NCBI RefSeq assembly: GCF_002699205.1 | Contig: NZ_PABT01000035.1 | Coordinates: 1 to 64,000 of the forward strand | Reading direction: 5' to 3' | DNA: 64,000 nt | Origin: Allomuricauda sp. | GTDB taxonomy: Bacteria; Bacteroidota; Bacteroidia; Flavobacteriales; Flavobacteriaceae | Program-made: the position numbers and the translations under genes | The notes under the pieces: generated by a model | The model's input: the letters and a program-made list of their open reading frames with translations, nothing else | What the model was told of the DNA's origin: nothing | The model's database searches: none | In this document: piece by piece, positions 1-64,000 of the stretch | Position numbering within the stretch: position 1 is the first letter of the stretch | Layout of the letters: every line of letters starts with the position of its first letter

Positions 1-78
1 AAAACTAAGTTTAACCCACGGATAGATCAAATCTGGGCAGTCCATTTGCCATGGTCAGTTTCATCCGGCGAAGGTGGG

Positions 79-1302
79 TCACTTTACTCGGCTTATCCAT
101 TCATATACGTCCAAGTCTAATTGAGCAGCGTGTACAACTGTTGAGCAATCAACAACAGCTCCTGCAGCATCTGTTGGGCCATCTGTTCCATCTGTCCCAC
201 CTGAAAGCATAGTAACATTAGAATTGTCTTTTAACAAAACGGACATGATTAAGGCAAGGTGTTGATTTCTGCCTCCCAAGCCATTTCCCTTTACTTGAAC
301 CGTGGGCTCACCACCAAACAACAAACAAGTCTTTCGGGTATTCTTCCTATTATACTGATTTAGCTTTCTTATTAAAAAATCGGCAACTTCCACCACGTTC
401 ATTGTAAGGTCCGATTTTACTATAATTGTATTGTATCCGATAGCCTCTGCTTTTTTCTTAGCACTTTCCAAGGCCATCAGGTTATTGCCAATAACTAAAT
501 TTGTGGTCTGAAAAAATATGGGGTTTGACGCTTTCAGGGTTTCTTCACTTTTTCCCTGCATTCCTCTTATAAGAGATTTATATAACGACAAAGGAATCTC
601 AGTATCAATTTTATACTTTTTTAAAATTGACATCGAGTCGTTGTATGTAGTGGAATCATAAGTTGTAGGTCCAGAAGCAATAATTCCAGTTGAATCTCCA
701 ATAACATCCGATAAAATAAGGCAGACCATTTTGGCCGGATAGGCCTCCTTTGACAAACCACCACCTTTTATCTGGGACAAATGTTTACGTACACAGTTTA
801 CTTCTTCTATACTTGCGCCAGATTTTAAAAGTAAGGTATTTAGTTTAATCAAGTCATGAATTGTAGCACCTTCAGGAAGATCTGTGAGCAGTGCCGACCC
901 ACCCCCTGAAATCAAACAAATTACCAAATCACCTTTTGTTGCTTCTTTAACAATCGATACAATTTCTTTGGTGCCCAATAGACCATTTTTATCTGGCATG
1001 GGGTGTCCTGCTTCTGTCACTTCAAGATACTTCAAGGGAAAACCATGGCCATATTTGGTGATTATATGTCCCTTTTTTATATGTTCCCCTAAAATATCTT
1101 CCAAAGCTTGTGCCATGTTAACACTTGCCTTTCCAAAACCAATCACATAAATATTTCTAATATCAGTTAGATTTATTTGAACTTCCGCTCCAAACCGAAG
1201 CATACCATCTTCCAGCTCTACTTGTTTATGAATCAAACGCTTCGGGTTAACCCCTTCCAACCCTGCCAGAAATATTTCTATAATTTCCTTTCTCTTACTC
1301 AT
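79..1302 (-). CDS. Glycerate 2-kinase, MOFRL/DUF4147 family, C-terminus probably truncated
   Basis: The protein matches bacterial glycerate 2-kinases (GckA/TtuD type), which phosphorylate D-glycerate to 2-phosphoglycerate in the cytoplasm. Visible marks are the N-terminal DUF4147 region with VIGFGKASVNMA and the LISGGGSALL loop, and the C-terminal MOFRL region with LLFGGEPTVQVKGNGLGGRNQ and GGTDGTDGPTDAAGAVVD. The first ATG is at 1302; an upstream GTG at 1314 would add four residues. The family normally continues after the GTDGPTDAAGA block with an NDSY..FF...TGPTGTNV segment. Here the frame ends about 25 residues after GTDGPTDAAGA, at VYEWISRVK, with no such motif in any frame of the remaining 78 bases. 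It lies downstream of the SusC/SusD pair after a hairpin, on the same strand. The family call is secure; activity is doubtful because of the missing tail. Confidence 0.85.
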   Translation of the reverse strand: MSKRKEIIEIFLAGLEGVNPKRLIHKQVELEDGMLRFGAEVQINLTDIRNIYVIGFGKASVNMAQALEDILGEHIKKGHIITKYGHGFPLKYLEVTEAGHPMPDKNGLLGTKEIVSIVKEATKGDLVICLISGGGSALLTDLPEGATIHDLIKLNTLLLKSGASIEEVNCVRKHLSQIKGGGLSKEAYPAKMVCLILSDVIGDSTGIIASGPTTYDSTTYNDSMSILKKYKIDTEIPLSLYKSLIRGMQGKSEETLKASNPIFFQTTNLVIGNNLMALESAKKKAEAIGYNTIIVKSDLTMNVVEVADFLIRKLNQYNRKNTRKTCLLFGGEPTVQVKGNGLGGRNQHLALIMSVLLKDNSNVTMLSGGTDGTDGPTDAAGAVVDCSTVVHAAQLDLDVYEWISRVK

Positions 1303-1347
1303 TTTCCAGAGCACATTTGAACAGTATATTTATTGATATAAAAAATA

Positions 1348-1379
1348 TCATCCCTGCCGTTTATATACAGCAGGGATGA
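1348..1379 (-). terminator. Intercistronic hairpin after susD
   Basis: A 10-bp perfect stem (TCATCCCTGC / GCAGGGATGA) encloses a 12-base loop in the gap between the SusD gene and the glycerate kinase gene. No long U-run follows on the minus strand, so it may attenuate or protect the mRNA 3' end and need not stop transcription fully. Confidence 0.55.
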
Positions 1380-1398
1380 CATACACTTGAAAACTAAA

Positions 1399-2946
1399 CT
1401 AATTCAATTTAACATCCCACCATATTCTTGTATCCAAATTATCGGGACCCTGTTGTTCTATGGCTTCATTCATATTTTGTAGATTTACAGTCGTCTCACT
1501 ATCTGGGTACGTAAGTCTTCGAATAAAATCTTCAGTTGTCAAATCACTACCTCCAAAAGGGTTTGGTTCAATTAAAGGATAACCGCTCCTTCTAAAGTTT
1601 GCCCAACTCTCGGAACCATTAAGAAATGTAGAAACCCAGTACTGTGTATTAATTTGCTCCAATTCCTTCCCTGGAATCAATTCATTTGCGGCTAGATAAG
1701 TTTCGATTTCCTCCTCAGGTATAGTAGTATTTCCTGGCCATTCCGAAAACTGTTCCATGTTTGCCCTTATAGCTTCGAGATACAAAGCGTTAGCATCTCC
1801 TGGAACCCAATTCCGTACAACTGCTTCTGCATACAACAGTAAAGTTTGGGAATATGTCAAAATAAATGTTGGAGCGTCAGGACTAGCCAATCTGGTCCTA
1901 TCCAATTGACTATATGCATAATAACTAGCTACTCCATCTGCTTCGGCAATAGGTGCAATAGTCGTATTATTGTAACCTTGTGGAATCCCAATTTGATTTA
2001 CCGGATTTCGGTCAGCGTTATCCTCTATTTGATCATTACCTGACAATGCCCCAACATACCTAACAGCTATTGCTGCCAATCTAGGGTCATCATTGTCTTT
2101 TAGATAATTTACAAATTCCTTGTCCAGATAATAAAATGCGGATTGACCACCATTCAAAGGTGTTCCCAAAGGATTTCTAAAACTGGAATCATGTCTAATA
2201 ACCGCATTATCAAGGTTTGAAGTAAAGACACCGCCGGAAATTGCTTTTTCCACATATTCTTGTGCCTTTGTTGGGTTAACTTTCGTTAACCGCATTGCTG
2301 CCCTCAACAACAATGAATACCCAAATTTTTTCCATGCCAAAATATTATCCTGACTTCCTGAATATAGAACCTCCTGACTGACAGCATCCTTGGAGGGGTC
2401 AAGAGCGGCAGAGGCACTTTCCAATTCTTTAAGGATATCATCATAAATCAATTCTTGGGGAGTATACTTGGGAAATGAATTATCTTCCAAATATCCTTTA
2501 GAAGCATCAAAGTAAGGGATAGAACCATATGTGTCAGTTAAAATCATAAATTGATGAGCCCGATAAATCCTTAGCATCGAAAGTAGGTTAGTTTTTTCGG
2601 GGTCATCTTCAATTGCATAAATTCCGTCGGTAAGATTTTTGATGATATCCCCATACCCCAAATTCCATAGAGCAGAAACGGTAGCTGGGTTATCCAAATT
2701 AAAATTTGCTCCGGCACCAACACCAGGAACAGGTGTGGCCATTTGTCTAACAATGGTTACCTGATAGGTGAGGTTATCCCCATAACCTGGTGCACTGGAA
2801 ACAATGGCGTGATTGAGTTGAAAGGTCGGATCGATCTCTGTTAAGCGAACTTTATCCGTGTTCAATTCATCAAAACCTTTGTCACATGAAACAAACAGTA
2901 CGATTAAAAGAACTGTGAGCAGGGTATATTTTTTAGAATTCTCCAT
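1399..2946 (-). CDS. SusD/RagB-like outer-membrane lipoprotein (SusD-like_2 type)
   Basis: This is the surface lipoprotein partner of the SusC transporter encoded just upstream; such proteins cap the TonB-dependent channel and bind the imported ligand. A lipoprotein signal is visible (hydrophobic LLTVLLIVLFVSC, Cys at about residue 21), followed by CDKGFDELNTDK and a TPR-like SusD fold. The 515-residue length is normal. The sequence style (FDELNTDK, then LTYQVTIVRQM and the late YPDSETTVN) points to the SusD-like_2 subfamily and away from classical starch SusD. Eleven bases separate it from susC, so both are surely cotranscribed. The ligand cannot be read from the sequence. Confidence 0.9.
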   Translation of the reverse strand: MENSKKYTLLTVLLIVLFVSCDKGFDELNTDKVRLTEIDPTFQLNHAIVSSAPGYGDNLTYQVTIVRQMATPVPGVGAGANFNLDNPATVSALWNLGYGDIIKNLTDGIYAIEDDPEKTNLLSMLRIYRAHQFMILTDTYGSIPYFDASKGYLEDNSFPKYTPQELIYDDILKELESASAALDPSKDAVSQEVLYSGSQDNILAWKKFGYSLLLRAAMRLTKVNPTKAQEYVEKAISGGVFTSNLDNAVIRHDSSFRNPLGTPLNGGQSAFYYLDKEFVNYLKDNDDPRLAAIAVRYVGALSGNDQIEDNADRNPVNQIGIPQGYNNTTIAPIAEADGVASYYAYSQLDRTRLASPDAPTFILTYSQTLLLYAEAVVRNWVPGDANALYLEAIRANMEQFSEWPGNTTIPEEEIETYLAANELIPGKELEQINTQYWVSTFLNGSESWANFRRSGYPLIEPNPFGGSDLTTEDFIRRLTYPDSETTVNLQNMNEAIEQQGPDNLDTRIWWDVKLN

Positions 2947-2956
2947 GGCTTTTATA

Positions 2957-5900
2957 TTAAAATTTCATATTAATGTTAAATCCAATTTCCCTTGTAACAG
3001 GTAATCCTGTTGCTTCAAGACCGGCAAAATTATCCCCAATACTACCATTTTGGTCCGGGTGAATATGGGGAACCCATTTTTTGAGTACAGCGACGTTGTT
3101 GGCCGTTAAGAATAGTTTAAGTCCTTTGATAAATTTGATCCTCTCCATATATGAGGTCAAATCATATCCAAGTGCCACCTGCCTTAATTGCCAAGAACCC
3201 GCATTGAAAACTGATTGTTCAGATGCCCTATAACTTCTTATTACCTCATAATAAGGCTGTATTTCAGCCGGAGTGGTATTAACACTGCCATCAGGATTAA
3301 CACCCTCTCCAATAACAAACCCTTGTTCACGTCCAACAAGTGTTGCTTTATCCAGCCCATGTCGATAAGCATTAATGTGTGTTCCTGAAATCATTTTATG
3401 CCCCAATTTGAAATCAATAAGAAAAGACAGTGAAAGATTCTTATACTTAAAATAATTAGTGAAGCCACCAAACCAAGTAGGTATTGCACTGCCAAATTCG
3501 AGTTGATCTTCGGACCTAAGGCGCAATCCGGTATCGGGATCGATCACAATGTTTCCTTCCTCATCCCTAAGCCAGCCATAGCCATATAATTGAGACATGG
3601 GTTTGCCAACAACTTGTCTTAATTCACCATGAAATTGAGCAGTTCCAACTGTTATATAGTCATCATCAACGCTATCACCTAAGCTTAAAACCTTTGAAGT
3701 GTTATGTGATGCATTCACAGAGCTGTTCCATACAAAATCTTCCGACCTCACGATATCCATTGATGCCAACATCTCAACTCCTTGATTTTTACTTTCCCCA
3801 ACATTAATTAACCTTGTTGAATAACCCGAAGCAATCGATGTCTGTGCACTTAGGATTTGGTCCGAGGAAAGCTTATGATAATACGAAGCTTCCAATACTA
3901 GGTTATTAAACAGCTTTAGCTCCACACCAATCTCTTTCTCCGTAACCGACATGGGTTTTAAACTTGAATTGGGAACAGTGGTTGCATTAATACTCCCCAA
4001 CGGTTTATTGGCTAATTGTAAGGGATTGACCTGATAAAAAAGATTGTTTGAATAAGGGGCTACATCTGTATCACTACCCACTTGGGCATAAGCTGCCCTG
4101 ACTTTAGCAAAAGTGACCCATTCCGGCAAATTCTTAAAAGCCTGACTCAATACAAGGCTACCAGTAATCGATGGATAGAGAATACTTCGGTTTTCAGGAG
4201 ACAACGTTGAGAACCAATCATTTCTAAGTGTACCGTTCAAATAGACAAAACCTCCATAGGAAAGTTCAGCTGACCCATACAATGAATTAACTTTTCTTTC
4301 CAACAATCTGTAATTAGGAGATACTGTACTGGCATTGCCTATGGTATAAAGGTCTCTAGTATAAAAGTTTTGACCCAAAATAGTATTGATGTCCGATCTG
4401 TTGTACATATGGTTACCACCTAAATTGATTACCGTTCCAATCTCCCCAAAGTTTTTATTTACATTCACCAAAAAGTCTGCATTTAATTCTCTAAAACGAC
4501 GTTGGTCCTGAACATATTCACCGTTGAAAAATCCCGGTGGGGGATCAGCTTGGCGTTGTGAGCCAGTCGGCAAATTATACTCTACATCCCTCATATAATA
4601 ATCCTGTCCAATCCTTCCCTGTACAAAAAGCCAATCAGTTAAATCAAACTTTACCGTTATATTTCCATATACCCTATCACGTTTATTGTTCTCAAATCGT
4701 TTTAGAGCGAAATATGGATTGGTTCTATTGGTAAACCTTGACCATGATATCTCATCGCCATTTTCATCACTACTATACTCTTTTAACAGATCAAGTGGCA
4801 TTGTAGTTGCTATCGTATATATCGTAACGGGACTATAATCCTGTTCTGCTACATTGGGTGGATTTGTCCGAATCTCATTGGAATAGTTTACATTACCCGA
4901 AATGGTTAGTTTTTTTAGCTTCTGAGTGAACCCTATATTAACGGTTCTTCTTGTATATTCGGATCCTGGCAAAATTGCTAATGCATCCATATTCGAGGCT
5001 GAAAAGTTAACACCTCCATTTTTTCCTCCCGATGCCACCGAAATTGTATTGGTCAAGGAGGAACTATTCCTATAGTAATCCCTGATTTTATTTTTTTGTG
5101 GTTCATAAGGCACTACCAACCCATCGAACAATATCTGCGTACCCCCTACTTTTTCACCAAAACTCCATACCCCTGAAGTAGGAAATGAGGAATTAGGACG
5201 TTCGCCCCCTTCTCCTTGACCATATTCATATTGATAATCCGTAAAATCAAGAGGGGTCCCGTTAGTATAGATGGAATTCCAAGTTACCTCTACCCCTCCG
5301 TCCATATTTTCACCATTTTTTGTTGTAATCATTATCACCCCATCCTTAGCTCTTGACCCATATAAAGCTGAAGCAGCAGCTCCCTTTAAAATTGTCATAC
5401 TTTCGATATCGTCAGGGTTAATACTACTTAACCCATCACCTCCATCCGAATTCCTATTGCTCCCTACTTCATCATTTTCGGAATCCACCCCATATGAAAT
5501 ATTACTTATTGGAATACCGTTAACAACAATCAATGGGGAATTAGAATTTCCAAAGGAAGAAACACCACGTATACGAATCTTTGAACTACCTTGTGGACCA
5601 GTACCTAAGCTTGAAATATTGACTCCTGCAACCTTGCCTCCCAAAGAATTCATAAAATTGGGAGTTCTATTTACTGTAAAATCTTCGGAATCTACTTCGC
5701 TTGTTGCATAACCAAGTGATTTTTTTTCACGTTCAATACCCAGAGCGGTTACAACAACTTCCCCCAAGGCTTGCGCACTTTCTTCTAAAACAACATCTAT
5801 AGTGGATTGTCCATTGACCGTTAATTCTTTAGTTACAAACCCAATATAACTAAATACCAATACTGCGTCCTCTCTATCTATATTGATAGAATAGTTGCCG

Positions 5901-6430
5901 TCGAAATCAGTGGTGACCCCAATGGTCGTATTTTTTATCATTATACTTGCCCCTGGCAAAGGAGTGCCATCAACATCACTTACCTTTCCTGAAACAGACA
6001 ATTGGTATTTCGGCGACTTACTTTTTTTATCCTCTTTTTTTGAACTCGGCACCGAATATTGCTTAGGACTCAACAGTATTTGTTCTTTGATTATTTTAAA
6101 ATCAATGTGCTTGTCGGATAATAACTTTTCCAATGCTTGCTGAACAGTTAACCCATCTGCACTAAAATCCACCTTGCTTGTCAAATTAAGTTCTTCCTTA
6201 CTATAGAAGAACTTAAATTTCGTTTTCGCCTCTATCTCATGGATTATGTCAATCAAAGAAGTACTTCTAAAATTCAAGTACAATTTTGTGTTTAAGGAAT
6301 CAGTAGCCTCCGCTGCCTGTAAATGACTATATGCCATAAAAAGAAACAGACATATAATTTTCACACTTAAATTGAAGCTAGGAAAGACCTTTTTTCTTTC
6401 AACTTCTGAATCTAGAGAGTTTGTTTCCAT
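2957..6430 (-). CDS. SusC/RagA-family TonB-dependent transporter with N-terminal STN domain
   Basis: An outer-membrane TonB-dependent transporter of 1157 residues. In order: signal peptide (hydrophobic segment about 22-40), secretin/TonB N-terminal (STN) signalling domain (about 60-120), CarbopepD_reg_2 beta-sandwich (about 145-220, FDGNYSINI), plug (about 225-370, with VVVTALGIEREKKSLGYA and TILKGAAASALYGSRAKDG), then the 22-strand barrel ending in NINMKF. The STN domain is the part that contacts a FecR anti-sigma factor, and a fecR gene lies 53 bp upstream, so substrate binding probably drives transcription of this operon through a sigma factor. That sigma factor is not adjacent. Its SusD partner follows directly. 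The substrate is unknown. Confidence 0.93.
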   Translation of the reverse strand: METNSLDSEVERKKVFPSFNLSVKIICLFLFMAYSHLQAAEATDSLNTKLYLNFRSTSLIDIIHEIEAKTKFKFFYSKEELNLTSKVDFSADGLTVQQALEKLLSDKHIDFKIIKEQILLSPKQYSVPSSKKEDKKSKSPKYQLSVSGKVSDVDGTPLPGASIMIKNTTIGVTTDFDGNYSINIDREDAVLVFSYIGFVTKELTVNGQSTIDVVLEESAQALGEVVVTALGIEREKKSLGYATSEVDSEDFTVNRTPNFMNSLGGKVAGVNISSLGTGPQGSSKIRIRGVSSFGNSNSPLIVVNGIPISNISYGVDSENDEVGSNRNSDGGDGLSSINPDDIESMTILKGAAASALYGSRAKDGVIMITTKNGENMDGGVEVTWNSIYTNGTPLDFTDYQYEYGQGEGGERPNSSFPTSGVWSFGEKVGGTQILFDGLVVPYEPQKNKIRDYYRNSSSLTNTISVASGGKNGGVNFSASNMDALAILPGSEYTRRTVNIGFTQKLKKLTISGNVNYSNEIRTNPPNVAEQDYSPVTIYTIATTMPLDLLKEYSSDENGDEISWSRFTNRTNPYFALKRFENNKRDRVYGNITVKFDLTDWLFVQGRIGQDYYMRDVEYNLPTGSQRQADPPPGFFNGEYVQDQRRFRELNADFLVNVNKNFGEIGTVINLGGNHMYNRSDINTILGQNFYTRDLYTIGNASTVSPNYRLLERKVNSLYGSAELSYGGFVYLNGTLRNDWFSTLSPENRSILYPSITGSLVLSQAFKNLPEWVTFAKVRAAYAQVGSDTDVAPYSNNLFYQVNPLQLANKPLGSINATTVPNSSLKPMSVTEKEIGVELKLFNNLVLEASYYHKLSSDQILSAQTSIASGYSTRLINVGESKNQGVEMLASMDIVRSEDFVWNSSVNASHNTSKVLSLGDSVDDDYITVGTAQFHGELRQVVGKPMSQLYGYGWLRDEEGNIVIDPDTGLRLRSEDQLEFGSAIPTWFGGFTNYFKYKNLSLSFLIDFKLGHKMISGTHINAYRHGLDKATLVGREQGFVIGEGVNPDGSVNTTPAEIQPYYEVIRSYRASEQSVFNAGSWQLRQVALGYDLTSYMERIKFIKGLKLFLTANNVAVLKKWVPHIHPDQNGSIGDNFAGLEATGLPVTREIGFNINMKF

Positions 6431-6483
6431 TTTCTTAAGTTTAATAGTTGATTATTATTTAAAGCCGTGAAAAAATCAAAAAA

Positions 6484-7719
6484 CTATTCATGGGATTGAT
6501 TTTCCTTTTCGGCTACGATTATTCTATTTTCTTCGTTTATTTTGAATTCAAATGGGGTATGCTCTTGAATAATGCTCAGTATTTCTTCAAGGGATTCATT
6601 GGTAAAAGTTCCTGTGAATCGTTTATCTCTCAATTTGTCTAAATTGTTTTCAATTTTAACATTGAAATGCCGCTCGAGTTTTCTTAATATTTCTTCAAAC
6701 CTATTATCTGAAAAAATTAACTTTCCATGCCTCCAACCAATGAAATCATTCACATCCACATTATCTATTACAATTAATTCTTTTTCTATAGATGCCCGTT
6801 GCCCGGGTACAATCTTGATTGGGTTCTGATTATTATGATTATTTGCTTTATAGACGCTTACACTTCCTTCTATCAATACAGTTGTTGTGGTGGAATCCTC
6901 TGGATAGCTGGACACGTTGAATTGTGTTCCATACACTCTAGTGTTCATGTTATCTGTAACTACGGTAAACGGGCTTTTTTCATCCTTTTCAATAGAAAAA
7001 AAGGCCTCCCCTTCCAAATAAACAGTCCTAGGGCTATTTGATTCAAAGACCACAGGGTACCTTAGCTTAGACCCAGAGTTTAGGGTGACCACTGATCCAT
7101 CTGAAAGTATTATTTCAAAGGTTTTTCCATAAGGAATGATAAGTTCGTTGTATTTATCACCAGCGTGATTATCTGTTTTTGATTGATTGTATATTAGCCT
7201 GTTTTTCTCTTGGCTAAGCATTCGCCCCCCCTCTTTGTTTGGTAAAACATTGGATGTGGTATCATCAATAACTTTTACGGTACCATCTTCTAATTTTAAA
7301 ATAATATCATCTTTGGTGGCAATCGTTTCCATTGGTTTTGATTTCAATTGAAAAATATCCAATTGAAAGGCCAATAAAGTGCTTACAACCAGCCCAATAA
7401 AACTAGCCGCTATTCCTATAACTTGTTTTTTACTGAAATAAAATCGGTTATTCAAAAAATGCCTTTTATTCGTAAATGCCCGCCTTTTAATAATGTCGTG
7501 CCAAATGGCATCTAATTCGGTATCGTGAAGTACATCATCACTCTTATAATTCATAATACGAAGCAGATTGGCGGCACTTTTTACCTCATCAAGCTTTTCG
7601 GGGTGTTTGGATATCCATGATTCCCAGAAATTTTGCGTAATTGAATCCGGATTTAAAATCCATTTCTGGAAATATTCATCCAAAACAAAATCTATCTCGG
7701 TGTAAGAATTATAATTCAT
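6484..7719 (-). CDS. FecR-family anti-sigma factor (orphaned from its sigma factor)
   Basis: A single-pass inner-membrane anti-sigma regulator. The cytoplasmic N-terminus (1-95) begins with the alpha-helical stretch that binds the sigma factor (DEYFQKWILNPDS). A transmembrane helix follows at about 96-118 (QVIGIAASFIGLVVSTLLAF), then the periplasmic FecR domain (about 195-295, with IPYGKTFEIILSDGSVVTLN and YLEGEAFFSI) and a C-terminal DUF4974-like STN-type module (about 335-405). The 411-residue length is typical. In flavobacteria the ECF sigma gene normally sits directly upstream; here the upstream 319 bp are non-coding and lead into an island of gene scraps, so the sigma gene was probably lost or lies elsewhere. 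Confidence 0.92.
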   Translation of the reverse strand: MNYNSYTEIDFVLDEYFQKWILNPDSITQNFWESWISKHPEKLDEVKSAANLLRIMNYKSDDVLHDTELDAIWHDIIKRRAFTNKRHFLNNRFYFSKKQVIGIAASFIGLVVSTLLAFQLDIFQLKSKPMETIATKDDIILKLEDGTVKVIDDTTSNVLPNKEGGRMLSQEKNRLIYNQSKTDNHAGDKYNELIIPYGKTFEIILSDGSVVTLNSGSKLRYPVVFESNSPRTVYLEGEAFFSIEKDEKSPFTVVTDNMNTRVYGTQFNVSSYPEDSTTTTVLIEGSVSVYKANNHNNQNPIKIVPGQRASIEKELIVIDNVDVNDFIGWRHGKLIFSDNRFEEILRKLERHFNVKIENNLDKLRDKRFTGTFTNESLEEILSIIQEHTPFEFKINEENRIIVAEKENQSHE

Positions 7720-7948
7720 ATTAATAAAAGAAGTAATGATTGATTTATGTTTTTATCAATAAAGAGGTGTTTTTTTTATTTTTACCCCATTATTTATTTA
7801 AAAAAAATACATTATTCACACATTGAAGATTTGATTACACAATCCTATATCATAAGATTCTTCAAAAATCATTTACATTAAACCGTATTCTTTTAATGAA
7901 ACTCTTGTGGAAAAATTTGTAGAAAACCTGTCCCACTAATTGGGGAAT

Positions 7949-8017
7949 GAACATGTTTAGTTTGCGGGCAGAAATCCTTCGGATTTCACACCGTAACTAA
8001 TCATAGCCTAAACGTTC
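7949..8017. other. attC-like imperfect hairpin (possible integron cassette recombination site)
   Basis: A 69-base imperfect inverted repeat. Outer GAAC (7949-7952) pairs with GTTC (8014-8017), with nearby GTTTAG (7955-7960) matching CTAAAC (8008-8013). The inner stem GAAATCC (7971-7977) pairs with GGATTTC (7981-7987) around a TTC tip, with GCGG/CCGT in between. Size, the unequal bulges and the AAC...GTT termini resemble integron attC sites, and the first gene starts 21 bp beyond the GTTC end, as in a cassette. No integrase is in the window and the simple-site consensus is not perfect, so this is a suggestive resemblance only. Confidence 0.4.
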
Positions 8018-8038
8018 GGCACAAGCTAAAGAAACTGA

Positions 8039-8389
8039 ATGACTAAACAATTTACAAAAGGAGATATAATCCAAGGTTCTAAAAGAGGAAAAGATGAATC
8101 ATATCATCCGATAGTATATTTTAAAGAAATTGATGATTTGTTTTTCCTTGGAGGTATGATAACACATTCAAACTCTTTTGACAATGTGGAATTAAATGAC
8201 TCTCACTTTGAACACAAAATAGACTACAACCCTAAACCCAGTTTTTTCGTAAAAAATTATTTGATTAAAAAACAAGAATGGGGCCCTTATAAAATAATTG
8301 GAAAATTATCCAAAAAAGGAATTCAATCCATTGAGTCTAACTTAAAGAATACCGAACCCGAAATTTGGGAAAACTATCTAACCAAATAA
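8039..8389 (+). CDS. Small protein of unknown function, cassette-like
   Basis: A 116-residue soluble protein with no signal peptide or membrane helix. I do not recognise its family. It opens with a KGDIIQGSKRGKDESYHPIVYF segment, a short beta-rich pattern loosely like SH3-type small toxins (GDII...), and ends in a Lys-rich helix. It is the only rightward gene here with an intact frame before the Fic gene, is more AT-rich than the core genes, and starts just after an attC-like hairpin. A second, broken gene begins 14 bp downstream. The continuous frame and clean ATG make it likely to be real; any toxin or defence role would be a guess. Confidence 0.6.
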   Translation: MTKQFTKGDIIQGSKRGKDESYHPIVYFKEIDDLFFLGGMITHSNSFDNVELNDSHFEHKIDYNPKPSFFVKNYLIKKQEWGPYKIIGKLSKKGIQSIESNLKNTEPEIWENYLTK

Positions 8390-8403
8390 TATGGAATTAC
8401 TCA

Positions 8404-8615
8404 ATGGCTGAAAACAATTAACTAAAATAAAATTTGGTGGAGACGGAAATATCAAAGTTGATACACTGACTGAGTTTCTGAACAATTACCTACAACTAAT
8501 TAACTTAATAAATAATGAGTTAGGTTACAATCCTAACGATATGATTATTGTGGTTTCACCACCTGAAAATGGAAGTTTCAAAATAAAGCTAAACAACCGT
8601 TGCACAAGCCCATGA
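8404..8615 (+). pseudogene. Frameshifted and 3'-truncated small gene
   Basis: The ATG at 8404 reads MAENN and stops, but shifting by one base in the A-run at 8411-8414 opens a continuous frame, KQLTKIKFGGDGNIKVDTLTEF..., running to a TGA at 8613-8615. One extra A would give a natural start (MAEKQLTKIKF). The frame has good coding character until KIKLNN (about 8597), where it enters sequence that looks like the end of an insertion element, so the true C-terminus is lost. Function unknown. It was probably cotranscribed with the intact 116-residue gene 14 bp upstream. Confidence 0.6.
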
Positions 8616-8845
8616 TGATCCCAAAAAGGACCTCCATAACCGCTTTAAAGGCGGTCTTGTTTTCATGCACCCGAGCAGGCCATTGTTTTTTCAGGGCTTA
8701 AAAACCATCTTTGGAGTTTATGTAGTCCGGTTTTTATAAAAAACGACAGGGTAGCATTGCCCACCCCGCTTTTTGAACGTTTTTCCGTGAATTTCAGGTA
8801 CCTCTTCAGGTTGTAGGCGATTCCCGAGAGGTGCATTTGTAAGCA
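8597..8845 (-). mobile_element. Remnant of a transposase gene (3' end of an IS, IS1182/IS5-like)
   Basis: On the minus strand, 8836 to 8663 encodes a 57-residue tail, MHLSGIAYNLKRYLKF...TMACSGA, that reads like the C-terminus of DDE transposases of the IS1182/IS5 kind (GIAYNLKRYLKF is the typical closing helix). About 50 bp past its stop codon lies GGGCTTGTGCAACGG (8611-8597, minus strand), placed where a terminal inverted repeat would be and exactly where the neighbouring gene loses its frame. The rest of the transposase and the other end are missing: an in-frame stop occurs just upstream of 8845. The exact IS family is uncertain. Confidence 0.6.
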
Positions 8846-9038
8846 TCAATGAAAAGAAAAAGACAAAAGAATCAGCGATAGACTCTGCTTTTTTGAAAGG
8901 TGAAACCATATAGCAGGAAATCATACTTGAAAAAATATCGGAGTTAAAGTAATCATAGCTTAGAATTGAACTGCTGAACATTGCAATTAGGAATATTGGA
9001 ATTACAATCTCATGTAACTCTATGAATACCAATCCCAT
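8846..9038 (-). pseudogene. Hydrophobic N-terminal gene fragment abutting the transposase remnant
   Basis: An ATG at 9038 opens about 64 codons with a hydrophobic start (MGLVFIELHEIVIPIFLIAMF) before the frame runs out of register into the transposase remnant at about 8845. It looks like the first part of a membrane or exported protein cut by an insertion, but I do not recognise it and the coding signal is weak. Confidence 0.25.
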
Positions 9039-9101
9039 TGTACCATATATTTTGATTAATTATATATAATTGATTTAGACAGCTAACATTTAAATAACTT
9101 A

Positions 9102-9143
9102 TTAGGTGAGCATAAATTCCTGTTAGGTGAGCATAAATTCCTG
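9102..9143. repeat. Perfect 21-bp tandem duplication
   Basis: Two directly adjacent identical copies of TTAGGTGAGCATAAATTCCT followed by G occupy 9102-9122 and 9123-9143. The unit is two helical turns long. It lies in non-coding DNA about 170 bp upstream of the Fic gene. Confidence 0.9.
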
Positions 9144-9251
9144 ACTGTCAGTCCCCGTTTAAGGGTTCTCTAGCCCAGAAAGTATAAGATCTTCAACGGT
9201 CAATCCACTTATAGGTACTTATATTTCATATAAACTATAAAAAAATCATCA

Positions 9252-9354
9252 TTTTTCACGCAAAGTAACTGTTTTTCACGGTATATTTGTCATTGAATTT
9301 CACGTCATTATATGAAAAATAATTATTTTTCACACAAAAAAACTGTTTTTCATG
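9252..9354 (+). promoter_or_regulatory. Fic promoter region with repeated TTTTTCAC boxes
   Basis: A perfect Bacteroidota -7 box, TATATTTG, is at 9282-9289, 23 bp before the Fic ATG. Around it five boxes of TTTTTCAC type occur in the same orientation: 9252-9259, 9272-9279, 9298-9303 (short form), 9326-9333 and 9346-9353 (TTTTTCAT). The first pair and the last pair share the same 20-bp spacing and a CAAA..AACTG linker, so a 30-bp block is duplicated on both sides of the promoter and into the first codons. This arrangement suits cooperative binding of a repressor. Confidence 0.5.
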
Positions 9355-10859
9355 GCCGCACCCTACCGGAAGAAGGCTTCTTGGTCGGTTACTCCCTTTT
9401 GATCTCTATAATGGAAAATCAATTTGATGTAGCTGTTCCCCTGCCTGACATATTGGCCATGGCAACGGAGAAGCACCAACGCTACCATACGGATCAATGG
9501 CAAGTGTTCACTATAAGGCACAAACCCAAGGACGACCTGAAAAGCCATTTGGTCTTTGCCCTTAAATACGAACCGTTGGACCTATATATCCTGAAAACAA
9601 TTTTCAAGTTGACCGGGGATACCATCATACGCCAAATGTTGGAAGAAGAGCCAACGGGGCAATACACAAGAAGGGCGTGGTTTCTATATGAATGGCTGAC
9701 GGGAACAACCCTTGATGTGCCCAACCTGAACAAAGGCACATATGTAGAGGTGGTGGACCCTAGCCTGCAATATACCGTCGAGCCCAAGAATTCCACGCGG
9801 CATCGTGTCAAGAACAACCTGCCCGGGGTCCCTGGGTACTGTCCCATGATCCGACGGACGACAAAACTGGATGGGTATATTGATAAGGACCTATCCAAAA
9901 CCATCGAAATGGGATTGGGAAAACGGGACAAGGATCTTATCCGAAGGACCGCTGCTTTTTTATTGTTGAAGGACTCGAAGGCATCCTTTGCCATCGAAGG
10001 GGAACACCCCCCTAGCATGCGGGCAAGGAATTGGGGAAAAGCCATAGGCCTATCGGGCAAATCACCTTTGAGCATACAGGAAATCGAACGGTTACAGCAT
10101 ATTGTCATCGGCAACAAAAAACTAAGGCATATGGGCATCAGGACCAGGGAAGGCTTTATTGGGGAGCATGATAGAGATACCCTCTCCCCTTTGCCCGACC
10201 ATATCTCTGCCAAGGCCAAGGACCTTCCCCTTTTGATGCAAGGGTTGTTCGGCACGAACGAACTGCTGCAGAAGTCCCGATACAATCCTGTGTTGGTCGC
10301 GGCCACCATAGCCTTTGGGTTTGTTTTCATCCATCCCCTATCCGATGGCAACGGTAGGATACATCGCTATATCATCCACCATTTGCTCACTCGGATGGGT
10401 TATACCAAAAGAGGGATGATATTTCCCATATCCTCTGCCATTCTGGAACGGATTGATGATTATCAGGATATTCTGGAGCATTTTTCCTCGCCAAGGGTCG
10501 ATTTGATCGAATGGGAGGAAACACAGGATCACAACATCGAAATCCTTAACGAAACCATTGACCTATACAGATATTTTGATTTGACCAGGCAAGCAGAATT
10601 CCTGTATACATGTGTGGAAGAGACCATTGAAAGGATCATACCGGAAGAATTGGACTATTTGGAAAAATACGATCGGATGACCAACCTTATCAATGCCCGT
10701 GTAACCTTACCGGATACCAAAGTCGATCTTTTGATCAAGCTTCTGAATCAGAATGAAGGTAAATTGTCCAAAAAAAGAAGGGAAAAGGAATTTGCGGAAT
10801 TGACTGATGCTGAAATTCTGGAAATCGAAGATTCCTTTCAAATCATTTTCCATGGTTGA
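9312..10859 (+). CDS. Fic-domain AMP-transferase family protein, class II
   Basis: Fic proteins transfer AMP or another nucleotide moiety to hydroxyl groups of target proteins. The catalytic loop HPLSDGNGRIHR (341-352) carries the His nucleophile activator and phosphate-binding residues. An inhibitory helix motif of the (S/T)xxxE(G/N) kind, SFAIEG (225-230), lies N-terminal to it, which defines a self-inhibited class II Fic. The first 170 residues form an uncharacterised domain and the C-terminal 100 residues are helical (KKRREKEFAELTDAEI), probably a winged helix or DNA-binding tail as in related large Fic proteins. The gene stands alone in an island and is oriented against its surroundings. 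A toxin, defence or housekeeping modifier role cannot be told apart here. Confidence 0.9.
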   Translation: MKNNYFSHKKTVFHGRTLPEEGFLVGYSLLISIMENQFDVAVPLPDILAMATEKHQRYHTDQWQVFTIRHKPKDDLKSHLVFALKYEPLDLYILKTIFKLTGDTIIRQMLEEEPTGQYTRRAWFLYEWLTGTTLDVPNLNKGTYVEVVDPSLQYTVEPKNSTRHRVKNNLPGVPGYCPMIRRTTKLDGYIDKDLSKTIEMGLGKRDKDLIRRTAAFLLLKDSKASFAIEGEHPPSMRARNWGKAIGLSGKSPLSIQEIERLQHIVIGNKKLRHMGIRTREGFIGEHDRDTLSPLPDHISAKAKDLPLLMQGLFGTNELLQKSRYNPVLVAATIAFGFVFIHPLSDGNGRIHRYIIHHLLTRMGYTKRGMIFPISSAILERIDDYQDILEHFSSPRVDLIEWEETQDHNIEILNETIDLYRYFDLTRQAEFLYTCVEETIERIIPEELDYLEKYDRMTNLINARVTLPDTKVDLLIKLLNQNEGKLSKKRREKEFAELTDAEILEIEDSFQIIFHG

Positions 10860-10968
10860 TGGGTAAGCCGACCCTGTTCCTATTCAAATCCCTATCTATG
10901 TATCGGACCTGACGTTGATCGAACTTCTTTGAATGGATAAAGTAGAAACAACCTAGAAAGCATTATTT

Positions 10969-11022
10969 ATACCCTTTAAGGTATCATTTGAATTATGTCA
11001 CCCATAATGCACCCGATAAGGT
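10969..11022. promoter_or_regulatory. HipB-like operator repeats upstream of the hipBA remnant
   Basis: ATACC-N6-GGTAT (10969-10984) and ACC-N6-GGT (11011-11022, ACCCGATAAGGT) are two inverted repeats of the same spacing, flanking the start of the HipB-like fragment. HipB antitoxins bind short inverted repeats of this layout in front of their own operon, so this is probably the leftover autoregulatory site. Confidence 0.45.
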
Positions 11023-11344
11023 ATAATAAAGCTTGGAATAGAAATAATCCCATAGCACAATTTATCCGGAAAAGACGTAAAGACCTTAACCTGACCCAAG
11101 TGGAACTTTTAAACACCACTGGGGTTGGCCTTGAACGGTAAAAAAAGAAGAATCTCAAAAGAAGATTTCGATATGGCAATGGCCAAAGCCCACATTCCCC
11201 AAAAGGCCATCGAAAATCTTTGGGGCAGAATGGTAGCAAGAGCAAAAAAATGGCCTTCTTTTAATTGATGAAAGCTTTTTAATGGAAGAACAAAAAAAGA
11301 AATTCAATACTCTAATTGAAGAAAGGGCAAATCGAATCAAATAG
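10995..11344 (+). pseudogene. hipBA toxin-antitoxin remnant (internal deletion plus frameshift)
   Basis: The first 48 codons (10995-11141) read as the N-terminus of a HipB/XRE-type antitoxin: IAQFIRKRRKDLNLTQVELL is the opening of its helix-turn-helix. The frame stops at TTGVGLER. A second frame (from 11143) immediately gives RISKEDFDMAMAKAHIPQKA and WGRMVARAKKWPSF, and a third frame (to TAG 11342-11344) continues LIDESFLMEEQKKKFNTLIE. Together these are the C-terminal end of a HipA kinase toxin. Nearly all of hipA and the end of hipB are therefore deleted, and a further indel splits the residue. Neither protein can work. Confidence 0.8.
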
Positions 11345-11476
11345 GTTTAAAATAAAGTACATCTCCAGGTAAACAGTCCATTCATTTGTAAAAATTCACC
11401 TATTCGGCTAGTATGAATCACTGAAAAGCCGAAAAGCCATATTCAATACAGGTTCCGATACTCCCGCTCCACGATC

Positions 11477-11516
11477 AAACAACAAGGCCGCACCAATTGG
11501 TGCGGCCTTGTTGTTT
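11477..11516. terminator. Perfect 40-bp palindrome, probable bidirectional terminator
   Basis: The arms AAACAACAAGGCCGCACCAA and its exact reverse complement meet without mismatch, giving an 18-bp GC-rich stem with an AATT loop and A/T tails on both sides. It lies 38 bp beyond the stop codon of the leftward lipoprotein gene and also closes the island on its right, so it can end transcripts arriving from either side. Confidence 0.8.
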
Positions 11517-11554
11517 CAATATAGAAAATGAGCTTATCCTAACTAACGTAAAAA

Positions 11555-13291
11555 TTACTGGTAAGCAACAACAACATCCTCTACATAATATGTACCTTCT
11601 CTTTTTTCTACTGAACTTCCACTTGGTATTTCTACAATCAGTCTTGATTGCTTTGCAGGAATTTCAATGGTACTTTCCGATGTAACATCTCTAGCGATTA
11701 CCTGATGGCTCAAAGCATCGTACAGGTCTACTTTCTCTGTACCCTGACATGTGTACTGTACTGCTCTTGATGCTTCGTACGGATTATAGAACAAATAAGT
11801 TGGATAGGCATCCCCTCGGTAAAAATCGGTAGCCAAGCAATCCAGTTTTAATATACCGGGTACATCCGTTGTGTCTATTATAGCTCCAGCAAATCCTACA
11901 TGCCCACTACCATAAACACTAAACTGTGATACATCTGGGTTATCCGGTGTCCAATGTGGCCCGTCTCCGATTGCAATGGGTGCCTTTAAATGGGCGTACC
12001 CTTCCAAATGGGGATTTTTGATCAACCCCTCGTAAGCGATCACCCCTTTGGTGACCTCTTTTTTGTGAGGCAGGGTTTGATGTTCATCCGCCATTTCGTA
12101 GGGATAAAAGAATTTAGATGCATTGGCAGCGTTCAACATCCATTTTCCTATGGTATTGGCATATCTGGCGTCGTAACGTACCAATGGCACCAAAGGCCAC
12201 ATGGTATCATAGGTATTCATCAAAAAGGCAAAACCACCATGATCAACAGTGCTCCCAACCAATCCCGATACGTCATATCCGTTCCAATTATCCACCAACA
12301 CGCCCCATCCTTCACGACATACCGAATCACCATTAAAAGTCCAATCCAATAGGTTCTGATAATCGTAAGATGTGCCTTCCTCTGCGTTCATACGCGCCGC
12401 TACATAGGCCCCAAAAGGCATCAAAATCTCATAAAAACGGTTTTCTTCTTGAGAAAGGAGTGCTTCCAATGAAGATTTGGCCGATGTCAAGTATTTTTCA
12501 TCACCAAATTTTTGGTATGCGGCATACAGCACATACGCATGACCCGCTGCAGCATCCTCTTGATGACAAATCCAGTTGTCTTTCGGTTCCATGGCCGCAT
12601 AGTCAAAAAAGGTATGGTGGTAATTTCCGGCCAATACGGAATCGGCCTTTTGAAAACGATCGGCTATGGATCGTTGTATATATTCAAAATCTTCATGTTC
12701 GGGGTAGAAATTGGCTACACCGTAAAAAAGAAGGTTAGGATATACATCGTACCACCAATCTCTTCCATATCCACCACCGAGCAAAGCAACATCCGGACCT
12801 GTATTGTTCATCATAATGTTCCAGCCCGTATCGGAGTTGAAATAGTTTTTCAGCATGCCCACATAATCTTCTCCATGTTGATTGGACTTATCTATTCCCA
12901 TCAAAGAAGCTCCGAGGACAGAACTAATGGTGTTCAAGGATTCATGAAACATGCCCTTATGATTCTCGGGGCCCTGTCTGGTATCACCGATTGCCGTATA
13001 AATACCATAGGTTTCTTGATCAAAGTTTTTTCTTGAGCCATCCTTCCAAATCAACGGCCAGTATTCCCCGGTTTGTGTACTATCATAAACGATACTGTCA
13101 TATAACCGTGCCGTTTTTTTAAAGTCCATGATTTTGAAGGGTTGGGGCATAAAGGGCATACTATCTACCCGAGCAATACTCTTTTGTGCTACGGGCAACG
13201 TCTGCTTCCCTTCTTTTTTTTGACAACCAATCACCAAAAACATGGTTCCCAATACGCCAAGAAGTATTTGTTTATTCCATTTCAATTTCAT
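11555..13291 (-). CDS. Secreted lipoprotein, probable glycoside hydrolase of unassigned family
   Basis: A 578-residue lipoprotein (hydrophobic LLGVLGTMFLVIGC, Cys about 23) with no family I can name. The sequence is rich in Trp/Tyr/Asp/His clusters typical of (alpha/alpha)6-barrel carbohydrate enzymes: GGGYGRDWWYDVYPN, PKDNWICHQEDAAAGHAYVL, REGWGVLVDNWNGYDVSG and DHGGFAFLMNTYDTMWPLVP. It ends in a beta-sandwich-like domain (AVQYTCQGTEKVDLYDALSH, then ESTIEIPAKQSRLIVEIP). Candidate acids are visible but not assignable. It overlaps the upstream MFS gene by 20 bp in a locus with GH130 and SusC/SusD, so it probably trims beta-mannoside-type glycans in the periplasm or at the surface before import. 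Confidence 0.6.
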   Translation of the reverse strand: MKLKWNKQILLGVLGTMFLVIGCQKKEGKQTLPVAQKSIARVDSMPFMPQPFKIMDFKKTARLYDSIVYDSTQTGEYWPLIWKDGSRKNFDQETYGIYTAIGDTRQGPENHKGMFHESLNTISSVLGASLMGIDKSNQHGEDYVGMLKNYFNSDTGWNIMMNNTGPDVALLGGGYGRDWWYDVYPNLLFYGVANFYPEHEDFEYIQRSIADRFQKADSVLAGNYHHTFFDYAAMEPKDNWICHQEDAAAGHAYVLYAAYQKFGDEKYLTSAKSSLEALLSQEENRFYEILMPFGAYVAARMNAEEGTSYDYQNLLDWTFNGDSVCREGWGVLVDNWNGYDVSGLVGSTVDHGGFAFLMNTYDTMWPLVPLVRYDARYANTIGKWMLNAANASKFFYPYEMADEHQTLPHKKEVTKGVIAYEGLIKNPHLEGYAHLKAPIAIGDGPHWTPDNPDVSQFSVYGSGHVGFAGAIIDTTDVPGILKLDCLATDFYRGDAYPTYLFYNPYEASRAVQYTCQGTEKVDLYDALSHQVIARDVTSESTIEIPAKQSRLIVEIPSGSSVEKREGTYYVEDVVVAYQ

Positions 13292-14519
13292 TTTCCAGCT
13301 TTTTTTGTCCGTTCAGCAGTTGTTTCGCAATTAAGATAGACAGCAACTGTACTGTCCCTATAATTAAAAGGGCATATCTGAGTGCTATCTCCACACTCCC
13401 CAAATACGCCAATCCTAAAAATGTCATGGCTCCTACAAACCGTCCTACATACAATCCAAATTCGTGGTTCAAGATATACGCAAACTCGTTTCTTTCCTCA
13501 AACTTGGACAATACATCAATCAATTTTAATTGTATGGGAAAATACGCGATGTCCAACACCGGGCGTGCAATCAACAGGAACAACATAAAAATAATGACTC
13601 CCGTGGCACTATACAAGACCCCATTGAACAAAGCCCCTAGAAAAAAGCAGACCAATCCCACGCTAAAGATGGCCAAACGGTGTTTTGGCTTCGAAAACTT
13701 ACCCAACAGAAGCATAATAAATGCGGCAATAAGGGCTCCAATGGACTGGGCCGTACCCAATGCGCCTTCAGAATCAAAAAAGGTCATCATCAGCATGGCA
13801 GGTGCAGTAACGATAAAGCCTTGTGCCAAACCCTTAAGAAAGGCCATCTGCATCATTTTTCGCCATACACGATGAAATTTAAAATACAGGAATTTTTCAC
13901 TTTGCGGCTTTTTGTATTTTCCCATATGGAATATTATCGAAGCGATTATGGTAATAATGAACACCACAAAGGTTACCGTTTGGTACCGTAGATTAATTCC
14001 TTCCATGTTAGCATCTTGCCCATTCACCAAATACCACCCGACCATAATGGGAACGAGCACCCCCGTCACCGTATAAAAAAAAGTGTCCAAGCCATAATAA
14101 AAATTACGGGTGCGATCGGCCGTGGTGACCAGTACCAAATAATCCCTATTAGACCAATAAAGGCCAAAAGACATCCCCATGATAAGGCCAGCAACGGTCA
14201 AACCGGTATAACTGATCTCGTTTAAGGACATCATCACGACCATGGATACTCCACTCAACAGCATTCCCAATGAAAAGAGTCTTTTGATGTTTACCAAATT
14301 CAAAAGATATCCATTGATCAAAAAAGTTAAGGGAATACCTGTGTAGATAGCCAGTTGATACAGCATTACCTTGGTAGGATCACTGGAGTTCCTCATAATA
14401 TAAGAGGCTACAAAAATATCAACTACCGGTAATACAAAGGCGTAAACGAGATTGGTAATGATCAAAATCTTGGCATCTTTGGAAAAATCCCGCCATCCCA
14501 CTCCAATTGATTTTTTCAT
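13272..14519 (-). CDS. Major facilitator superfamily transporter, probably for oligosaccharides
   Basis: A 415-residue inner-membrane protein with about 12 hydrophobic helices in two halves, separated by a basic cytoplasmic loop (MGKYKKPQSEKFLYFKFHRVW). The A-like loop motif is weak. It starts four bases inside the end of the GH130 gene (ATGA overlap) and overlaps the downstream lipoprotein gene, so the three are translationally coupled. The context suggests it carries the disaccharide or short oligosaccharide released in the periplasm into the cytoplasm, where GH130 acts. Substrate specificity is inferred from the neighbours only. Confidence 0.8.
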   Translation of the reverse strand: MKKSIGVGWRDFSKDAKILIITNLVYAFVLPVVDIFVASYIMRNSSDPTKVMLYQLAIYTGIPLTFLINGYLLNLVNIKRLFSLGMLLSGVSMVVMMSLNEISYTGLTVAGLIMGMSFGLYWSNRDYLVLVTTADRTRNFYYGLDTFFYTVTGVLVPIMVGWYLVNGQDANMEGINLRYQTVTFVVFIITIIASIIFHMGKYKKPQSEKFLYFKFHRVWRKMMQMAFLKGLAQGFIVTAPAMLMMTFFDSEGALGTAQSIGALIAAFIMLLLGKFSKPKHRLAIFSVGLVCFFLGALFNGVLYSATGVIIFMLFLLIARPVLDIAYFPIQLKLIDVLSKFEERNEFAYILNHEFGLYVGRFVGAMTFLGLAYLGSVEIALRYALLIIGTVQLLSILIAKQLLNGQKKLENEIEME

Positions 14520-15571
14520 GCGTTTATGTCTAAAGTTTTTAAGATTTCCGAAATGGACAAGGTGGCCAGTGCCACATGCTCGTCCGATGCACCGTAGTAC
14601 ATATAAATGTCATCGCCTTTTACCACATGGCCGTTGGTAAAGATGACCTCTCCAAAAAAGCCCACTTTTTCGTAGGTTTCCTCCGGCTCCATTATAGGGG
14701 TCTCTGAACGGGCAATTACCTTGGAAGGGTCCTCCAGATCCAGTAAAAGCGCTCCCAAGCAATATCTGTGCTGGTGGTTTGCCCCATGATAAATGGCCAA
14801 CCAGCCTTTTTCGGTTTTAATGGGCGCTGCGCCAGCACCCAATCGGGCACTATCAAATTTTCCGCTGCGCGTTCTGGCTATGCATTTATGGTTTCCCCAA
14901 TGTATCCCGTCCGGAGATTGGGCAATCCACATATAATTTCCTCCCAATTCTGGACTACTAGGTCTGTGGAATGCATAATAACGTCCATCTATGGTTTCTT
15001 CAAACAGGGCGCAATCCTTGTTATGAGGGCTAAAAACCATCCCATGGGACTCAAAATCCTTCCAGTTGGTGGTGGTCTTTAAGCCAACCCCTACCCCATT
15101 GGAAGACACCATGGTATAGGTAAGAAAATAGGTATCACCAATCTGTGATACCCTACAATCCTCAATGCCATAGGTTTCATAGGTTCCTTCCCCAAAAATT
15201 GGGGGAAATTCCGAGGATTCCTTAAAATTGATCCCATCATCACTGAACAAAATTCTAAGATGGGATATGGTGGTTAGATACTGCTCCCCGTCATAGGTAA
15301 TGACCCTGGCATCGGAATAATCAAGTTTGGGGTCATCTTTTGAGAAATCCAATATCTCCAATTCTCCCGCATCATTATATATTGGCACAGAAACCATTCC
15401 CTCCTTCTGTTCGGTTCGTTCTGCGACCCGAAGAACGATTCCTGTTTTACCCTGAAAAGTAAAAACGCCAGGGTTGAGCAAACATTCAATGATCATCCCT
15501 GGTTGGCTGGGCTGAAGGTCTTTTGGTGATAAAAGCGGATTATGCCCATCGCGAGCTACAATATTTTTCAT
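14516..15571 (-). CDS. GH130 family beta-mannoside phosphorylase or mannosidase
   Basis: A five-bladed beta-propeller enzyme of glycoside hydrolase family 130 (351 residues, no signal peptide, so cytoplasmic). Motifs seen: LLNPGVFTF near the start, GIEDCRVS (135-142) with the Asp of the catalytic acid position, CALFEETIDGRYYAFHRPSS, and RLGAGAAPIKTEKGWLAIYH. The family either phosphorolyses beta-mannosides to mannose 1-phosphate or, in some subfamilies lacking phosphate-binding residues, hydrolyses beta-1,2-mannosides. The HR pair in AFHRP is kept, which favours phosphorolysis, but subfamily assignment needs an alignment. It is coupled to the MFS gene downstream and separated from susD by a hairpin. 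Confidence 0.88.
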   Translation of the reverse strand: MKNIVARDGHNPLLSPKDLQPSQPGMIIECLLNPGVFTFQGKTGIVLRVAERTEQKEGMVSVPIYNDAGELEILDFSKDDPKLDYSDARVITYDGEQYLTTISHLRILFSDDGINFKESSEFPPIFGEGTYETYGIEDCRVSQIGDTYFLTYTMVSSNGVGVGLKTTTNWKDFESHGMVFSPHNKDCALFEETIDGRYYAFHRPSSPELGGNYMWIAQSPDGIHWGNHKCIARTRSGKFDSARLGAGAAPIKTEKGWLAIYHGANHQHRYCLGALLLDLEDPSKVIARSETPIMEPEETYEKVGFFGEVIFTNGHVVKGDDIYMYYGASDEHVALATLSISEILKTLDINA

Positions 15572-15609
15572 AAAAAATTCTTTATGTTATGGCATTAACC
15601 CGGCCCAAA

Positions 15610-15638
15610 TGGAAAGCGACAAAGATTGTCGCTTTCCA
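15610..15638 (-). terminator. Intercistronic hairpin between susD and the GH130 gene
   Basis: A perfect 12-bp stem (TGGAAAGCGACA / TGTCGCTTTCCA) with a 5-base loop lies in the 90-bp gap between the SusD and GH130 genes. It probably lowers read-through or stabilises the susCD message so that the transporter is made in excess over the enzymes. Confidence 0.65.
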
Positions 15639-15661
15639 AATTGAATCGGGATCTTTAAATT

Positions 15662-17146
15662 TTAATATCCAGGATTTTGTGTTATGGAACCTCCGGATTT
15701 ATCGATATCAGTCTGTGGAATGGGATACAAGTTATTGTGGGATTGATAGTTTTTGCCAAGACCTTGTAAAACGGTCTCCGCTATGCCCCAACGTTTTAAG
15801 TCATTGAATCGCTGGGATTCAAAACCAAGTTCCACCCTGCGTTCTGACTGAATCCAGGCACGTACTTCCTCTTGGTCATTGGAAACAGGTCTTGATGGCA
15901 AGGTACCATCAGGCACTACTGAACCATCAGCAGTGGGCGTATTTCTGGCCCTATCCCTAATTTGATTGATAATAGCTACCGCTTGGGCTGGGCTTCCTGT
16001 TTCATTAAGTGCCTCTGCTTTCCAAAGTAGTACATCGGCATAGCGAATGTACACCTTGTTCCCAGGAGAATCATCATTGCCTTTATAATCAGTGACGGAG
16101 CCCATAATTTTTGGTGAATGTTGCTCTTCAACATTTATCGTATAGGCCAATCGGGGATCGTTGGGTTCAAAGGCAGCCAAAAAATCATCTGTTGGTGCAA
16201 AGAATCCCCAACCGGCCACCGCGGCCAAACCATTACCATTGGCCGGGTTTTCACCAGAGCGGTGGTCATAGGCAAAAATCACCTCTTGCTCAGCAAATTC
16301 TTTATCGGCATCAAAGGCATCGAAATAATTATCATTGAGTCCATAGAATCCCAAAGCATCAAGTTCTGCGATGACATTTAGTACCTCTGTCCAATTTTCA
16401 TTGTACAGGGCCAACTTAGCTTGTAAGGCCAATATGGCACCAATGGATGCCCGCCATGGATCTGTGGCATCTTGCTTGACCTGTGGGGCGAGTTCCTTGG
16501 CCGTTTGCAAATCCAGCCCGATCTGCTCCATCACATCGGCTTTTGGTGCCCTTACGGAAACCGAAAAAGCTTCCTCGAAGGAATCGGGAGATTTTAAGAT
16601 TAGGGGAACATCACCAAAATTATTGACCAAATCAAAGTAGTAGTAAGCCCTTAGAAAATATGCCTCGGACAGAAGCTGTTCCTTTCTTGATTGGCTTATT
16701 CCAGTTTTGGCCACGACATCATCATCGGTCAAAAATCCAATGGCCAGATTACTTCTGCTCACCCCTTCATAATCATAGGTCCAAATACCGTTAAAAGCTT
16801 GGTTCTCTGGAGTGAACACAAAATTTCCAATTTCATCCATCCATGCTTGATCTCCATCGGGGTTCCATTTTTTATTCATATCATTGGCGGCCATATCCTG
16901 TAGGATGATATCATTTCTGAATACAGTCCCCAAATCCCAACGCCAATCCGAGATAATGCTGTTTAGCGTATTTCCCAAAGGTTTGTATGCAGACTCTACG
17001 GCAGATTCAACCGTTTCCTCTGTGGGATCGGTATCCACTTGGTCCAAGGTGAGCAACCCGATGGGGTCGTTGTCCAACTCATTGGTACAGGAAACCATTA
17101 CTGCAAACGGAAGCAGCAACACAAGGTTTTTATATATCTTGTTCAT
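15662..17146 (-). CDS. SusD/RagB-like outer-membrane lipoprotein (glycan-binding)
   Basis: The surface lipoprotein partner of the neighbouring SusC. The lipoprotein signal (LVLLLPFAVMVSC) is followed by TNELDNDPIGLLTLDQV, then the classical SusD arrangement: AYFLRAYYYFDLVNNFGDVPL (TPR region), VYIRYADVLLWKAEALNETG and the C-terminal ERRVELGFESQRFNDLKRWG block. These are hallmarks of glycan-locus SusD proteins. The ATG at 17146 is preferred over an in-frame GTG at 17155. It lies about 19 bp after susC and is cotranscribed. A beta-mannan-like or mannose-containing ligand is inferred from GH130. Confidence 0.93.
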   Translation of the reverse strand: MNKIYKNLVLLLPFAVMVSCTNELDNDPIGLLTLDQVDTDPTEETVESAVESAYKPLGNTLNSIISDWRWDLGTVFRNDIILQDMAANDMNKKWNPDGDQAWMDEIGNFVFTPENQAFNGIWTYDYEGVSRSNLAIGFLTDDDVVAKTGISQSRKEQLLSEAYFLRAYYYFDLVNNFGDVPLILKSPDSFEEAFSVSVRAPKADVMEQIGLDLQTAKELAPQVKQDATDPWRASIGAILALQAKLALYNENWTEVLNVIAELDALGFYGLNDNYFDAFDADKEFAEQEVIFAYDHRSGENPANGNGLAAVAGWGFFAPTDDFLAAFEPNDPRLAYTINVEEQHSPKIMGSVTDYKGNDDSPGNKVYIRYADVLLWKAEALNETGSPAQAVAIINQIRDRARNTPTADGSVVPDGTLPSRPVSNDQEEVRAWIQSERRVELGFESQRFNDLKRWGIAETVLQGLGKNYQSHNNLYPIPQTDIDKSGGSITQNPGY

Positions 17147-17164
17147 TTTGATCACTTTTTTAGA

Positions 17165-20100
17165 TTAGAATTTTGCATTTAAGCCAAACAATACAGAAGC
17201 CGAGGTCGGATAGGTTCCTTTATCGATCAAATCTGTAGTCTCGGGATCATATCCGGTATAGTCCGTCAAAGTCCAAAGGTTCTGACCTGATAAATACAAT
17301 CTAAGGCTACTGATTCCCTTAATTTCCCTCAAGGTATAACCCAATTCGATGTTTTTGAGCCTGATGTAGGAGGCATCTTCCACAAAAATGCTGGAAATTT
17401 TGCTGCTTCCATTATCCTCAAAGGTCACTCTAGGAATGGTATTGGAACTGTTCTCACCATCCCAAGCATTCAAAATAGCAGTGGTATAATTGAAGGGACG
17501 TGTATCATAATCCAGAATTTGCTTACTATCGTTATAACGATCTACACCCTCCACACCTTGGAAAAGAAACGAAAAGTCCCAATTTTTATACGAAGAATTG
17601 AATGCAAGGCCAAAAGTGAGGTCGGGAATGGGTGAACCAAGAAAGGTACGGTCATTGTCCGCGCTGATGATCCCATCCCCATTCAAGTCCTTAAACTTGA
17701 TGTCGCCAGGTTTAGCTGTTGGGTTGGTAGTACCACTTAAGTGCTCGTCGATTTCGGCCTGGTTTTGGTAGATGCCCTCCACTTGGTAACCATAGTAGGC
17801 GTTTAGGGGCTGACCAACCGCAGTACGGGTTACATCTCCAGTAATGTATGGCAAGTTGGGATGGAGCTGTTCCACCTCATTATCCAATGTGGCCATGTTG
17901 GCATTAATACCATATTTGAATTCCTTTTCGGAATTTCGATACCCCACTGAAAACTCAAATCCCTTGTTCCTGACCTCTCCGGCATTCAGGATGGTAGGTT
18001 CCACATTTCCAACTATAGAGGGCAAACTGATGGGCAATAGAATATCGCTGGTGTACTTGTTGAAATATTCAGCCGTCATAATGAGTTTGTTCTCGAACAA
18101 GCCCACATCAACACCGAAGTTGGTCTGTTCCGAACTTTCCCATTTAAGGTCGGGATTACCAAAACGCTCCGTCTGTACAATACCACTTTCTTGGCTTATA
18201 AGTGTCAGGTAAGTGTAATTATCTATTTCTTGGTTTCCCAGAATACCCCAACTGGCCCTAAGTTTCAGGTTTGACAACCAATCCACATCCTTTAGAAAGG
18301 TCTCATCAGAGATTTTCCATCCCGCAGAAACAGAAGGGAAATACCCCCATTGATTGTTCTCGGCAAACCTGGAAGAAGCATCGGCCCTTAAATTTGCCGT
18401 AACCATATATCTGTTGTCATAGGAATAAGAAGCCGACCCAAAATAAGAGAAAAGTGCCCATTCAGATGCTGATCCACTGTTCCAAAGGTCTAGCTCGGTA
18501 CCCCCATAGTCGAGATAACGGAATTCATCATCGGTATAGGGAAAACGAGCTCTACTTGCCCCAATGGATGAATCATAATTGGAGATATACTCCATCCCTA
18601 TCAATCCACTAATGCTGTGCTTATCGTTCAACAAGGTCTCATAATTCAAGGTATTGTTGACCGTAATGGTAAAAGATTCCCCTCTGGACTCCGACAGGCT
18701 GTTGGGACGGTTTTGCCTTCCCAAACCGGCATCGATAGCATTACCGCCACCATCATCATCCCCAAAATTCTCATAGAACGCTTTGTTGTGGAAAAAGGAA
18801 AGGTCGATACCCACATTGGTCCTGAAGGTCAAGCTCTTATCCTTTAAGAACTTATACTCCGCGAACACATTGCCAAAAGTCCGATATGTTTTTTCCGTAT
18901 TATCAGAAAAATATGCCATAGCTACGGGGTTTCCAACCATTTCGTACATACTTCTTTGGAGATCCGCATCATACCCTGTTTCGGTATAAAACGGCATATC
19001 GGTAAATGGATCCCTTTCTGAATAGGTGGGATCGTCAACATCTTTATACACTGGGATAACCGGTGCCCGCAGAAGGGCAAACCTCATAAGACTTTCCCCT
19101 GAAGAAGCCACCAGATTCTGTTTGTCGTAGGAGAGTTGCAAGTTGGTTCCAATGGAAAGACGATCAGTCAAATCCGCATTGATATTTGTTCGGTAGTTGA
19201 TTCTTTGGTACTTGTCGTTGTCATAAACCACGATACCATCCTGTCCATAATATCCCAAGGACATTAAATATTGCAATTTTTCGTTACCACCACTTGCTGT
19301 CAGCTGAAGGTTTTGTGAGCGACCGGTCTCAAATAGCTCATCGAGCCAATCGGTATCGGCAAAATCGGAACGCCCGCGATCGGCCGTATAGGGGTTCTCA
19401 CCTGTATAAGTGTTGTTCCATGCCTTTTCCAATGTAGTGATATACTGTTCGGCATTCAATAGTTTAGGAAGATTGACCGCTTTATTGAAGCCATTGAAAT
19501 AATCTACGGAAAATGACATTTTTCCCATTGCCCCTTGTTTAGTAGTAATGAGGACAACACCTCCCGAAGCTCGGGATCCATAGATCGCGGCCGCAGCTGC
19601 ATCTTTCAATACACTGATCGACTTTATATCTGCCTGGTTCAAAAAGGAAATATCCCTGGAAGGTATACCATCTACCACATATAGTGGATCGTTACTACCG
19701 ATGGTTCCTTCCCCACGAATCCTGATCTCAACAGCATCACCAGGTGCTCCGGTACTAGCTGTTACCTGTACTCCTGCCACCTGTCCTTGCAGGGCCTGGG
19801 ATACATTGGCCACTCTGGTTTTTCCCATTTTTTCCACATCTACAACAGCTACTGCCCCTGTTATATCCTCCTTTTTTTGTGTGGTATATCCCACAAGGAC
19901 CACTTCACCAAGTTGTTGGGTGTCCTCCATTAGCACCACTTCCAAATGGGTTTGGTCCCCTACGGTAAATTCCTGGGAAACAAAACCGATACTGCTGATT
20001 ACCAGGACATCATTCGGGCTAACACCCGTTAAATAAAAATTTCCATCAAAATCCGTGGCGGTTCCCCTTGAGGTTCCCTTTATGACCACATTGGCTCCGG

Positions 20101-20218
20101 GTATGGGAACCTTTCCATCCGACACATAGCCGGTTACATCATTTTGAGCTTGTGCCTCTACCATTCCCATTAGAAGTAAGGCCATGATGAAAACATGAAA
20201 AAATGAGTTAGATTTCAT
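17165..20218 (-). CDS. SusC/RagA-family TonB-dependent transporter (no STN domain)
   Basis: An outer-membrane importer of about 1017 residues. The signal peptide (MALLLMGMVEAQA) leads directly into the CarbopepD_reg_2 domain (about 30-105, VSDGKVPIPGANVVIKGTSR), the plug (about 115-235, with VLVGYTTQKKEDITGAVAVV and SVLKDAAAAAIYGSRASGG) and the barrel ending in ASVLFGLNAKF. There is no STN signalling domain, which fits control by the HTCS next door and not by sigma/anti-sigma. The ATG at 20218 is preferred; a TTG at 20227 would add three residues. A TATATTTG promoter lies 78 bp upstream. Confidence 0.93.
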   Translation of the reverse strand: MKSNSFFHVFIMALLLMGMVEAQAQNDVTGYVSDGKVPIPGANVVIKGTSRGTATDFDGNFYLTGVSPNDVLVISSIGFVSQEFTVGDQTHLEVVLMEDTQQLGEVVLVGYTTQKKEDITGAVAVVDVEKMGKTRVANVSQALQGQVAGVQVTASTGAPGDAVEIRIRGEGTIGSNDPLYVVDGIPSRDISFLNQADIKSISVLKDAAAAAIYGSRASGGVVLITTKQGAMGKMSFSVDYFNGFNKAVNLPKLLNAEQYITTLEKAWNNTYTGENPYTADRGRSDFADTDWLDELFETGRSQNLQLTASGGNEKLQYLMSLGYYGQDGIVVYDNDKYQRINYRTNINADLTDRLSIGTNLQLSYDKQNLVASSGESLMRFALLRAPVIPVYKDVDDPTYSERDPFTDMPFYTETGYDADLQRSMYEMVGNPVAMAYFSDNTEKTYRTFGNVFAEYKFLKDKSLTFRTNVGIDLSFFHNKAFYENFGDDDGGGNAIDAGLGRQNRPNSLSESRGESFTITVNNTLNYETLLNDKHSISGLIGMEYISNYDSSIGASRARFPYTDDEFRYLDYGGTELDLWNSGSASEWALFSYFGSASYSYDNRYMVTANLRADASSRFAENNQWGYFPSVSAGWKISDETFLKDVDWLSNLKLRASWGILGNQEIDNYTYLTLISQESGIVQTERFGNPDLKWESSEQTNFGVDVGLFENKLIMTAEYFNKYTSDILLPISLPSIVGNVEPTILNAGEVRNKGFEFSVGYRNSEKEFKYGINANMATLDNEVEQLHPNLPYITGDVTRTAVGQPLNAYYGYQVEGIYQNQAEIDEHLSGTTNPTAKPGDIKFKDLNGDGIISADNDRTFLGSPIPDLTFGLAFNSSYKNWDFSFLFQGVEGVDRYNDSKQILDYDTRPFNYTTAILNAWDGENSSNTIPRVTFEDNGSSKISSIFVEDASYIRLKNIELGYTLREIKGISSLRLYLSGQNLWTLTDYTGYDPETTDLIDKGTYPTSASVLFGLNAKF

Positions 20219-20295
20219 ATTTCTCAATTTTAGTTTGTTTGAATTTGTTAATGTGCATTTTATCCGTAATTATTTTAATAAATTACCAACGTTAT

Positions 20296-20351
20296 CAAAT
20301 ATATACACACTGGTAAACAAGGATGTGTACAATATTTTCAAAAGTGTATAC
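20296..20351 (-). promoter_or_regulatory. susC promoter with possible HTCS operator repeats
   Basis: On the minus strand a perfect -7 box TATATTTG spans 20303-20296. No well-placed -33 TTG is present. Instead GTATACAC (20351-20344) and GTACAC (20330-20325) form a direct repeat 20 bp apart, and an inverted copy TGTGTATA (20310-20303) overlaps the -7 region. A promoter that lacks a -33 box and has repeats directly upstream is what an activator such as the neighbouring HTCS would use. Confidence 0.45.
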
Positions 20352-20447
20352 TATATCGTAAATTACTGTTATTAAGTTATTTACCATTAAAATCTTTGAG
20401 AAATTGGGGGGTTGGGTGATTCATATCAAAGGATAGCCACAGAACCA

Positions 20448-23400
20448 TCATGGGTTCAAATGATTCTCTATCGGCTTTTTATGGGACAATTGGTAATCCT
20501 TGGGTGTCATTTGATACATTTTTTTGAACTCCCTATGAAAGTAAGACCTATTGTTGAACCCCGAACGAAAGCACACTTCTGATACAGTCAAATCCGTTTT
20601 TTCCAACAATTGGGCCGCATGTCTCAACCGCAATGTCCTGATAAGGTCCCCAGGCGAAAATCCCAACAATTCTTTGGTTTTTCTGTAGAGTTGGGTCACA
20701 CTAACGCCCATTTCCTGAGCCAATACATTGCTCTGTAACTTTTCACTGTCCAAATTTTCCGTAACAAAGCCTATGAGCCCTTCCATAAAAACCCTATCCT
20801 TTTCGGTGGTGGCCAATCCCAATAGATCCTCGAAAGCAGACCCTTGGGAAAAATGTTGTTTAATATGTTCCCTTTCTTCCAGCAGTTTTTGAATCCTTAA
20901 TAAAAGGTAATCTGGGCGAAATGGCTTTGATATATAATCGTTTGCACCACTTTCGATACCTTCGAGCTTATTTTTTATAGAATCTTTGGCGGTTAACAAT
21001 ATAATCGGGATATGACAGGTATCAAGATTTTCCTTCACCTGTTTACAAAGTTCCACCCCATCCATGACGGGCATCATCACATCACTTATAATCAGGTCAG
21101 GTTCCTTGGTGCGGATTTTCTCCATGGCCTCGCCCCCATGTTCGGCAATGCCCATATCATACTGTTCTCCCAACAGTTCTTTCAATAGATCTTGCACCTC
21201 AGGATCGTCCTCCACCAATAGCAAATATTTTTTTTCCTCACCATTAAACTGGTCCAGGGTATCGAGTTTATGGTTCAAGGACCCAACTTCTTCGCTTTCC
21301 TTGCCTTGATCTGCAATTTCACGAAGCTCTGGTGAGATCACAATTGATTTGGCGACCATATTTGATGGGTCCGTTCCGGATGGGCCACAAGGAAATTCAA
21401 CATGGAAGGTTGTTGCCGTATCAGGGCTACTCTCCACAGAAATTCTACCGTCCAATAGCTCTACCAGCTTCTTGGTATATGCTAGTCCCAATCCTGTCCT
21501 TGACATATTGGTGCCCACTTCCCTATCCCGTTCCAAGAAATAGAATTTTTCAAAAATCAGGTGCAACTTATCTTTCGGAATTCCATCACCAGAATTGGAA
21601 ATACTCAATTCAAGTTCCTTGAAATCCTTTCTATCCCGAACTCCCACGACCATATCGATCTTTCCATGGACAGGGGTATATTTGAATGCATTGGAAAGTA
21701 GGTTAAAAACTATCTTCTCCAATATATCCTTGTCATACCACCCCAAAAGGCTCTGGGACCATTTGACGTTGTAATCGATGTTTTTTCTCAAGGCCAATTC
21801 ATCGAACAGTTCGGCGATTTGATCCAACAAGGTCACAAGGTCGAAATATTCCTTTTCTATCCTTAAATGGCCATCTTCCGCTTTTCGAAACTCCAAGATC
21901 TGATGAGTAAGGTAAAGCAATCTTTCCGTGTTTTTTTTCACCATATCAAAATACTTTCTTGATCTGGCATCGAACTGGACAGTTTCCCCCAGTCGTTGGA
22001 TCGGGGCCACCATCAGGGTTAAAGGGGTTTGGAGTTCATGGGCCACATTGGTAAAAAAATCCAGTTTGTTCTCATGGATTCTTTCCTCCTGTTTCCTGAT
22101 AAGGATACTGCGCTGTAAGGACTGTTTTTTTTGGTAATAGCCAAGGATAAAAAGGATGAAAAGGGTGAACAAGAGGATATAGAGTGACCACGCAAGGCCA
22201 GAACGCCAAAATATGGGGACAATCTCCAACCGCGCTGCCTCCACTGGGGCGCTCCATACACCATCGCCATTGGTCCATTTGAGCCAAAGGGAATATTCTC
22301 CGGACGGTATATTGGTAAAAGAAAGGTTTGTACGTGTCCCTATATTCTGCCATTCCGGGTCAAACCGCTTCAGTTGATAGGCGTATCTGCACTTATTGTT
22401 ATTGATAAAGGTAAGGGCGGAAAAATCAATATTGAGAAAGTTTTGGTCATGCTTCAATTTTAATGTAGGGGCGGAGGCAGATGTCGGCGTTATCACCAAA
22501 TTTCGATAATAAGGTTCGCTACCATCTTGTCCTATAATCTGGTTTATAAACAAGTTTGGTACCCATTCTGAAACATTGATGTCTTCGGGTACAAAATAAT
22601 TGAACCCTTTGCGCCCCCCCATAAAAATATGGTCCGTGCCGGAATAGGCCGCGCCGTCACCAAATTCATTATCCTGAAGCCCCTCTTCCTTGGTGTAGTT
22701 ATAAAAAACCTGTTGTTCCACATCCCATTTGGACAATCCATAATTTGTACTTACCCATAAATTGCCCATCGAATCCGAGGTAATTCCATGAATGGTGTTA
22801 CTGGGCAACCCGTCCTTTACCGTATAATGGATAAATTCCCCATTCCCTTTATACAGATTAAGCCCAAAGCTTGTGCCTATCCATAGCTCCCCCTTGTCGG
22901 TCTTGTGCATGGATAGGATATCATCATTGGAAAGACTATTTGGGTTGCCTTCCCCATGCCTGAACACTTGGAAAGTACCCTTTTGCTTATCAAAAAGGTT
23001 CAATCCGCCCAAGCGTGTCCCCACCCATAGGAAATGATCATCCTTGGGCACAATTGAGAAGATAATGTTACTACTGATTTCTCCACTATGGCCGGTATTT
23101 CCAACGTATTGGTCAAAGTTTACCAAACGAACACCATTGTCCGTTCTATCTATGTCAAGCCTAATAAGACCATATCCACTGGTGCCCACCCATATAGATC
23201 CATCCTTATCTTGATAAAGGGCATATACTGATTTAAAATGTATGGTTTCCGTCACTCCTTTGACATCCTCCCAGGCAATCAATCGGTCCTTCTTCAAATC
23301 GAAGAATGAAATACCTGGACCATCCGTGCCCATGAGCAATAAACTGTCCTTGGCCAGAAAAAGGGAATATACTGCATTGTTCAAAGAACTATTGTCCTGG

Positions 23401-24611
23401 TTCAGATTCTGATAATCGAAGTTGGGCCTTGCCGAATCAAGTAAATCGGGTGAAAAACGAAATACCCCTTTGCCCTTGGTGCCCACCCATAGGGAATGCC
23501 CTGGCACCTGAAGAAATGAACGGACTATGGTTCCTTCAAAATCAGGCACCTGCCGACTTGATATTCCATGGAAGGATTTGCTTTTCGGGTACACTTTAAA
23601 AACACCCTCCCCATCAGTAGTTGCCCAATAAATATCCTCTGCTCCGCGGAACACTGAAGTCAATTGGTGCCCCTTGAGCATTTTCAACCATTTTGGTACC
23701 GATAGCTCCTTGTCCGAAGTAACCAAGTAATGGTCTTCTCCTGTAGATACCACTACCCCCTCCCCTACATTACCAATGATTGATGTGGATCTTTCAATAG
23801 GGAGTTCATGAAGGTCTCCACTATCCATTGCATATAGAAATGAATTTCCTTCAAAATCCACGAAAACGATATTTCCGTTGGGAAGTATCCCAAAATCATC
23901 TATGTGTTCCAAGTGTATGCTGTGGTCTTCAACCCGAAACGACCCTGATACTTCTTGCAATCGGAGCATGGTCAGTTGACCGGACACACCCAAGACCAAT
24001 AATTTATCCTTGTCCAAAAACTTCATTTGTAAAATGGGCGAATCCAACAAATCATCTTCCCAAATTTTTTGAAAATCTTCCCCTTCAAATACACCGATTC
24101 CCCACTCCTTGGCATAGGCAAAGAGTCTTTTGTCCGGAGATAGAGCCATATTGAACTCAATGTCCGTCATTGTTCCCCGATTTTTGTGCGAAAAATGGTA
24201 ACGATCAAAGTGGCCGGTTTGGGAATCATAACGGTTTATTCCCTGAAGTGTCAACACCCAAATATTTCCATCTCCGTCCTCAGTCACCTTCAATATGACC
24301 TGGTTGCTCAACGAAAGTTCGTTGTTTAGCTCAGGCCTGAACACTTTGAACGAACGGCCATCATAACGATTGAGACCATCCCATGTCCCCAACCAAAGCA
24401 AGTTGTTGGAATCTTGGAAAACGGTATTTATGGAACTGTGTGAGATGCCTGAGGAATTGTCCAACTGTTCCATGGAAAAATCCTGTTTTGAAATGACTTC
24501 TTCAGTCGGCACCCAGGGTTGTTGATAAACTACCTCACCATACAGGTCTGGACCATAAAACAGGATGCAAACCAATAGGATGCCAATCGCAATACGTAGA
24601 TTTCCCCTCAT
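20448..24611 (-). CDS. Hybrid two-component system regulator (HTCS) of the GH130 locus
   Basis: A 1387-residue one-protein sensor and transcription factor. Order: signal peptide (to about 27), two periplasmic seven-bladed propellers made of Reg_prop repeats (about 40-740; DGKGSIWVGTSGYGLIRLD-like units), Y_Y_Y domain (about 770-840), transmembrane helix (about 842-865, LAWSLYILLFTLFILFILGY), HisKA with phospho-acceptor His in FFTNVAHELQTPLT, HATPase (FNLLSNAFKYTPVHGKI, TGLGLAYTKKLVELLDG), receiver (LLLVEDDPEVQDLL, phospho-Asp in DLIISDVMMPVMDG) and an AraC-type HTH at the C-terminus. Such proteins bind the glycan breakdown product in the periplasm and activate the adjacent susCD. It is transcribed in the same direction, with a 220-bp gap before susC. 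Confidence 0.96.
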   Translation of the reverse strand: MRGNLRIAIGILLVCILFYGPDLYGEVVYQQPWVPTEEVISKQDFSMEQLDNSSGISHSSINTVFQDSNNLLWLGTWDGLNRYDGRSFKVFRPELNNELSLSNQVILKVTEDGDGNIWVLTLQGINRYDSQTGHFDRYHFSHKNRGTMTDIEFNMALSPDKRLFAYAKEWGIGVFEGEDFQKIWEDDLLDSPILQMKFLDKDKLLVLGVSGQLTMLRLQEVSGSFRVEDHSIHLEHIDDFGILPNGNIVFVDFEGNSFLYAMDSGDLHELPIERSTSIIGNVGEGVVVSTGEDHYLVTSDKELSVPKWLKMLKGHQLTSVFRGAEDIYWATTDGEGVFKVYPKSKSFHGISSRQVPDFEGTIVRSFLQVPGHSLWVGTKGKGVFRFSPDLLDSARPNFDYQNLNQDNSSLNNAVYSLFLAKDSLLLMGTDGPGISFFDLKKDRLIAWEDVKGVTETIHFKSVYALYQDKDGSIWVGTSGYGLIRLDIDRTDNGVRLVNFDQYVGNTGHSGEISSNIIFSIVPKDDHFLWVGTRLGGLNLFDKQKGTFQVFRHGEGNPNSLSNDDILSMHKTDKGELWIGTSFGLNLYKGNGEFIHYTVKDGLPSNTIHGITSDSMGNLWVSTNYGLSKWDVEQQVFYNYTKEEGLQDNEFGDGAAYSGTDHIFMGGRKGFNYFVPEDINVSEWVPNLFINQIIGQDGSEPYYRNLVITPTSASAPTLKLKHDQNFLNIDFSALTFINNNKCRYAYQLKRFDPEWQNIGTRTNLSFTNIPSGEYSLWLKWTNGDGVWSAPVEAARLEIVPIFWRSGLAWSLYILLFTLFILFILGYYQKKQSLQRSILIRKQEERIHENKLDFFTNVAHELQTPLTLMVAPIQRLGETVQFDARSRKYFDMVKKNTERLLYLTHQILEFRKAEDGHLRIEKEYFDLVTLLDQIAELFDELALRKNIDYNVKWSQSLLGWYDKDILEKIVFNLLSNAFKYTPVHGKIDMVVGVRDRKDFKELELSISNSGDGIPKDKLHLIFEKFYFLERDREVGTNMSRTGLGLAYTKKLVELLDGRISVESSPDTATTFHVEFPCGPSGTDPSNMVAKSIVISPELREIADQGKESEEVGSLNHKLDTLDQFNGEEKKYLLLVEDDPEVQDLLKELLGEQYDMGIAEHGGEAMEKIRTKEPDLIISDVMMPVMDGVELCKQVKENLDTCHIPIILLTAKDSIKNKLEGIESGANDYISKPFRPDYLLLRIQKLLEEREHIKQHFSQGSAFEDLLGLATTEKDRVFMEGLIGFVTENLDSEKLQSNVLAQEMGVSVTQLYRKTKELLGFSPGDLIRTLRLRHAAQLLEKTDLTVSEVCFRSGFNNRSYFHREFKKMYQMTPKDYQLSHKKPIENHLNP

Positions 24612-24949
24612 GCAATAAAAATAATACCTAAATACATTTTTAGCGCCTATTGATCTTGGTAATTTATGGCCAGCATAAAATCCGAATTGTTCGGTCCTTC
24701 AAAGATCATTGTCCACAAGATCCCATGACCCCACATATTATTGACATCTTTGTTGGCAACTAGGGGTTATAGAAAATGGAAACCTCCTCCTATACCGATC
24801 AAAAAAATGGGTGAAATAAACGAATTGCCAAAACATCTCCACCTAACGTTCTTTTTAAAGTCTTACCAAGATGATTCATATCAACCATTTTTAGAGGTTT
24901 TTGTCATCAGAACCATCTAAGTTGAAAATATTTGGGAACAGGCAGAAAA
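24612..24949. other. Non-coding gap of 338 bp
   Basis: No convincing gene, hairpin or repeat was found here. It contains the upstream region of the HTCS gene at its left edge and no clear TAnnTTTG box. Stops are frequent in all frames. Confidence 0.6.
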
Positions 24950-25513
24950 TCATCGTTTTCCCCTCATTAATTTTGGTCCATACCAAAGCCAAAATCCGGT
25001 AATTGAGAAAAGAACCAACGCAATTCCCAAAATAGAGGAATAAATTAGTTTGAACAATTCCCCAGGAATCCCGAAAAGTCGGTCTACAATCGTGCCATCA
25101 TGTAAATGCTCCATCAAATCCGAAGTTCTATATTCATGTGACAGCACTTCACCGGATGTAGCATCCAATTGCAGGCTATAATAATGTTCTTTATAAATAA
25201 ACTTCATAATACCTTTATCTGGGCGCACATCGATTTTATCGATTTCAGTCGAATATTCCGGTCCCTTCCATGCCTGAATTTCAGTGGTCGCAATGGTTAT
25301 CAGTGAATCCATGGGCAACCATTCATTTGCATTTTCTGAAATTCCTTTTTGTGTGGGATATTGCAACACATCGACATATTTTTTCCAGCCTAGAAAAACT
25401 CCGGTTACTCCAACTATTATAAAAAAGAAAAAAAGTAAAATTCCTGTCTTTCTATGTATACTTCTTGTGCTCCTTAAAATAGAAGCTTGTTTTTTTCTGT
25501 TCATATCCATCAT
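24950..25513 (-). CDS. PepSY-associated transmembrane protein
   Basis: A 187-residue inner-membrane protein with two transmembrane helices (about 27-45, GILLFFFFIIVGVTGVFLGW; about 160-180, SILGIALVLFSITGFWLWYG) enclosing a periplasmic PepSY-like domain (LQLDATSGEVLSHEYRTSD). The opening RSIHRKTGILLFF and closing ITGFWLWYGPK are standard for the PepSY_TM family. Longer relatives act as iron- or siderophore-linked reductases; this short form has unknown function. In flavobacteria it usually accompanies a TonB-dependent metal receptor, which is not present here. Confidence 0.8.
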   Translation of the reverse strand: MMDMNRKKQASILRSTRSIHRKTGILLFFFFIIVGVTGVFLGWKKYVDVLQYPTQKGISENANEWLPMDSLITIATTEIQAWKGPEYSTEIDKIDVRPDKGIMKFIYKEHYYSLQLDATSGEVLSHEYRTSDLMEHLHDGTIVDRLFGIPGELFKLIYSSILGIALVLFSITGFWLWYGPKLMRGKR

Positions 25514-25732
25514 ATAGACTTATCACAAGACCTTAAGAAGATCATGTAATGAGCCAAAAAATTGAAATTTTATTTATTTGCCAATCAAATACCATCACAG
25601 TTTGGGAAAAGGATACAATTATCCACCCAGACTACAAACACAAAAATGTGTTCCCTTGGCTTATTTGAATGGGTTGTACATAAAGTGTGTCCGCAATATG
25701 AATACTACGGACTTTAATCGGTGAAAGGACAA

Positions 25733-26266
25733 TCAACAGATTCGGGGAGGAGGAGATGGGGGAGTAAAGAATATACTATCGAAACATTCCTTCAACTGAG
25801 CGCAAAGTACTTTGTGGTGTATTTCTTGTTGCTGCCGGTATGATGCGTGGCGTTGGTAAAATAGTTTTTTGAAAAAATCGTGCAGCCTGGTGTGCTTATC
25901 CTCTCGGAGCGGGTCAGCACCCAATGCCTTGGCGAGCAATTCGTCCATTTCTTTGTTTAGTGCGGTTTCCGCCTTATCCCACCAACACTTGAATACCACA
26001 CTGGTGCCTTTGTTTTCTTTCTCGATAATATCATACATCTGTCCCTTGTATTCAAATTCCATGGCATGTTCCCAACGGAGTTCTGTCTTGATTTGCTCCA
26101 TAGTGAATTCCATCACAACAAATTCGCCTTCCTCAACGTCTTGATTCATTTTTTTTCCAATTTCTTTACGGAGTTGTTGCTTTTGGAAATGGAGCAATAG
26201 GAAACTGCCCCCAATAGGAGCTATGAGGGAAAATAATAAAAGGATAGCAGTGTATGTTCTCTTCAC
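25733..26266 (-). CDS. Membrane-anchored protein of unknown function
   Basis: A 177-residue protein with an N-terminal transmembrane anchor (YTAILLLFSLIAPIGGSFLL), a charged mixed region with EFEYKGQMYDIIEKENKG and FKCWWDKAET, and a Pro-rich end (FFTPPSPPPRIC). I recognise the general type from flavobacterial metal-uptake loci (beside PepSY proteins and TonB receptors) but cannot name a function. The start is GTG at 26266; no ATG gives the anchor. It precedes the PepSY gene by 219 bp on the same strand. Confidence 0.65.
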   Translation of the reverse strand: MKRTYTAILLLFSLIAPIGGSFLLLHFQKQQLRKEIGKKMNQDVEEGEFVVMEFTMEQIKTELRWEHAMEFEYKGQMYDIIEKENKGTSVVFKCWWDKAETALNKEMDELLAKALGADPLREDKHTRLHDFFKKLFYQRHASYRQQQEIHHKVLCAQLKECFDSIFFTPPSPPPRIC

Positions 26267-26362
26267 GCCTACTGCTTTGTTAGTTTTAGCTGATCGATAA
26301 ACAACAGATCATAGTTTGTCTTTTCAATAAAGTTTTAAAAATACAATAAAGCTAATTCAATT

Positions 26363-26776
26363 TTAACCTTTTATTCTCTGACCTTTCTTATCGTTTAAGA
26401 TCAAGCTGTTGAGTTGGTCTATCAATTTACTGAGTTCCTGACTCAGCTCCTCATAGACTTGGTATGCTCCATCAGTTGGTCTTGCTTCTGCACTATCAAC
26501 AATCAAACTCAAACTGGCAAGTTTGTTATTGAGTTTTATCGGATAGTTCAAAGGATCCTGTCTACTCTCATTTTTAACCTGATATAGTTCGCTTTCAATG
26601 GTATTCAGTTTTTTCAGAATAGATTTCCTGATCTTATCACCCTTTTCTTGCTTATACTCCCTAATACTGATCACGGCCTCATTGGCTTCACTGAATTTAT
26701 CCCTTAAATTTAATAAAAGTCCAAATGGCGTTTGACCATTACATATACCTCGCCACCCAAAATGACTATAACCCAC
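26363..26776 (-). pseudogene. C-terminal fragment of a sortilin/BNR-repeat (VPS10-like) protein
   Basis: From about residue 17 (TPFGLLLNLRDKFSEANEAV) to the end, this frame reads like the helical tail of the large secreted BNR/sortilin-type propeller proteins of Bacteroidota, whose tails contain YPIKLNNKLASLSLIVDSAE and PTDGAYQVYEELSQEL. Full-length proteins have about 1000 residues; the propeller is absent here and the first 16 codons look out of register, with only a GTG start. A leftover of a deleted gene is the simplest reading, although a short transcript cannot be excluded. Confidence 0.6.
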
Positions 26777-26916
26777 ATATTCTAGGTTTCACAAAACACC
26801 CATAAACAGCGTCAATCTATAACCAAATAATGTACTAGGAACATTCTGAACAATCCTGGGGGTCCTATACTATAAATCATTTCACTTTGATATAAATGAA
26901 CATAGCAGCAACAAAA

Positions 26917-26948
26917 AAGCACTGTCAACTTATTAATCGACAGTGCTT
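26917..26948 (-). terminator. Rho-independent terminator of the sigma/SusCD/amidohydrolase operon
   Basis: A perfect 10-bp stem (AAGCACTGTC / GACAGTGCTT) with a 12-base loop is followed on the minus strand by a T-run (complement of 26913-26918). It lies about 60 bp beyond the stop codon of the DASS transporter gene, the last gene of the run. Confidence 0.85.
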
Positions 26949-27006
26949 CACACCAATTGACCTATAGTAGGACAAAATACAATAAACGGAAGCTTTTCAT
27001 TAGGTA

Positions 27007-28455
27007 CTAACTAAGGTCCCAAACCATGGGAAGTACAAAATATACTATAATGGTCAACAGAATAATAGAAATAATGTTCATCCAGATTCCCTTGGTGACC
27101 ATATCGTTCATTTTTAGATAACCTGAACCAAAAACCACCGCATTCGGGGGCGTGGCCACTGGCAACATAAAGGCACATGATGCCGCTACCGTTGCACTTA
27201 TCATTAAATAATATGGGTGAACTCCCAACACTGGGGCCAATGACACCAATACGGGCAGAAGCATCGCAGTGGTGGCTATATTGGATGTAATCTCTGTCAG
27301 AAAATTAACTGTTGCTATTAAAATCAGCAATAGGATTATAAACGGTACTGTCTTTAAGGCAATCAATTTATTTCCGATCCACAGAGCAAGTCCACTACTT
27401 TCAAAACCTGCGGCCAATGCCAAACCGCCTCCAAACAACAATACTATGCCCCAAGGAAGTTTTACCGCATCTTCCCATGTCATCAAATGCTTTCCTTTGG
27501 TACTCGTCGGAAATACAAATAATAGAACGGCGGACGCAATACTGATTACCGTATCATCTATTCCAGGTATTAATTCTTGCAGCAAAAATGAGCGAGAAAT
27601 CCATGCCAATGCCGTTGTAATAAAAACGGCCAAGACAATTTTTTCTTCAAAGGACATTTTACCCAACTCCTTTAATTGTGTCTCAATTTCTTCGCGTCCC
27701 CCTGGAAAAGACTTTTGGGTAAATTTAAAAGCAAACTTGGTCAAATATTTCCAACAAATAAAAAGCAGGATAAATGCGATGGGGAAACCGAACAAGAACC
27801 ACTGTGAAAATGTTATTTCCTCACCAAAAGTTGTTTGCACCACCCCAGCTAGCACTAAATTGGTAGGAGTACCAATCAAAGTGGCCACGCCACCTATTGA
27901 CGCACTATATGCTATACCCAACATTAAAACTTTTCCGAAATTTAGATTTTCGTTTTCGATCGTCTTGGGATTATCCCGTAGTTGGGTCACGATGGCCATT
28001 GCCATGGGCAATATCATCACAGTGGCGGCTGTATTGGAAATCCACATGGACAGCAAGGCAGTTGCCAACATGAAACCCAGCACAATACTGGTAATATTGG
28101 TCCCGACAATTTTTATAATGGACAAAGCGATTCTTCTGTGCAGATTCCATTTTTCTATGGCAAGCGCCAAAATGAAACCGCCCATGTATAAAAAAATATA
28201 CTTATGCCCATAGGAGGCAGTGGTCTCACCAAGTTCCAATCCACCGGAAACTGGAAAAAGTACGATGGGCAGTAAAGCGGTCGCTGAAATGGAAATAGCT
28301 TCCGTAATCCACCATATGGCTACCCAGGCCACCGATGCCAAAACTGCATTGCCCTCATCGTTCAACCCTTCTGGATGAAAGAAAAATAGAATATAAAAAA
28401 AAGCCAATGGCCCTAGGACAAGACCTATCTTTTGTTTGGTTATTTGCATAATCAT
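27007..28455 (-). CDS. DASS/SLC13-family sodium:dicarboxylate symporter
   Basis: A 482-residue inner-membrane carrier with about 12 helices and the two re-entrant SNT-type motifs of the divalent anion:Na+ symporter family: MWISNTAATVMILPMAM in the first half and TEITSNIATTAMLLPVL in the second, together with LIGTPTNLVL. The family moves C4 dicarboxylates, citrate or sulfate with Na+. Its ATG overlaps the end of the Asp/Glu racemase gene by four bases. In this operon it most likely imports an acidic amino acid or dicarboxylate product (for example aspartate, N-acyl-aspartate or succinate) made in the periplasm; the exact ligand is inference. Confidence 0.92.
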   Translation of the reverse strand: MIMQITKQKIGLVLGPLAFFYILFFFHPEGLNDEGNAVLASVAWVAIWWITEAISISATALLPIVLFPVSGGLELGETTASYGHKYIFLYMGGFILALAIEKWNLHRRIALSIIKIVGTNITSIVLGFMLATALLSMWISNTAATVMILPMAMAIVTQLRDNPKTIENENLNFGKVLMLGIAYSASIGGVATLIGTPTNLVLAGVVQTTFGEEITFSQWFLFGFPIAFILLFICWKYLTKFAFKFTQKSFPGGREEIETQLKELGKMSFEEKIVLAVFITTALAWISRSFLLQELIPGIDDTVISIASAVLLFVFPTSTKGKHLMTWEDAVKLPWGIVLLFGGGLALAAGFESSGLALWIGNKLIALKTVPFIILLLILIATVNFLTEITSNIATTAMLLPVLVSLAPVLGVHPYYLMISATVAASCAFMLPVATPPNAVVFGSGYLKMNDMVTKGIWMNIISIILLTIIVYFVLPMVWDLS

Positions 28456-29255
28456 CTTTTTAAAATATAATCGACCCCAGCTTTCGCATGAATTTCGGTG
28501 GTATTAAAAACAGGGATATCCACATCTTCCTGAAAAATCATCAACGGAAACTCCGTACACCCAAGAATCACTCCCTCGGCCCCTTGTTTCCTCGCATTTT
28601 CAATGACCTCCATCACATAATCCTTTGAAGATGGCACTATTTCCCCATAGGTGAGCTCGTCGATAATGATCCTATGAAGCTCATCGATCACCTCCTGTTC
28701 TTCCGGAACCAGTACCTCAATACCATTGGCCTCGATTCTTTTTGTGATAAAGGTTTCCTCCATACTATACTTGGTACCGATAAAAAGTACTTTTTTCAAA
28801 CCTTTTTCCTTGACGGCATTCGCGGTGGCATCGGCGATATGTATGATCGGGAAATCCAGCTTTTCCTGAACGGCATCATACACTTTATGGGGGGTGTTGG
28901 CGCAGAAAAGAACGGTATTGGCCCCTGCTTTGTTAAGGGCCTGTCCGGCCACTGCCAACATGTGGGCGATGGAGTCCCATTTATTCTCTATTTGATATCG
29001 ATGTACCCTAGCTTGGTTAAGGGTATAGACCAATAAGGGCGGATTGGTATTGTTCCCATAATGATCGTTCACAGATTGATTGATCATACTATAATATTCT
29101 ACGGTGGAATGCCATGATGTTCCTCCTATCAACCCCAATACGTTCATTTCGGGATCTTCTTGTTTTTGATCATTGTTATCTTTCATTTTTTCCTCTACGG
29201 CTTCATTGCACGATGCAAGGGCCACTAGTAACAAGCAATACAAATATTTCTTCAT
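28452..29255 (-). CDS. Aspartate/glutamate racemase-family lipoprotein (periplasmic)
   Basis: A cofactor-independent racemase of the Asp/Glu/hydantoin superfamily with both catalytic cysteines in place: LFCANTPHK (about Cys118) and LGCTEFPL (about Cys233), and an opening glycine motif LGLIGGTSWHSTVEYY. Unusually for this cytoplasmic family it has a lipoprotein signal (YLYCLLLVALASC), so it should work in the periplasm anchored to a membrane. The ATG at 29255 is chosen over GTG at 29261 because it starts the signal peptide correctly. It is translationally coupled to the DASS transporter, suggesting that it interconverts D and L forms of the transported acidic amino acid or imide. Confidence 0.85.
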   Translation of the reverse strand: MKKYLYCLLLVALASCNEAVEEKMKDNNDQKQEDPEMNVLGLIGGTSWHSTVEYYSMINQSVNDHYGNNTNPPLLVYTLNQARVHRYQIENKWDSIAHMLAVAGQALNKAGANTVLFCANTPHKVYDAVQEKLDFPIIHIADATANAVKEKGLKKVLFIGTKYSMEETFITKRIEANGIEVLVPEEQEVIDELHRIIIDELTYGEIVPSSKDYVMEVIENARKQGAEGVILGCTEFPLMIFQEDVDIPVFNTTEIHAKAGVDYILKR

Positions 29256-29276
29256 AAACACGTTTATTCAATAGCA

Positions 29277-30167
29277 TTAATTTCCTTTACCGAGCAACTC
29301 GATCCATTGAGCTCTGTACCCCGTATTCCGAACCCCGTTGGAGTGCGCCCTTTTTCCTTCTGGAACCTCTAGATCAAACGCATAAATATGGTCTTCGGGA
29401 ATGTTCATCGCCTTGTAGGTCTCAATAATAGTTGCCGCGGTAGGCTCCTCTACATGGTAGGTGCCGTACCAACGATCCAAGGGCGTTTTGCTATCTTTAA
29501 AATACCATTTGGCTATTTTGCCCTTAGCGGAATAATCCCATCCCCCAGAAAAATCAATTACCCTGGCCACAACATGGTCTTTTGCTATAAAGGCCGACAT
29601 CCCTCCTCCTTGCGACTGTCCGGCAAGTGCTATTTCACTCCATTTTGGTTCGCCATTTTCCAAGTAACGGCCCCAATCCAGGTTTTTATCGTTCTCCGAC
29701 AGGTACTCCAAAAGTTTGGTAAGACGGTTAACAATGGCATCATAGGGTTTGTCATCTATCAACGTGAACGTAGTATCGCCATACACCCTCCTATTTCTAA
29801 ATTCCTCGGCACAATCAGAGTTCGCCACCAGCGCATCCCCCTTACATATCCGGGCAATCGCCGGAGTGTTTATATATGAAAGGTTGATGACCGCATACCC
29901 CTGCTGAACCGCCGTATAAAAGAGATCTTTCGGCCCCCTTAGGGCTATACCGTTCGTGCCCGGGATAAAAAGCAACAACTTTCCCTGTTCGTTGCTTGGG
30001 TCATAGGCCACAAAATGGGGCGTATCGGCGTTTTCTATTCTTGGGTCGGTCAGGGACGGCTTAATTTCCAACACCACGTTGGGAGCCGGGAACAAGCCGG
30101 GTTCCTGTGCAAAGGAGCAAACACATTGGGATAGAAATAAAATCGCCAACAACAACTGTTTTTTCAT
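29277..30167 (-). CDS. Secreted alpha/beta hydrolase
   Basis: A Sec-exported hydrolase of 296 residues starting at the internal ATG (30167), which begins a clean signal peptide (MKKQLLLAILFLSQ, cleaved near CSFAQ). The nucleophile elbow is GQSQGG, the oxyanion strand is LLFIPGTNG, and a C-terminal His in GKRAHSNGVRN completes a plausible triad. I cannot assign the substrate class; relatives include esterases and peptidases of unknown target. It sits between the creatininase-family and racemase genes with small gaps and is surely cotranscribed. Confidence 0.75.
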   Translation of the reverse strand: MKKQLLLAILFLSQCVCSFAQEPGLFPAPNVVLEIKPSLTDPRIENADTPHFVAYDPSNEQGKLLLFIPGTNGIALRGPKDLFYTAVQQGYAVINLSYINTPAIARICKGDALVANSDCAEEFRNRRVYGDTTFTLIDDKPYDAIVNRLTKLLEYLSENDKNLDWGRYLENGEPKWSEIALAGQSQGGGMSAFIAKDHVVARVIDFSGGWDYSAKGKIAKWYFKDSKTPLDRWYGTYHVEEPTAATIIETYKAMNIPEDHIYAFDLEVPEGKRAHSNGVRNTGYRAQWIELLGKGN

Positions 30168-30211
30168 AACACTATATCTGTATTCGGTTCTACAGGCCAT
30201 TGTCACACACA

Positions 30212-31075
30212 TTAAACCGTGATCAATTCATTCCATTTATCAATAAAATCGGCACAGGCCCTTACCACGTTTTTTGTGTTCTTTTCCCCTCTTTCCACGG
30301 TAGCCTCCTTGGGGTCCAATTCTCCCCATACGCCCGTTTCGGTCATTTCTATGGTAGATGTCCTTTTACCCGTTTCCGCGGCCTTTAAACCTTCGGAGAG
30401 AAACAACAGCTTTTCGGTAGGTTCTTCGTTGATTACCCCAGGCACCATATTCGCCAAATGTTTGGGCAGGGTCAGTTTTGTCGGCTTGGCTTTGTCCAAT
30501 TGTACCAGACTTGGCATCAGGTACAACGAATTGGATGTTTCGCCCGTACCTGCATGGCGGTCAAGGGCCCTGGTCTCTTTTTCCCCCTCACTTTGCAGAT
30601 AAGGCTTCACGGCAACACTGAAGTCTACGGCAACGGCCGAGGTCTTCTGGTTTATCTGATCCACCAAAAAGGTGGTGATCGCGGTGTTGCCCCCATGTGA
30701 GTTCATCAACATAAACCGCTTGAACCCATGTTTTATAAGGCTCTCCACGGTCTCCATATGTACACGTAGTATAGTTTCCGCACTTAGGGTAATCGTTCCC
30801 GCAAAGGCCATATGATAGGGAGACTGGCCCGCCATTAACACCGGTGCCACCAAAATATCACGCTCTTGGGCTATGAGCTTACATAGTTCTATGCCATTTA
30901 TAAAATCTGTTCCTATGGGCAAATGGCTGGAATGTTGCTCCAATGCCCCGATTGGAATAATGGCCAAATCCGATTTCTTTAAAAAATCCTGCACTTCTGG
31001 AACTGTCATGTGCGGCAAGTAGTTTTTGACCTTGTTTTCTTTCCAAAGTGGATTGGTGGGGGTTTCTTTCGTCAT
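30212..31075 (-). CDS. Creatininase-family metal-dependent amidohydrolase
   Basis: A 287-residue cytoplasmic enzyme of the creatininase fold. Metal ligands are visible: Glu and His in IGALEQHSSHLPIGTDF, the Asp of GTDF, the His of MNSHGGNTA, and a downstream HAGTGETS segment providing the usual His/Glu. The family includes creatinine amidohydrolase, the FAPy deformylase ArfB and the peptidase MftE, so it opens cyclic or formyl amides or cleaves special peptides. No signal peptide is seen, in contrast to most other enzymes in this operon, so it would act after import. The specific substrate is unknown. Confidence 0.88.
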   Translation of the reverse strand: MTKETPTNPLWKENKVKNYLPHMTVPEVQDFLKKSDLAIIPIGALEQHSSHLPIGTDFINGIELCKLIAQERDILVAPVLMAGQSPYHMAFAGTITLSAETILRVHMETVESLIKHGFKRFMLMNSHGGNTAITTFLVDQINQKTSAVAVDFSVAVKPYLQSEGEKETRALDRHAGTGETSNSLYLMPSLVQLDKAKPTKLTLPKHLANMVPGVINEEPTEKLLFLSEGLKAAETGKRTSTIEMTETGVWGELDPKEATVERGEKNTKNVVRACADFIDKWNELITV

Positions 31076-31185
31076 ATATCTAGATAATTATAACTATAGT
31101 AATTTGTATTTTAATGATGTCCGTGAATGGATATCGTTTATTTAAATGGACCGGTGTAATCGCCTAAGCATTGGGAAGGATACAA

Positions 31186-31662
31186 TCAGTCTTCCACTTC
31201 AACTACACATTCCACTTCAACGGCCTGTGCCCTTGGCAATGTTGCTACACCAATAGCTGCCCTGGCATGTAGCCCCCTTTCTCCAAAAACGGCTACCATT
31301 AGATCGGAAAAACCATCTATTACCTTGGGCTGCTCTATAAAATCCGGTGTAGAGTTCACCAGGGCCAACACCTTTACAATACGTTTTACTTTTTTTAGGT
31401 CGCCCAACATTTCCTTAAGAACGGCGATCTGGTTAATGGCCGTTAAACGTGCTCCTTCATAGCCTTTTTCTATAGAAATATCATCTCCCAGTTTTCCCGT
31501 TATCTCCACTCCATTTGCATACCTAGGTCCTTTTCCTGCCAAAAAAATAAGGTTTCCCGTACGTACCCCGTTCACATAATTGGCCACGGGGTTAGGGGCC
31601 TTAGGCAGCTCTATGCCCAACTCTTTTAACCTGGCCTCGGGATCGTAGACTTTGTGTTCCAT
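31186..31662 (-). CDS. RidA/YjgF-family enamine/imine deaminase-like protein
   Basis: A 158-residue cytoplasmic protein of the RidA superfamily. The opening is of the PEARLKELGIELPKAPNPV type with FLAGKGPRYANG, and the active-site Arg is in HARAAIGVATLPRAQAVEVE. This longer N-terminal variety (the YjgF/chorismate-mutase-like subgroup) is common beside catabolic enzymes. RidA proteins remove reactive enamines and imines made by amino-acid-degrading enzymes. It follows the 685-residue amidohydrolase by 2 bp. It suggests that amino-acid or imino-acid intermediates arise in the pathway. Confidence 0.9.
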   Translation of the reverse strand: MEHKVYDPEARLKELGIELPKAPNPVANYVNGVRTGNLIFLAGKGPRYANGVEITGKLGDDISIEKGYEGARLTAINQIAVLKEMLGDLKKVKRIVKVLALVNSTPDFIEQPKVIDGFSDLMVAVFGERGLHARAAIGVATLPRAQAVEVECVVEVED

Positions 31663-31664
31663 TC

Positions 31665-33722
31665 TTAATTCTGATTATCTCTATTGGGTATAAAATCCGC
31701 CGCTGTCCACAAGCCCTCGCTTTCATAATAATTTCCATTGGTCATTACCGCGGACACCGTCCTAATATTGTCTATTTTTTCCAATGGGTTTTTATCCAAG
31801 ATGGCGATATCGGCCTCTTTGCCAACTTCTATACTTCCCGTTACATCATCCATGCCCATGGCCTTGGCGGGCACTATCGTCGCCGTTCTGATGGCTTCCA
31901 AGGGAGTTAGTCCCCCTAATTTGTTATAGGACTCTATTTCCAAAAAGAGCCCGAATCCAGGAGCAAAGTTGTCGGTACCGGCAACAACGGGAATCCCCGC
32001 TTTATAGAACTTACCGATGACCTCGGCAGCTTTAATAATGTTTTGCTTTAATTTTTTAGCACGGGCTTCGGACGCTCCGGCCCTAAACCTTTTACTCTCA
32101 AAAAGTTCATAGGCCATTCTATAAGCATCCGGTTCTATGGTTTCCATGGGCTCACCTTCTGGTAATGTACGCATTACACCCAACCCAAGGGTTACATCCA
32201 AAACGGTACCGTGCTTTAGGTAAAAGGCGATGGCATCATTCACCATTTCGTCTGTAACTTCATTGTCCACCATGAAATAAGGGCCTAGATCCGATATTTT
32301 CTTATCTGTAAACAAAGCCCCTAAAATTCTATTGTAATGGCTTAGCATATCCATACCATCCTCTACTGCCAATCGCGCATCGTTCACTAGGGCAGGTACA
32401 TGGCCGGTGACCGTCATGCCCACTTTATGCGCCTCTTCGGCCAATACTTTCAATATCTCAGGTTCTATAGAGGTATATATCTTGATCTGCTTGTAACCGT
32501 TCCTATGGTACAGTGCCACTGTTTCCTTTGCCTCCTCTACCGATCTTGCCCGTATAACACCATTGCCCTTTATTCCAGGGCCATCGGTCATACCTGCCAA
32601 AAGAATATCGGGGCCCAATGCGCCGTCTTTGGCTATGGCGTCCCTAAAAGCGGTCGCGAACTCCAGTTCGTTTCCATTGTCCCTGATCGTGGTAACCCCA
32701 CCGGCCAAATAAGCGGGTGCCCATTGTACCTGGTTGGAGTGGGCGTGCATATCCCATAGTCCCGGGATCAGGGTCTTTCCTTTTACATCGATCACCTTGG
32801 CCCCTTTTGACACCTTTACGGACTCCCTTTTTCCAATCTCCACAATCTTGCCATCCTCAACAATGATCGTCATATCCTCTTTGATACCATCTCCGGCCAC
32901 ATCAACAACATCTCCCCCTACCAAGGCTACCACCGGGTATTCCGGGCCTTTCAGGTTTTGGGTGTACTCGGCAAGTTGGGCCATTTGTTCTTCTACATTA
33001 CCCTGGATAAAGGTTGGTAGCGCCTCTTCATATTCTTCTTTGATCATTTCCCTGATCTGGGTGTTCGCCTTCACCAAGGCGACCAAATTTTGCGACTCGT
33101 CCAACCAAATAGTTCTACCGCCCCAGTTTATACCGGTGGCAACATACCTATCCAATATTCTTTGCTCTCCACCTATCGTCACGGTATCCTTGGCCCTATG
33201 GGTCACCGTTACCTCTCCCCTTGGAAAGGTAGCCAAGCTATCCTGACCATATTTAAAATAACAATGGTACAGCATCATTTCTATGCCTGCGGGAATATTA
33301 CTGTGCAAGGGAAAGAAATGGGCGGGCACCTTTTTGGTCACCTTATCAAAATGTTTTTCCCGTACCGTAATTTCATCGGGACCAATTTTCTCTACTTCCA
33401 GTATATTGGTGGTATCCTTGGATATTCTTTTGCTGCTGTAATAAACAGGTTCCAAATCTTTTGTAAGCCGCAATTCCGAAACCACCCCCGTGATGCGTCC
33501 CCGCTCGTTTTCGCCCTGCATCGATTTTACGATGATGGTATCGTTACTGGTGTGCACCTCATAGGTTTCCTCACCGATCGGTGATTGTCTCCTGTGTACT
33601 ATGAATTTCCCCTCATCGGTGAAATTGTCCCACTTTGATGATTCCGATGTACATGAAACCAAGGATATGGACATGAATACACCTGCACATACAAATTTTG
33701 TGTATCTGGCAATACTTTTCAT
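31665..33722 (-). CDS. Lipoprotein amidohydrolase, Xaa-Pro/imide dipeptidase-like
   Basis: A 685-residue lipoprotein (MSISLVSC, Cys24) with an uncharacterised N-terminal domain (about 30-260, beta-rich, VHRRQSPIGEETYEVH) followed by an amidohydrolase TIM barrel. The metal-site set is complete: HAH in GLWDMHAHS (326/328), Lys in GYKQIKIYTS, His in TGHVPA, His in LSHYNR and Asp in AGTDNF. This set resembles bacterial Xaa-Pro and acyl-amino-acid dipeptidases. The C-terminal DVTGSIEVGKEADIAILDKNP is the standard end of the fold. A paralogue with the same architecture lies two genes upstream. It should act in the periplasm or at the surface on small amides or dipeptides. Confidence 0.88.
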   Translation of the reverse strand: MKSIARYTKFVCAGVFMSISLVSCTSESSKWDNFTDEGKFIVHRRQSPIGEETYEVHTSNDTIIVKSMQGENERGRITGVVSELRLTKDLEPVYYSSKRISKDTTNILEVEKIGPDEITVREKHFDKVTKKVPAHFFPLHSNIPAGIEMMLYHCYFKYGQDSLATFPRGEVTVTHRAKDTVTIGGEQRILDRYVATGINWGGRTIWLDESQNLVALVKANTQIREMIKEEYEEALPTFIQGNVEEQMAQLAEYTQNLKGPEYPVVALVGGDVVDVAGDGIKEDMTIIVEDGKIVEIGKRESVKVSKGAKVIDVKGKTLIPGLWDMHAHSNQVQWAPAYLAGGVTTIRDNGNELEFATAFRDAIAKDGALGPDILLAGMTDGPGIKGNGVIRARSVEEAKETVALYHRNGYKQIKIYTSIEPEILKVLAEEAHKVGMTVTGHVPALVNDARLAVEDGMDMLSHYNRILGALFTDKKISDLGPYFMVDNEVTDEMVNDAIAFYLKHGTVLDVTLGLGVMRTLPEGEPMETIEPDAYRMAYELFESKRFRAGASEARAKKLKQNIIKAAEVIGKFYKAGIPVVAGTDNFAPGFGLFLEIESYNKLGGLTPLEAIRTATIVPAKAMGMDDVTGSIEVGKEADIAILDKNPLEKIDNIRTVSAVMTNGNYYESEGLWTAADFIPNRDNQN

Positions 33723-33767
33723 TGATCTTATATTTTTTTATTTTTTTGGTCCTATTCCCACCTTATA

Positions 33768-34889
33768 TCAAGGGAACTTGGGTACGTATTTGTTAAAATA
33801 ATAGAGGTTGAGCTCATCGGAGTTGCTCTCTATAATATCTGGTTTTCCATCTCCGTTCAGATCACTGACCATAATATCATAGGTGTTGAATTTTTTATCG
33901 CTCAATACTATTTTTTTCCAACTTTTACCATCTTCCTGATTTAGAAAAACAGTATTGGGAGCGGCCACATTACCTATGACAATATCCATAGTGCCATCCA
34001 TATCCATATCGGCAACCGACAGGGAATATGATTTATCGGAACTGGCATCGAATACCATTTTTCTATTAAAATCCCCTTTTTTACTTCCAAAATAAATCAC
34101 GTTAGGCTCTCCTATATTAGCTGTTACGATATCTAAATATCCATCTTTGTCCATATCGGCAATAGCAACAGATCTGGTATTATCCGTACCCGTACCATAG
34201 GGTATTCTTTTAGAGAAATTAAGCTTGCCATCATTTAGATACACAAAATTGGGCTGCTCGTCCCTATTGGCCAAAATAAGGTCGTTATGGCCATCAGCGT
34301 TCATATCCGCCACTTCAACATCTATCGTAGAATCTTTTTTAGAACCAAAACCTATAGATTTGGTAAAGTTTCCCTTTCCATCATTAAGGCATATCTCATT
34401 TTCCTTTCCACGGTTGGTTATTAGAATATCCATATCACCATCACCATCGATGTCCGCAACTACGATATTTCTAGTGGGCGCATACGCTTCACCGAACCTA
34501 GAACCTTTTGTGAATTTCCCATTTCCATCATTAATAAAAATGTAATTGGGCGCCATATCGTTACCAACGGCTATATCCAAATCGCCATCATTGTCAAAAT
34601 CGGCAAGCTCGGTGGAATAACTGGTTTCTTGCTCGTCACCCAAAATCTGTGAAACGGTAAATACGCCCCTGCCATTATTAAAGAAAACCCTATTTTGACC
34701 TGGCCAATGGCGACCGTTGGCCACGAGTATATCCACATCGCCATCCTTGTCTATATCTCCCAAGCCCATGGATGCCGTACGCTCTTTATAGGTACCTAAA
34801 ATTAACCTGCCACTGGTAAAGAACTCAGAAGACTGGCTATAACCTGTAGCTACAAAAAGTGAAAAAAGAAATATATATATCTGTTTCAT
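33768..34889 (-). CDS. Secreted VCBS/FG-GAP repeat beta-propeller protein
   Basis: A 373-residue secreted protein (signal peptide YIFLFSLFVATGYSQ) built from about seven repeats of 45-50 residues, each with a calcium-loop motif such as DIDKDGDVDILVANG, DFDNDGDLDIAVGND, DIDGDGDMDILITNR or DLNGDGKPDIIESNS. This gives a seven-bladed integrin-like propeller. No catalytic domain is attached. Placed between two lipoprotein amidohydrolases, it may bind the substrate or scaffold the enzymes at the cell surface; this is inference, and such propellers are otherwise of unknown role. Confidence 0.88.
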   Translation of the reverse strand: MKQIYIFLFSLFVATGYSQSSEFFTSGRLILGTYKERTASMGLGDIDKDGDVDILVANGRHWPGQNRVFFNNGRGVFTVSQILGDEQETSYSTELADFDNDGDLDIAVGNDMAPNYIFINDGNGKFTKGSRFGEAYAPTRNIVVADIDGDGDMDILITNRGKENEICLNDGKGNFTKSIGFGSKKDSTIDVEVADMNADGHNDLILANRDEQPNFVYLNDGKLNFSKRIPYGTGTDNTRSVAIADMDKDGYLDIVTANIGEPNVIYFGSKKGDFNRKMVFDASSDKSYSLSVADMDMDGTMDIVIGNVAAPNTVFLNQEDGKSWKKIVLSDKKFNTYDIMVSDLNGDGKPDIIESNSDELNLYYFNKYVPKFP

Positions 34890-34939
34890 TATTATTTTTT
34901 TTAAATGTATGATTGGTGAGTTTGCCCGTTATTACGGAT

Positions 34940-36925
34940 CTATTTAAAATGATCGATGCCCACGCTATTGTACAGTTCCTTCGCATAGTAAAGATTACCG
35001 CCCTTCATGGTCCATTCCACCCTACGGATGTCGCTGATATCTTCCAAAGGGTTTCCGTCTATGAAAATCAAATCCGCTTTCTTTCCAGGCTCAATGGAAC
35101 CATAAGAGTCGGAGACTCCCGTTATTTCCGCAGATTTTATGGTAGCCAGTTTCAATACCTCATTGATCGGAATACCTGCCTTTACATAAAGTTCCAGCTC
35201 GCGATGGTACAAAAACCCGGGCAGACCATCGGTACCGGGAACGATATCCACCCCTTTATGAAACAAATCCGAAATCACTTCGAGCATTTTGTCATAGCTG
35301 GCCTTATACCTTGCTATCTTTTCCCCTTCTTGCGGCAGGCCACCGGAATAAAAACTACGCTGGTAAATGACCGGGAACCTATCTTCGACCATGCTGTAGG
35401 TCGGGCTTACCTCTCCCAATTGGGCCAAAAACTTATTCTCGAAAATGGCCGCCGTGGGATCCACAAGGATATCCTTTTCAAGGAGAAGGTCGATAAAATC
35501 GGTATATTCCATTGATTCAAGATCTAGATCGGCCCCATATTGTGCGGGCATCGTAAAGCGCAGCGGGGTTCTGGTATCTATGGTGTCCGATAAGAAGTTA
35601 AGGAACAACATATTGATATGTTGGATTTCATTATACCCCTGTTCAATGGCCTGTGTTGCGTTCATGAACGCAGGAATATGTCCGCTCACCCGCATACCCA
35701 GGGCATGGGCCTTTTCCGTCAAAGGGGCCACCCATTCGGGTTTTATAGAGCTATATAGTTTGATCTGCTGATAGCCCAATCTTTTATAATCCTCTATCTC
35801 CGCCAATCCCTCTTCCAGTGTTTCCACCACGTTCCTTTGATTCGCGAACGGACCGGGACCATCGATTATACCACAAAAGGTTACGATGTGCGGGCCAATG
35901 ATCTCGTTATCCTCAAACTGGTCCCTTAATTGGTATAGCTGTTTGTTATTGGCCATGTCCCTTACCGAGGTCACCCCTCCGGCCAGATACAATAGCCCCC
36001 TGAACTTCGAATTATGCGTATGCATATCGAACATACCGGGCATTAGCGTCTTGTCCGTGCCATCTACGACCTCTATATCCCCGGAAATAGTTTTTTGGCC
36101 CGTTGGCACGATCGCCTCAATGGTTTCGCCGTCCACGAAAACATCTTGGTTCAACAGCAACGACCCTTCTTTGGTGAATACGTTTACATTTTTAACGACC
36201 ATCTTATCCATGGCATGGGTAAGGTCTTTAGCGACTTCCATAAGACCTTGGTCCTCTATGGAATCCTGAATCTTCTTCATCTCCAACCGAAAATCACTAA
36301 AGTCCTTTCTGACAATGTGGAGGTTTCCGGCTATTTTACACACCATCCGGTCCCCTTGCATCCAGATATAGGTCGGATTAAGGTCCAACCCCTTCATGAT
36401 AAGTAGGTCAAGCGCAGCCCCATTGGATAGTTTTAACGGTGTTTTTTTTGTCAACTCCGCCTCGCCCTTCGGATACAATGCCACTTTCCCTGTTTTTGAG
36501 TTCAGCGCAAGCTGGGCAAGAATTTCATATACCGCGGGGGAACCATCAAAACGAAAATAAAGTTGGTCTCCCTTAAAATCATCCTTGGAGGTACCGAACA
36601 TATTATTGATGGTTGCCGTCCCATCGGCCACCAAAAAACTTTCATCTATGGCCACCTTGGAATAATTGTTGCCTTTTACGGTCTGGGCGGTAATGAAATT
36701 TTCGTCGCTAAGCGATATTTCCTCGTTATATTCCGGTCCGCGGCCTCTATCGGTATAGGTGTAGTAATATTTATAACTATTGTCCGATGTTTGCCATTTC
36801 TGATATGTGCCCGCCAAACTTTCCCGGAACACCACATCGTAAACAATTTTGTCCTGCTCTTTTGTTTCTTTACACGAGAACAGCAGGCTTACCGCCAAAA
36901 CAATTATTCCAACAGGATATTTCAT
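34940..36925 (-). CDS. Lipoprotein amidohydrolase, paralogue of the 31.7-33.7 kb enzyme
   Basis: A 661-residue lipoprotein (VLAVSLLFSC, Cys18) with a long N-terminal beta-rich domain (about 20-260) and an amidohydrolase barrel. Ligands: HTH in GMFDMHTHN, Lys in GYQQIKLYSS, His in SGHIPAF, His in IQHINML and Asp in GTDGLPG. The closing SYGSIEPGKKADLIFIDGNP matches its paralogue. Both have the same unusual two-domain layout, but the sequences are clearly divergent, so they probably act on different members of one substrate class or in series. Located between the M19 dipeptidase and the propeller gene, with about 50-bp spacers. Confidence 0.88.
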   Translation of the reverse strand: MKYPVGIIVLAVSLLFSCKETKEQDKIVYDVVFRESLAGTYQKWQTSDNSYKYYYTYTDRGRGPEYNEEISLSDENFITAQTVKGNNYSKVAIDESFLVADGTATINNMFGTSKDDFKGDQLYFRFDGSPAVYEILAQLALNSKTGKVALYPKGEAELTKKTPLKLSNGAALDLLIMKGLDLNPTYIWMQGDRMVCKIAGNLHIVRKDFSDFRLEMKKIQDSIEDQGLMEVAKDLTHAMDKMVVKNVNVFTKEGSLLLNQDVFVDGETIEAIVPTGQKTISGDIEVVDGTDKTLMPGMFDMHTHNSKFRGLLYLAGGVTSVRDMANNKQLYQLRDQFEDNEIIGPHIVTFCGIIDGPGPFANQRNVVETLEEGLAEIEDYKRLGYQQIKLYSSIKPEWVAPLTEKAHALGMRVSGHIPAFMNATQAIEQGYNEIQHINMLFLNFLSDTIDTRTPLRFTMPAQYGADLDLESMEYTDFIDLLLEKDILVDPTAAIFENKFLAQLGEVSPTYSMVEDRFPVIYQRSFYSGGLPQEGEKIARYKASYDKMLEVISDLFHKGVDIVPGTDGLPGFLYHRELELYVKAGIPINEVLKLATIKSAEITGVSDSYGSIEPGKKADLIFIDGNPLEDISDIRRVEWTMKGGNLYYAKELYNSVGIDHFK

Positions 36926-36984
36926 AGATAGATATTAAAAAATATGGTACGTTAAAAATGTATTCGATAAAGCCCGAAGAACCA

Positions 36985-38133
36985 TCAAGGCTTTAAGGTC
37001 TCTTTGTAGAACCGAAGCCAGTTCAGGCCTAATATTTTTTCGATATCCCCGGTACTATATCCTCTTTTGTCCAATACCTTGGCCACCTGTAAATATCGAT
37101 CCGGTTTATCGAGCTCGGGGATCCATGGCGGCCACTGTACCTTATAGGATGGCTTAAAACGTGTCAACCTGGGTACGTACCAATTTTCGCGCGTGGCCCC
37201 ACTAGCCTCCAGACCCTGGATGGCAAAATCCGATGCAAGCCCTACATGATCGATACCTCCGATCTTGACCGCATGGTCGATATGGTCCACATAGGTTTCC
37301 AAGGTCGTATCCGTTCCAAGGTTCGGACCGATCATATAGCCCAGACAAATAATACCGATAATACCACCCTTATCGGCCATGGCCTTGATCTGCTCGTCCG
37401 TTTTGGCCCGGGGATGGTTTTTGTGCAATGCCTCGCACATGGAGTGGTTTATGGAGACCGGTGCTTTACTGTACGCTATGCCATCATTGGTGGTCTCTTT
37501 TCCACAGTGCGATAGGTCAACGATAATGCCCAGCTCGTTCATACGTTCAACGACCTCTATACCAAAATCGGACAGGCCACAATTTGTACGTTCCGTACTT
37601 CCGTCCCCCAAATAGTTTCGCTCATTGTAGGTCAACTGCATCCAGCGCATTCCTGCATCGTACAGCGTATCCAAATTTTTGATGGATCTACCCACCATCG
37701 TAGAGTTTTGAAAACCGAGCATCACGGCTACTTTCCCTTCCTTTTTGGCCCGGTTATAGTCATCGGCACTTGTGGCCAAGATCAATCGGTCAGGGTTTTC
37801 CTTTATGATGGTTTGCCATTCGTTCAAGTTCCTCAGTCCTTTCTCCAAATTTCCAGAGTCAACGGATGCATTGAATCCCGTATAGCCCGATTCGGCAAGG
37901 GCCTTAAAAGAATCCTCATTCCAGTTTCGGGAAATGATCAATCCGTCAACGACAATTGCCTTTTTATATAGTTCTTCGATGTTTCTTAGTGGGTTGACAC
38001 TCCCAATGTCTTGTGGCTTCCCTACATTTTTAGGTATGGACTCCATAATGGATGAAAAAGAGTATGCCATCTGGCTTGGAAATACGGCTCCAAGAGATAA
38101 CATTTTAGCAATGTTTCTTCTGTTTTTGTTCAA
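36985..38133 (-). CDS. M19 (renal dipeptidase-like) protein of a subfamily lacking canonical metal ligands
   Basis: A 382-residue member of peptidase family M19. It starts at TTG (38133); no ATG gives the leader. The leader NRRNIAKMLSLGAVFPS has a twin-arginine look, so export is likely. The second half of the site is present: His209 in VDLSHC, His230 in SINHSM and Asp302 in GLASDF. The usual first-metal HxD is replaced by VDGLIIS (61-67), and the bridging Glu of GxEG is Gln142 (LGFQNS). This is a known bacterial side branch (the QNxT/LTYNERN type) whose activity is unsettled. It is the first gene after the SusD hairpin. Confidence 0.85.
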   Translation of the reverse strand: MNKNRRNIAKMLSLGAVFPSQMAYSFSSIMESIPKNVGKPQDIGSVNPLRNIEELYKKAIVVDGLIISRNWNEDSFKALAESGYTGFNASVDSGNLEKGLRNLNEWQTIIKENPDRLILATSADDYNRAKKEGKVAVMLGFQNSTMVGRSIKNLDTLYDAGMRWMQLTYNERNYLGDGSTERTNCGLSDFGIEVVERMNELGIIVDLSHCGKETTNDGIAYSKAPVSINHSMCEALHKNHPRAKTDEQIKAMADKGGIIGIICLGYMIGPNLGTDTTLETYVDHIDHAVKIGGIDHVGLASDFAIQGLEASGATRENWYVPRLTRFKPSYKVQWPPWIPELDKPDRYLQVAKVLDKRGYSTGDIEKILGLNWLRFYKETLKP

Positions 38134-38192
38134 AATAATCAGCGTTTATATTGAATGACAATTTATTATCAATAAAATTAACATAAATTAAA

Positions 38193-38240
38193 ATACATTG
38201 GAGAGGGGGAACCCATCAATCTGATGCTTCTCCAATGTAT
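38193..38240 (-). terminator. Intercistronic hairpin between susD and the M19 gene
   Basis: A perfect 12-bp stem (ATACATTGGAGA / TCTCCAATGTAT) with a 24-base loop; on the minus strand it is followed by AT-rich sequence. It sits in the 161-bp gap after susD and could reduce transcription into the enzyme genes. Confidence 0.65.
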
Positions 38241-38294
38241 ATAATTTTACAAACACCCTCCTTTATCCGGAGGTTACAGGTATCGCAACAACTA

Positions 38295-39698
38295 TTAATA
38301 ACCTGGGTTCTGTTCTATGTTTGGATTAACATCCGTTTCGTTCTGTGGTATCGGCAATATATTGGTATCATCACCATAGGGTATATAGCAAATACTAGCG
38401 GTACATTGGTTTCTTACTATATCCTTCTTGTACCTCATCAAATCCCAAAGCCTTTGCCCCTCAAAACATAGTTCCAACCTTCTTTCAAGTAATATTTCCT
38501 CTATCAGTGCCTCACCAGTGGCAGTAACATCGGGTGCAGAGGGAAGTGCCCTTTGGCGAACCTTGTTCAAGTCTTCTTGGGCCCCGGTAATATTGGTGCC
38601 TATTTGAGCTCTTGCTTCTGCCCTGATCAGGTAAATTTCGGCAAGACGCATCACTTTTATGTTATCGTACCCAAGTACATCGGGATATTTGTTCATCCTA
38701 TATGGTGCATAGTCACCGGCCAACAGCTCATCTTCAATGAAGATCTGCAATCTGGCATCATTCGGGTCATAAAGTGATATGACGTCATTGGAAGGCAGAT
38801 AATCTCCATATCCATCCACCACATACATGGCACCCAAGTTGTTCCCTCCTTGGTTATCCGGCTCGGTCTGTGATATTTCAAATATCGATTCGGATGTATT
38901 GTCCTGAGACCACAAGGTCAAATAATCAGCATTTTCAATCAAACTAAACCCACCTGTTTCAATAACTTCCGTCGCCATGGCTTCGGCATTTTCCCAATCT
39001 TCCATATATAGGTACACCCTGGCCAACAATGCTTTAACAGCTATAGCGGAAAGGGTACTGGAGTCGCCAGACCTTGAAGTATCACCAATCAGGGTCAAGG
39101 CCGTGGTCATATCCGAAATAATCTGATCATACACCTCTGCCACCGTATTCCTAGTGGGTTCTATGGTATAATCAAAATCGAGTATAATCGGAACGCCCAA
39201 ATGACTCGCATCGGAAGTGTACGTATAATGATTGGCAAAAAGGCGTACCAAATCAAAATAAATCATTCCCCTAAGGGCATAGGCCTCTCCCATAATATGG
39301 TCTTTTTCATCTTGGGATGCGGCAGTCACCTCAATATCCGAATTGATAATATTGTTAAGGGCATTATTGGAATAGTACAAACCTGTCCATAAAGCACTGG
39401 CCTGGGCATCGGAAACACTTTGTACATGCTGCGCATAATCCACCACCCTGTTGGCCTGTTCGTTCTGTTTGACATCATCCGCCATTACATCTGGGATCAA
39501 GAACATATATCTTCCATAGTAATAGGCACTTTGAAATTCATCGTATACCCCAGTAATCGAAGTCTCCAGATCTTCCAAGCTCGTCAAAGCATCTTCATTT
39601 GAAACGGAACTCTGTGGGCTAACCTCTAAAAATGATTCTGAACATGACAAGAAGAGTCCCATCACAATCAATAATGTGATTTTATTATAAGTTTTCAT
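38295..39698 (-). CDS. SusD/RagB-like outer-membrane lipoprotein (third pair)
   Basis: A 467-residue surface lipoprotein (ITLLIVMGLFLSC, Cys about 19). Classical SusD marks are AYALRGMIYFDLVRLFANHY, VMRLAEIYLIRAEARAQIGT and the end block ERRLELCFEGQRLWDLMRYK followed by PIPQNETDVNPNIEQNPGY. It lies 16 bp after the STN-SusC gene. As the neighbours are peptidase, amidohydrolase and racemase genes, with no glycosidase among them, the ligand is probably not a sugar polymer. Confidence 0.93.
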   Translation of the reverse strand: MKTYNKITLLIVMGLFLSCSESFLEVSPQSSVSNEDALTSLEDLETSITGVYDEFQSAYYYGRYMFLIPDVMADDVKQNEQANRVVDYAQHVQSVSDAQASALWTGLYYSNNALNNIINSDIEVTAASQDEKDHIMGEAYALRGMIYFDLVRLFANHYTYTSDASHLGVPIILDFDYTIEPTRNTVAEVYDQIISDMTTALTLIGDTSRSGDSSTLSAIAVKALLARVYLYMEDWENAEAMATEVIETGGFSLIENADYLTLWSQDNTSESIFEISQTEPDNQGGNNLGAMYVVDGYGDYLPSNDVISLYDPNDARLQIFIEDELLAGDYAPYRMNKYPDVLGYDNIKVMRLAEIYLIRAEARAQIGTNITGAQEDLNKVRQRALPSAPDVTATGEALIEEILLERRLELCFEGQRLWDLMRYKKDIVRNQCTASICYIPYGDDTNILPIPQNETDVNPNIEQNPGY

Positions 39699-39714
39699 TA
39701 GTCTTTTTTTTAAG

Positions 39715-42700
39715 TTATAGTTTGATATCTAAGCCTAAAGAAATTGTTTTCATTGCTGGAGTTGTTCCAACATAGCTCCCATTTATAGCTTGTTCAGGAT
39801 CTATATACAAATCTTTGTGTTTGGTGAAGGTCAGGATATTGGTTCCCCTTGCGTACAACCTCAAAGCGTTGAGATGGAACAATGAAGTCACCGACTCTGG
39901 AAAATTGTAGGCTACCGTCAAATCCTTCAATCGGATATAACTTCCATCGTACAGCCATCTTGACTGGTTTGCTTCGTTACTACCTGATTGTCCTCCCCAA
40001 ACGAATTTAGGGAACAGGGCATCGGTCTTTCCAGGAACCCATCGGTTCTCGAACAAATAAGTTGCGGTACTTCTGGGTGTCAACCTTCCATCGCCTAATG
40101 ATCCCCTTGCCCTACTATCAAACAAGTAGTTGCCATAAGAGTACATGAAGTTGGCGCTCAAACTAAGTCCTTTATAGGATACAAGGGTGTTGAACCCTCC
40201 ATAAAAATCCGGTGTTGCGGATTTGCCCACCAGAAAACGCTCTGCCTCACCAATATCGTTGGTAATGGTGGTCCTGGTCTCGTCGGTGTACCATTGTGGG
40301 TCACCGTTGGTCTGGTCCACACCGGCCCAGTCATACAGGTAAAAAGATTGAAAATCCTCTCCTACCTGTCTTCTGTATGCCCCATCGGTATAGTCTTCAT
40401 CCAATTGGGTAATTCTATTTTTCAGGAAGGTGGTGTTAAAACCTAGACTCCATCTAAAATCTTTTTTGTTGATGATGTCCCCATTCAAGGAAATTTCCAA
40501 TCCCGAGTTGGTCATCTCACCATAATTTTGGGTCAATTCGGTAAATCCGGTCGTACGGGAAATCGGAACATCCAAAATCAAATCAGATGAAACTCTTTTG
40601 AAGTATTCCACCGTACCATTGATTCGATTAAAGAAACCGAAATCCAACCCCACATTGAAATTATCTTGGGTTTCCCATGTCAAATCCGAGTTTTCCAACT
40701 GTAAAGGGCTTCCCCCTGGTGAACCATTGTAATCCTCACCGTAGGTATACAATCCCAAGGAAGCAAAGTTCCCGATTGCCGCATTACCGGTCACACCATA
40801 CGAACTTCTTAACTTAAGGATATCTATAAATGTTAGATCATCAAACAGGGCCTCTTTGTTTATGTTCCAGCTAACCCCTACCGAATAGAACGTACCAAAT
40901 CTATTGTTCTCACCAAATCTTGAAGAACCATCTCGCCTAATACTACCAGAAAGATAATACTTGCTGGCATAATTATAGTTGGCTCTAAGGAACATGGAAT
41001 TAAAGGTATATTCCGACTTGGTTCCGCCCACAGTAAATTCGGAAGAAGCACTGCTCAAGGTCTTTACTATGTCGTTCGGGAAGTTTGTTCCCGATGCCCA
41101 ACTACTTTCCTTAATGGTCTGTTGTGCCTCATAACCACCAAGAAAACTAAAATAGTGGTCATCGTTCAAGGTAAAGTTATAGTTGACCGTTTGGGTACCT
41201 ACCCATGTTTTACTGGACACTGTTCCTTCATAGGCATAACCGTTGTAATCATATCCAGATCCATATCGGCGGTTATCATATTGGCTCTCATCAATGTCTA
41301 TCAAATCAAAGTTCCATTGAGATCTAAAAACCAAGTTTTTGATAGGGGTCACAGAAACCGCAAAGTTGTCTATAATCCGGTTGGTTTTGGTCTCCCAAGT
41401 ATCATCCCCGCTCAAACTACCAACGGGATTACTTCCGATAGGGAAATAATTTATGTGTTCTGCATTGTACTCCCCCTCCTCATCATAAATTGGAATAAGT
41501 GGGGACAGTTCCAAGGTATTCTTAAACGGGTTGTTCCAGGAACCCCCATCGGGTGCCGTACTGGATTTAATATCCGAAATGGTTATGTTATTGGAAATGG
41601 TCAGGTAATCACTTGCCTTATATTCCAAATTGGCACGGGTACTGAACCTTTTGAATCCATAACCAATGATATACCCTTCTTGGTCCATATAGCCAGCGGA
41701 CATAAAATACTTGACCCTGTCCGTGGCACCACTTACACTAAGGTCATAGCTCTGCGTAACCCCGGTACGTGTGATGGCATCCAGCCAGTTGGTATCCGTT
41801 GGTTCTCCTGTCGATGGATCTATCTGCTGGGTGAACCTGGAATTCAATCGTGCCAATGCCTCTTCATAGGTATCTCCTTGGTTCACATATCCTTCAATGA
41901 ACAGTTCTTTGTACTGTGCGGCATTCAATGGTTTCAATATGTCTTTGGATGCTTGGGAATTGAACCCTGTGAGTGTTTTTAATTCGATTGTAGCTTTACC
42001 TGATTTACCTTTTTTGGTTGTTATCAGGATTACCCCGTTTGCCCCTCTAGATCCATATATCGCAGTGGAGGCTGCATCTTTCAATACACTGATGCTTTCT
42101 ATATCGTTTGGGTTAATGGTCGACATAACATTGGAGCTGGCCCCGTCGTTATCGTTCAGTGCAAGACTTCCGGATTGCAGTGGAATACCATCAATAACGT
42201 ACAAAGGTTCACTGGATGCATTGATGGACCCAATCCCCCTAATTCTTATTTGCGTGTTCGATCCTGGGGCACCATCCGATGCGGAAGCCTGTAAACCCGC
42301 TACATTTCCTCGTAACGATTGCTCAAAGGTAGAAGTTGGAACTTGTTCAAGCTCTGCGCTTTTAACAACACCGACAGAACCGGTGACGGATTCTTTTGTT
42401 TGGGTACCATAAGCCACAACGACCACTTCATCCAAGGAAGCAACATCTTCCTTCATCACCACATTGATCTGACTTTTGTCCCCCACGGGGATACGTTGGG
42501 TGACCATACCTATATAGGAGAACACCAGAACGTCCCCCTCTTCAACATTAACGACATAGTTACCATCAAAATCGGTCTGTGTTCCCTGGGATGTTCCATC
42601 CACAATTACATTGACGCCGGGCAAAGGCGCTCCAGCATCGTCGGTAACTGTTCCTGACACTGATTTTTGAAAGGGGACCGTGATGTCCGTGGTTTCGTCA

Positions 42701-43053
42701 TCTTTCCCTTTGGATTCCTCTGATACTTTTACGATAATTTGTTTCCCTATAATAGAATAGGTAAGTGAAGTTCCAGCAAATGCCTTTTCCAAAATGGCTG
42801 GCAATTTTGCTTTGGCATACTTTAACGATATTTTCTTTTTGCTTTGTAGCACATCGTCTTTGTAAAAAAAGACGTAATCACTTTTGCTTTGAATTTCATC
42901 AAAAAATTCTTCTACGGAGACGTTCTTTACATTTATCTGTATTTCGTTCTGCGCCCGTGCATAATTACCATACACCGACGATAGTCCGATACCAATAAAC
43001 AATAAAAAAATTCTCATAATTGTCAGTACAGCTGAGCTAAAGGTATTTTTCAT
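39715..43053 (-). CDS. SusC/RagA-family TonB-dependent transporter with STN domain (third pair)
   Basis: A 1112-residue outer-membrane importer: signal peptide (FLLFIGIGLSSVYGNYARA), STN signalling domain (about 38-88, IQINVKNVSVEEFFDEIQSK), CarbopepD_reg_2 (about 135-210), plug (about 215-345, VVVVAYGTQTKESVTGSVGV and SVLKDAASTAIYGSRGANG) and barrel ending in TISLGLDIKL. The STN domain is expected to signal through the FecR encoded immediately upstream to the ECF sigma factor beyond it, so the whole operon would be substrate-inducible. A hairpin separates it from fecR. Confidence 0.94.
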   Translation of the reverse strand: MKNTFSSAVLTIMRIFLLFIGIGLSSVYGNYARAQNEIQINVKNVSVEEFFDEIQSKSDYVFFYKDDVLQSKKKISLKYAKAKLPAILEKAFAGTSLTYSIIGKQIIVKVSEESKGKDDETTDITVPFQKSVSGTVTDDAGAPLPGVNVIVDGTSQGTQTDFDGNYVVNVEEGDVLVFSYIGMVTQRIPVGDKSQINVVMKEDVASLDEVVVVAYGTQTKESVTGSVGVVKSAELEQVPTSTFEQSLRGNVAGLQASASDGAPGSNTQIRIRGIGSINASSEPLYVIDGIPLQSGSLALNDNDGASSNVMSTINPNDIESISVLKDAASTAIYGSRGANGVILITTKKGKSGKATIELKTLTGFNSQASKDILKPLNAAQYKELFIEGYVNQGDTYEEALARLNSRFTQQIDPSTGEPTDTNWLDAITRTGVTQSYDLSVSGATDRVKYFMSAGYMDQEGYIIGYGFKRFSTRANLEYKASDYLTISNNITISDIKSSTAPDGGSWNNPFKNTLELSPLIPIYDEEGEYNAEHINYFPIGSNPVGSLSGDDTWETKTNRIIDNFAVSVTPIKNLVFRSQWNFDLIDIDESQYDNRRYGSGYDYNGYAYEGTVSSKTWVGTQTVNYNFTLNDDHYFSFLGGYEAQQTIKESSWASGTNFPNDIVKTLSSASSEFTVGGTKSEYTFNSMFLRANYNYASKYYLSGSIRRDGSSRFGENNRFGTFYSVGVSWNINKEALFDDLTFIDILKLRSSYGVTGNAAIGNFASLGLYTYGEDYNGSPGGSPLQLENSDLTWETQDNFNVGLDFGFFNRINGTVEYFKRVSSDLILDVPISRTTGFTELTQNYGEMTNSGLEISLNGDIINKKDFRWSLGFNTTFLKNRITQLDEDYTDGAYRRQVGEDFQSFYLYDWAGVDQTNGDPQWYTDETRTTITNDIGEAERFLVGKSATPDFYGGFNTLVSYKGLSLSANFMYSYGNYLFDSRARGSLGDGRLTPRSTATYLFENRWVPGKTDALFPKFVWGGQSGSNEANQSRWLYDGSYIRLKDLTVAYNFPESVTSLFHLNALRLYARGTNILTFTKHKDLYIDPEQAINGSYVGTTPAMKTISLGLDIKL

Positions 43054-43106
43054 ACTTTTGTTTTGGTTATTTAATGTTGCTGTTCTACAGCGATGTTGTT
43101 TTAATT

Positions 43107-43134
43107 GCCAGAAGATGTTGCAGCATCTTCTGGC
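43107..43134 (-). terminator. Hairpin between fecR and susC
   Basis: An 11-bp perfect stem (GCCAGAAGATG / CATCTTCTGGC) with a 6-base loop lies in the 125-bp gap. It may end or dampen the sigma/anti-sigma transcript so that susC is driven from its own promoter nearer to the gene. Confidence 0.6.
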
Positions 43135-43178
43135 TTTTCACTAACTCAAAAAATTTACTTCATAAAAGGGCTAAGGGT

Positions 43179-44240
43179 TTAATTGATTATTATTTCATTT
43201 TCACTTATTTGATAATTTACATTGGTACTTTCCTTAATACTTTGCATCACTTTGTCCAAACCATCGTTCAGGTTTAAATATCCAGAGTATGTTTCGGTTT
43301 CGGAAATATCTTCCGGCAGCACCATTTTAACGTTGTAATACCTCGCTATTCTGTTCATGATCTGGCGCAGTCCATCATTTTTAAAGAACATATATCCTTC
43401 TCTCCAAGCAAAATAGGAACTCACATCCACTTTTTCCGACATGATGCTCTTTGTCTGTTTATCATAGCTGGCCTTTGTTCCCGGGGTTATCCTAAATTTC
43501 TCCATCGGATGTTTTGAATTGGCGCCATCGCTATATCTAATTTCAACGCTACCACTTTCCAGCACCGTACTGATCTCTCCTTCATCTACATAATTCGTAA
43601 TGCCGAAGACTGTACCCAATACTTTGATCTGTTGGTTTTCGGACAGTACATAAAATGGTTTGTCCTTGTTGTGGGCAACATCGAAAATAGCTTCCCCTTC
43701 AATATAAACCTCCCTTTTGTTTCCTTTAAAAACTGCGGGGTAGATCAGTTTGGAACCAGAGTTCAACCATACCAAAGTACCATCGGAAAGTTGAGTCTTT
43801 ATCTTTTTACCATAAGGGACCAGCAACGTATTGTATATGGGCCGGTCCTCGATTATTGCACTTTGATTAATGGTTTTTACCGAGCCCACATTAATATTTT
43901 GCCCTGATTTCGAATAGCTTACCACATCGGTTTCCTCATCTATCTTTATCTCGTTCTCCTTACCCAAAATCAGGGTGACCTTGTCCGACATGGCCTCTTC
44001 ATGCTCCACATTGGTGTTTACATAATCCAAAATGGATTCCTGCTCACTTGGCGTTTGGTATATAAAAATTCCCAAGCCGCACATAAAAACAATGGATGCC
44101 GCAATCGAACCAATTAAACGAATCCTCCTTCTTAGTTTGTACGCCTTTATGGAAGAAAAAATCCTGTCTTCCAACTCTCTTTTTTCTGATGAGGTGATTG
44201 GCAGATGTTTAATTTTTTTATGTGACTTTTTATCTTTCAT
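43179..44240 (-). CDS. FecR-family anti-sigma factor (third SusCD locus)
   Basis: A 353-residue single-pass membrane regulator. The basic cytoplasmic N-terminus (KKIKHLPITSSEKRELEDRI) is short, the transmembrane helix is about 40-60 (IGSIAASIVFMCGLGIFIY), the FecR domain about 145-245 (VPYGKKIKTQLSDGTLVWLN, YIEGEAIFDVAHNKDKPFYV) and the DUF4974-like STN module about 280-350. It would hold the ECF sigma factor inactive until the STN domain of the adjacent SusC reports ligand. It follows the sigma gene by about 100 bp; that gap holds a copy of a 12-bp motif also found upstream of the sigma gene. Confidence 0.93.
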   Translation of the reverse strand: MKDKKSHKKIKHLPITSSEKRELEDRIFSSIKAYKLRRRIRLIGSIAASIVFMCGLGIFIYQTPSEQESILDYVNTNVEHEEAMSDKVTLILGKENEIKIDEETDVVSYSKSGQNINVGSVKTINQSAIIEDRPIYNTLLVPYGKKIKTQLSDGTLVWLNSGSKLIYPAVFKGNKREVYIEGEAIFDVAHNKDKPFYVLSENQQIKVLGTVFGITNYVDEGEISTVLESGSVEIRYSDGANSKHPMEKFRITPGTKASYDKQTKSIMSEKVDVSSYFAWREGYMFFKNDGLRQIMNRIARYYNVKMVLPEDISETETYSGYLNLNDGLDKVMQSIKESTNVNYQISENEIIIN

Positions 44241-44312
44241 TCCTTTTGTTGACCAATTTTTAATTTGGGATTCTTTTGTCTTAGTTTATGTTATGTAAAG
44301 CGCACCTTTATG

Positions 44313-44324
44313 GTTTTATAGACA
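44313..44324 (-). promoter_or_regulatory. 12-bp motif upstream of fecR (copy 2 of a shared element)
   Basis: Minus-strand TGTCTATAAAAC, an exact copy of the element upstream of the sigma gene at 45045-45056. It could be an ECF-sigma promoter element; no TAnnTTTG box is near. Confidence 0.4.
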
Positions 44325-44342
44325 CATAATGGGCTTTTTTTC

Positions 44343-44984
44343 TCAAGAGCGCAGTACCTTAAGCGCCCTGTATATCAAAGTTCTAGCAGTAGGTATGGAG
44401 ATCCCCATGATTTCGGATATCTCCTCATAACTTTTTTCTTGGTTGAATCGAAGAAAAATACCGGTCTTTTGTTTTTTGGTGAGTTTTTCCAAAACAACAG
44501 AAAGTTTCTCTTGTTTTTCAGATCTTCGCTCTGCCCTTATAATCGCGTCTTCGTGAGATTTTATATGGTGCATTAAACTTCCGGTCACCATAAATTCACT
44601 GTCCTTGGTCAAATTAACCTCACGACTTTTATATTTCCTATTGAGTTTTCTTTTTAAGCACTTGAACAGATAATACTTTCCATCATCATGAACCGCCACG
44701 TTTTTCCTGTACTTATAAAGGTCCAGAAATAAATCATGAATACAGTCCATGACGTAGTTCCTGTCTTGCGTATGGGAGATCCCATATTCAAAAAGACTAT
44801 CTATATGCAAGTTGTAAAGATCGCCCAGAGCGCTTTGATCTCCTTTTTTTAGATTGTCCCAAAGCTTGTTTTCAGTGTTTCTGATCACAAACACTTCACG
44901 CCTCTCGCTTTTATCTTCAGGCACACCCAATATCCTACTTTCATTAGCTTTCAAAATTGGCTCTGGCCCTCCATTTTTTTGCAT
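44343..44984 (-). CDS. ECF RNA polymerase sigma factor (FecI-like)
   Basis: A 213-residue ECF sigma factor: region 2 about 40-105 (ALGDLYNLHIDSLFEYG, DCIHDLFLDLYKYR) and region 4 about 155-213 (LEKLTKKQKTGIFLRFNQE, SYEEISEIMGISIPTARTLI). The first 35 residues before NTENKLWDNLKKGDQ are an unusual extension; a later start is possible, although the ATG at 44984 is the only strong one. It partners the downstream FecR and would transcribe the susCD/amidohydrolase operon when the transporter is loaded. Confidence 0.93.
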   Translation of the reverse strand: MQKNGGPEPILKANESRILGVPEDKSERREVFVIRNTENKLWDNLKKGDQSALGDLYNLHIDSLFEYGISHTQDRNYVMDCIHDLFLDLYKYRKNVAVHDDGKYYLFKCLKRKLNRKYKSREVNLTKDSEFMVTGSLMHHIKSHEDAIIRAERRSEKQEKLSVVLEKLTKKQKTGIFLRFNQEKSYEEISEIMGISIPTARTLIYRALKVLRS

Positions 44985-45464
44985 ACGTTTGGGTCTTTTG
45001 TGTAGTTATCCTAAGCTTGTATCCTGTATAAGTAGCATTTTTGTGTTTTATAGACAAAAAAAGAATATTTTATTGTAAAATAATATCGGGATATGGTTTG
45101 TTTTTATGTTTTTCACAAGGAAACAATCAATATACTGCTTACTTTCTATCACCATTTTACGAGATAAAAAAGAAAATAAAATAGTAGGTTTCATCAAAAA
45201 AAAGACTCGTCCACTACCTTGGTTGGAATGAATTTGAACAATCATAAAAAATAAGACCAGCCAGATTTTCAATAAAAATGACCATTCAGCACCATCTAAA
45301 ACCTAAAACGATGAACATGGAAAAACTAGCAAGCCCATGGACTTGACCCATTTATACAAGGTAGTGTAAATTTATCTTTTGTGGTTCTTGTTGTCCCCTG
45401 TATCCAAATTCCCTACAAAAACAGTTGTATAGCTTCGCTCCTTTTTTAGTATTCGATAATATGG
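44985..45464. other. 480-bp non-coding region upstream of the sigma gene
   Basis: AT-rich DNA with no supported gene. The only element noted is the 12-bp motif near its left end. No housekeeping -7 box for the sigma gene was found. Confidence 0.6.
45045..45056 (-). promoter_or_regulatory. 12-bp motif upstream of the sigma gene (copy 1)
   Basis: Minus-strand TGTCTATAAAAC, about 60 bp before the sigma ATG; identical to the copy before fecR. Probably an autoregulatory promoter element of this ECF sigma factor. Confidence 0.4.
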
Positions 45465-46229
45465 TTACAACTCCCTAATCTTTATGTTACGGAACCATGT
45501 CTCAAAATACCAGTATTGTAATGCTATTTTGCCTTCAATGGTCTTTCCGAATTCGGGATATTTGGAAAAATGGGTCTCCGCTATCTTTTTTTTCCATTCG
45601 GGCGAACCCAAATCTTCCTCTGCGGTGAGAACACCATTTAGGTAAAACTCTATTTTACCATCCACTTGTTTTATCCGTGTTTTGTTCCACTCACCCTGTT
45701 TTATCTCAACCTTATTTAGTTGGGGCGAGAAAATATAGAGGCATCCAGGGCGTTTTTCAGGAACATCATAATCCATATGGTCCGCACCCAAAATCTGATA
45801 TTCCGGGCCACTTTGCCATGCAGTTGGCACATCGGGCAATTCCTGTACATTGATAAAAATCCCACTGTTCCCATTTCCAACTATCCTCCATTCCAACGAA
45901 AGCTCATAATTGGAATACGACTTATCGGTAACGAGGTCACCAGCCGTCAAAGATTCATCGTTGGTATTGCTGTGTAGTTCACCATTGACCACCTCCCAAA
46001 CCGAATCGGCATCGGGATTATTGTACAAATGCCATCCATCCAGGGTCTTTCCGTCAAACAGCAACTCCCACCCCTGCTCTTTCTCAACGTCCAATAGTTC
46101 ATTATGGGTAGCATTTTCCAATGCTGCTTTTTTTGTGCGCCAAAGTTCGTTCTCATTGGGTTTCTTCTCGTTCTTACAAGAGACCAATACCAATAGCGCA
46201 ATCATCAATCCTGATATTTTTGTATACAT
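45465..46229 (-). CDS. DUF1080 lipoprotein (3-keto-disaccharide hydrolase family)
   Basis: A 254-residue lipoprotein (GLMIALLVLVSC, Cys about 18) with one jelly-roll DUF1080 domain: GWELLFDGKTLDGWHLYNNP, NYELSLEWRIVGNGNSGIFI, PEYQILGADHMDY and the closing WFRNIKIREL. Members hydrolyse 3-keto-glycosides or bind glycans in the periplasm. It stands alone, pointing away from the thioredoxin gene, and is not obviously part of the sigma-controlled operon. Confidence 0.9.
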   Translation of the reverse strand: MYTKISGLMIALLVLVSCKNEKKPNENELWRTKKAALENATHNELLDVEKEQGWELLFDGKTLDGWHLYNNPDADSVWEVVNGELHSNTNDESLTAGDLVTDKSYSNYELSLEWRIVGNGNSGIFINVQELPDVPTAWQSGPEYQILGADHMDYDVPEKRPGCLYIFSPQLNKVEIKQGEWNKTRIKQVDGKIEFYLNGVLTAEEDLGSPEWKKKIAETHFSKYPEFGKTIEGKIALQYWYFETWFRNIKIREL

Positions 46230-46323
46230 GTGCGATGTAGTTTGTCCAGTTGTGAAGTGATTAAAGATAAAAAAAGAATTGTTCCGAAGCTATTTTGGAT
46301 ATTGTACAAAGGTGCCCGGTCCT

Positions 46324-46343
46324 AAGGTGACATAAGTCACTTT
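46324..46343 (+). promoter_or_regulatory. CRP/FNR-like box upstream of thioredoxin
   Basis: GTGAC-ATAA-GTCAC (46327-46340) is a perfect inverted repeat with one-mismatch flanks (AAG/CTT). Its centre is about 41 bp before the start site predicted from the weak -7 box at 46361-46369 (TATAAATTG), the class II position for CRP/FNR activators. Confidence 0.5.
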
Positions 46344-46391
46344 AAAAAAAAGCGGGGTTTTATAAATTGCAGCATCTAATCTTTAGAAACA

Positions 46392-46691
46392 ATGAAAGGA
46401 AATTTTGCAGCTTTGATCAACAGTGACCAATTGACACTGATCGATTTTTCCGCAGAGTGGTGTGGCCCCTGTAAAATGTTGGCGCCTATTTTAAAACAGG
46501 TAAAAGATGAAATGGGCGATTCTTTAAAAATTGTAAAAATAGATGTTGACAAGAACCCGAACCTAGCCAACACTTATCAAGTTAGAGGTGTGCCCACATT
46601 GATATTCTTTAAAAATGGTGAGCAACTCTGGAGAAAATCCGGTGTACTCCAAAAAGCAGAAATAGTGCAACTGGCAAAGTCGTTCTTATGA
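46392..46691 (+). CDS. Thioredoxin
   Basis: A 99-residue cytoplasmic thioredoxin with the standard active site WCGPC (23-27) in FSAEWCGPCKMLAP, the conserved Asp in KIDVDKNPNLA and the cis-Pro loop in VRGVPTLIFFKNG. Length and layout are normal apart from a slightly short N-terminus. It converges on the universal stress genes (15-bp gap) and has a CRP/FNR-like box in its promoter, suggesting induction under low oxygen or energy limitation. Confidence 0.95.
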   Translation: MKGNFAALINSDQLTLIDFSAEWCGPCKMLAPILKQVKDEMGDSLKIVKIDVDKNPNLANTYQVRGVPTLIFFKNGEQLWRKSGVLQKAEIVQLAKSFL

Positions 46692-46705
46692 ACCTTTGCT
46701 TCTTT

Positions 46706-47566
46706 TTATTCAAATAAGTGAATGACCAAAAAAGGCACCGTAGTATTAAAGGTCACTTTTTTGATAACGGGTTCGCGTGTCAATCTTTCAAAGAAAGAAT
46801 GGTCTTGATCGATCATTACTACCATGTCGATGGTTCTGTCCATGTCAACGATTTTTTGGATAGTTTGGTTGATCGAGGTTTCTTTTTCCACTTCGACAAA
46901 CTCATAATCAACGGATTTCAATCGTTTTTCCAAGGCAAGTTTAGCGGCTTTTTGCTCAGGGGTAAGATCATCCAAACTGCCCACATGGGTGACCCACAAC
47001 TTGGCATCGAAGTGTTCGGTAAAGTTCAAAATCGGTTTTAGTTCGTAATTTTCAAACAGATGCTCATATCCTGTTGCCAATAATATGGAATCAATTTTTC
47101 CATCTGGCCGGTAATCATCGGGAACGGCTATAACAGGGCAAAAATCAATTTCCTTGATTACTTTATAGGTATTGCTTCCCATGAAAACTTCTTTTAAACC
47201 AGAAGATCCCTTGGTGCCCATTATAATATAATCTATTTCCTCTTTATATACTGTTTTTCCAATGGCATTGACAAGTGTACCCGAAACAGAGCGCGTGATA
47301 AATTTATGCTCGGGATTCTTGTCCATGTCCTGTATTTTTTTCAATTCCCGATTCAGTTCGCGTTCGGATTGCTCTTTGATCAAATTATACAAACGGGTAT
47401 CATTGGCCCCCGCCATTTTGGTCGATAGGCCGGAGGCACCAACCTGATAAGAATTCAGAAGAAAGAAATCACAGGGCACGTCTTTGAAAACCATCAAGGC
47501 ATAGGCAATGGCATTCCATGAATTATTGGAAAAATCCGTGGGCAATACTATTCGTTTCTTTTTCAT
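46706..47566 (-). CDS. Universal stress protein with tandem Usp domains
   Basis: A 286-residue UspA-family protein with two domains: about 1-145 (RIVLPTDFSNNSWNAIAYAL, YIIMGTKGSSGLKEVFMGSN) and about 150-286 (ILLATGYEH, MVVMIDQDHSFFERL). The first domain keeps the ATP-binding G-2x-G-9x-G(S/N) pattern; the second is degenerate. It lies three bases after a paralogue, so the two form an operon. Role inferred from the family: survival under stress or growth arrest. Confidence 0.93.
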   Translation of the reverse strand: MKKKRIVLPTDFSNNSWNAIAYALMVFKDVPCDFFLLNSYQVGASGLSTKMAGANDTRLYNLIKEQSERELNRELKKIQDMDKNPEHKFITRSVSGTLVNAIGKTVYKEEIDYIIMGTKGSSGLKEVFMGSNTYKVIKEIDFCPVIAVPDDYRPDGKIDSILLATGYEHLFENYELKPILNFTEHFDAKLWVTHVGSLDDLTPEQKAAKLALEKRLKSVDYEFVEVEKETSINQTIQKIVDMDRTIDMVVMIDQDHSFFERLTREPVIKKVTFNTTVPFLVIHLFE

Positions 47567-47569
47567 CGT

Positions 47570-48415
47570 TTACCGTTTTATGTTCTGCATCACCATAAAT
47601 GGTATTTTAATCTTCAGGCCAAGTAGATCCACTGTTGACCTATAGAGCAGATCTTCAAAAAAGGAGTGTCTCGAATTCATCATTACCAGCATTCCCGCTT
47701 CTTTCTCCTCTATATGTTCCATAATGACCTCCGCTTTGTTCCTAACAGGGGTTGTCTCAAAGTATAGATAGGACTTGGACAGGGTTTCTTTCAAAAAAAG
47801 TTTATTGTCCTCTTGTCTTGGACTCAGTTCGTCAAAGTCGGTGATGTACAAACAATATATCTTGGATTTGAATTTGCCGGCTAAGTCTCCCAAAAGCCTT
47901 AGTTCTCTTCGTTTATAGGGAAGCAAATAATCCGTGGGGAAAAGGATGGCCTTGGGTTGTCTGTACTCAAAACCTTCAGGTATGGCGAGTACCGGACATT
48001 TTACATATTTGAAAATTTCTATGGTATAACTGCCAAATGTGGTTTTGTGGTTACTGGTCTCCCCTTTGGTCCCCATGATCACCACATCAATGTTCATTTC
48101 ATCAACAAAGTCATTTACTCCATCCACAAGGTTATCAAAACATGCTACAGTCTCAAAATTATGCAACGGATTTGGTGGTTCCCCGATTACACTGTCCACC
48201 AATTTATCCAGTTTTTTCTCCGTTTCTTCCTTTTTTGCCTGCTTCCGTTTTTCTATTTCTTCCTTTTCCACAGTTTTATATTGTCCATAGACTTCATCTG
48301 CATAGGCATGCAATACAAAAAAACAAGCCCGTTCACACTTAAATAGTTGTTGTGCATATTGTAGGGCATGTAGGGCATTTGTAGAAAAATCCGTAGGAAT
48401 CAATATGGTTTTCAT
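47570..48415 (-). CDS. Universal stress protein with tandem Usp domains (upstream paralogue)
   Basis: A 281-residue protein with the same two-domain layout: TILIPTDFSTNALHALQYAQ at the start, VVIMGTKGETSNHKTTFGSY as the ATP-binding segment, and a second half ending in LVMMNSRHSFFEDLLYRSTV. It is the first gene of the two-gene usp operon. Its promoter has a perfect TATCTTTG -7 box (48440-48433) and a CRP/FNR-like box at -41.5. Confidence 0.93.
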   Translation of the reverse strand: MKTILIPTDFSTNALHALQYAQQLFKCERACFFVLHAYADEVYGQYKTVEKEEIEKRKQAKKEETEKKLDKLVDSVIGEPPNPLHNFETVACFDNLVDGVNDFVDEMNIDVVIMGTKGETSNHKTTFGSYTIEIFKYVKCPVLAIPEGFEYRQPKAILFPTDYLLPYKRRELRLLGDLAGKFKSKIYCLYITDFDELSPRQEDNKLFLKETLSKSYLYFETTPVRNKAEVIMEHIEEKEAGMLVMMNSRHSFFEDLLYRSTVDLLGLKIKIPFMVMQNIKR

Positions 48416-48432
48416 ATCCGTCTCGCTTTTCT

Positions 48433-48475
48433 CAAAGATATGTTCAAGTAAGTTGGCAAAAAATGATATTGGTCA
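48433..48475 (-). promoter_or_regulatory. usp operon promoter with CRP/FNR-like box
   Basis: Minus strand: -7 box TATCTTTG (48440-48433), TTTG at 48460-48457 as a -33 candidate, and TGAT-ATTG-GTCA (48464-48475 on the plus strand). The centre of the repeat, 48469.5, is about 41.5 bp from the predicted start near 48428, as for class II activation by CRP/FNR proteins. Confidence 0.55.
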
Positions 48476-48625
48476 ACCTTGCAATTCGCTAAAATTTAAC
48501 AAAATAACCCCACTAATTCAACTTTCACACCTATTAAAGTGTTGTTAACCCCTACCATATGTACGTTTGAGGGATTGTTATGTTAAAAATAGGGCTTCCG
48601 TTTTCATTGAATATTAGACTAGCTT

Positions 48626-48663
48626 TATATTTGAATAGTGTCTGCTTATATATAAAAGCAGAC
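48626..48663 (+). promoter_or_regulatory. Promoter and 5' leader hairpin of the RND efflux operon
   Basis: A perfect -7 box TATATTTG is at 48626-48633 with TTG at 48607-48609. Directly after the presumed start, GTCTGCTT (48640-48647) pairs with AAGCAGAC (48656-48663) to give an 8-bp leader hairpin 20 bp before the first ATG. Confidence 0.5.
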
Positions 48664-48683
48664 CCTTCAACCACCAAACCAAA

Positions 48684-49757
48684 ATGAAAACAAAGCATAT
48701 TGTTTACACCCTATTGATTGTAGGCATAGGGGCACTGATTATCTATAGAATCAAATCCAATTCCGAAATCCGCAAGTCGGTAAATTCTGCCCCCAGAATT
48801 ATCCCGGTCTCAGGTATCGTTTTAAAACCCCAAATTTTCAAGGACAATATTTCCATTTCCGGCTCATTGGAACCTGATGAACAGATAGAGATCCGAAGTG
48901 AAATTCCCGGCGTAGTGGAAAGCATTAATTTCAAAGAGGGCAGTAAGGTCTCCGAAGGTCAAGTATTGGTCAGGGTAAATGATATTGAGCTGCGCGCACA
49001 ACTATCCAAAGCGCTTACCGCCAAAAAATTGGCGTCCGAAAATGAAAGAAGAGCCAAACTGTTGCTCGAAAAACAAGCTATAAGCCAAGAAGAGTACGAT
49101 ATTGCCAGTGCGGATTTTCAATCGGCCAACGCCGAAGCGGAATTGATTGCGGCCCAATTGTCCAAAACCGTGTTAAAAGCTCCTTTTTCCGGCACTATCG
49201 GACTACGGTCGATTTCCAAGGGAACATACGTAACACCATCCACAGTGATTGCCAAACTCGTAAATACAGAGGATTTAAAAATCACGTTCTCCGTTCCTGA
49301 AAAATATGCCCCACAAGTCCATGTAGGGACCGTGTTGAACTTTACCACATCTGACTCGGATGAACTGTACGAGGCTACCATATATGCGATTGACCCAGAA
49401 ATTGAGGTATCGACCCGAACGCTCAGGGTTCGTGCCATTATGGACAATAGGGAAAAAAACCTATACCCCGGTGGTTTTGCCAATGTGATACTGCCACTGG
49501 AAACCATAAACGATGCCCTTTTGGTCCCTTCAGAATCTTTGATTCCGGTACAAAATGGCAAAAGGGTGTTTATTTCACAAAATGGAAAGGCCAAAGAGGT
49601 CGATGTGCAAACAGGATCTAGAACAGGAAGCTCCGTAAGGGTCATTTCTGGTTTAAAAGCAGGTGACACCGTTATAACCTATGGTGTAATGGCCATACAG
49701 GACGGCAGCCCTATTGATGTTAAACTCGAAGAAGCCAGAACCCTCACCACAGAATAA
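48684..49757 (+). CDS. RND efflux periplasmic adaptor (membrane fusion protein)
   Basis: A 357-residue HlyD/AcrA-type adaptor with an N-terminal membrane anchor (IVYTLLIVGIGALIIYRI). Marks: lipoyl half IEIRSEIPGVVESINFKEGS, helical hairpin (LLEKQAISQEEYDIASADFQ), second lipoyl half VLKAPFSGTIGLRSISKGTY and beta-barrel (IYAIDPEIEVSTRTLRVRA). It links the inner-membrane pump to the outer-membrane channel. Its stop overlaps the pump ATG by one base (TAATG). Confidence 0.95.
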   Translation: MKTKHIVYTLLIVGIGALIIYRIKSNSEIRKSVNSAPRIIPVSGIVLKPQIFKDNISISGSLEPDEQIEIRSEIPGVVESINFKEGSKVSEGQVLVRVNDIELRAQLSKALTAKKLASENERRAKLLLEKQAISQEEYDIASADFQSANAEAELIAAQLSKTVLKAPFSGTIGLRSISKGTYVTPSTVIAKLVNTEDLKITFSVPEKYAPQVHVGTVLNFTTSDSDELYEATIYAIDPEIEVSTRTLRVRAIMDNREKNLYPGGFANVILPLETINDALLVPSESLIPVQNGKRVFISQNGKAKEVDVQTGSRTGSSVRVISGLKAGDTVITYGVMAIQDGSPIDVKLEEARTLTTE

Positions 49758-52700
49758 TGAATTTATCCACGTTAAGCATTAAAAGACCGGTACTTGCAAT
49801 TGTAATGAACATTGCAATCGTACTTTTTGGAGCAATTGGCTATACCTTTTTGGGAATACGTGAATATCCCTCCATTGACCCTGCCCAAGTATCCGTTCGC
49901 ACCAACTATTCAGGTGCAAATGCCGATATCATCGAGTCACAGATCACAGAACCATTGGAAAAGGCCATTAACTCCATAGATGGAATCCGTAATATAAGCT
50001 CTTCCAGTGTACAAGGATCCAGTTCCATCAGCATTGAATTTAATCTGGATAAAGACTTGGAAGAGGCTGCCAACGATGTAAGGGACAAGGTTTCACAAGC
50101 TGTTAGAAGTCTTCCGGAAGACCTTGATGCTGCCCCGGTGGTTTCAAAATCAGATTCCAATGCAGAAAGGATCCTATCGATGACCATTGAGAGTGACAAC
50201 AAAAACATTCTGGAATTGTCCGATTATGCAGAAAATGTAATCGCCCAACGATTGGAAACAATACCCGGGGTGAGCAGCATCCAAATTTGGGGGCAGCGAA
50301 GATATGCCATGAGACTTTGGATAGACCCGGTCCGACTTGCTTCTTATGGACTAACGGTTTCCGATGTCCGAAATGCACTTCTAGCGCAGAATATAGAGCT
50401 GCCATCGGGCAAATTAACGGGGGACAATACAGAACTCACTGTAAAAACAATAGGCAACCTTAATACAGAAGAAGAATTCAACAATATCGTCATAATGGCC
50501 GATGGAGAAAAATTGGTGCATTTAAGGGATATTGGAAACGCCTCTCTGGAAGCCGAAAATATGGAAACCAAGATGACCAATCTTGGTCAACCCATGGTCG
50601 CAACAGCTATTATTCCCCAACCAGGAACCAACTATTTGGAAATTGCCGATGCTTTCTATGAGGAGTATGAGCAACTTAAAAAGGATTTGCCCGAAGGTTT
50701 TAAATTGAACATTGTTGTAGATGACACCATTTTTGTCAGGAAAGCCATCAAAGAGGTGGCCGAAACCTTATTGATATCCATAATATTGGTCATACTGGTC
50801 ATCTACCTGTTCTTTAGAAACTGGTCCATGGCGCTACGTCCCTTGATCGATATTCCCGTTTCCCTGATTGCCACATTCTTTATTATGTGGATGTTCGGGT
50901 TTTCCATAAATGTGCTTACCCTTTTGGCCATTGTGTTGGCTACAGGACTAGTGGTGGATGATGGTATCGTGGTAACAGAAAATATTTATAAAAAGGTGGA
51001 AGAAGGCATGAGCCCCATCGAAGCTGCCATCAAAGGATCCAAAGAAATCTTCTTTGCCGTAATATCCATTTCCGTGACACTGGCGGCGGTTTTCCTCCCC
51101 ATTATCTTCTTGGAAGGATTTGTGGGCAGACTTTTTAGGGAATTCGGGGTTGTTCTCAGTTCAGCTGTATTGGTATCGGCATTTGTATCGCTATCCCTAA
51201 CACCGATGCTGAATGCATATCTTATAAAACCTGGAAAACAAAAACAATCCAAATTTTATCATGCCACCGAAAAGTTCTTTTCAAGAATGAACGAAGCCTA
51301 TGAACAAAATCTTAAACGTTTCATAGCCAAAAAGTGGCTCAGCATCCCCATTTTGTTTGGTTGTATTGGTGCCATAATACTGTTCTATACCCTACTTCAA
51401 AAAGAAACTGCCCCCTATGATGACCGAAGCTATGTTAGACTAGTGGTAAATGCTCCAGAAGGTTCTTCCTACGAATATATGGAAAGGTACATGGAACAAA
51501 TAACCGACCTTGTTCTGGATTCCATTCCAGAAACAAAAGTTGGGCTGATAATCACCTCTCCCGGATTTGGCAGTTCATCCGTAAATAGCGGAAGGGCCAG
51601 TATCATATTGAACGACCCCAGTGAAAGGGAGCGCACACAGGCCGAAATCGCCCAAGATTTTGGGACATGGGCAAAAAGCTATGTGGGTGGAAAGGCAAGT
51701 GTCTTCCAAAGACCCACAATATCCGTAAACAAAAGGGGCGGGGCTCCCCTGCAATTCATAATTCAAGCCAAGAATTTTGAAAAACTTGAAGAAAAAATAC
51801 CCGAATTCATGGCACTTGCCGAAAAAGACCCAACTTTTTCATTTGTGGACGTGAACCTTAAATTCAACAAACCCGAAATTTATGTTTCCATCGACCGTGA
51901 AAAAGCAGAAAGTCTTGGGGTTTCGGTAAGGGATGTGGCCCAGACATTACAATTGTCCCTAAGTGGGCAACGTTTCGGCTATTTTTTAATGAACGGCAAG
52001 CAGTATCAAGTAATCGGCCAATTCGACAAGAAAGATAGGGATGAACCGATGGACCTTACCTCCATATTTGTGAAAAACAACAAAGGACAACTTATACAAT
52101 TGGACAATTTGGTCACCACTGAAGAACACAGTAGCCCACCACAATTGTTTCACAACAATCGATATATGTCCGCCACAGTATCCGCAAGCTTGGCACCCGG
52201 ACAAAGTATGGGAGATGGTATAGAGGCAATGAATGCCATAAAGGAAAAAGTATTGGACGAGAGTTTCACCACTGACCTGGGCGGGGAATCCAGGGACTTT
52301 GTGGAAAGCAGTTCCAATACAGCTTTTGCATTCGGACTTGCCTTTGTGCTCATATTTTTGATATTGGCCGCCCAATTTGAAAGTTTTATCGACCCGTTCA
52401 TAATAATCCTGACCGTTCCATTGGCCGTCGCGGGAGCCATGTTTTCCTTATGGCTTTTTGGTGAAACCTGGAATATATTCAGTCAGATCGGTACCATTAT
52501 GCTCATAGGCCTTGTAACCAAAAACGGGATTTTGATCGTAGAATTTGCAAATCAATTGCAGGAAGAAAATGAGAACATCACTAAAATGGAGGCCATCATG
52601 CAAGCTTCCGTTTCCAGACTGCGCCCCATTTTAATGACCAGTCTTACCGTGGCATTGGGTGCCCTGCCCATAGCCCTATCGCTTGGCGCGGCATCTGCAA

Positions 52701-52843
52701 GTAGAACAGGTATGGGAGTTGTGATCATTGGTGGGACCATGTTCTCTTTGGTTTTGACACTATTTGTGATACCCGCACTTTATTTAATGTGGTCAAAAAA
52801 GAAAGTCCAACGACCAGAATTCAAAACACTCGAATTATCATAG
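49757..52843 (+). CDS. RND multidrug efflux permease (AcrB/MdtB, HAE1 type)
   Basis: A 1028-residue, 12-helix proton-driven exporter. It begins MNLSTLSIKRPVLAIVMNIA, has IREYPSIDPAQVSVRTNYSG, the TM4 motif GLVVDDGIVVTENIYKKVEE with the proton-relay aspartates, and the second-half repeat GLVTKNGILIVEFANQLQEE. Length and topology (two large periplasmic loops) are normal. Substrates are not predictable; drugs, bile-like compounds or metabolites are possible. Confidence 0.97.
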   Translation: MNLSTLSIKRPVLAIVMNIAIVLFGAIGYTFLGIREYPSIDPAQVSVRTNYSGANADIIESQITEPLEKAINSIDGIRNISSSSVQGSSSISIEFNLDKDLEEAANDVRDKVSQAVRSLPEDLDAAPVVSKSDSNAERILSMTIESDNKNILELSDYAENVIAQRLETIPGVSSIQIWGQRRYAMRLWIDPVRLASYGLTVSDVRNALLAQNIELPSGKLTGDNTELTVKTIGNLNTEEEFNNIVIMADGEKLVHLRDIGNASLEAENMETKMTNLGQPMVATAIIPQPGTNYLEIADAFYEEYEQLKKDLPEGFKLNIVVDDTIFVRKAIKEVAETLLISIILVILVIYLFFRNWSMALRPLIDIPVSLIATFFIMWMFGFSINVLTLLAIVLATGLVVDDGIVVTENIYKKVEEGMSPIEAAIKGSKEIFFAVISISVTLAAVFLPIIFLEGFVGRLFREFGVVLSSAVLVSAFVSLSLTPMLNAYLIKPGKQKQSKFYHATEKFFSRMNEAYEQNLKRFIAKKWLSIPILFGCIGAIILFYTLLQKETAPYDDRSYVRLVVNAPEGSSYEYMERYMEQITDLVLDSIPETKVGLIITSPGFGSSSVNSGRASIILNDPSERERTQAEIAQDFGTWAKSYVGGKASVFQRPTISVNKRGGAPLQFIIQAKNFEKLEEKIPEFMALAEKDPTFSFVDVNLKFNKPEIYVSIDREKAESLGVSVRDVAQTLQLSLSGQRFGYFLMNGKQYQVIGQFDKKDRDEPMDLTSIFVKNNKGQLIQLDNLVTTEEHSSPPQLFHNNRYMSATVSASLAPGQSMGDGIEAMNAIKEKVLDESFTTDLGGESRDFVESSSNTAFAFGLAFVLIFLILAAQFESFIDPFIIILTVPLAVAGAMFSLWLFGETWNIFSQIGTIMLIGLVTKNGILIVEFANQLQEENENITKMEAIMQASVSRLRPILMTSLTVALGALPIALSLGAASASRTGMGVVIIGGTMFSLVLTLFVIPALYLMWSKKKVQRPEFKTLELS

Positions 52844-52844
52844 T

Positions 52845-54155
52845 ATGGACATGAAAAATCAAATAAGCCTGTTGCTCTTAATTTTAGGGAGTTTTGTTTG
52901 CGGAAACGCCCAAGAAATTTTAACTGTTGAGGAAGCGGTAAAGATTGCCCTGGAAAACAACTACCAAATAAAAACCGCCCGAAATGAACTAAGAATTGAC
53001 GAAACAGGGGTTAGTGCAGGCCAAGCTGGAATGTTGCCCCAAATCGATCTTACCCTTCAGGATGACAACAGTGTCCAAAACCTCTCCCAAGTTCGGTCGG
53101 ATGGAACAGAAGTTGAACAAGATAACGCCAAAAACAATAGTTTGGACTATGGTGTTGCCCTGGAATGGACAATTTTTGATGGCCTAAAGATGTTCGCCAA
53201 ACACGAACAACTTAAAGAGATAAAAAAACTAGGGGAAGCTGAACTAAAACAGACAATATTGAGCAAGGTTGGCGAGGTAATGACAACGTACTACAACCTA
53301 GTTCAGCAACAACAACAATTGGCGGCACTCGATAGTACACTACTTATCAGTGAACAGCGGGTCGAATTGGCCCAAAACAGGTTTATTATTGGAAAAGCCT
53401 CCAAATTGGAAGTGTTGAATGCCCAAGTTGACCTTAATACGGACAAAACAGAAATGCAGCGCCAACAAGAACTGTTCAAAAACACCAAAATACTTTTGAA
53501 CGAGCAACTGGCAAGAGACCTGAAAATTGACTTTAAAGTTATACCTGAAATTTTTGTCGACCAAAACCTCAACCTTGAAGAGCTCGAGAACAAGGTCATT
53601 GAGGAAAATCCACAATTACAGGCAGAAAAAATCAATAAAAGAATCAGTGAACTGGCACTTAAACAAATCAAGGCGGACCGCTACCCATCCATTTATGTTA
53701 CCACCGGCTACGATGTGGGCCGTTCCGAATCCAGCTTGGGCTTTACCACAAGCTCCAATTCCAATGGGTTTAGCTATGGTTTTGGGGCATCATTGAATCT
53801 TTTTGATGGGTTTAACCAGAACAGAAATGAAAAAATGAGCAAGATTGCCCTGGAAAATGCTGATATCGCCATTGAGGAACAAAAGCAAGCTTTGACTTCT
53901 TTGGTGAACACCACCTATCAGACATATTTGACCAACATTAGCCTAATGGAGCTGGAAGAAAAAAATGAATTGATAGCAAAAGAAAACCTCGATATTACGG
54001 TTGAAAAATACCGGATCGGGATAATACCCACCATAGAGTTCCGTACAGCGCAGTTAAATTATATCAATGCCAGGGTTCGCAACAGTAATGCCAAATATCA
54101 AGCTAAGGTCTCCGAAATAATTTTAAAGCAATTGGCCGGAAATCTTCAGATCTAA
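52845..54155 (+). CDS. TolC-family outer-membrane efflux protein
   Basis: A 436-residue channel protein with signal peptide (LLLLILGSFVCGNA) and two TolC-like helical repeats: LTVEEAVKIALENNYQIKTA and the second around NRFIIGKASKLEVLNAQVDL, with a repeated copy near the end, EKYRIGIIPTIEFRTAQLNY. It starts one base after the permease stop codon and completes a tripartite pump with the two upstream genes. Confidence 0.95.
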   Translation: MDMKNQISLLLLILGSFVCGNAQEILTVEEAVKIALENNYQIKTARNELRIDETGVSAGQAGMLPQIDLTLQDDNSVQNLSQVRSDGTEVEQDNAKNNSLDYGVALEWTIFDGLKMFAKHEQLKEIKKLGEAELKQTILSKVGEVMTTYYNLVQQQQQLAALDSTLLISEQRVELAQNRFIIGKASKLEVLNAQVDLNTDKTEMQRQQELFKNTKILLNEQLARDLKIDFKVIPEIFVDQNLNLEELENKVIEENPQLQAEKINKRISELALKQIKADRYPSIYVTTGYDVGRSESSLGFTTSSNSNGFSYGFGASLNLFDGFNQNRNEKMSKIALENADIAIEEQKQALTSLVNTTYQTYLTNISLMELEEKNELIAKENLDITVEKYRIGIIPTIEFRTAQLNYINARVRNSNAKYQAKVSEIILKQLAGNLQI

Positions 54156-54205
54156 AATTTATTACCGACACTATCACGTTTCCAGATTAACATTATTGGT
54201 ATGCT

Positions 54206-55213
54206 TTATATCACCTGGAACCCGTGCGCATATGGGTCATCATCATCTATAATGATATTGTTGTATCCCGTTACCTGTGCCCACCCTTGAATACTGGGAA
54301 CAATGGCCAGTTTTCCGTCCAAAACCGTTTCCTCCTCCACCTTGCCCACAAACGTGCTGCCAATAAAACTTTCATGAACAAAGGATTCGCCCAACTTCAA
54401 CTTTCCTTTGGCATACAATTGCGCCATTCTTGCCGATGTCCCGGTTCCGCAAGGAGAACGATCTATGGCCTTTTCTCCATAAAACACCGCATTTCTACCG
54501 GAAGATGATGGATCTAATGGTTCACCCGTCCACATCATATGGCTTACATCCCTAATTGTCGGGTTTTCTGGATGAACAAAGAGGTCGGGGTATTTATCAT
54601 TGATGGCCCTTCGAACCACTTGTGAAAATTGAATTATCTGGCTGGCCGTAAAATCTTGCACCCCTGAAAAATTTGGTTGCGGATCTACAATGGCATAAAA
54701 ATTCCCCCCGTAGGCGACATCAAAGGTCAACTCACCGAGTTCGGGGCATTCAATCGTCAAATTTTCGGCAGCTAAATACGATTTTACGTTCACCAACTTT
54801 ACCCAATCCACCTTTTTCCCTGTTTGACCGTATGCTATTTCCACCAATCCTGCGGGGGCCTCCATACGGACTTTTCCAGGTACCCGGGGTTCAATCAGAC
54901 CCTCTTCAATGGCGACCGTAATGGTTCCAATTGTTCCGTGGCCACACATGGGCAAACAACCCGATGTCTCGATAAAGAGTATCGCAAAATCATTTTCTGG
55001 ATCATGGGGGGGCAGTAAAATACTACCACTCATCATATCATGGCCTCTTGGTTCAAACATCAACCCTCTTCTGATCCAATCGTATTCCCTCAAAAAATGC
55101 TGACGTTTTTCACTCATGTCCCTGCCCACCAAATTGGGTCCTCCTCCAGCAACTACTCTCACCGGGTTTCCACAGGTATGGGCATCTACGCAAAAAAATG
55201 TTTTTCTGGCCAC
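54206..55213 (-). CDS. 4-hydroxyproline 2-epimerase (proline racemase family)
   Basis: A 335-residue enzyme that converts trans-4-hydroxy-L-proline into cis-4-hydroxy-D-proline. Both catalytic cysteines are present: Cys90 in LPMCGHGTIG and Cys255 in DRSPCGTGTSAR, which distinguishes true epimerases from the Thr-containing dehydratases of the family. HTCGNPVRVVAGGGP opens the N-terminal lobe. The start codon is GTG, three bases after the upstream gene ends. Last gene of the hydroxyproline operon. Confidence 0.92.
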   Translation of the reverse strand: MARKTFFCVDAHTCGNPVRVVAGGGPNLVGRDMSEKRQHFLREYDWIRRGLMFEPRGHDMMSGSILLPPHDPENDFAILFIETSGCLPMCGHGTIGTITVAIEEGLIEPRVPGKVRMEAPAGLVEIAYGQTGKKVDWVKLVNVKSYLAAENLTIECPELGELTFDVAYGGNFYAIVDPQPNFSGVQDFTASQIIQFSQVVRRAINDKYPDLFVHPENPTIRDVSHMMWTGEPLDPSSSGRNAVFYGEKAIDRSPCGTGTSARMAQLYAKGKLKLGESFVHESFIGSTFVGKVEEETVLDGKLAIVPSIQGWAQVTGYNNIIIDDDDPYAHGFQVI

Positions 55214-55216
55214 TCG

Positions 55217-56740
55217 CTATTTTCTTAAATGTCCCGGTAACAATTCCGTTGGAAAAGATTGATAGGCTATTGGCCTGACCCAACGCTTGATGGAATGGGT
55301 TCCCACCGCGGTAAATCTAGAATCCGTGGATGCTGGATAAGGTCCTCCGTGCTGCATGGACGGACATACTTCCACGCCTGTTGGCACTCCATTATAAATG
55401 ATTCTTCCCACTCTATTTTGAAGGGAATCAACAATCTCAGCAAGATTTAAATCATCGTCCTCTTCAGCAATCAACGTTCCCGTCAATTGACCTTCCAATC
55501 CATCTATAATCTGGATCAATTCCTCTTCATCCTTACATTGTACCACTATGGAGAATGGCCCAAAAACCTCTTGGTGCATCTTCGGGTTCTTCAAAAATGC
55601 CTCTCCTGAAACAGTGGCAATGACCGAAGCCACTTCATTTGCGTCCAAATTACCTTTATATTTTCCAACAACTTCAACTCCATCTTGAGAGGTAACATCC
55701 CCCCCTTTGGTCTCGTAACCTTTTTTAATGTTAGGGTGCAGCATGGTCTGTGGGGCTATGGCAACGGTTTCCTTGGCCAACTCTTGTACAAAAGCCGCCG
55801 TACTTTCACCTTTCACCGTTAACAAAAGTCCCGGGTTGGTACAAAACTGACCTGTGCCCAATGTGATGGAACCTGCATAGGTCTTTGCCAATTCACTTCC
55901 ACGTTTGGAAATTGCTTTTGGTGACATGACCACTGGATTGATACTTCCCATTTCGGCAAAAACTGGTATTGGTTCTTCCCGTTTGGCAGCAAGGTCAAAA
56001 AGTGCTCTCCCTCCCCCAATACTACCTGTAAAACCAACTGCTTTTACCTTTGGGTGGTTCACTAAATCAATACCGGCTTGCACATTTCCGTTAATACTGG
56101 AAAACACACCTTTGGGCATTCCCGTTTTCTCAGCTGCTTTTACAATGGCCGAGGCCACCAACTCATTGGTACCCGCATGCATGGGATGTGCCTTTACGAT
56201 CACTGGACAACCTGCGGCCAAGGCACTTGCCGTATCTCCTCCCGCCGTGGAGTAGGCCAACGGAAAATTACTGGCACCGAAAACAGCTACGGGACCCAAG
56301 GGGATCATGGTTTTTCTCAAATCAACCTTAGGTATCGGTTTTCTATCCGGTTGAGCTGCATCAAAGGTGTTTTCCCGCCAATCATCGTTGGATACCAGTT
56401 CCGCAAACGAGCGCAATTGGAATACGGTTCTTCCCCTTTCTCCGATTGCCCTTCCCTCGGGCAATCCGGATTCCAACATATACATATCCAAAAGCTCCTG
56501 GTCCAAGGCCAAGATCTCATCCGCAATGGTATTCAGAAATTCCGCCCTATGTTTCCCCGGTATTCTTCTGTATGTTTTAAATGCCTTCCAGGCAAGTTCA
56601 CCAGCACTGATTATTTCTTCTTTTGTAGCTTCAATAAACACCGTTGGGTTGTGTACGTTCTCCTTTGGGTTTATCGTTTGGAACTGAACCGATCCATCGG
56701 CCTTAAATTCTCCTCCAATACAGTTTTTACCAGTAATCAT
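55217..56740 (-). CDS. Alpha-ketoglutarate semialdehyde dehydrogenase
   Basis: A 507-residue aldehyde dehydrogenase of the 2,5-dioxovalerate dehydrogenase class, oxidising alpha-ketoglutarate semialdehyde to 2-oxoglutarate. Catalytic Cys300 is in GTGQFCTNPG and general-base Glu263 in PVFAEMGSINPV; the cofactor loop is GFTGSIGGGRALF. The RTVFQLRSFA start region and the PSMQHGGPYPAST end block are typical for this class. It is packed between the deaminase (2-bp gap) and the epimerase, and provides the last step of hydroxyproline breakdown. Confidence 0.92.
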   Translation of the reverse strand: MITGKNCIGGEFKADGSVQFQTINPKENVHNPTVFIEATKEEIISAGELAWKAFKTYRRIPGKHRAEFLNTIADEILALDQELLDMYMLESGLPEGRAIGERGRTVFQLRSFAELVSNDDWRENTFDAAQPDRKPIPKVDLRKTMIPLGPVAVFGASNFPLAYSTAGGDTASALAAGCPVIVKAHPMHAGTNELVASAIVKAAEKTGMPKGVFSSINGNVQAGIDLVNHPKVKAVGFTGSIGGGRALFDLAAKREEPIPVFAEMGSINPVVMSPKAISKRGSELAKTYAGSITLGTGQFCTNPGLLLTVKGESTAAFVQELAKETVAIAPQTMLHPNIKKGYETKGGDVTSQDGVEVVGKYKGNLDANEVASVIATVSGEAFLKNPKMHQEVFGPFSIVVQCKDEEELIQIIDGLEGQLTGTLIAEEDDDLNLAEIVDSLQNRVGRIIYNGVPTGVEVCPSMQHGGPYPASTDSRFTAVGTHSIKRWVRPIAYQSFPTELLPGHLRK

Positions 56741-56742
56741 AC

Positions 56743-57660
56743 CTATCTATTTATGTTTTTATAATCCGGAAGGTCCGGTCTATTTTTCATGGCTTCTTCA
56801 ATAACTTTGGTCACCCGCTTTCGCTCCGCTCCTTGCAAAGGTAATCTTGGGGGGCGTACATGTTCCGTTCCAATTCCTGTGGCAACCTCTGCCAATTTTA
56901 TGTTCTGCACCAATTGTGGACTAATGTCCAGCTCCAAAAGCGGCATGAACCATTTGTATATCTTCAACGCCTCTTGGATTCTGCCGGCCTTTACCAATTC
57001 GTATATGGCAACGGTTTCGGCTGGGAAGGCACAAACCAAACCGGCAACCCAACCCACTGCCCCAATGACCAGGCTCTCCAACCCAAGGGTATCCACGCCT
57101 GTGAACACTTTTACTCTATCCCCAAATTTATTCTGAATTCGGATAACATTGGTAATATCCCGTGTAGATTCTTTTATGGCTTCAATGTTTTCACATTCAA
57201 TAAGCTCTTCCAGCATATCCAATGTTACCTCAATCTTGTAATCAACAGGGTTGTTATATAGCATGATGGGCAACGAAGTACTTTTTGCCACTGCCTTAAA
57301 ATAGGCCACTGTTTCATAATCGGTGGCTTTGTACCTCATTGGCGGTAGCAACATCAATCCATGCGCTCCAACTTTCTCCGCTTTTTGGGCAGCTTCAATA
57401 GCACCTTTGGTACTTTGTTCCGCCACATTCATTATTACAGGAATTTTTCCTTCTGCCAGTTCCAAGGATTTCTTGATCAACGTTTCTTTTTCATCTTGCT
57501 CCAAGGTACTGGCCTCACCCAATGTTCCTCCCAAGATAATACCATGTACCCCGGCATCAATCTGTGCTTTGATATTTTTTTCGAACATAACAAGATCCAA
57601 GGTATCGTCACTCTTAAACTTTGTTGTTACAGCCGGCATTACGCCTTCCCATTTCACCAT
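56743..57660 (-). CDS. DapA/DHDPS-family lyase, probable pyrroline-4-hydroxy-2-carboxylate deaminase
   Basis: A 305-residue class I aldolase-fold enzyme. Schiff-base Lys163 is in EAIKESTRDITN and the catalytic Tyr135 in MLYNNPVDYK; GGTLGEASTL is the substrate-carboxylate loop. Dihydrodipicolinate synthase itself is unlikely because of the context: it is followed by alpha-ketoglutarate semialdehyde dehydrogenase and hydroxyproline epimerase, so the reaction is most likely the deamination of 1-pyrroline-4-hydroxy-2-carboxylate to alpha-ketoglutarate semialdehyde. First gene of the operon. Confidence 0.88.
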   Translation of the reverse strand: MVKWEGVMPAVTTKFKSDDTLDLVMFEKNIKAQIDAGVHGIILGGTLGEASTLEQDEKETLIKKSLELAEGKIPVIMNVAEQSTKGAIEAAQKAEKVGAHGLMLLPPMRYKATDYETVAYFKAVAKSTSLPIMLYNNPVDYKIEVTLDMLEELIECENIEAIKESTRDITNVIRIQNKFGDRVKVFTGVDTLGLESLVIGAVGWVAGLVCAFPAETVAIYELVKAGRIQEALKIYKWFMPLLELDISPQLVQNIKLAEVATGIGTEHVRPPRLPLQGAERKRVTKVIEEAMKNRPDLPDYKNINR

Positions 57661-57687
57661 AATACTTCTAATTATTTAAGCATAAAA

Positions 57688-57791
57688 GTACAAAGAGTCC
57701 TTAGTAATCTTTTGTACAATTATTAACCCATTATGATACTATATTACCTTATTTTAGCATAAATATTACTTTTTGAAATAATTTTAGCATA
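57688..57791. promoter_or_regulatory. Divergent control region of the hydroxyproline operon and its AraC regulator
   Basis: TTTTAGCATA occurs twice exactly 30 bp apart (57752-57761 and 57782-57791, the latter touching the AraC ATG), and AAGCATA occurs again at 57678-57684 nearer to the operon. An inverted repeat GTACAAAGA / TCTTTTGTAC spans 57688-57717. The direct repeats look like AraC-type half-sites spaced by whole helical turns. Confidence 0.45.
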
Positions 57792-57792
57792 C

Positions 57793-58635
57793 ATGAAGGT
57801 CCTTCCCTTTAAAATCCCCAAACCAAAGAACGAAGCGCTCGTCTATCAAATTGACAGGGAACAGGTGTTTTATGATCAATTGCACCAGCACAAGGAAATT
57901 CAAATAAGCTATGTGGAAAAAGGCTCGGGCTCCCTCATTGTGGGAGATCGTATAAATGAGTACCGGGCCGGGGATATTTTGGTGATCGGTAGTTTTGTTC
58001 CCCATGTGTTCCGGAGTGATACCCAGATCAAAGAAACATCCTTGATGCATACCTTATTCTTTGACCAAAATTCCTTCGGAAAGGAATTTTTCCAACTTAC
58101 GGATTTATCATCCATCCAAAGTTTCTTTAAAAAATCCGAATTTGGGATGCTTGTCCTTTCAAGAAAAAATAAGATTATTCCATTGTTCCTTGCCTTGTCC
58201 AATCAGAACAAAGTGGAACAAATAGCATCGCTGTTGATGATCATCAATCAAATCAATGCATCGAAAACCAGTCCCCTATCTTCCTTTGTTTACCGCAAAT
58301 CCTTTACGGATGATGAAGGGAAGCGGATGGGCAAAGTTTACGATTATGCCATGGAACACTATCAAGAGTCCATTACTTTGGATGAAATAGCGGAAAAAGC
58401 CAACATGAGCAAAAATGCATTTTGCCGATATTTTAAAAAGCGTACCAACAAGACCTTTTTTCAATTTTTGATTGAAATACGTATAGAAAATGCGTGCAAG
58501 CTCCTATTAAAAAATCCCGAACTCTCCATTGCCACGATCGCCGAGCAATGCGGGTTCAACAATATTGCCAATTTCAACCGCAAGTTCAAAGCGTTCAAGC
58601 ATTGTACCCCGACACAATACCGGAATCAATTTTAA
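57793..58635 (+). CDS. AraC-family transcriptional regulator
   Basis: A 280-residue regulator: N-terminal cupin sensor (about 10-110, IQISYVEKGSGSLIVGDRIN and GSFVPHVFRSD) and two C-terminal helix-turn-helices (about 180-280, ITLDEIAEKANMSKNAFCRY and IATIAEQCGFNNIANFNRKF). It is divergent from the hydroxyproline operon, 132 bp away, and probably senses hydroxyproline or an intermediate and activates that operon. Confidence 0.93.
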   Translation: MKVLPFKIPKPKNEALVYQIDREQVFYDQLHQHKEIQISYVEKGSGSLIVGDRINEYRAGDILVIGSFVPHVFRSDTQIKETSLMHTLFFDQNSFGKEFFQLTDLSSIQSFFKKSEFGMLVLSRKNKIIPLFLALSNQNKVEQIASLLMIINQINASKTSPLSSFVYRKSFTDDEGKRMGKVYDYAMEHYQESITLDEIAEKANMSKNAFCRYFKKRTNKTFFQFLIEIRIENACKLLLKNPELSIATIAEQCGFNNIANFNRKFKAFKHCTPTQYRNQF

Positions 58636-58705
58636 TGCAAATGCACTTAGTTTTGGATGCTGGAAACTTTATCCATAATTTCAATCACTATTCAGAATTC
58701 ACAGT

Positions 58706-60082
58706 TTGTACACCATAGTTGACATAGAAACCACAGGAAACGGAATCAAGGGCAATAAGATTACGGAGATTTCCATTTTTAAATACGATGGCAAACAGAT
58801 TGTCGACGAATTCACATCATTGGTCAATCCACAAAGTCCCATCCCCTATTTTATTACCGGGCTAACAGGGATTGACGACCAAATGGTGAGAAATGCACCA
58901 ACCTTCCAAGAAATAGCGGATACCGTTCAGAACATTACGGAAGGATGCATTTTTGTGGCCCACTCCGTTAATTTTGATTATGGCGTCATCAAAGAAGAGT
59001 TTAGGCAGATCGGCATCGACTTTAACCGAAAAAAACTATGTACGGTACGCTTGTCCCGCATATTGATACCTGGTCTCCGGTCCTATAGTTTGGGAAAACT
59101 GTGTTCTGCAGTGGAGATCCCCTTGGTAGATCGCCACCGCGCCCGAGGTGATGCCCACGCCACCGTGCTTTTATTTGAAAAGTTGATTCGAGACCCAAAT
59201 GCCGAGTCAATTTTAAAAAAATTCCTGAACGCCCGTAGCCAAGAGGCCACGTTACCACCCCATTTGCCAAAATCGGTCTTTGATGCTATTCCCAGTAAAC
59301 CGGGTATCTACTATTTCAAGAATCAAAAAGGAGAAATAATATATGTGGGAAAAGCCATTGACCTAAAAAAAAGGGTGCTCGGACATTTTTACGATAAAAG
59401 CCGGAAAGAAATCCAAATGTGCAGTGAGACCGCAGACATTGATTTTAAGCTAGCTGGAAGTGAACTGGTTGCCCTGCTTATGGAATCCGCTGAGATCAAA
59501 CGACTTTTTCCACCATACAACCGAGCCCAAAAAAGAACGGTGAAACAATATGCCATTTTTTCCTATGAGGATAGAAACGGTATTATGCACCTTGCCTACA
59601 ATACCATTAAGGGCGCACCAAGCCCTTTGAAAATTTTCCATAACCAAACTGCGTGCAGGGCTTATCTGGAAGATATTTGCAAAAGCTTTTCCCTATGCCC
59701 CAAATACTGTCATTTGCAGCAGACGAATGCTGCTTGTTCCCATCACCAAATAAACACATGCGAAGGAATCTGTAGGGGTGAAGAATCCATATCCACTTAT
59801 AACAAAAAGGTGGATGTAGCCATTGCCCACATGAAAATGCTGGCTTCGGAAGTCAGGGTCATCAAGGAAAAAGGCAGGGACGATACCGAAACTGCGGTTA
59901 TTTTAATTGTGGACGGCATCTACAAAGGGTTTGGTTTTATTGATAATGACATCGAAATATCCAATCTAGAGGATGTGGAGGCATTTATTACACCGCAGAA
60001 ACATACAATGGAAACCGATAGTATTCTAACCCAATATCTTTTGAAGCACACGGAATCCATGGTATTGCATATACCTGCATAA
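58706..60082 (+). CDS. Exonuclease (DnaQ-like) fused to GIY-YIG nuclease, UvrC/Cho-like
   Basis: A 458-residue DNA-processing protein with two nuclease modules. Residues 1-170 form a DEDDh exonuclease (IVDIETTG, GLTGIDDQMV, HSVNFDY, HRARGDAHATVLLF). Residues about 195-285 form a GIY-YIG domain (KPGIYYFKNQKGEIIYVGKA) followed by a UvrC-like Cys-rich segment (SLCPKYCH..., CEGICRG). The start is TTG at 58706; no in-frame ATG exists upstream before the AraC gene. This fusion is known from actinobacteria and Bacteroidota; it may incise lesions as Cho does and trim the ends. Confidence 0.9.
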   Translation: MYTIVDIETTGNGIKGNKITEISIFKYDGKQIVDEFTSLVNPQSPIPYFITGLTGIDDQMVRNAPTFQEIADTVQNITEGCIFVAHSVNFDYGVIKEEFRQIGIDFNRKKLCTVRLSRILIPGLRSYSLGKLCSAVEIPLVDRHRARGDAHATVLLFEKLIRDPNAESILKKFLNARSQEATLPPHLPKSVFDAIPSKPGIYYFKNQKGEIIYVGKAIDLKKRVLGHFYDKSRKEIQMCSETADIDFKLAGSELVALLMESAEIKRLFPPYNRAQKRTVKQYAIFSYEDRNGIMHLAYNTIKGAPSPLKIFHNQTACRAYLEDICKSFSLCPKYCHLQQTNAACSHHQINTCEGICRGEESISTYNKKVDVAIAHMKMLASEVRVIKEKGRDDTETAVILIVDGIYKGFGFIDNDIEISNLEDVEAFITPQKHTMETDSILTQYLLKHTESMVLHIPA

Positions 60083-60092
60083 AATAAAAATA

Positions 60093-60106
60093 CCCCCTAT
60101 CGGGGG
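60093..60106. terminator. Bidirectional hairpin between convergent genes
   Basis: CCCCC-TATC-GGGGG with ATTTT on the right and AAAATAAAAA on the left. It separates the rightward nuclease gene and leftward aceA and fits a two-way terminator. Confidence 0.75.
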
Positions 60107-60146
60107 CATTTTCCATGAACAAATAACTACAGGTTGATATAAAACG

Positions 60147-61427
60147 TTATTTGAACTGAGCTGTTTCCGTACTGTCTTTCATGGCCATGGTACTGGCTTT
60201 TCCGGCAGTGACCACGTTCTGCACCATATCAAAATAGGATGTTCCCACAAATCCTTGGTGCTTTACGGCTTTGAATCCATCCTTTTGCAAAGCAAACTCA
60301 CGCTCCTGTAATTCGGAATACCCTGCCATTCCTCTTTCCTTATACGATTTGGAAAGCTCGAACATACTGGTGTTCAATGCATGGAATCCCGCAAGGGTGA
60401 TAAATTGGAATTTGTAACCCATGGCTGCCAGTTCTTCCCTGAAATTCTCCATCTCCTTCACCGTCAATTTGGCGGCCCAATTAAATGATGGTGAACAGTT
60501 ATAGGCCAACATTTTATTTGGGTATTTACTATGTATCCCATCAGCAAACTTACGTGCCTGTTCCAAATCCGGATTGGAGGTCTCCAACCAAATAAGGTCT
60601 GCAAAGGGAGCATAGCTCAATCCGCGGTCTATACCTTGTTCCAAACCATTTTTTACATAAAAGAAACCTTCGGGAGAGCGTTCCCCGGTCAAAAACTTAT
60701 GATCACGTTCATCAATATCGCTGGTCAAAAGACTTGCCGCATCGGCATCGGTACGTGCAATAATAACGGTTGGCACCCCCATTACATCGGCCGCTAGCCT
60801 GGCAGCTATCAGTTTATTGATGGCTTCTTGGGTGGGCACCAACACTTTTCCTCCCAAGTGACCACATTTTTTTGCGGAACTCAACTGATCTTCAAAATGG
60901 ACTCCGGAGGCTCCATTCTCTATCATGGATTTCATCAATTCATAGGCATTGAGATTACCCCCAAAACCCGCTTCCGCGTCGGCGACTATGGGTACCAAAT
61001 AGTCCTTTTTTTCTTTGATGCCGTTCACAGTTTGAATCTGATCGGCACGTAAAAGGGCATTGTTGATTCGTTTTACCACCATGGGTACACTATTGGCAGG
61101 GTATAGCGATTGATCGGGATACATCTCCCCGGATAGGTTGGCATCTGCCGCAACTTGCCATCCACTGAGGTAAATGGCATCCAGACCAGCCTCCACCTCT
61201 TGTATGGCCTGGTTACCCGTCAAAGCTCCCAAACCGGCCACAAAATCTTGGGTGTTCAATTTTTTCCAGAGCTTTTCAGCTCCTATTCTTGCGATGGAAT
61301 GATCGATCTCATAAGAGCCTCGAAGTTTGATAACTTCTTCTGCGGTATAAGGGCGTTCCACACCCTTCCATCTGGTGTTAACGGTCCAATCTGTTACCAA
61401 TGCTTGAATTTTCTCCTTTTTTTCCAT
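60147..61427 (-). CDS. aceA: Isocitrate lyase
   Basis: A 426-residue enzyme that splits isocitrate into glyoxylate and succinate, the first step of the glyoxylate shunt. The signature KKCGHL with catalytic Cys188 is in [13 protein letters not shown]; metal and substrate residues are in [10 protein letters not shown] and the YNCSPSFNW loop. Full length and no signal peptide. It lies 83 bp after aceB on the same strand and is probably cotranscribed; a GTTCGC element at 61467-61472 precedes it. Confidence 0.97.
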
Positions 61428-61510
61428 AATTTTATAATTCGAAATTTGACTTGAATCCCATGTAATGTTCGCGCATTCTTGGGATTTTTTTTATTGATAT
61501 TGCTTTTTGA

Positions 61511-63109
61511 TTAGATCTCTTGATAAGCTTTTATGGTCAAGAACTCTTCAAATTTGTTCGACCTCACCAGCTTGTCGAACAAAGTAATGGCTTCCTCAAA
61601 TTTGGTGTTGTGCATATTGCCCTCTCCCACCAAGTGTCTTATTTTACTGATTTCGTCATCAAAAATGGATTGATAAAGTTCTTCGGTCAGTTTTCTGCCA
61701 TCATCCAACCTAACATTGAACTTTAGCCATTGCCAAAGCTGTGTTCTTGAAATTTCAGCGGTAGCCGCATCTTCCATTAAGTTGTTTATGGCCACACAGC
61801 CATTGCCTCGCAGCCAAGACTCCAGATACATGATTCCCACTGAAATGTTTTTTCGGACACCTTTTTCGGTTATGGTGCCTTCAGGGACAGCTATTAGATC
61901 GGCCGCTGTTATTTTATCATCCTCCCGGAGTTTATCCAGCTGATTGGCCTGTGGCATGTACTTGTCAAAAACATCCTTTGCAATTTTTACCAATCCCGGG
62001 TGTGCCACCCATGTACCGTCATGACCATTTTTCACTTCTCGCTCTTTATCCAAACGTACTTTTTCCAATGCCCTTTCGTTCGCAATCGGGTTGTTGTTTA
62101 TCGGAATTTGTGCCGCCATGCCCCCAATGGCATGAATACCTCTTTTGTGGCAACGCTGGATAACCAATTTTGAATAGGCGTCCATAAATGGTACCGTCAT
62201 GGTCACCTGGTCCCTATCGGGCAGAATGTATTCCGGATGGTTCTTGAATTTTTTGATATAGGAAAATATGTAATCCCACCTTCCACAATTAAGACCTACG
62301 ATGTGATTCTTCAATTCATAGATAATTTCATCCAATTGAAAGCTTGCCGTAATGGTTTCAATCAATACGGTCGCCTTGAACGTTCCAACAGGCACCCGTA
62401 AATATTCTTCTGCAAAGATCATTACATCGTTCCACCATCTGGCCTCCAAATAGTGCTCCAATTTGGGCAGGTAAAAATAGGGGGCTGATTTTCTGTTGCG
62501 CAAGGTTTCGGTATTGTGGAAAACGTACAGCCCAAAATCCACCAAACTACCCGAGGCTTCTTCCCCATCGATCAATAAATGCCTTTCGTTCAAATGAAGC
62601 CCCCTTGGTCTCACCAGCAAAACTGCCACCTCATCATTCAATTTGTAATCCTTGCCCTTTTTGGAATCATAATAGGTAATATCCCTTTTATTGGCATCGA
62701 TAAGGTTTTGTTGTCCTTGCATACAATTGTACCAGGTCGGGGCATTACTATCCTCAAAATCGGCCATAAAGGTGTTGGCTCCGGAATTCAATGCGTTGAT
62801 TACCATTTTGCGATCTACGGGCCCTGTTATCTCGACCCTTCTGTCCTGCAAGTCATCTGGAATGTTCTTCACCTTCCAATCGGCGGTCCTTGTCTGCTCA
62901 GTTTCTTTGGGGAAATCTGGAAAAACACCCATATCAAACTGTACTTGCCTTTTAGTTCGTTCTTCCAGCAACTGCAACCTAGATTTGTTGAACTCTTGAT
63001 GCAAGGCAATCAAAAATTTCAAAGCCCCATCTGTTAACAGTTCTGGATAATAGTTCTTGACCTCTTTTGCAAACTGCAATTTGGTATTGGTCATTACTGC
63101 TTCTTCCAT
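61511..63109 (-). CDS. aceB: Malate synthase A
   Basis: A 532-residue malate synthase condensing glyoxylate with acetyl-CoA. The family signature is in KNHIVGLNCGRWDYIFSYIK; MADFEDSNAPTW and the closing NNLMEDAATAEISRTQLWQW are also typical. The ATG at 63109 is chosen: a longer reading from TTG at 63133 would start within the predicted -7 box. First gene of the aceBA pair, divergent from an XRE regulator. Confidence 0.97.
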   Translation of the reverse strand: MEEAVMTNTKLQFAKEVKNYYPELLTDGALKFLIALHQEFNKSRLQLLEERTKRQVQFDMGVFPDFPKETEQTRTADWKVKNIPDDLQDRRVEITGPVDRKMVINALNSGANTFMADFEDSNAPTWYNCMQGQQNLIDANKRDITYYDSKKGKDYKLNDEVAVLLVRPRGLHLNERHLLIDGEEASGSLVDFGLYVFHNTETLRNRKSAPYFYLPKLEHYLEARWWNDVMIFAEEYLRVPVGTFKATVLIETITASFQLDEIIYELKNHIVGLNCGRWDYIFSYIKKFKNHPEYILPDRDQVTMTVPFMDAYSKLVIQRCHKRGIHAIGGMAAQIPINNNPIANERALEKVRLDKEREVKNGHDGTWVAHPGLVKIAKDVFDKYMPQANQLDKLREDDKITAADLIAVPEGTITEKGVRKNISVGIMYLESWLRGNGCVAINNLMEDAATAEISRTQLWQWLKFNVRLDDGRKLTEELYQSIFDDEISKIRHLVGEGNMHNTKFEEAITLFDKLVRSNKFEEFLTIKAYQEI

Positions 63110-63130
63110 AATACATTTCAATTTGTTCAA

Positions 63131-63174
63131 CAAGATTAACGCAAACGTTTGAAAAATGCAAGCGAACGTTCGCT
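63131..63174 (-). promoter_or_regulatory. aceB promoter with twin AACGTT-centred palindromes
   Basis: Minus-strand promoter: TTG (63161-63159) and TAATCTTG (63138-63131). Perfect palindromes CAAACGTTTG (63142-63151) and AGCGAACGTTCGCT (63161-63174) have centres 21 bp apart, so they lie on one DNA face; one fills the spacer and the other covers the -33 box. Binding by the divergent regulator would block or recruit polymerase. Confidence 0.6.
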
Positions 63175-63218
63175 AAATTTAGCATTTTCGCTATTTTTAA
63201 CAAATTCGCAAAAAAGAC

Positions 63219-63226
63219 TATCTTTG
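63219..63226 (+). promoter_or_regulatory. -7 promoter box of the XRE regulator
   Basis: A perfect TATCTTTG, 10 bp before the regulator ATG at 63237, implying an almost leaderless mRNA. TTCGC elements lie just upstream (63204-63208, 63187-63190 partial), so autoregulation is possible. Confidence 0.5.
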
Positions 63227-63236
63227 ATCGAGAAAA

Positions 63237-64000
63237 ATGGAAGAAGAGTATATCAAATTAATATTTGGGCTCAAGCTCAAGCAAATAAGGACCAAAAGAA
63301 AGCTTTCATTATTTGGGCTATCAAAGTTGTCCGGACTTTCAAAATCATACTTGAATGAAATTGAAAAAGGAAAAAAATACCCTAAAACGGACAAAATTGC
63401 CCTACTTGCCGATAAGTTGGAGGTTCCTTATGACAGCATGGTTTCCCTAAAGTTGGACAAAAATCTTGCTCCTGTCGGTGAACTTCTAAAATCCAAAGTC
63501 CTTAAAGAGCTGCCCTTGGAATTATTCGGTATCAAAGAAAGTGACCTTATCGATATTGTTGCGAACGCCCCTACCAAGGTAAATGCCTTTATCAGTACCA
63601 TTATCGAGATTGCCAAACACTATAATTTCGGCAAAGAGAATTTCTATTTGGCATCATTGCGCTCCTACCAAGAGGCCAGCAACAATTATTTTCCTGAATT
63701 GGAAGAAGCTGTTGAAAATTTCAGCAAGGCCTATCAGGTAGATCTAAAAAAGTCGCCCAGCTCTTCCGAGCTTGAAGAAATTTTGATCGAGGAATATGGT
63801 TATACAATAAACAATACTGAACTTACCAGGTATAAAGAACTTGACAACCTTCGTTCCATATTCGTCCCAAAGACTAAAACACTATTAGTGGCGGACCATA
63901 TCGATGAAGCACAACGAACGTTCATCTATGCCAAGGAGATAGGCTATAATTATTTGAACATTGAAGAGCGATTGTACACCTTTACCTGGATCAAATTCAA
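63237..64000 (+). CDS. XRE-family regulator of the glyoxylate shunt (ScfR/RamB-like), runs off window end
   Basis: The first 254 codons of a rightward gene; the frame is open to the window edge. Residues about 10-65 form an XRE helix-turn-helix (LKLKQIRTKRKLSLFGLSKL, SGLSKSYLNEIEKGKKYPKT), followed by a helical sensor region with YQEASNNYFPELEEAVENFS and EEILIEEYGYTI. This layout is that of short-chain fatty acid regulators (ScfR, RamB/MccR/PrpQ-like), which control aceA, aceB or methylcitrate genes in response to acyl-CoA. The divergent position next to aceB agrees with that role. Confidence 0.9.
   Translation, partial: MEEEYIKLIFGLKLKQIRTKRKLSLFGLSKLSGLSKSYLNEIEKGKKYPKTDKIALLADKLEVPYDSMVSLKLDKNLAPVGELLKSKVLKELPLELFGIKESDLIDIVANAPTKVNAFISTIIEIAKHYNFGKENFYLASLRSYQEASNNYFPELEEAVENFSKAYQVDLKKSPSSSELEEILIEEYGYTINNTELTRYKELDNLRSIFVPKTKTLLVADHIDEAQRTFIYAKEIGYNYLNIEERLYTFTWIKF

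What the first reader, a model, noticed from the sequence alone, without database searches (positions are those of the whole stretch)
26917..44984. Sigma-controlled SusCD operon dedicated to non-glycan (peptide/amide/imide) uptake and racemisation
Seen: ECF sigma, FecR, STN-SusC and SusD are followed on one strand by M19-like protein, two lipoprotein amidohydrolases, secreted beta-propeller, RidA, creatininase-family enzyme, secreted alpha/beta hydrolase, lipoprotein Asp/Glu racemase and DASS symporter, ending in a strong terminator. No glycosidase is present. Known: STN/FecR/ECF units respond to the SusC ligand; DASS carriers import dicarboxylates. Inference: a surface-to-cytoplasm route that imports an acidic amide, dipeptide, cyclic imide or D-amino-acid conjugate, hydrolyses and racemises it in the periplasm and imports an Asp-like product. 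I know of no described pathway with this set.
Basis: partly seen in the sequence, partly recalled or inferred. Interest (0 to 1): 0.72.

Follow-up and report, generated by a model that had tools for sequence, protein, structure and literature searches.

The report
Flavobacterial peptide-to-aspartate uptake operon
This is a real, repeatedly inherited set of marine-bacterial genes that appears to pull small peptides or amides through the outer membrane and break them down, most likely to aspartate; the exact food molecule is still unknown.

Summary
The operon is real: thirteen same-strand genes from ECF sigma factor to DASS carrier, ending at a terminator. Of 44 named loci found through AH1, 18 keep SusC, SusD, beta-propeller and AH1; 10 also keep M19-like, AH2, racemase-family and DASS, in the same order. 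Sibling loci point to peptides: peptidases, a canonical M19 dipeptidase or an amino-acid permease beside the core, one or two loci each. They also point to aspartate: an aspartate-dehydrogenase-like gene follows DASS in five loci and, in 40 genomes, occurs in exactly the 13 with the creatininase-like gene, unlinked in 8. In 234 family genomes it occurs in 3, all among the 7 with AH1. Tree-based contrasts are too few to prove this. Two labels weaken: the M19-like protein lacks three recalled metal ligands, and the racemase-family protein has Ala where 5hqt has Thr83. Best reading: a SusCD-fed peptide/amide locus with an aspartate-type product; substrate unproven.

The parts
44343..44984 (-). 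ECF-type sigma factor (region 4 hit)
   Evidence: orthologue next to FecR in L015, L030, L046, L055
43179..44240 (-). FecR anti-sigma/transducer
   Evidence: 18 of 44 named loci
39715..43053 (-). SusC-type TonB receptor with STN signalling domain
   Evidence: 18 of 44 named loci
38295..39698 (-). SusD lipoprotein lid
   Evidence: 19 of 44 named loci
36985..38133 (-). Divergent M19-fold protein, twin-arginine N-terminus, three of six recalled metal ligands replaced
   Evidence: 33 of 44 named loci
34940..36925 (-). AH2, lipoprotein amidohydrolase; metal motifs present by eye
   Evidence: 17 of 44 named loci
33768..34889 (-). Secreted FG-GAP beta-propeller
   Evidence: 27 of 44 named loci
31665..33722 (-). 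AH1, lipoprotein amidohydrolase of the prolidase/carboxypeptidase type, with an N-terminal extension of about 260 residues
   Evidence: anchor
31186..31662 (-). Rid-family protein, no signal here (signal or lipobox by eye in 16 of 26 sequences)
   Evidence: 23 of 44 named loci
30212..31075 (-). Creatininase-family protein, no signal
   Evidence: 13 of 44 named loci; 1 of 199 family genomes
29277..30212 (-). Secreted alpha/beta hydrolase, BPSS1187 family, GQSQGG motif
   Evidence: 11 of 44 named loci
28452..29261 (-). Lipoprotein Asp/Glu-racemase-family protein, Cys235 kept, Ala121 at the position of Thr83 of 5hqt
   Evidence: 11 of 44 named loci
27007..28455 (-). DASS (SLC13-type) anion symporter
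   Evidence: 18 of 44 named loci
26916..26949 (-). Intrinsic terminator

Best explanation
A SusCD-fed, ECF/FecR/STN-regulated utilisation locus for small peptides or N-acyl amides whose end product is aspartate or a close analogue. SusCD brings the ligand into the periplasm. Exported hydrolases (M19-like, AH1, AH2, alpha/beta hydrolase) cleave amide bonds, and the racemase-family lipoprotein adjusts the acidic product. DASS carries the dicarboxylate across the inner membrane. In the cytosol the Rid protein and/or the creatininase-like protein finish it, and an aspartate-dehydrogenase-like enzyme encoded elsewhere in this genome turns it into oxaloacetate and ammonia. Shown here: gene content, order, conservation, topology signals (by eye), co-occurrence. 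Inferred: every reaction, the direction of flow, the substrate, the regulation.
For: Conserved block: SusC/SusD/FG-GAP/AH1 in 18 of 44 named loci, the wider set with racemase-family and DASS in 10 of 44, same order and strand. Peptide side: in L032 an S9/DPP-IV gene and an M1 aminopeptidase gene run with gaps of 52 and 11 bases into M19-FGGAP-AH1-RidA; L026 and L029 carry a full-profile M19 dipeptidase 67 and 69 bases upstream of AH1 and no divergent one in the fetched locus; L036 and L038 have an amino-acid permease 16 bases after RidA; AH1's nearest solved sequences and folds include prolidase, Lys/Arg carboxypeptidase and ochratoxinase. Aspartate side: AspDH-like gene directly after DASS in L011, L012, L013, L016, L018; AspDH in 13 of 40 AH1 genomes, exactly the 13 whose locus has the creatininase-like gene (creatininase checked genome-wide); AspDH in 3 of 234 family genomes, all among the 7 AH1-positive (naive hypergeometric 1.7e-5); BhcB-like and asparaginase-N-like genes in other siblings. 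The window genome has an unlinked AspDH and an unlinked BhcB-like gene.
Against: AspDH- and BhcB-like proteins score under NCBIfam's equivalog cut-offs (206 of 267; 400 and 411 of 550). BhcB-like is ordinary in the genus (31 of 36 genomes). On the AH1 tree 4 independent contrasts in creatininase-like presence exist: AspDH goes the same way in 3, does not differ in 1, p 0.25. The AspDH query was itself picked from an operon. G173 has AspDH without the creatininase-like gene, and L035's genome has a partial 50% creatininase-like match without AspDH. The M19-like and racemase-family proteins lack canonical residues. Three Cellulophaga loci have a GH63/MGH1-like gene downstream; a sulfatase gene faces DASS in the L010/G504 locus, and the closest racemase relative outside the operon (65%, G119) lies beside two sulfatase genes and SusC-like genes. 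Permease and peptidase neighbours are in one to two loci each.
Confidence: 0.52

Rival explanations
1. Peptide/amide utilisation locus as above, but the product is not aspartate: the dehydrogenase, racemase-family and Rid proteins handle another acidic or imine-bearing residue (for example a dehydro-amino acid or beta-hydroxy-aspartate).
For: AspDH-like, BhcB-like and racemase-family proteins all miss defining cut-offs or residues; Rid occurs with the M19-like gene and AH1 in 23 of 44 named loci and bears a signal by eye in 16 of 26 sequences, as if an enamine/imine were released by the hydrolases themselves.
Against: Closest families of three different accessory enzymes name aspartate or hydroxyaspartate.
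Confidence: 0.25
2. Recycling of peptidoglycan or other D-amino-acid peptides, with D-Glu or D-Ala as the point of the pathway.
For: Racemase family includes Asp/Glu enzymes; exported hydrolases of peptide-hydrolase families.
Against: No muramidase, amidase or LD-peptidase family among the hits of the 13 proteins; the accessory dehydrogenase is AspDH-like.
Confidence: 0.1
3. A glycan or glycoconjugate locus in which the sugar enzymes are elsewhere.
For: SusCD is common in glycan loci (recalled); GH63/MGH1-like gene after DASS in L015, L028, L030; a sulfatase facing DASS in the L010/G504 locus, and two sulfatases beside the 65% racemase relative of G119.
Against: No glycosidase, lyase or sulfatase in the operon; peptidase and amino-acid permease neighbours in siblings.
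Confidence: 0.08
4. A detoxification or quenching locus against a bioactive acyl-amino-acid or peptide, not mainly nutrition.
For: AH1's neighbours include ochratoxinase, molinate and phenylurea hydrolases; the operon is sporadic (AH1 in 4 of 199 family genomes).
Against: Inner-membrane importer and AspDH co-occurrence suggest carbon/nitrogen use.
Confidence: 0.05

Closest known systems
SusCD utilisation loci, including the peptide importer RagAB
   Same: SusC/SusD pair; SusC's closest solved sequences are a SusC homologue (8aa4) and RagA (6sli); ECF/FecR/STN control
   Different: No glycan enzymes in the window's operon; an amide-hydrolase, racemase-family and dicarboxylate-carrier set that I recall from no described locus
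cog1228-type prolidase / Lys-Arg carboxypeptidase / ochratoxinase amidohydrolases (2qs8, 3mtw, 4c5y)
   Same: C-terminal amidohydrolase domain and fold
   Different: Lipoproteins with an N-terminal extension of about 240-260 residues that the shown matches do not cover; far below the XaaProDiPepCaul cut-off (105 and 90 of 500)
2i5g, an M19-fold protein deposited as amidohydrolase
   Same: Best solved relative of the M19-like protein, sharing loss of HxD and Gln in place of Glu
   Different: Here with a twin-arginine N-terminus and tied to AH1/Rid
D-Asp use through an Asp racemase in Arctic marine bacteria (PMC6965332; passages seen)
   Same: Asp racemase as key enzyme in marine D-Asp use (about 104-fold up in the transcriptome, D-Asp racemisation shown there)
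   Different: There for free D-Asp; no SusCD, hydrolase set or lipoprotein form in the passages seen

Membership tests
SusCD utilisation locus | adjacent SusC and SusD genes | tested here: met
   conserved pair
SusCD utilisation locus | linked, co-conserved degradative genes | tested here: met
SusCD utilisation locus | ligand-dependent induction and transport | not testable with these tools
   needs expression and binding data
Polysaccharide utilisation locus | glycoside hydrolase or polysaccharide lyase in the locus | tested here: not met
   no such family in the 13 proteins; but a GH63/MGH1-like gene follows DASS in L015, L028, L030
M19 membrane dipeptidase | HxD motif and bridging Glu of the binuclear site (ligand list recalled) | tested here: not met
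   DGL.I in the orthologue alignment, Gln142 invariant in 12; Sco3058 has Glu at that place
M19 membrane dipeptidase | two later His and the Asp ligand (recalled) | tested here: met
   His209, His230, Asp302 invariant in 12 sequences
Aspartate/glutamate racemase | family membership | tested here: met
   PF01177 134 bits, TIGR00035 192 of 93 bits; the PRK10200 equivalog cut-off is missed, 202 of 417
Aspartate/glutamate racemase | two catalytic residues (Thr83/Cys197 as the pair of the E. coli enzyme is recalled) | tested here: not met
   Cys at 197 kept, Ala at 83 in 12 of 12 operon sequences and in 13 of 13 further racemase-family sequences listed, of which three are from operon copies fetched again
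DASS anion symporter | TIGR00785 above cut-off | tested here: met
   322.5 of 198.6 bits
Creatininase (creatinine amidohydrolase) | TIGR04448 equivalog cut-off | tested here: not met
   96.8 of 235 bits
Rid imine deaminase | conserved Arg and Glu (as described in PMC4433059, passages) | tested here: inconclusive
   HARAA...VE.E pattern conserved in 26 sequences; match to Arg105 made by eye from recall, not by a structural alignment
Aspartate dehydrogenase (sibling and trans-encoded gene) | NF009830 equivalog cut-off | tested here: inconclusive
   206 of 267 bits, but best family; Asp_DH_C above Pfam's cut-off in the own genome, which rings in 3 of 14 control genomes

The most novel reading that the evidence does not exclude
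An undescribed SusCD-fed pathway of marine Bacteroidota for an aspartate-type amide (X-Asp, D-Asp, beta-hydroxy-Asp or dehydro-Asp peptides), with extracytoplasmic Asp-racemase-family and, in many relatives, extracytoplasmic Rid lipoproteins, and a creatininase-like enzyme that works together with an aspartate dehydrogenase usually encoded elsewhere in the genome. It would be a route by which D-amino-acid or modified-Asp peptides of refractory dissolved organic matter are consumed.
Probability: 0.38. Interest if true: 0.76.

Novelty: new variant of a known kind. Interest (0 to 1): 0.6.

Why it matters
SusCD systems are mostly read as glycan machines; a conserved locus built for a peptide or amide with an aspartate-type product would widen what outer-membrane importers of marine Bacteroidota are known to feed on. 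D-Asp is among the D-amino acids measured in marine dissolved pools (PMC6965332, passages), and in that paper's main text the words Bacteroidetes and Flavobacteriaceae do not occur. It also gives a testable function to a creatininase-family branch, a divergent M19 branch and a Rid protein that carries an export signal in many relatives.

Tried and rejected
Mycosporine-like amino acids as substrate: considered because of Rid, amidohydrolase and creatininase-family (IolN-like) hits; one literature search gave 10 listings, none naming such genes in what was shown; dropped. Creatinine use: the creatininase cut-off is missed. Hydantoin use: no hydantoin racemase among the family or PDB hits of the racemase-family protein. 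BhcB-like as a specific partner: rejected, 31 of 36 same-genus genomes have it. The match between DASS and Rid location looked striking (10 of 10 Rid without signal are in DASS loci; 15 of 16 with signal are in loci without DASS; L041 is the exception), but DASS was scored in the fetched locus only, signals were read by eye, and it is one change on the Rid tree and two on the AH1 tree (2 independent contrasts, p 0.5), so it is weak evidence. Neighbours of the unlinked AspDH genes: across nine fetched regions only AspDH itself is shared by all; other genes are shared by at most three. 3-keto-disaccharide-hydrolase gene upstream (45465-46229): no orthologue in 44 named loci. Racemase relatives on plasmids: 254 records, all under 60% identity, not used further. 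(an alanine-racemase family in the own genome) only served to learn where the window lies. Literature: 0 papers held 4 of 5 of SusD, creatininase, RidA, amidohydrolase, membrane dipeptidase; 0 held aspartate dehydrogenase with creatininase; 0 held periplasmic + aspartate racemase + lipoprotein + Bacteroidetes; one search gave 4 listings that look unrelated; two searches gave 0; one search gave 5 listings, 8 of 59, 8 of 15. Only open-licence PMC papers were searched. Papers: passages of PMC6965332 and PMC4433059; all others search listings only.

Rows dropped: the AH1 tree (43 rows) leaves out L047, L049, L050, L051, L056 and L057; one search counts AspDH on 42 of these 43 rows (L024 not held). 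After coordinate errors, one search used 12 of 13 intended rows, 14 of 20, 12 of 15; the error messages named one row each, and I left out further rows without testing them.
Full report
Observation. The last gene is followed by a 15-pair stem with a T-run at 26949-26916. None of the thirteen proteins hits a glycosidase, lyase or sulfatase family in Pfam.

Conservation. A scan of the named species genomes with AH1 gave 44 loci. Counting tblastn matches of at least 40% identity over at least 35% of length: FecR 18, SusC 18, SusD 19, M19-like 33, AH2 17, FG-GAP 27, Rid 23, creatininase-like 13, alpha/beta hydrolase 11, racemase-family 11, DASS 18, upstream 3-keto-disaccharide hydrolase 0, each of 44; loci are cut at 10 kb or by contig ends (the sigma factor is seen in 3 of 44 for that reason), so misses are not all absences. 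Ten of 44 keep SusC, SusD, M19-like, AH2, FG-GAP, AH1, racemase-family and DASS together, in the window's order and strand. The operon is sporadic: at E <= 1e-60 AH1 is in 4 of 199 family genomes, in 4 of 36 genomes of the window's genus and in 0 of 23 other genomes of the order. A smaller core, M19-like + AH1 + Rid, recurs in loci without a SusC match, among them Saprospiraceae, Roseivirga and Paraglaciecola.

What the siblings add. Peptide and amino-acid genes flank the core in loci without the SusCD pair: S9/DPP-IV and M1 peptidases running into M19-FGGAP-AH1-RidA in L032; a full-profile M19 dipeptidase 67 and 69 bases upstream of AH1 in L026 and L029; an amino-acid permease 16 bases after RidA in L036 and L038. 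I annotated 18 selected neighbours and window proteins, not every neighbour. In Paraglaciecola (L041) a TonB receptor, FecR, ECF sigma and a DASS gene (44% identity) lie beside the core. Accessory genes inside or just behind the operon are an MBL-fold hydrolase (15 loci), an asparaginase-N-domain protein (5), a BhcB-like PLP enzyme (4) and an AspDH-like protein (5).

Aspartate dehydrogenase. The AspDH-like gene follows DASS in L011, L012, L013, L016 and L018. I asked for the genomes behind 41 AH1 loci; 40 were held (not L024). It occurs in 13 of 40, exactly the 13 whose locus has the creatininase-like gene, and in 8 of these 13 it lies on another contig or far away on the same one. In 199 family genomes it is in 1, the window's own. 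AspDH is in 2 of 199 family genomes (own and G173) and in 2 of 36 same-genus genomes (own and G504), all AH1-positive. Pooled, 3 of 234 genomes, all among 7 AH1-positive ones; the naive hypergeometric value is 1.7e-5. Limits: the query was chosen from an operon; G173 has AspDH but no creatininase-like gene; on the AH1 tree AspDH follows the creatininase-like gene in 3 of 4 independent contrasts and does not differ in the fourth, p 0.25. The window genome carries AspDH and a BhcB-like gene on other contigs, but BhcB-like is in 31 of 36 same-genus genomes and so says little.

Enzyme checks. AH1's sequence and model match prolidase, Lys/Arg carboxypeptidase and ochratoxinase (model mean pLDDT 74, parts of the active-site region under 50). 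By eye the HxH, Lys, His, His, Asp metal motifs are present in AH1 and AH2. The M19-like protein has the twin-arginine start but DGL.I for DGHxD and Gln for the bridging Glu (the ligand list is recalled), as has its nearest solved relative 2i5g. So the dipeptidase label is not supported, although L026 and L029 suggest that a canonical M19 can stand in its place. The racemase-family protein keeps Cys at position 197 of 5hqt but has Ala at 83; Thr83/Cys197 as the catalytic pair is recalled, not from a call. By eye, 9 of 12 operon sequences have a lipobox, one (L028) a signal without Cys, two (L009, L010) have the signal in another frame. Racemase-family and alpha/beta-hydrolase genes occur together in 11 of 11 named loci that have either, and sit side by side in two genomes of another family, with no other operon gene labelled in the 20 kb fetched (L093, L095); there the racemase-family protein shows no signal. 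In 296 genomes of the order, 30 have a racemase-family match at E <= 1e-40, and two reach 1e-100: the own genome and G119, whose copy (65%) lies beside two sulfatase and SusC-like genes, which is a point for a glycan link.

Compartments. Rid lacks a signal in 10 of 26 sequences, all in DASS loci, and has one in 16 of 26, of which 15 are in loci without DASS. That would fit Rid acting on whatever DASS imports, but it is one change on the Rid tree and two on the AH1 tree. The creatininase-like gene, also without signal, is found only in DASS loci (13 of 13).

Mechanism. I commit to: SusCD import of a small peptide or N-acyl amide, exported amide hydrolysis, DASS import of a dicarboxylate, and cytosolic conversion ending in aspartate and oxaloacetate. 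Peptide/amide rather than glycan I hold at about 0.8; an aspartate-type product at about 0.55; racemisation as such at about 0.45; all reactions are inferred.

Novelty. It belongs to the kind 'SusCD utilisation locus' but with a gene set for which the searches in open-licence PMC papers found no description. That is no proof of absence from subscription journals.

Noticed in passing
window 43072-43134: A perfect 12-pair palindrome (43107-43134) and a second 12-pair inverted repeat (43072-43098) sit between FecR and SusC; on the minus strand neither is followed by a T-run, so they may be a regulatory element.
   Followed up: partly
window 45465-46229: A 3-keto-disaccharide-hydrolase-domain protein lies upstream on the same strand but is not conserved with the operon (0 of 44 loci).
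   Followed up: yes
L093:8762-10526, L095:9638-11445: Racemase-family and BPSS1187-family alpha/beta-hydrolase genes are adjacent in genomes of another family, without other operon genes in the 20 kb fetched.
   Followed up: partly
L091:9352-13337: A racemase-family gene 65% identical to the window's lies beside two sulfatase genes and near SusC-like genes.
   Followed up: partly
L015:15672-18296, L028:17884-20532, L030:15601-18228: A GH63/MGH1-like glycoside hydrolase about 250 bases after DASS in three Cellulophaga loci (L030's copy annotated; clustered).
   Followed up: partly
L009:15330-15560, L010:14430-14720: The racemase signal peptide is in a different frame from the enzyme part in both; could be sequencing error or real.
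   Followed up: no
L028:14423-15310: The alpha/beta-hydrolase gene of this Cellulophaga locus appears as two ORFs with a stop inside the matched stretch.
   Followed up: no
L045:12794-13276 and relatives: A 161-residue protein made of the asparaginase N-terminal domain only, in five sibling loci.
   Followed up: no
L098:9703-10395 (own genome, contig 25): A second, signal-less racemase-family gene of the window's genome with the same CANT motif.
   Followed up: partly
window 20448-24611: A hybrid two-component regulator of 1387 aa (Reg_prop, Y_Y_Y, HisKA, HATPase, receiver, AraC) beyond the operon's end.
   Followed up: no
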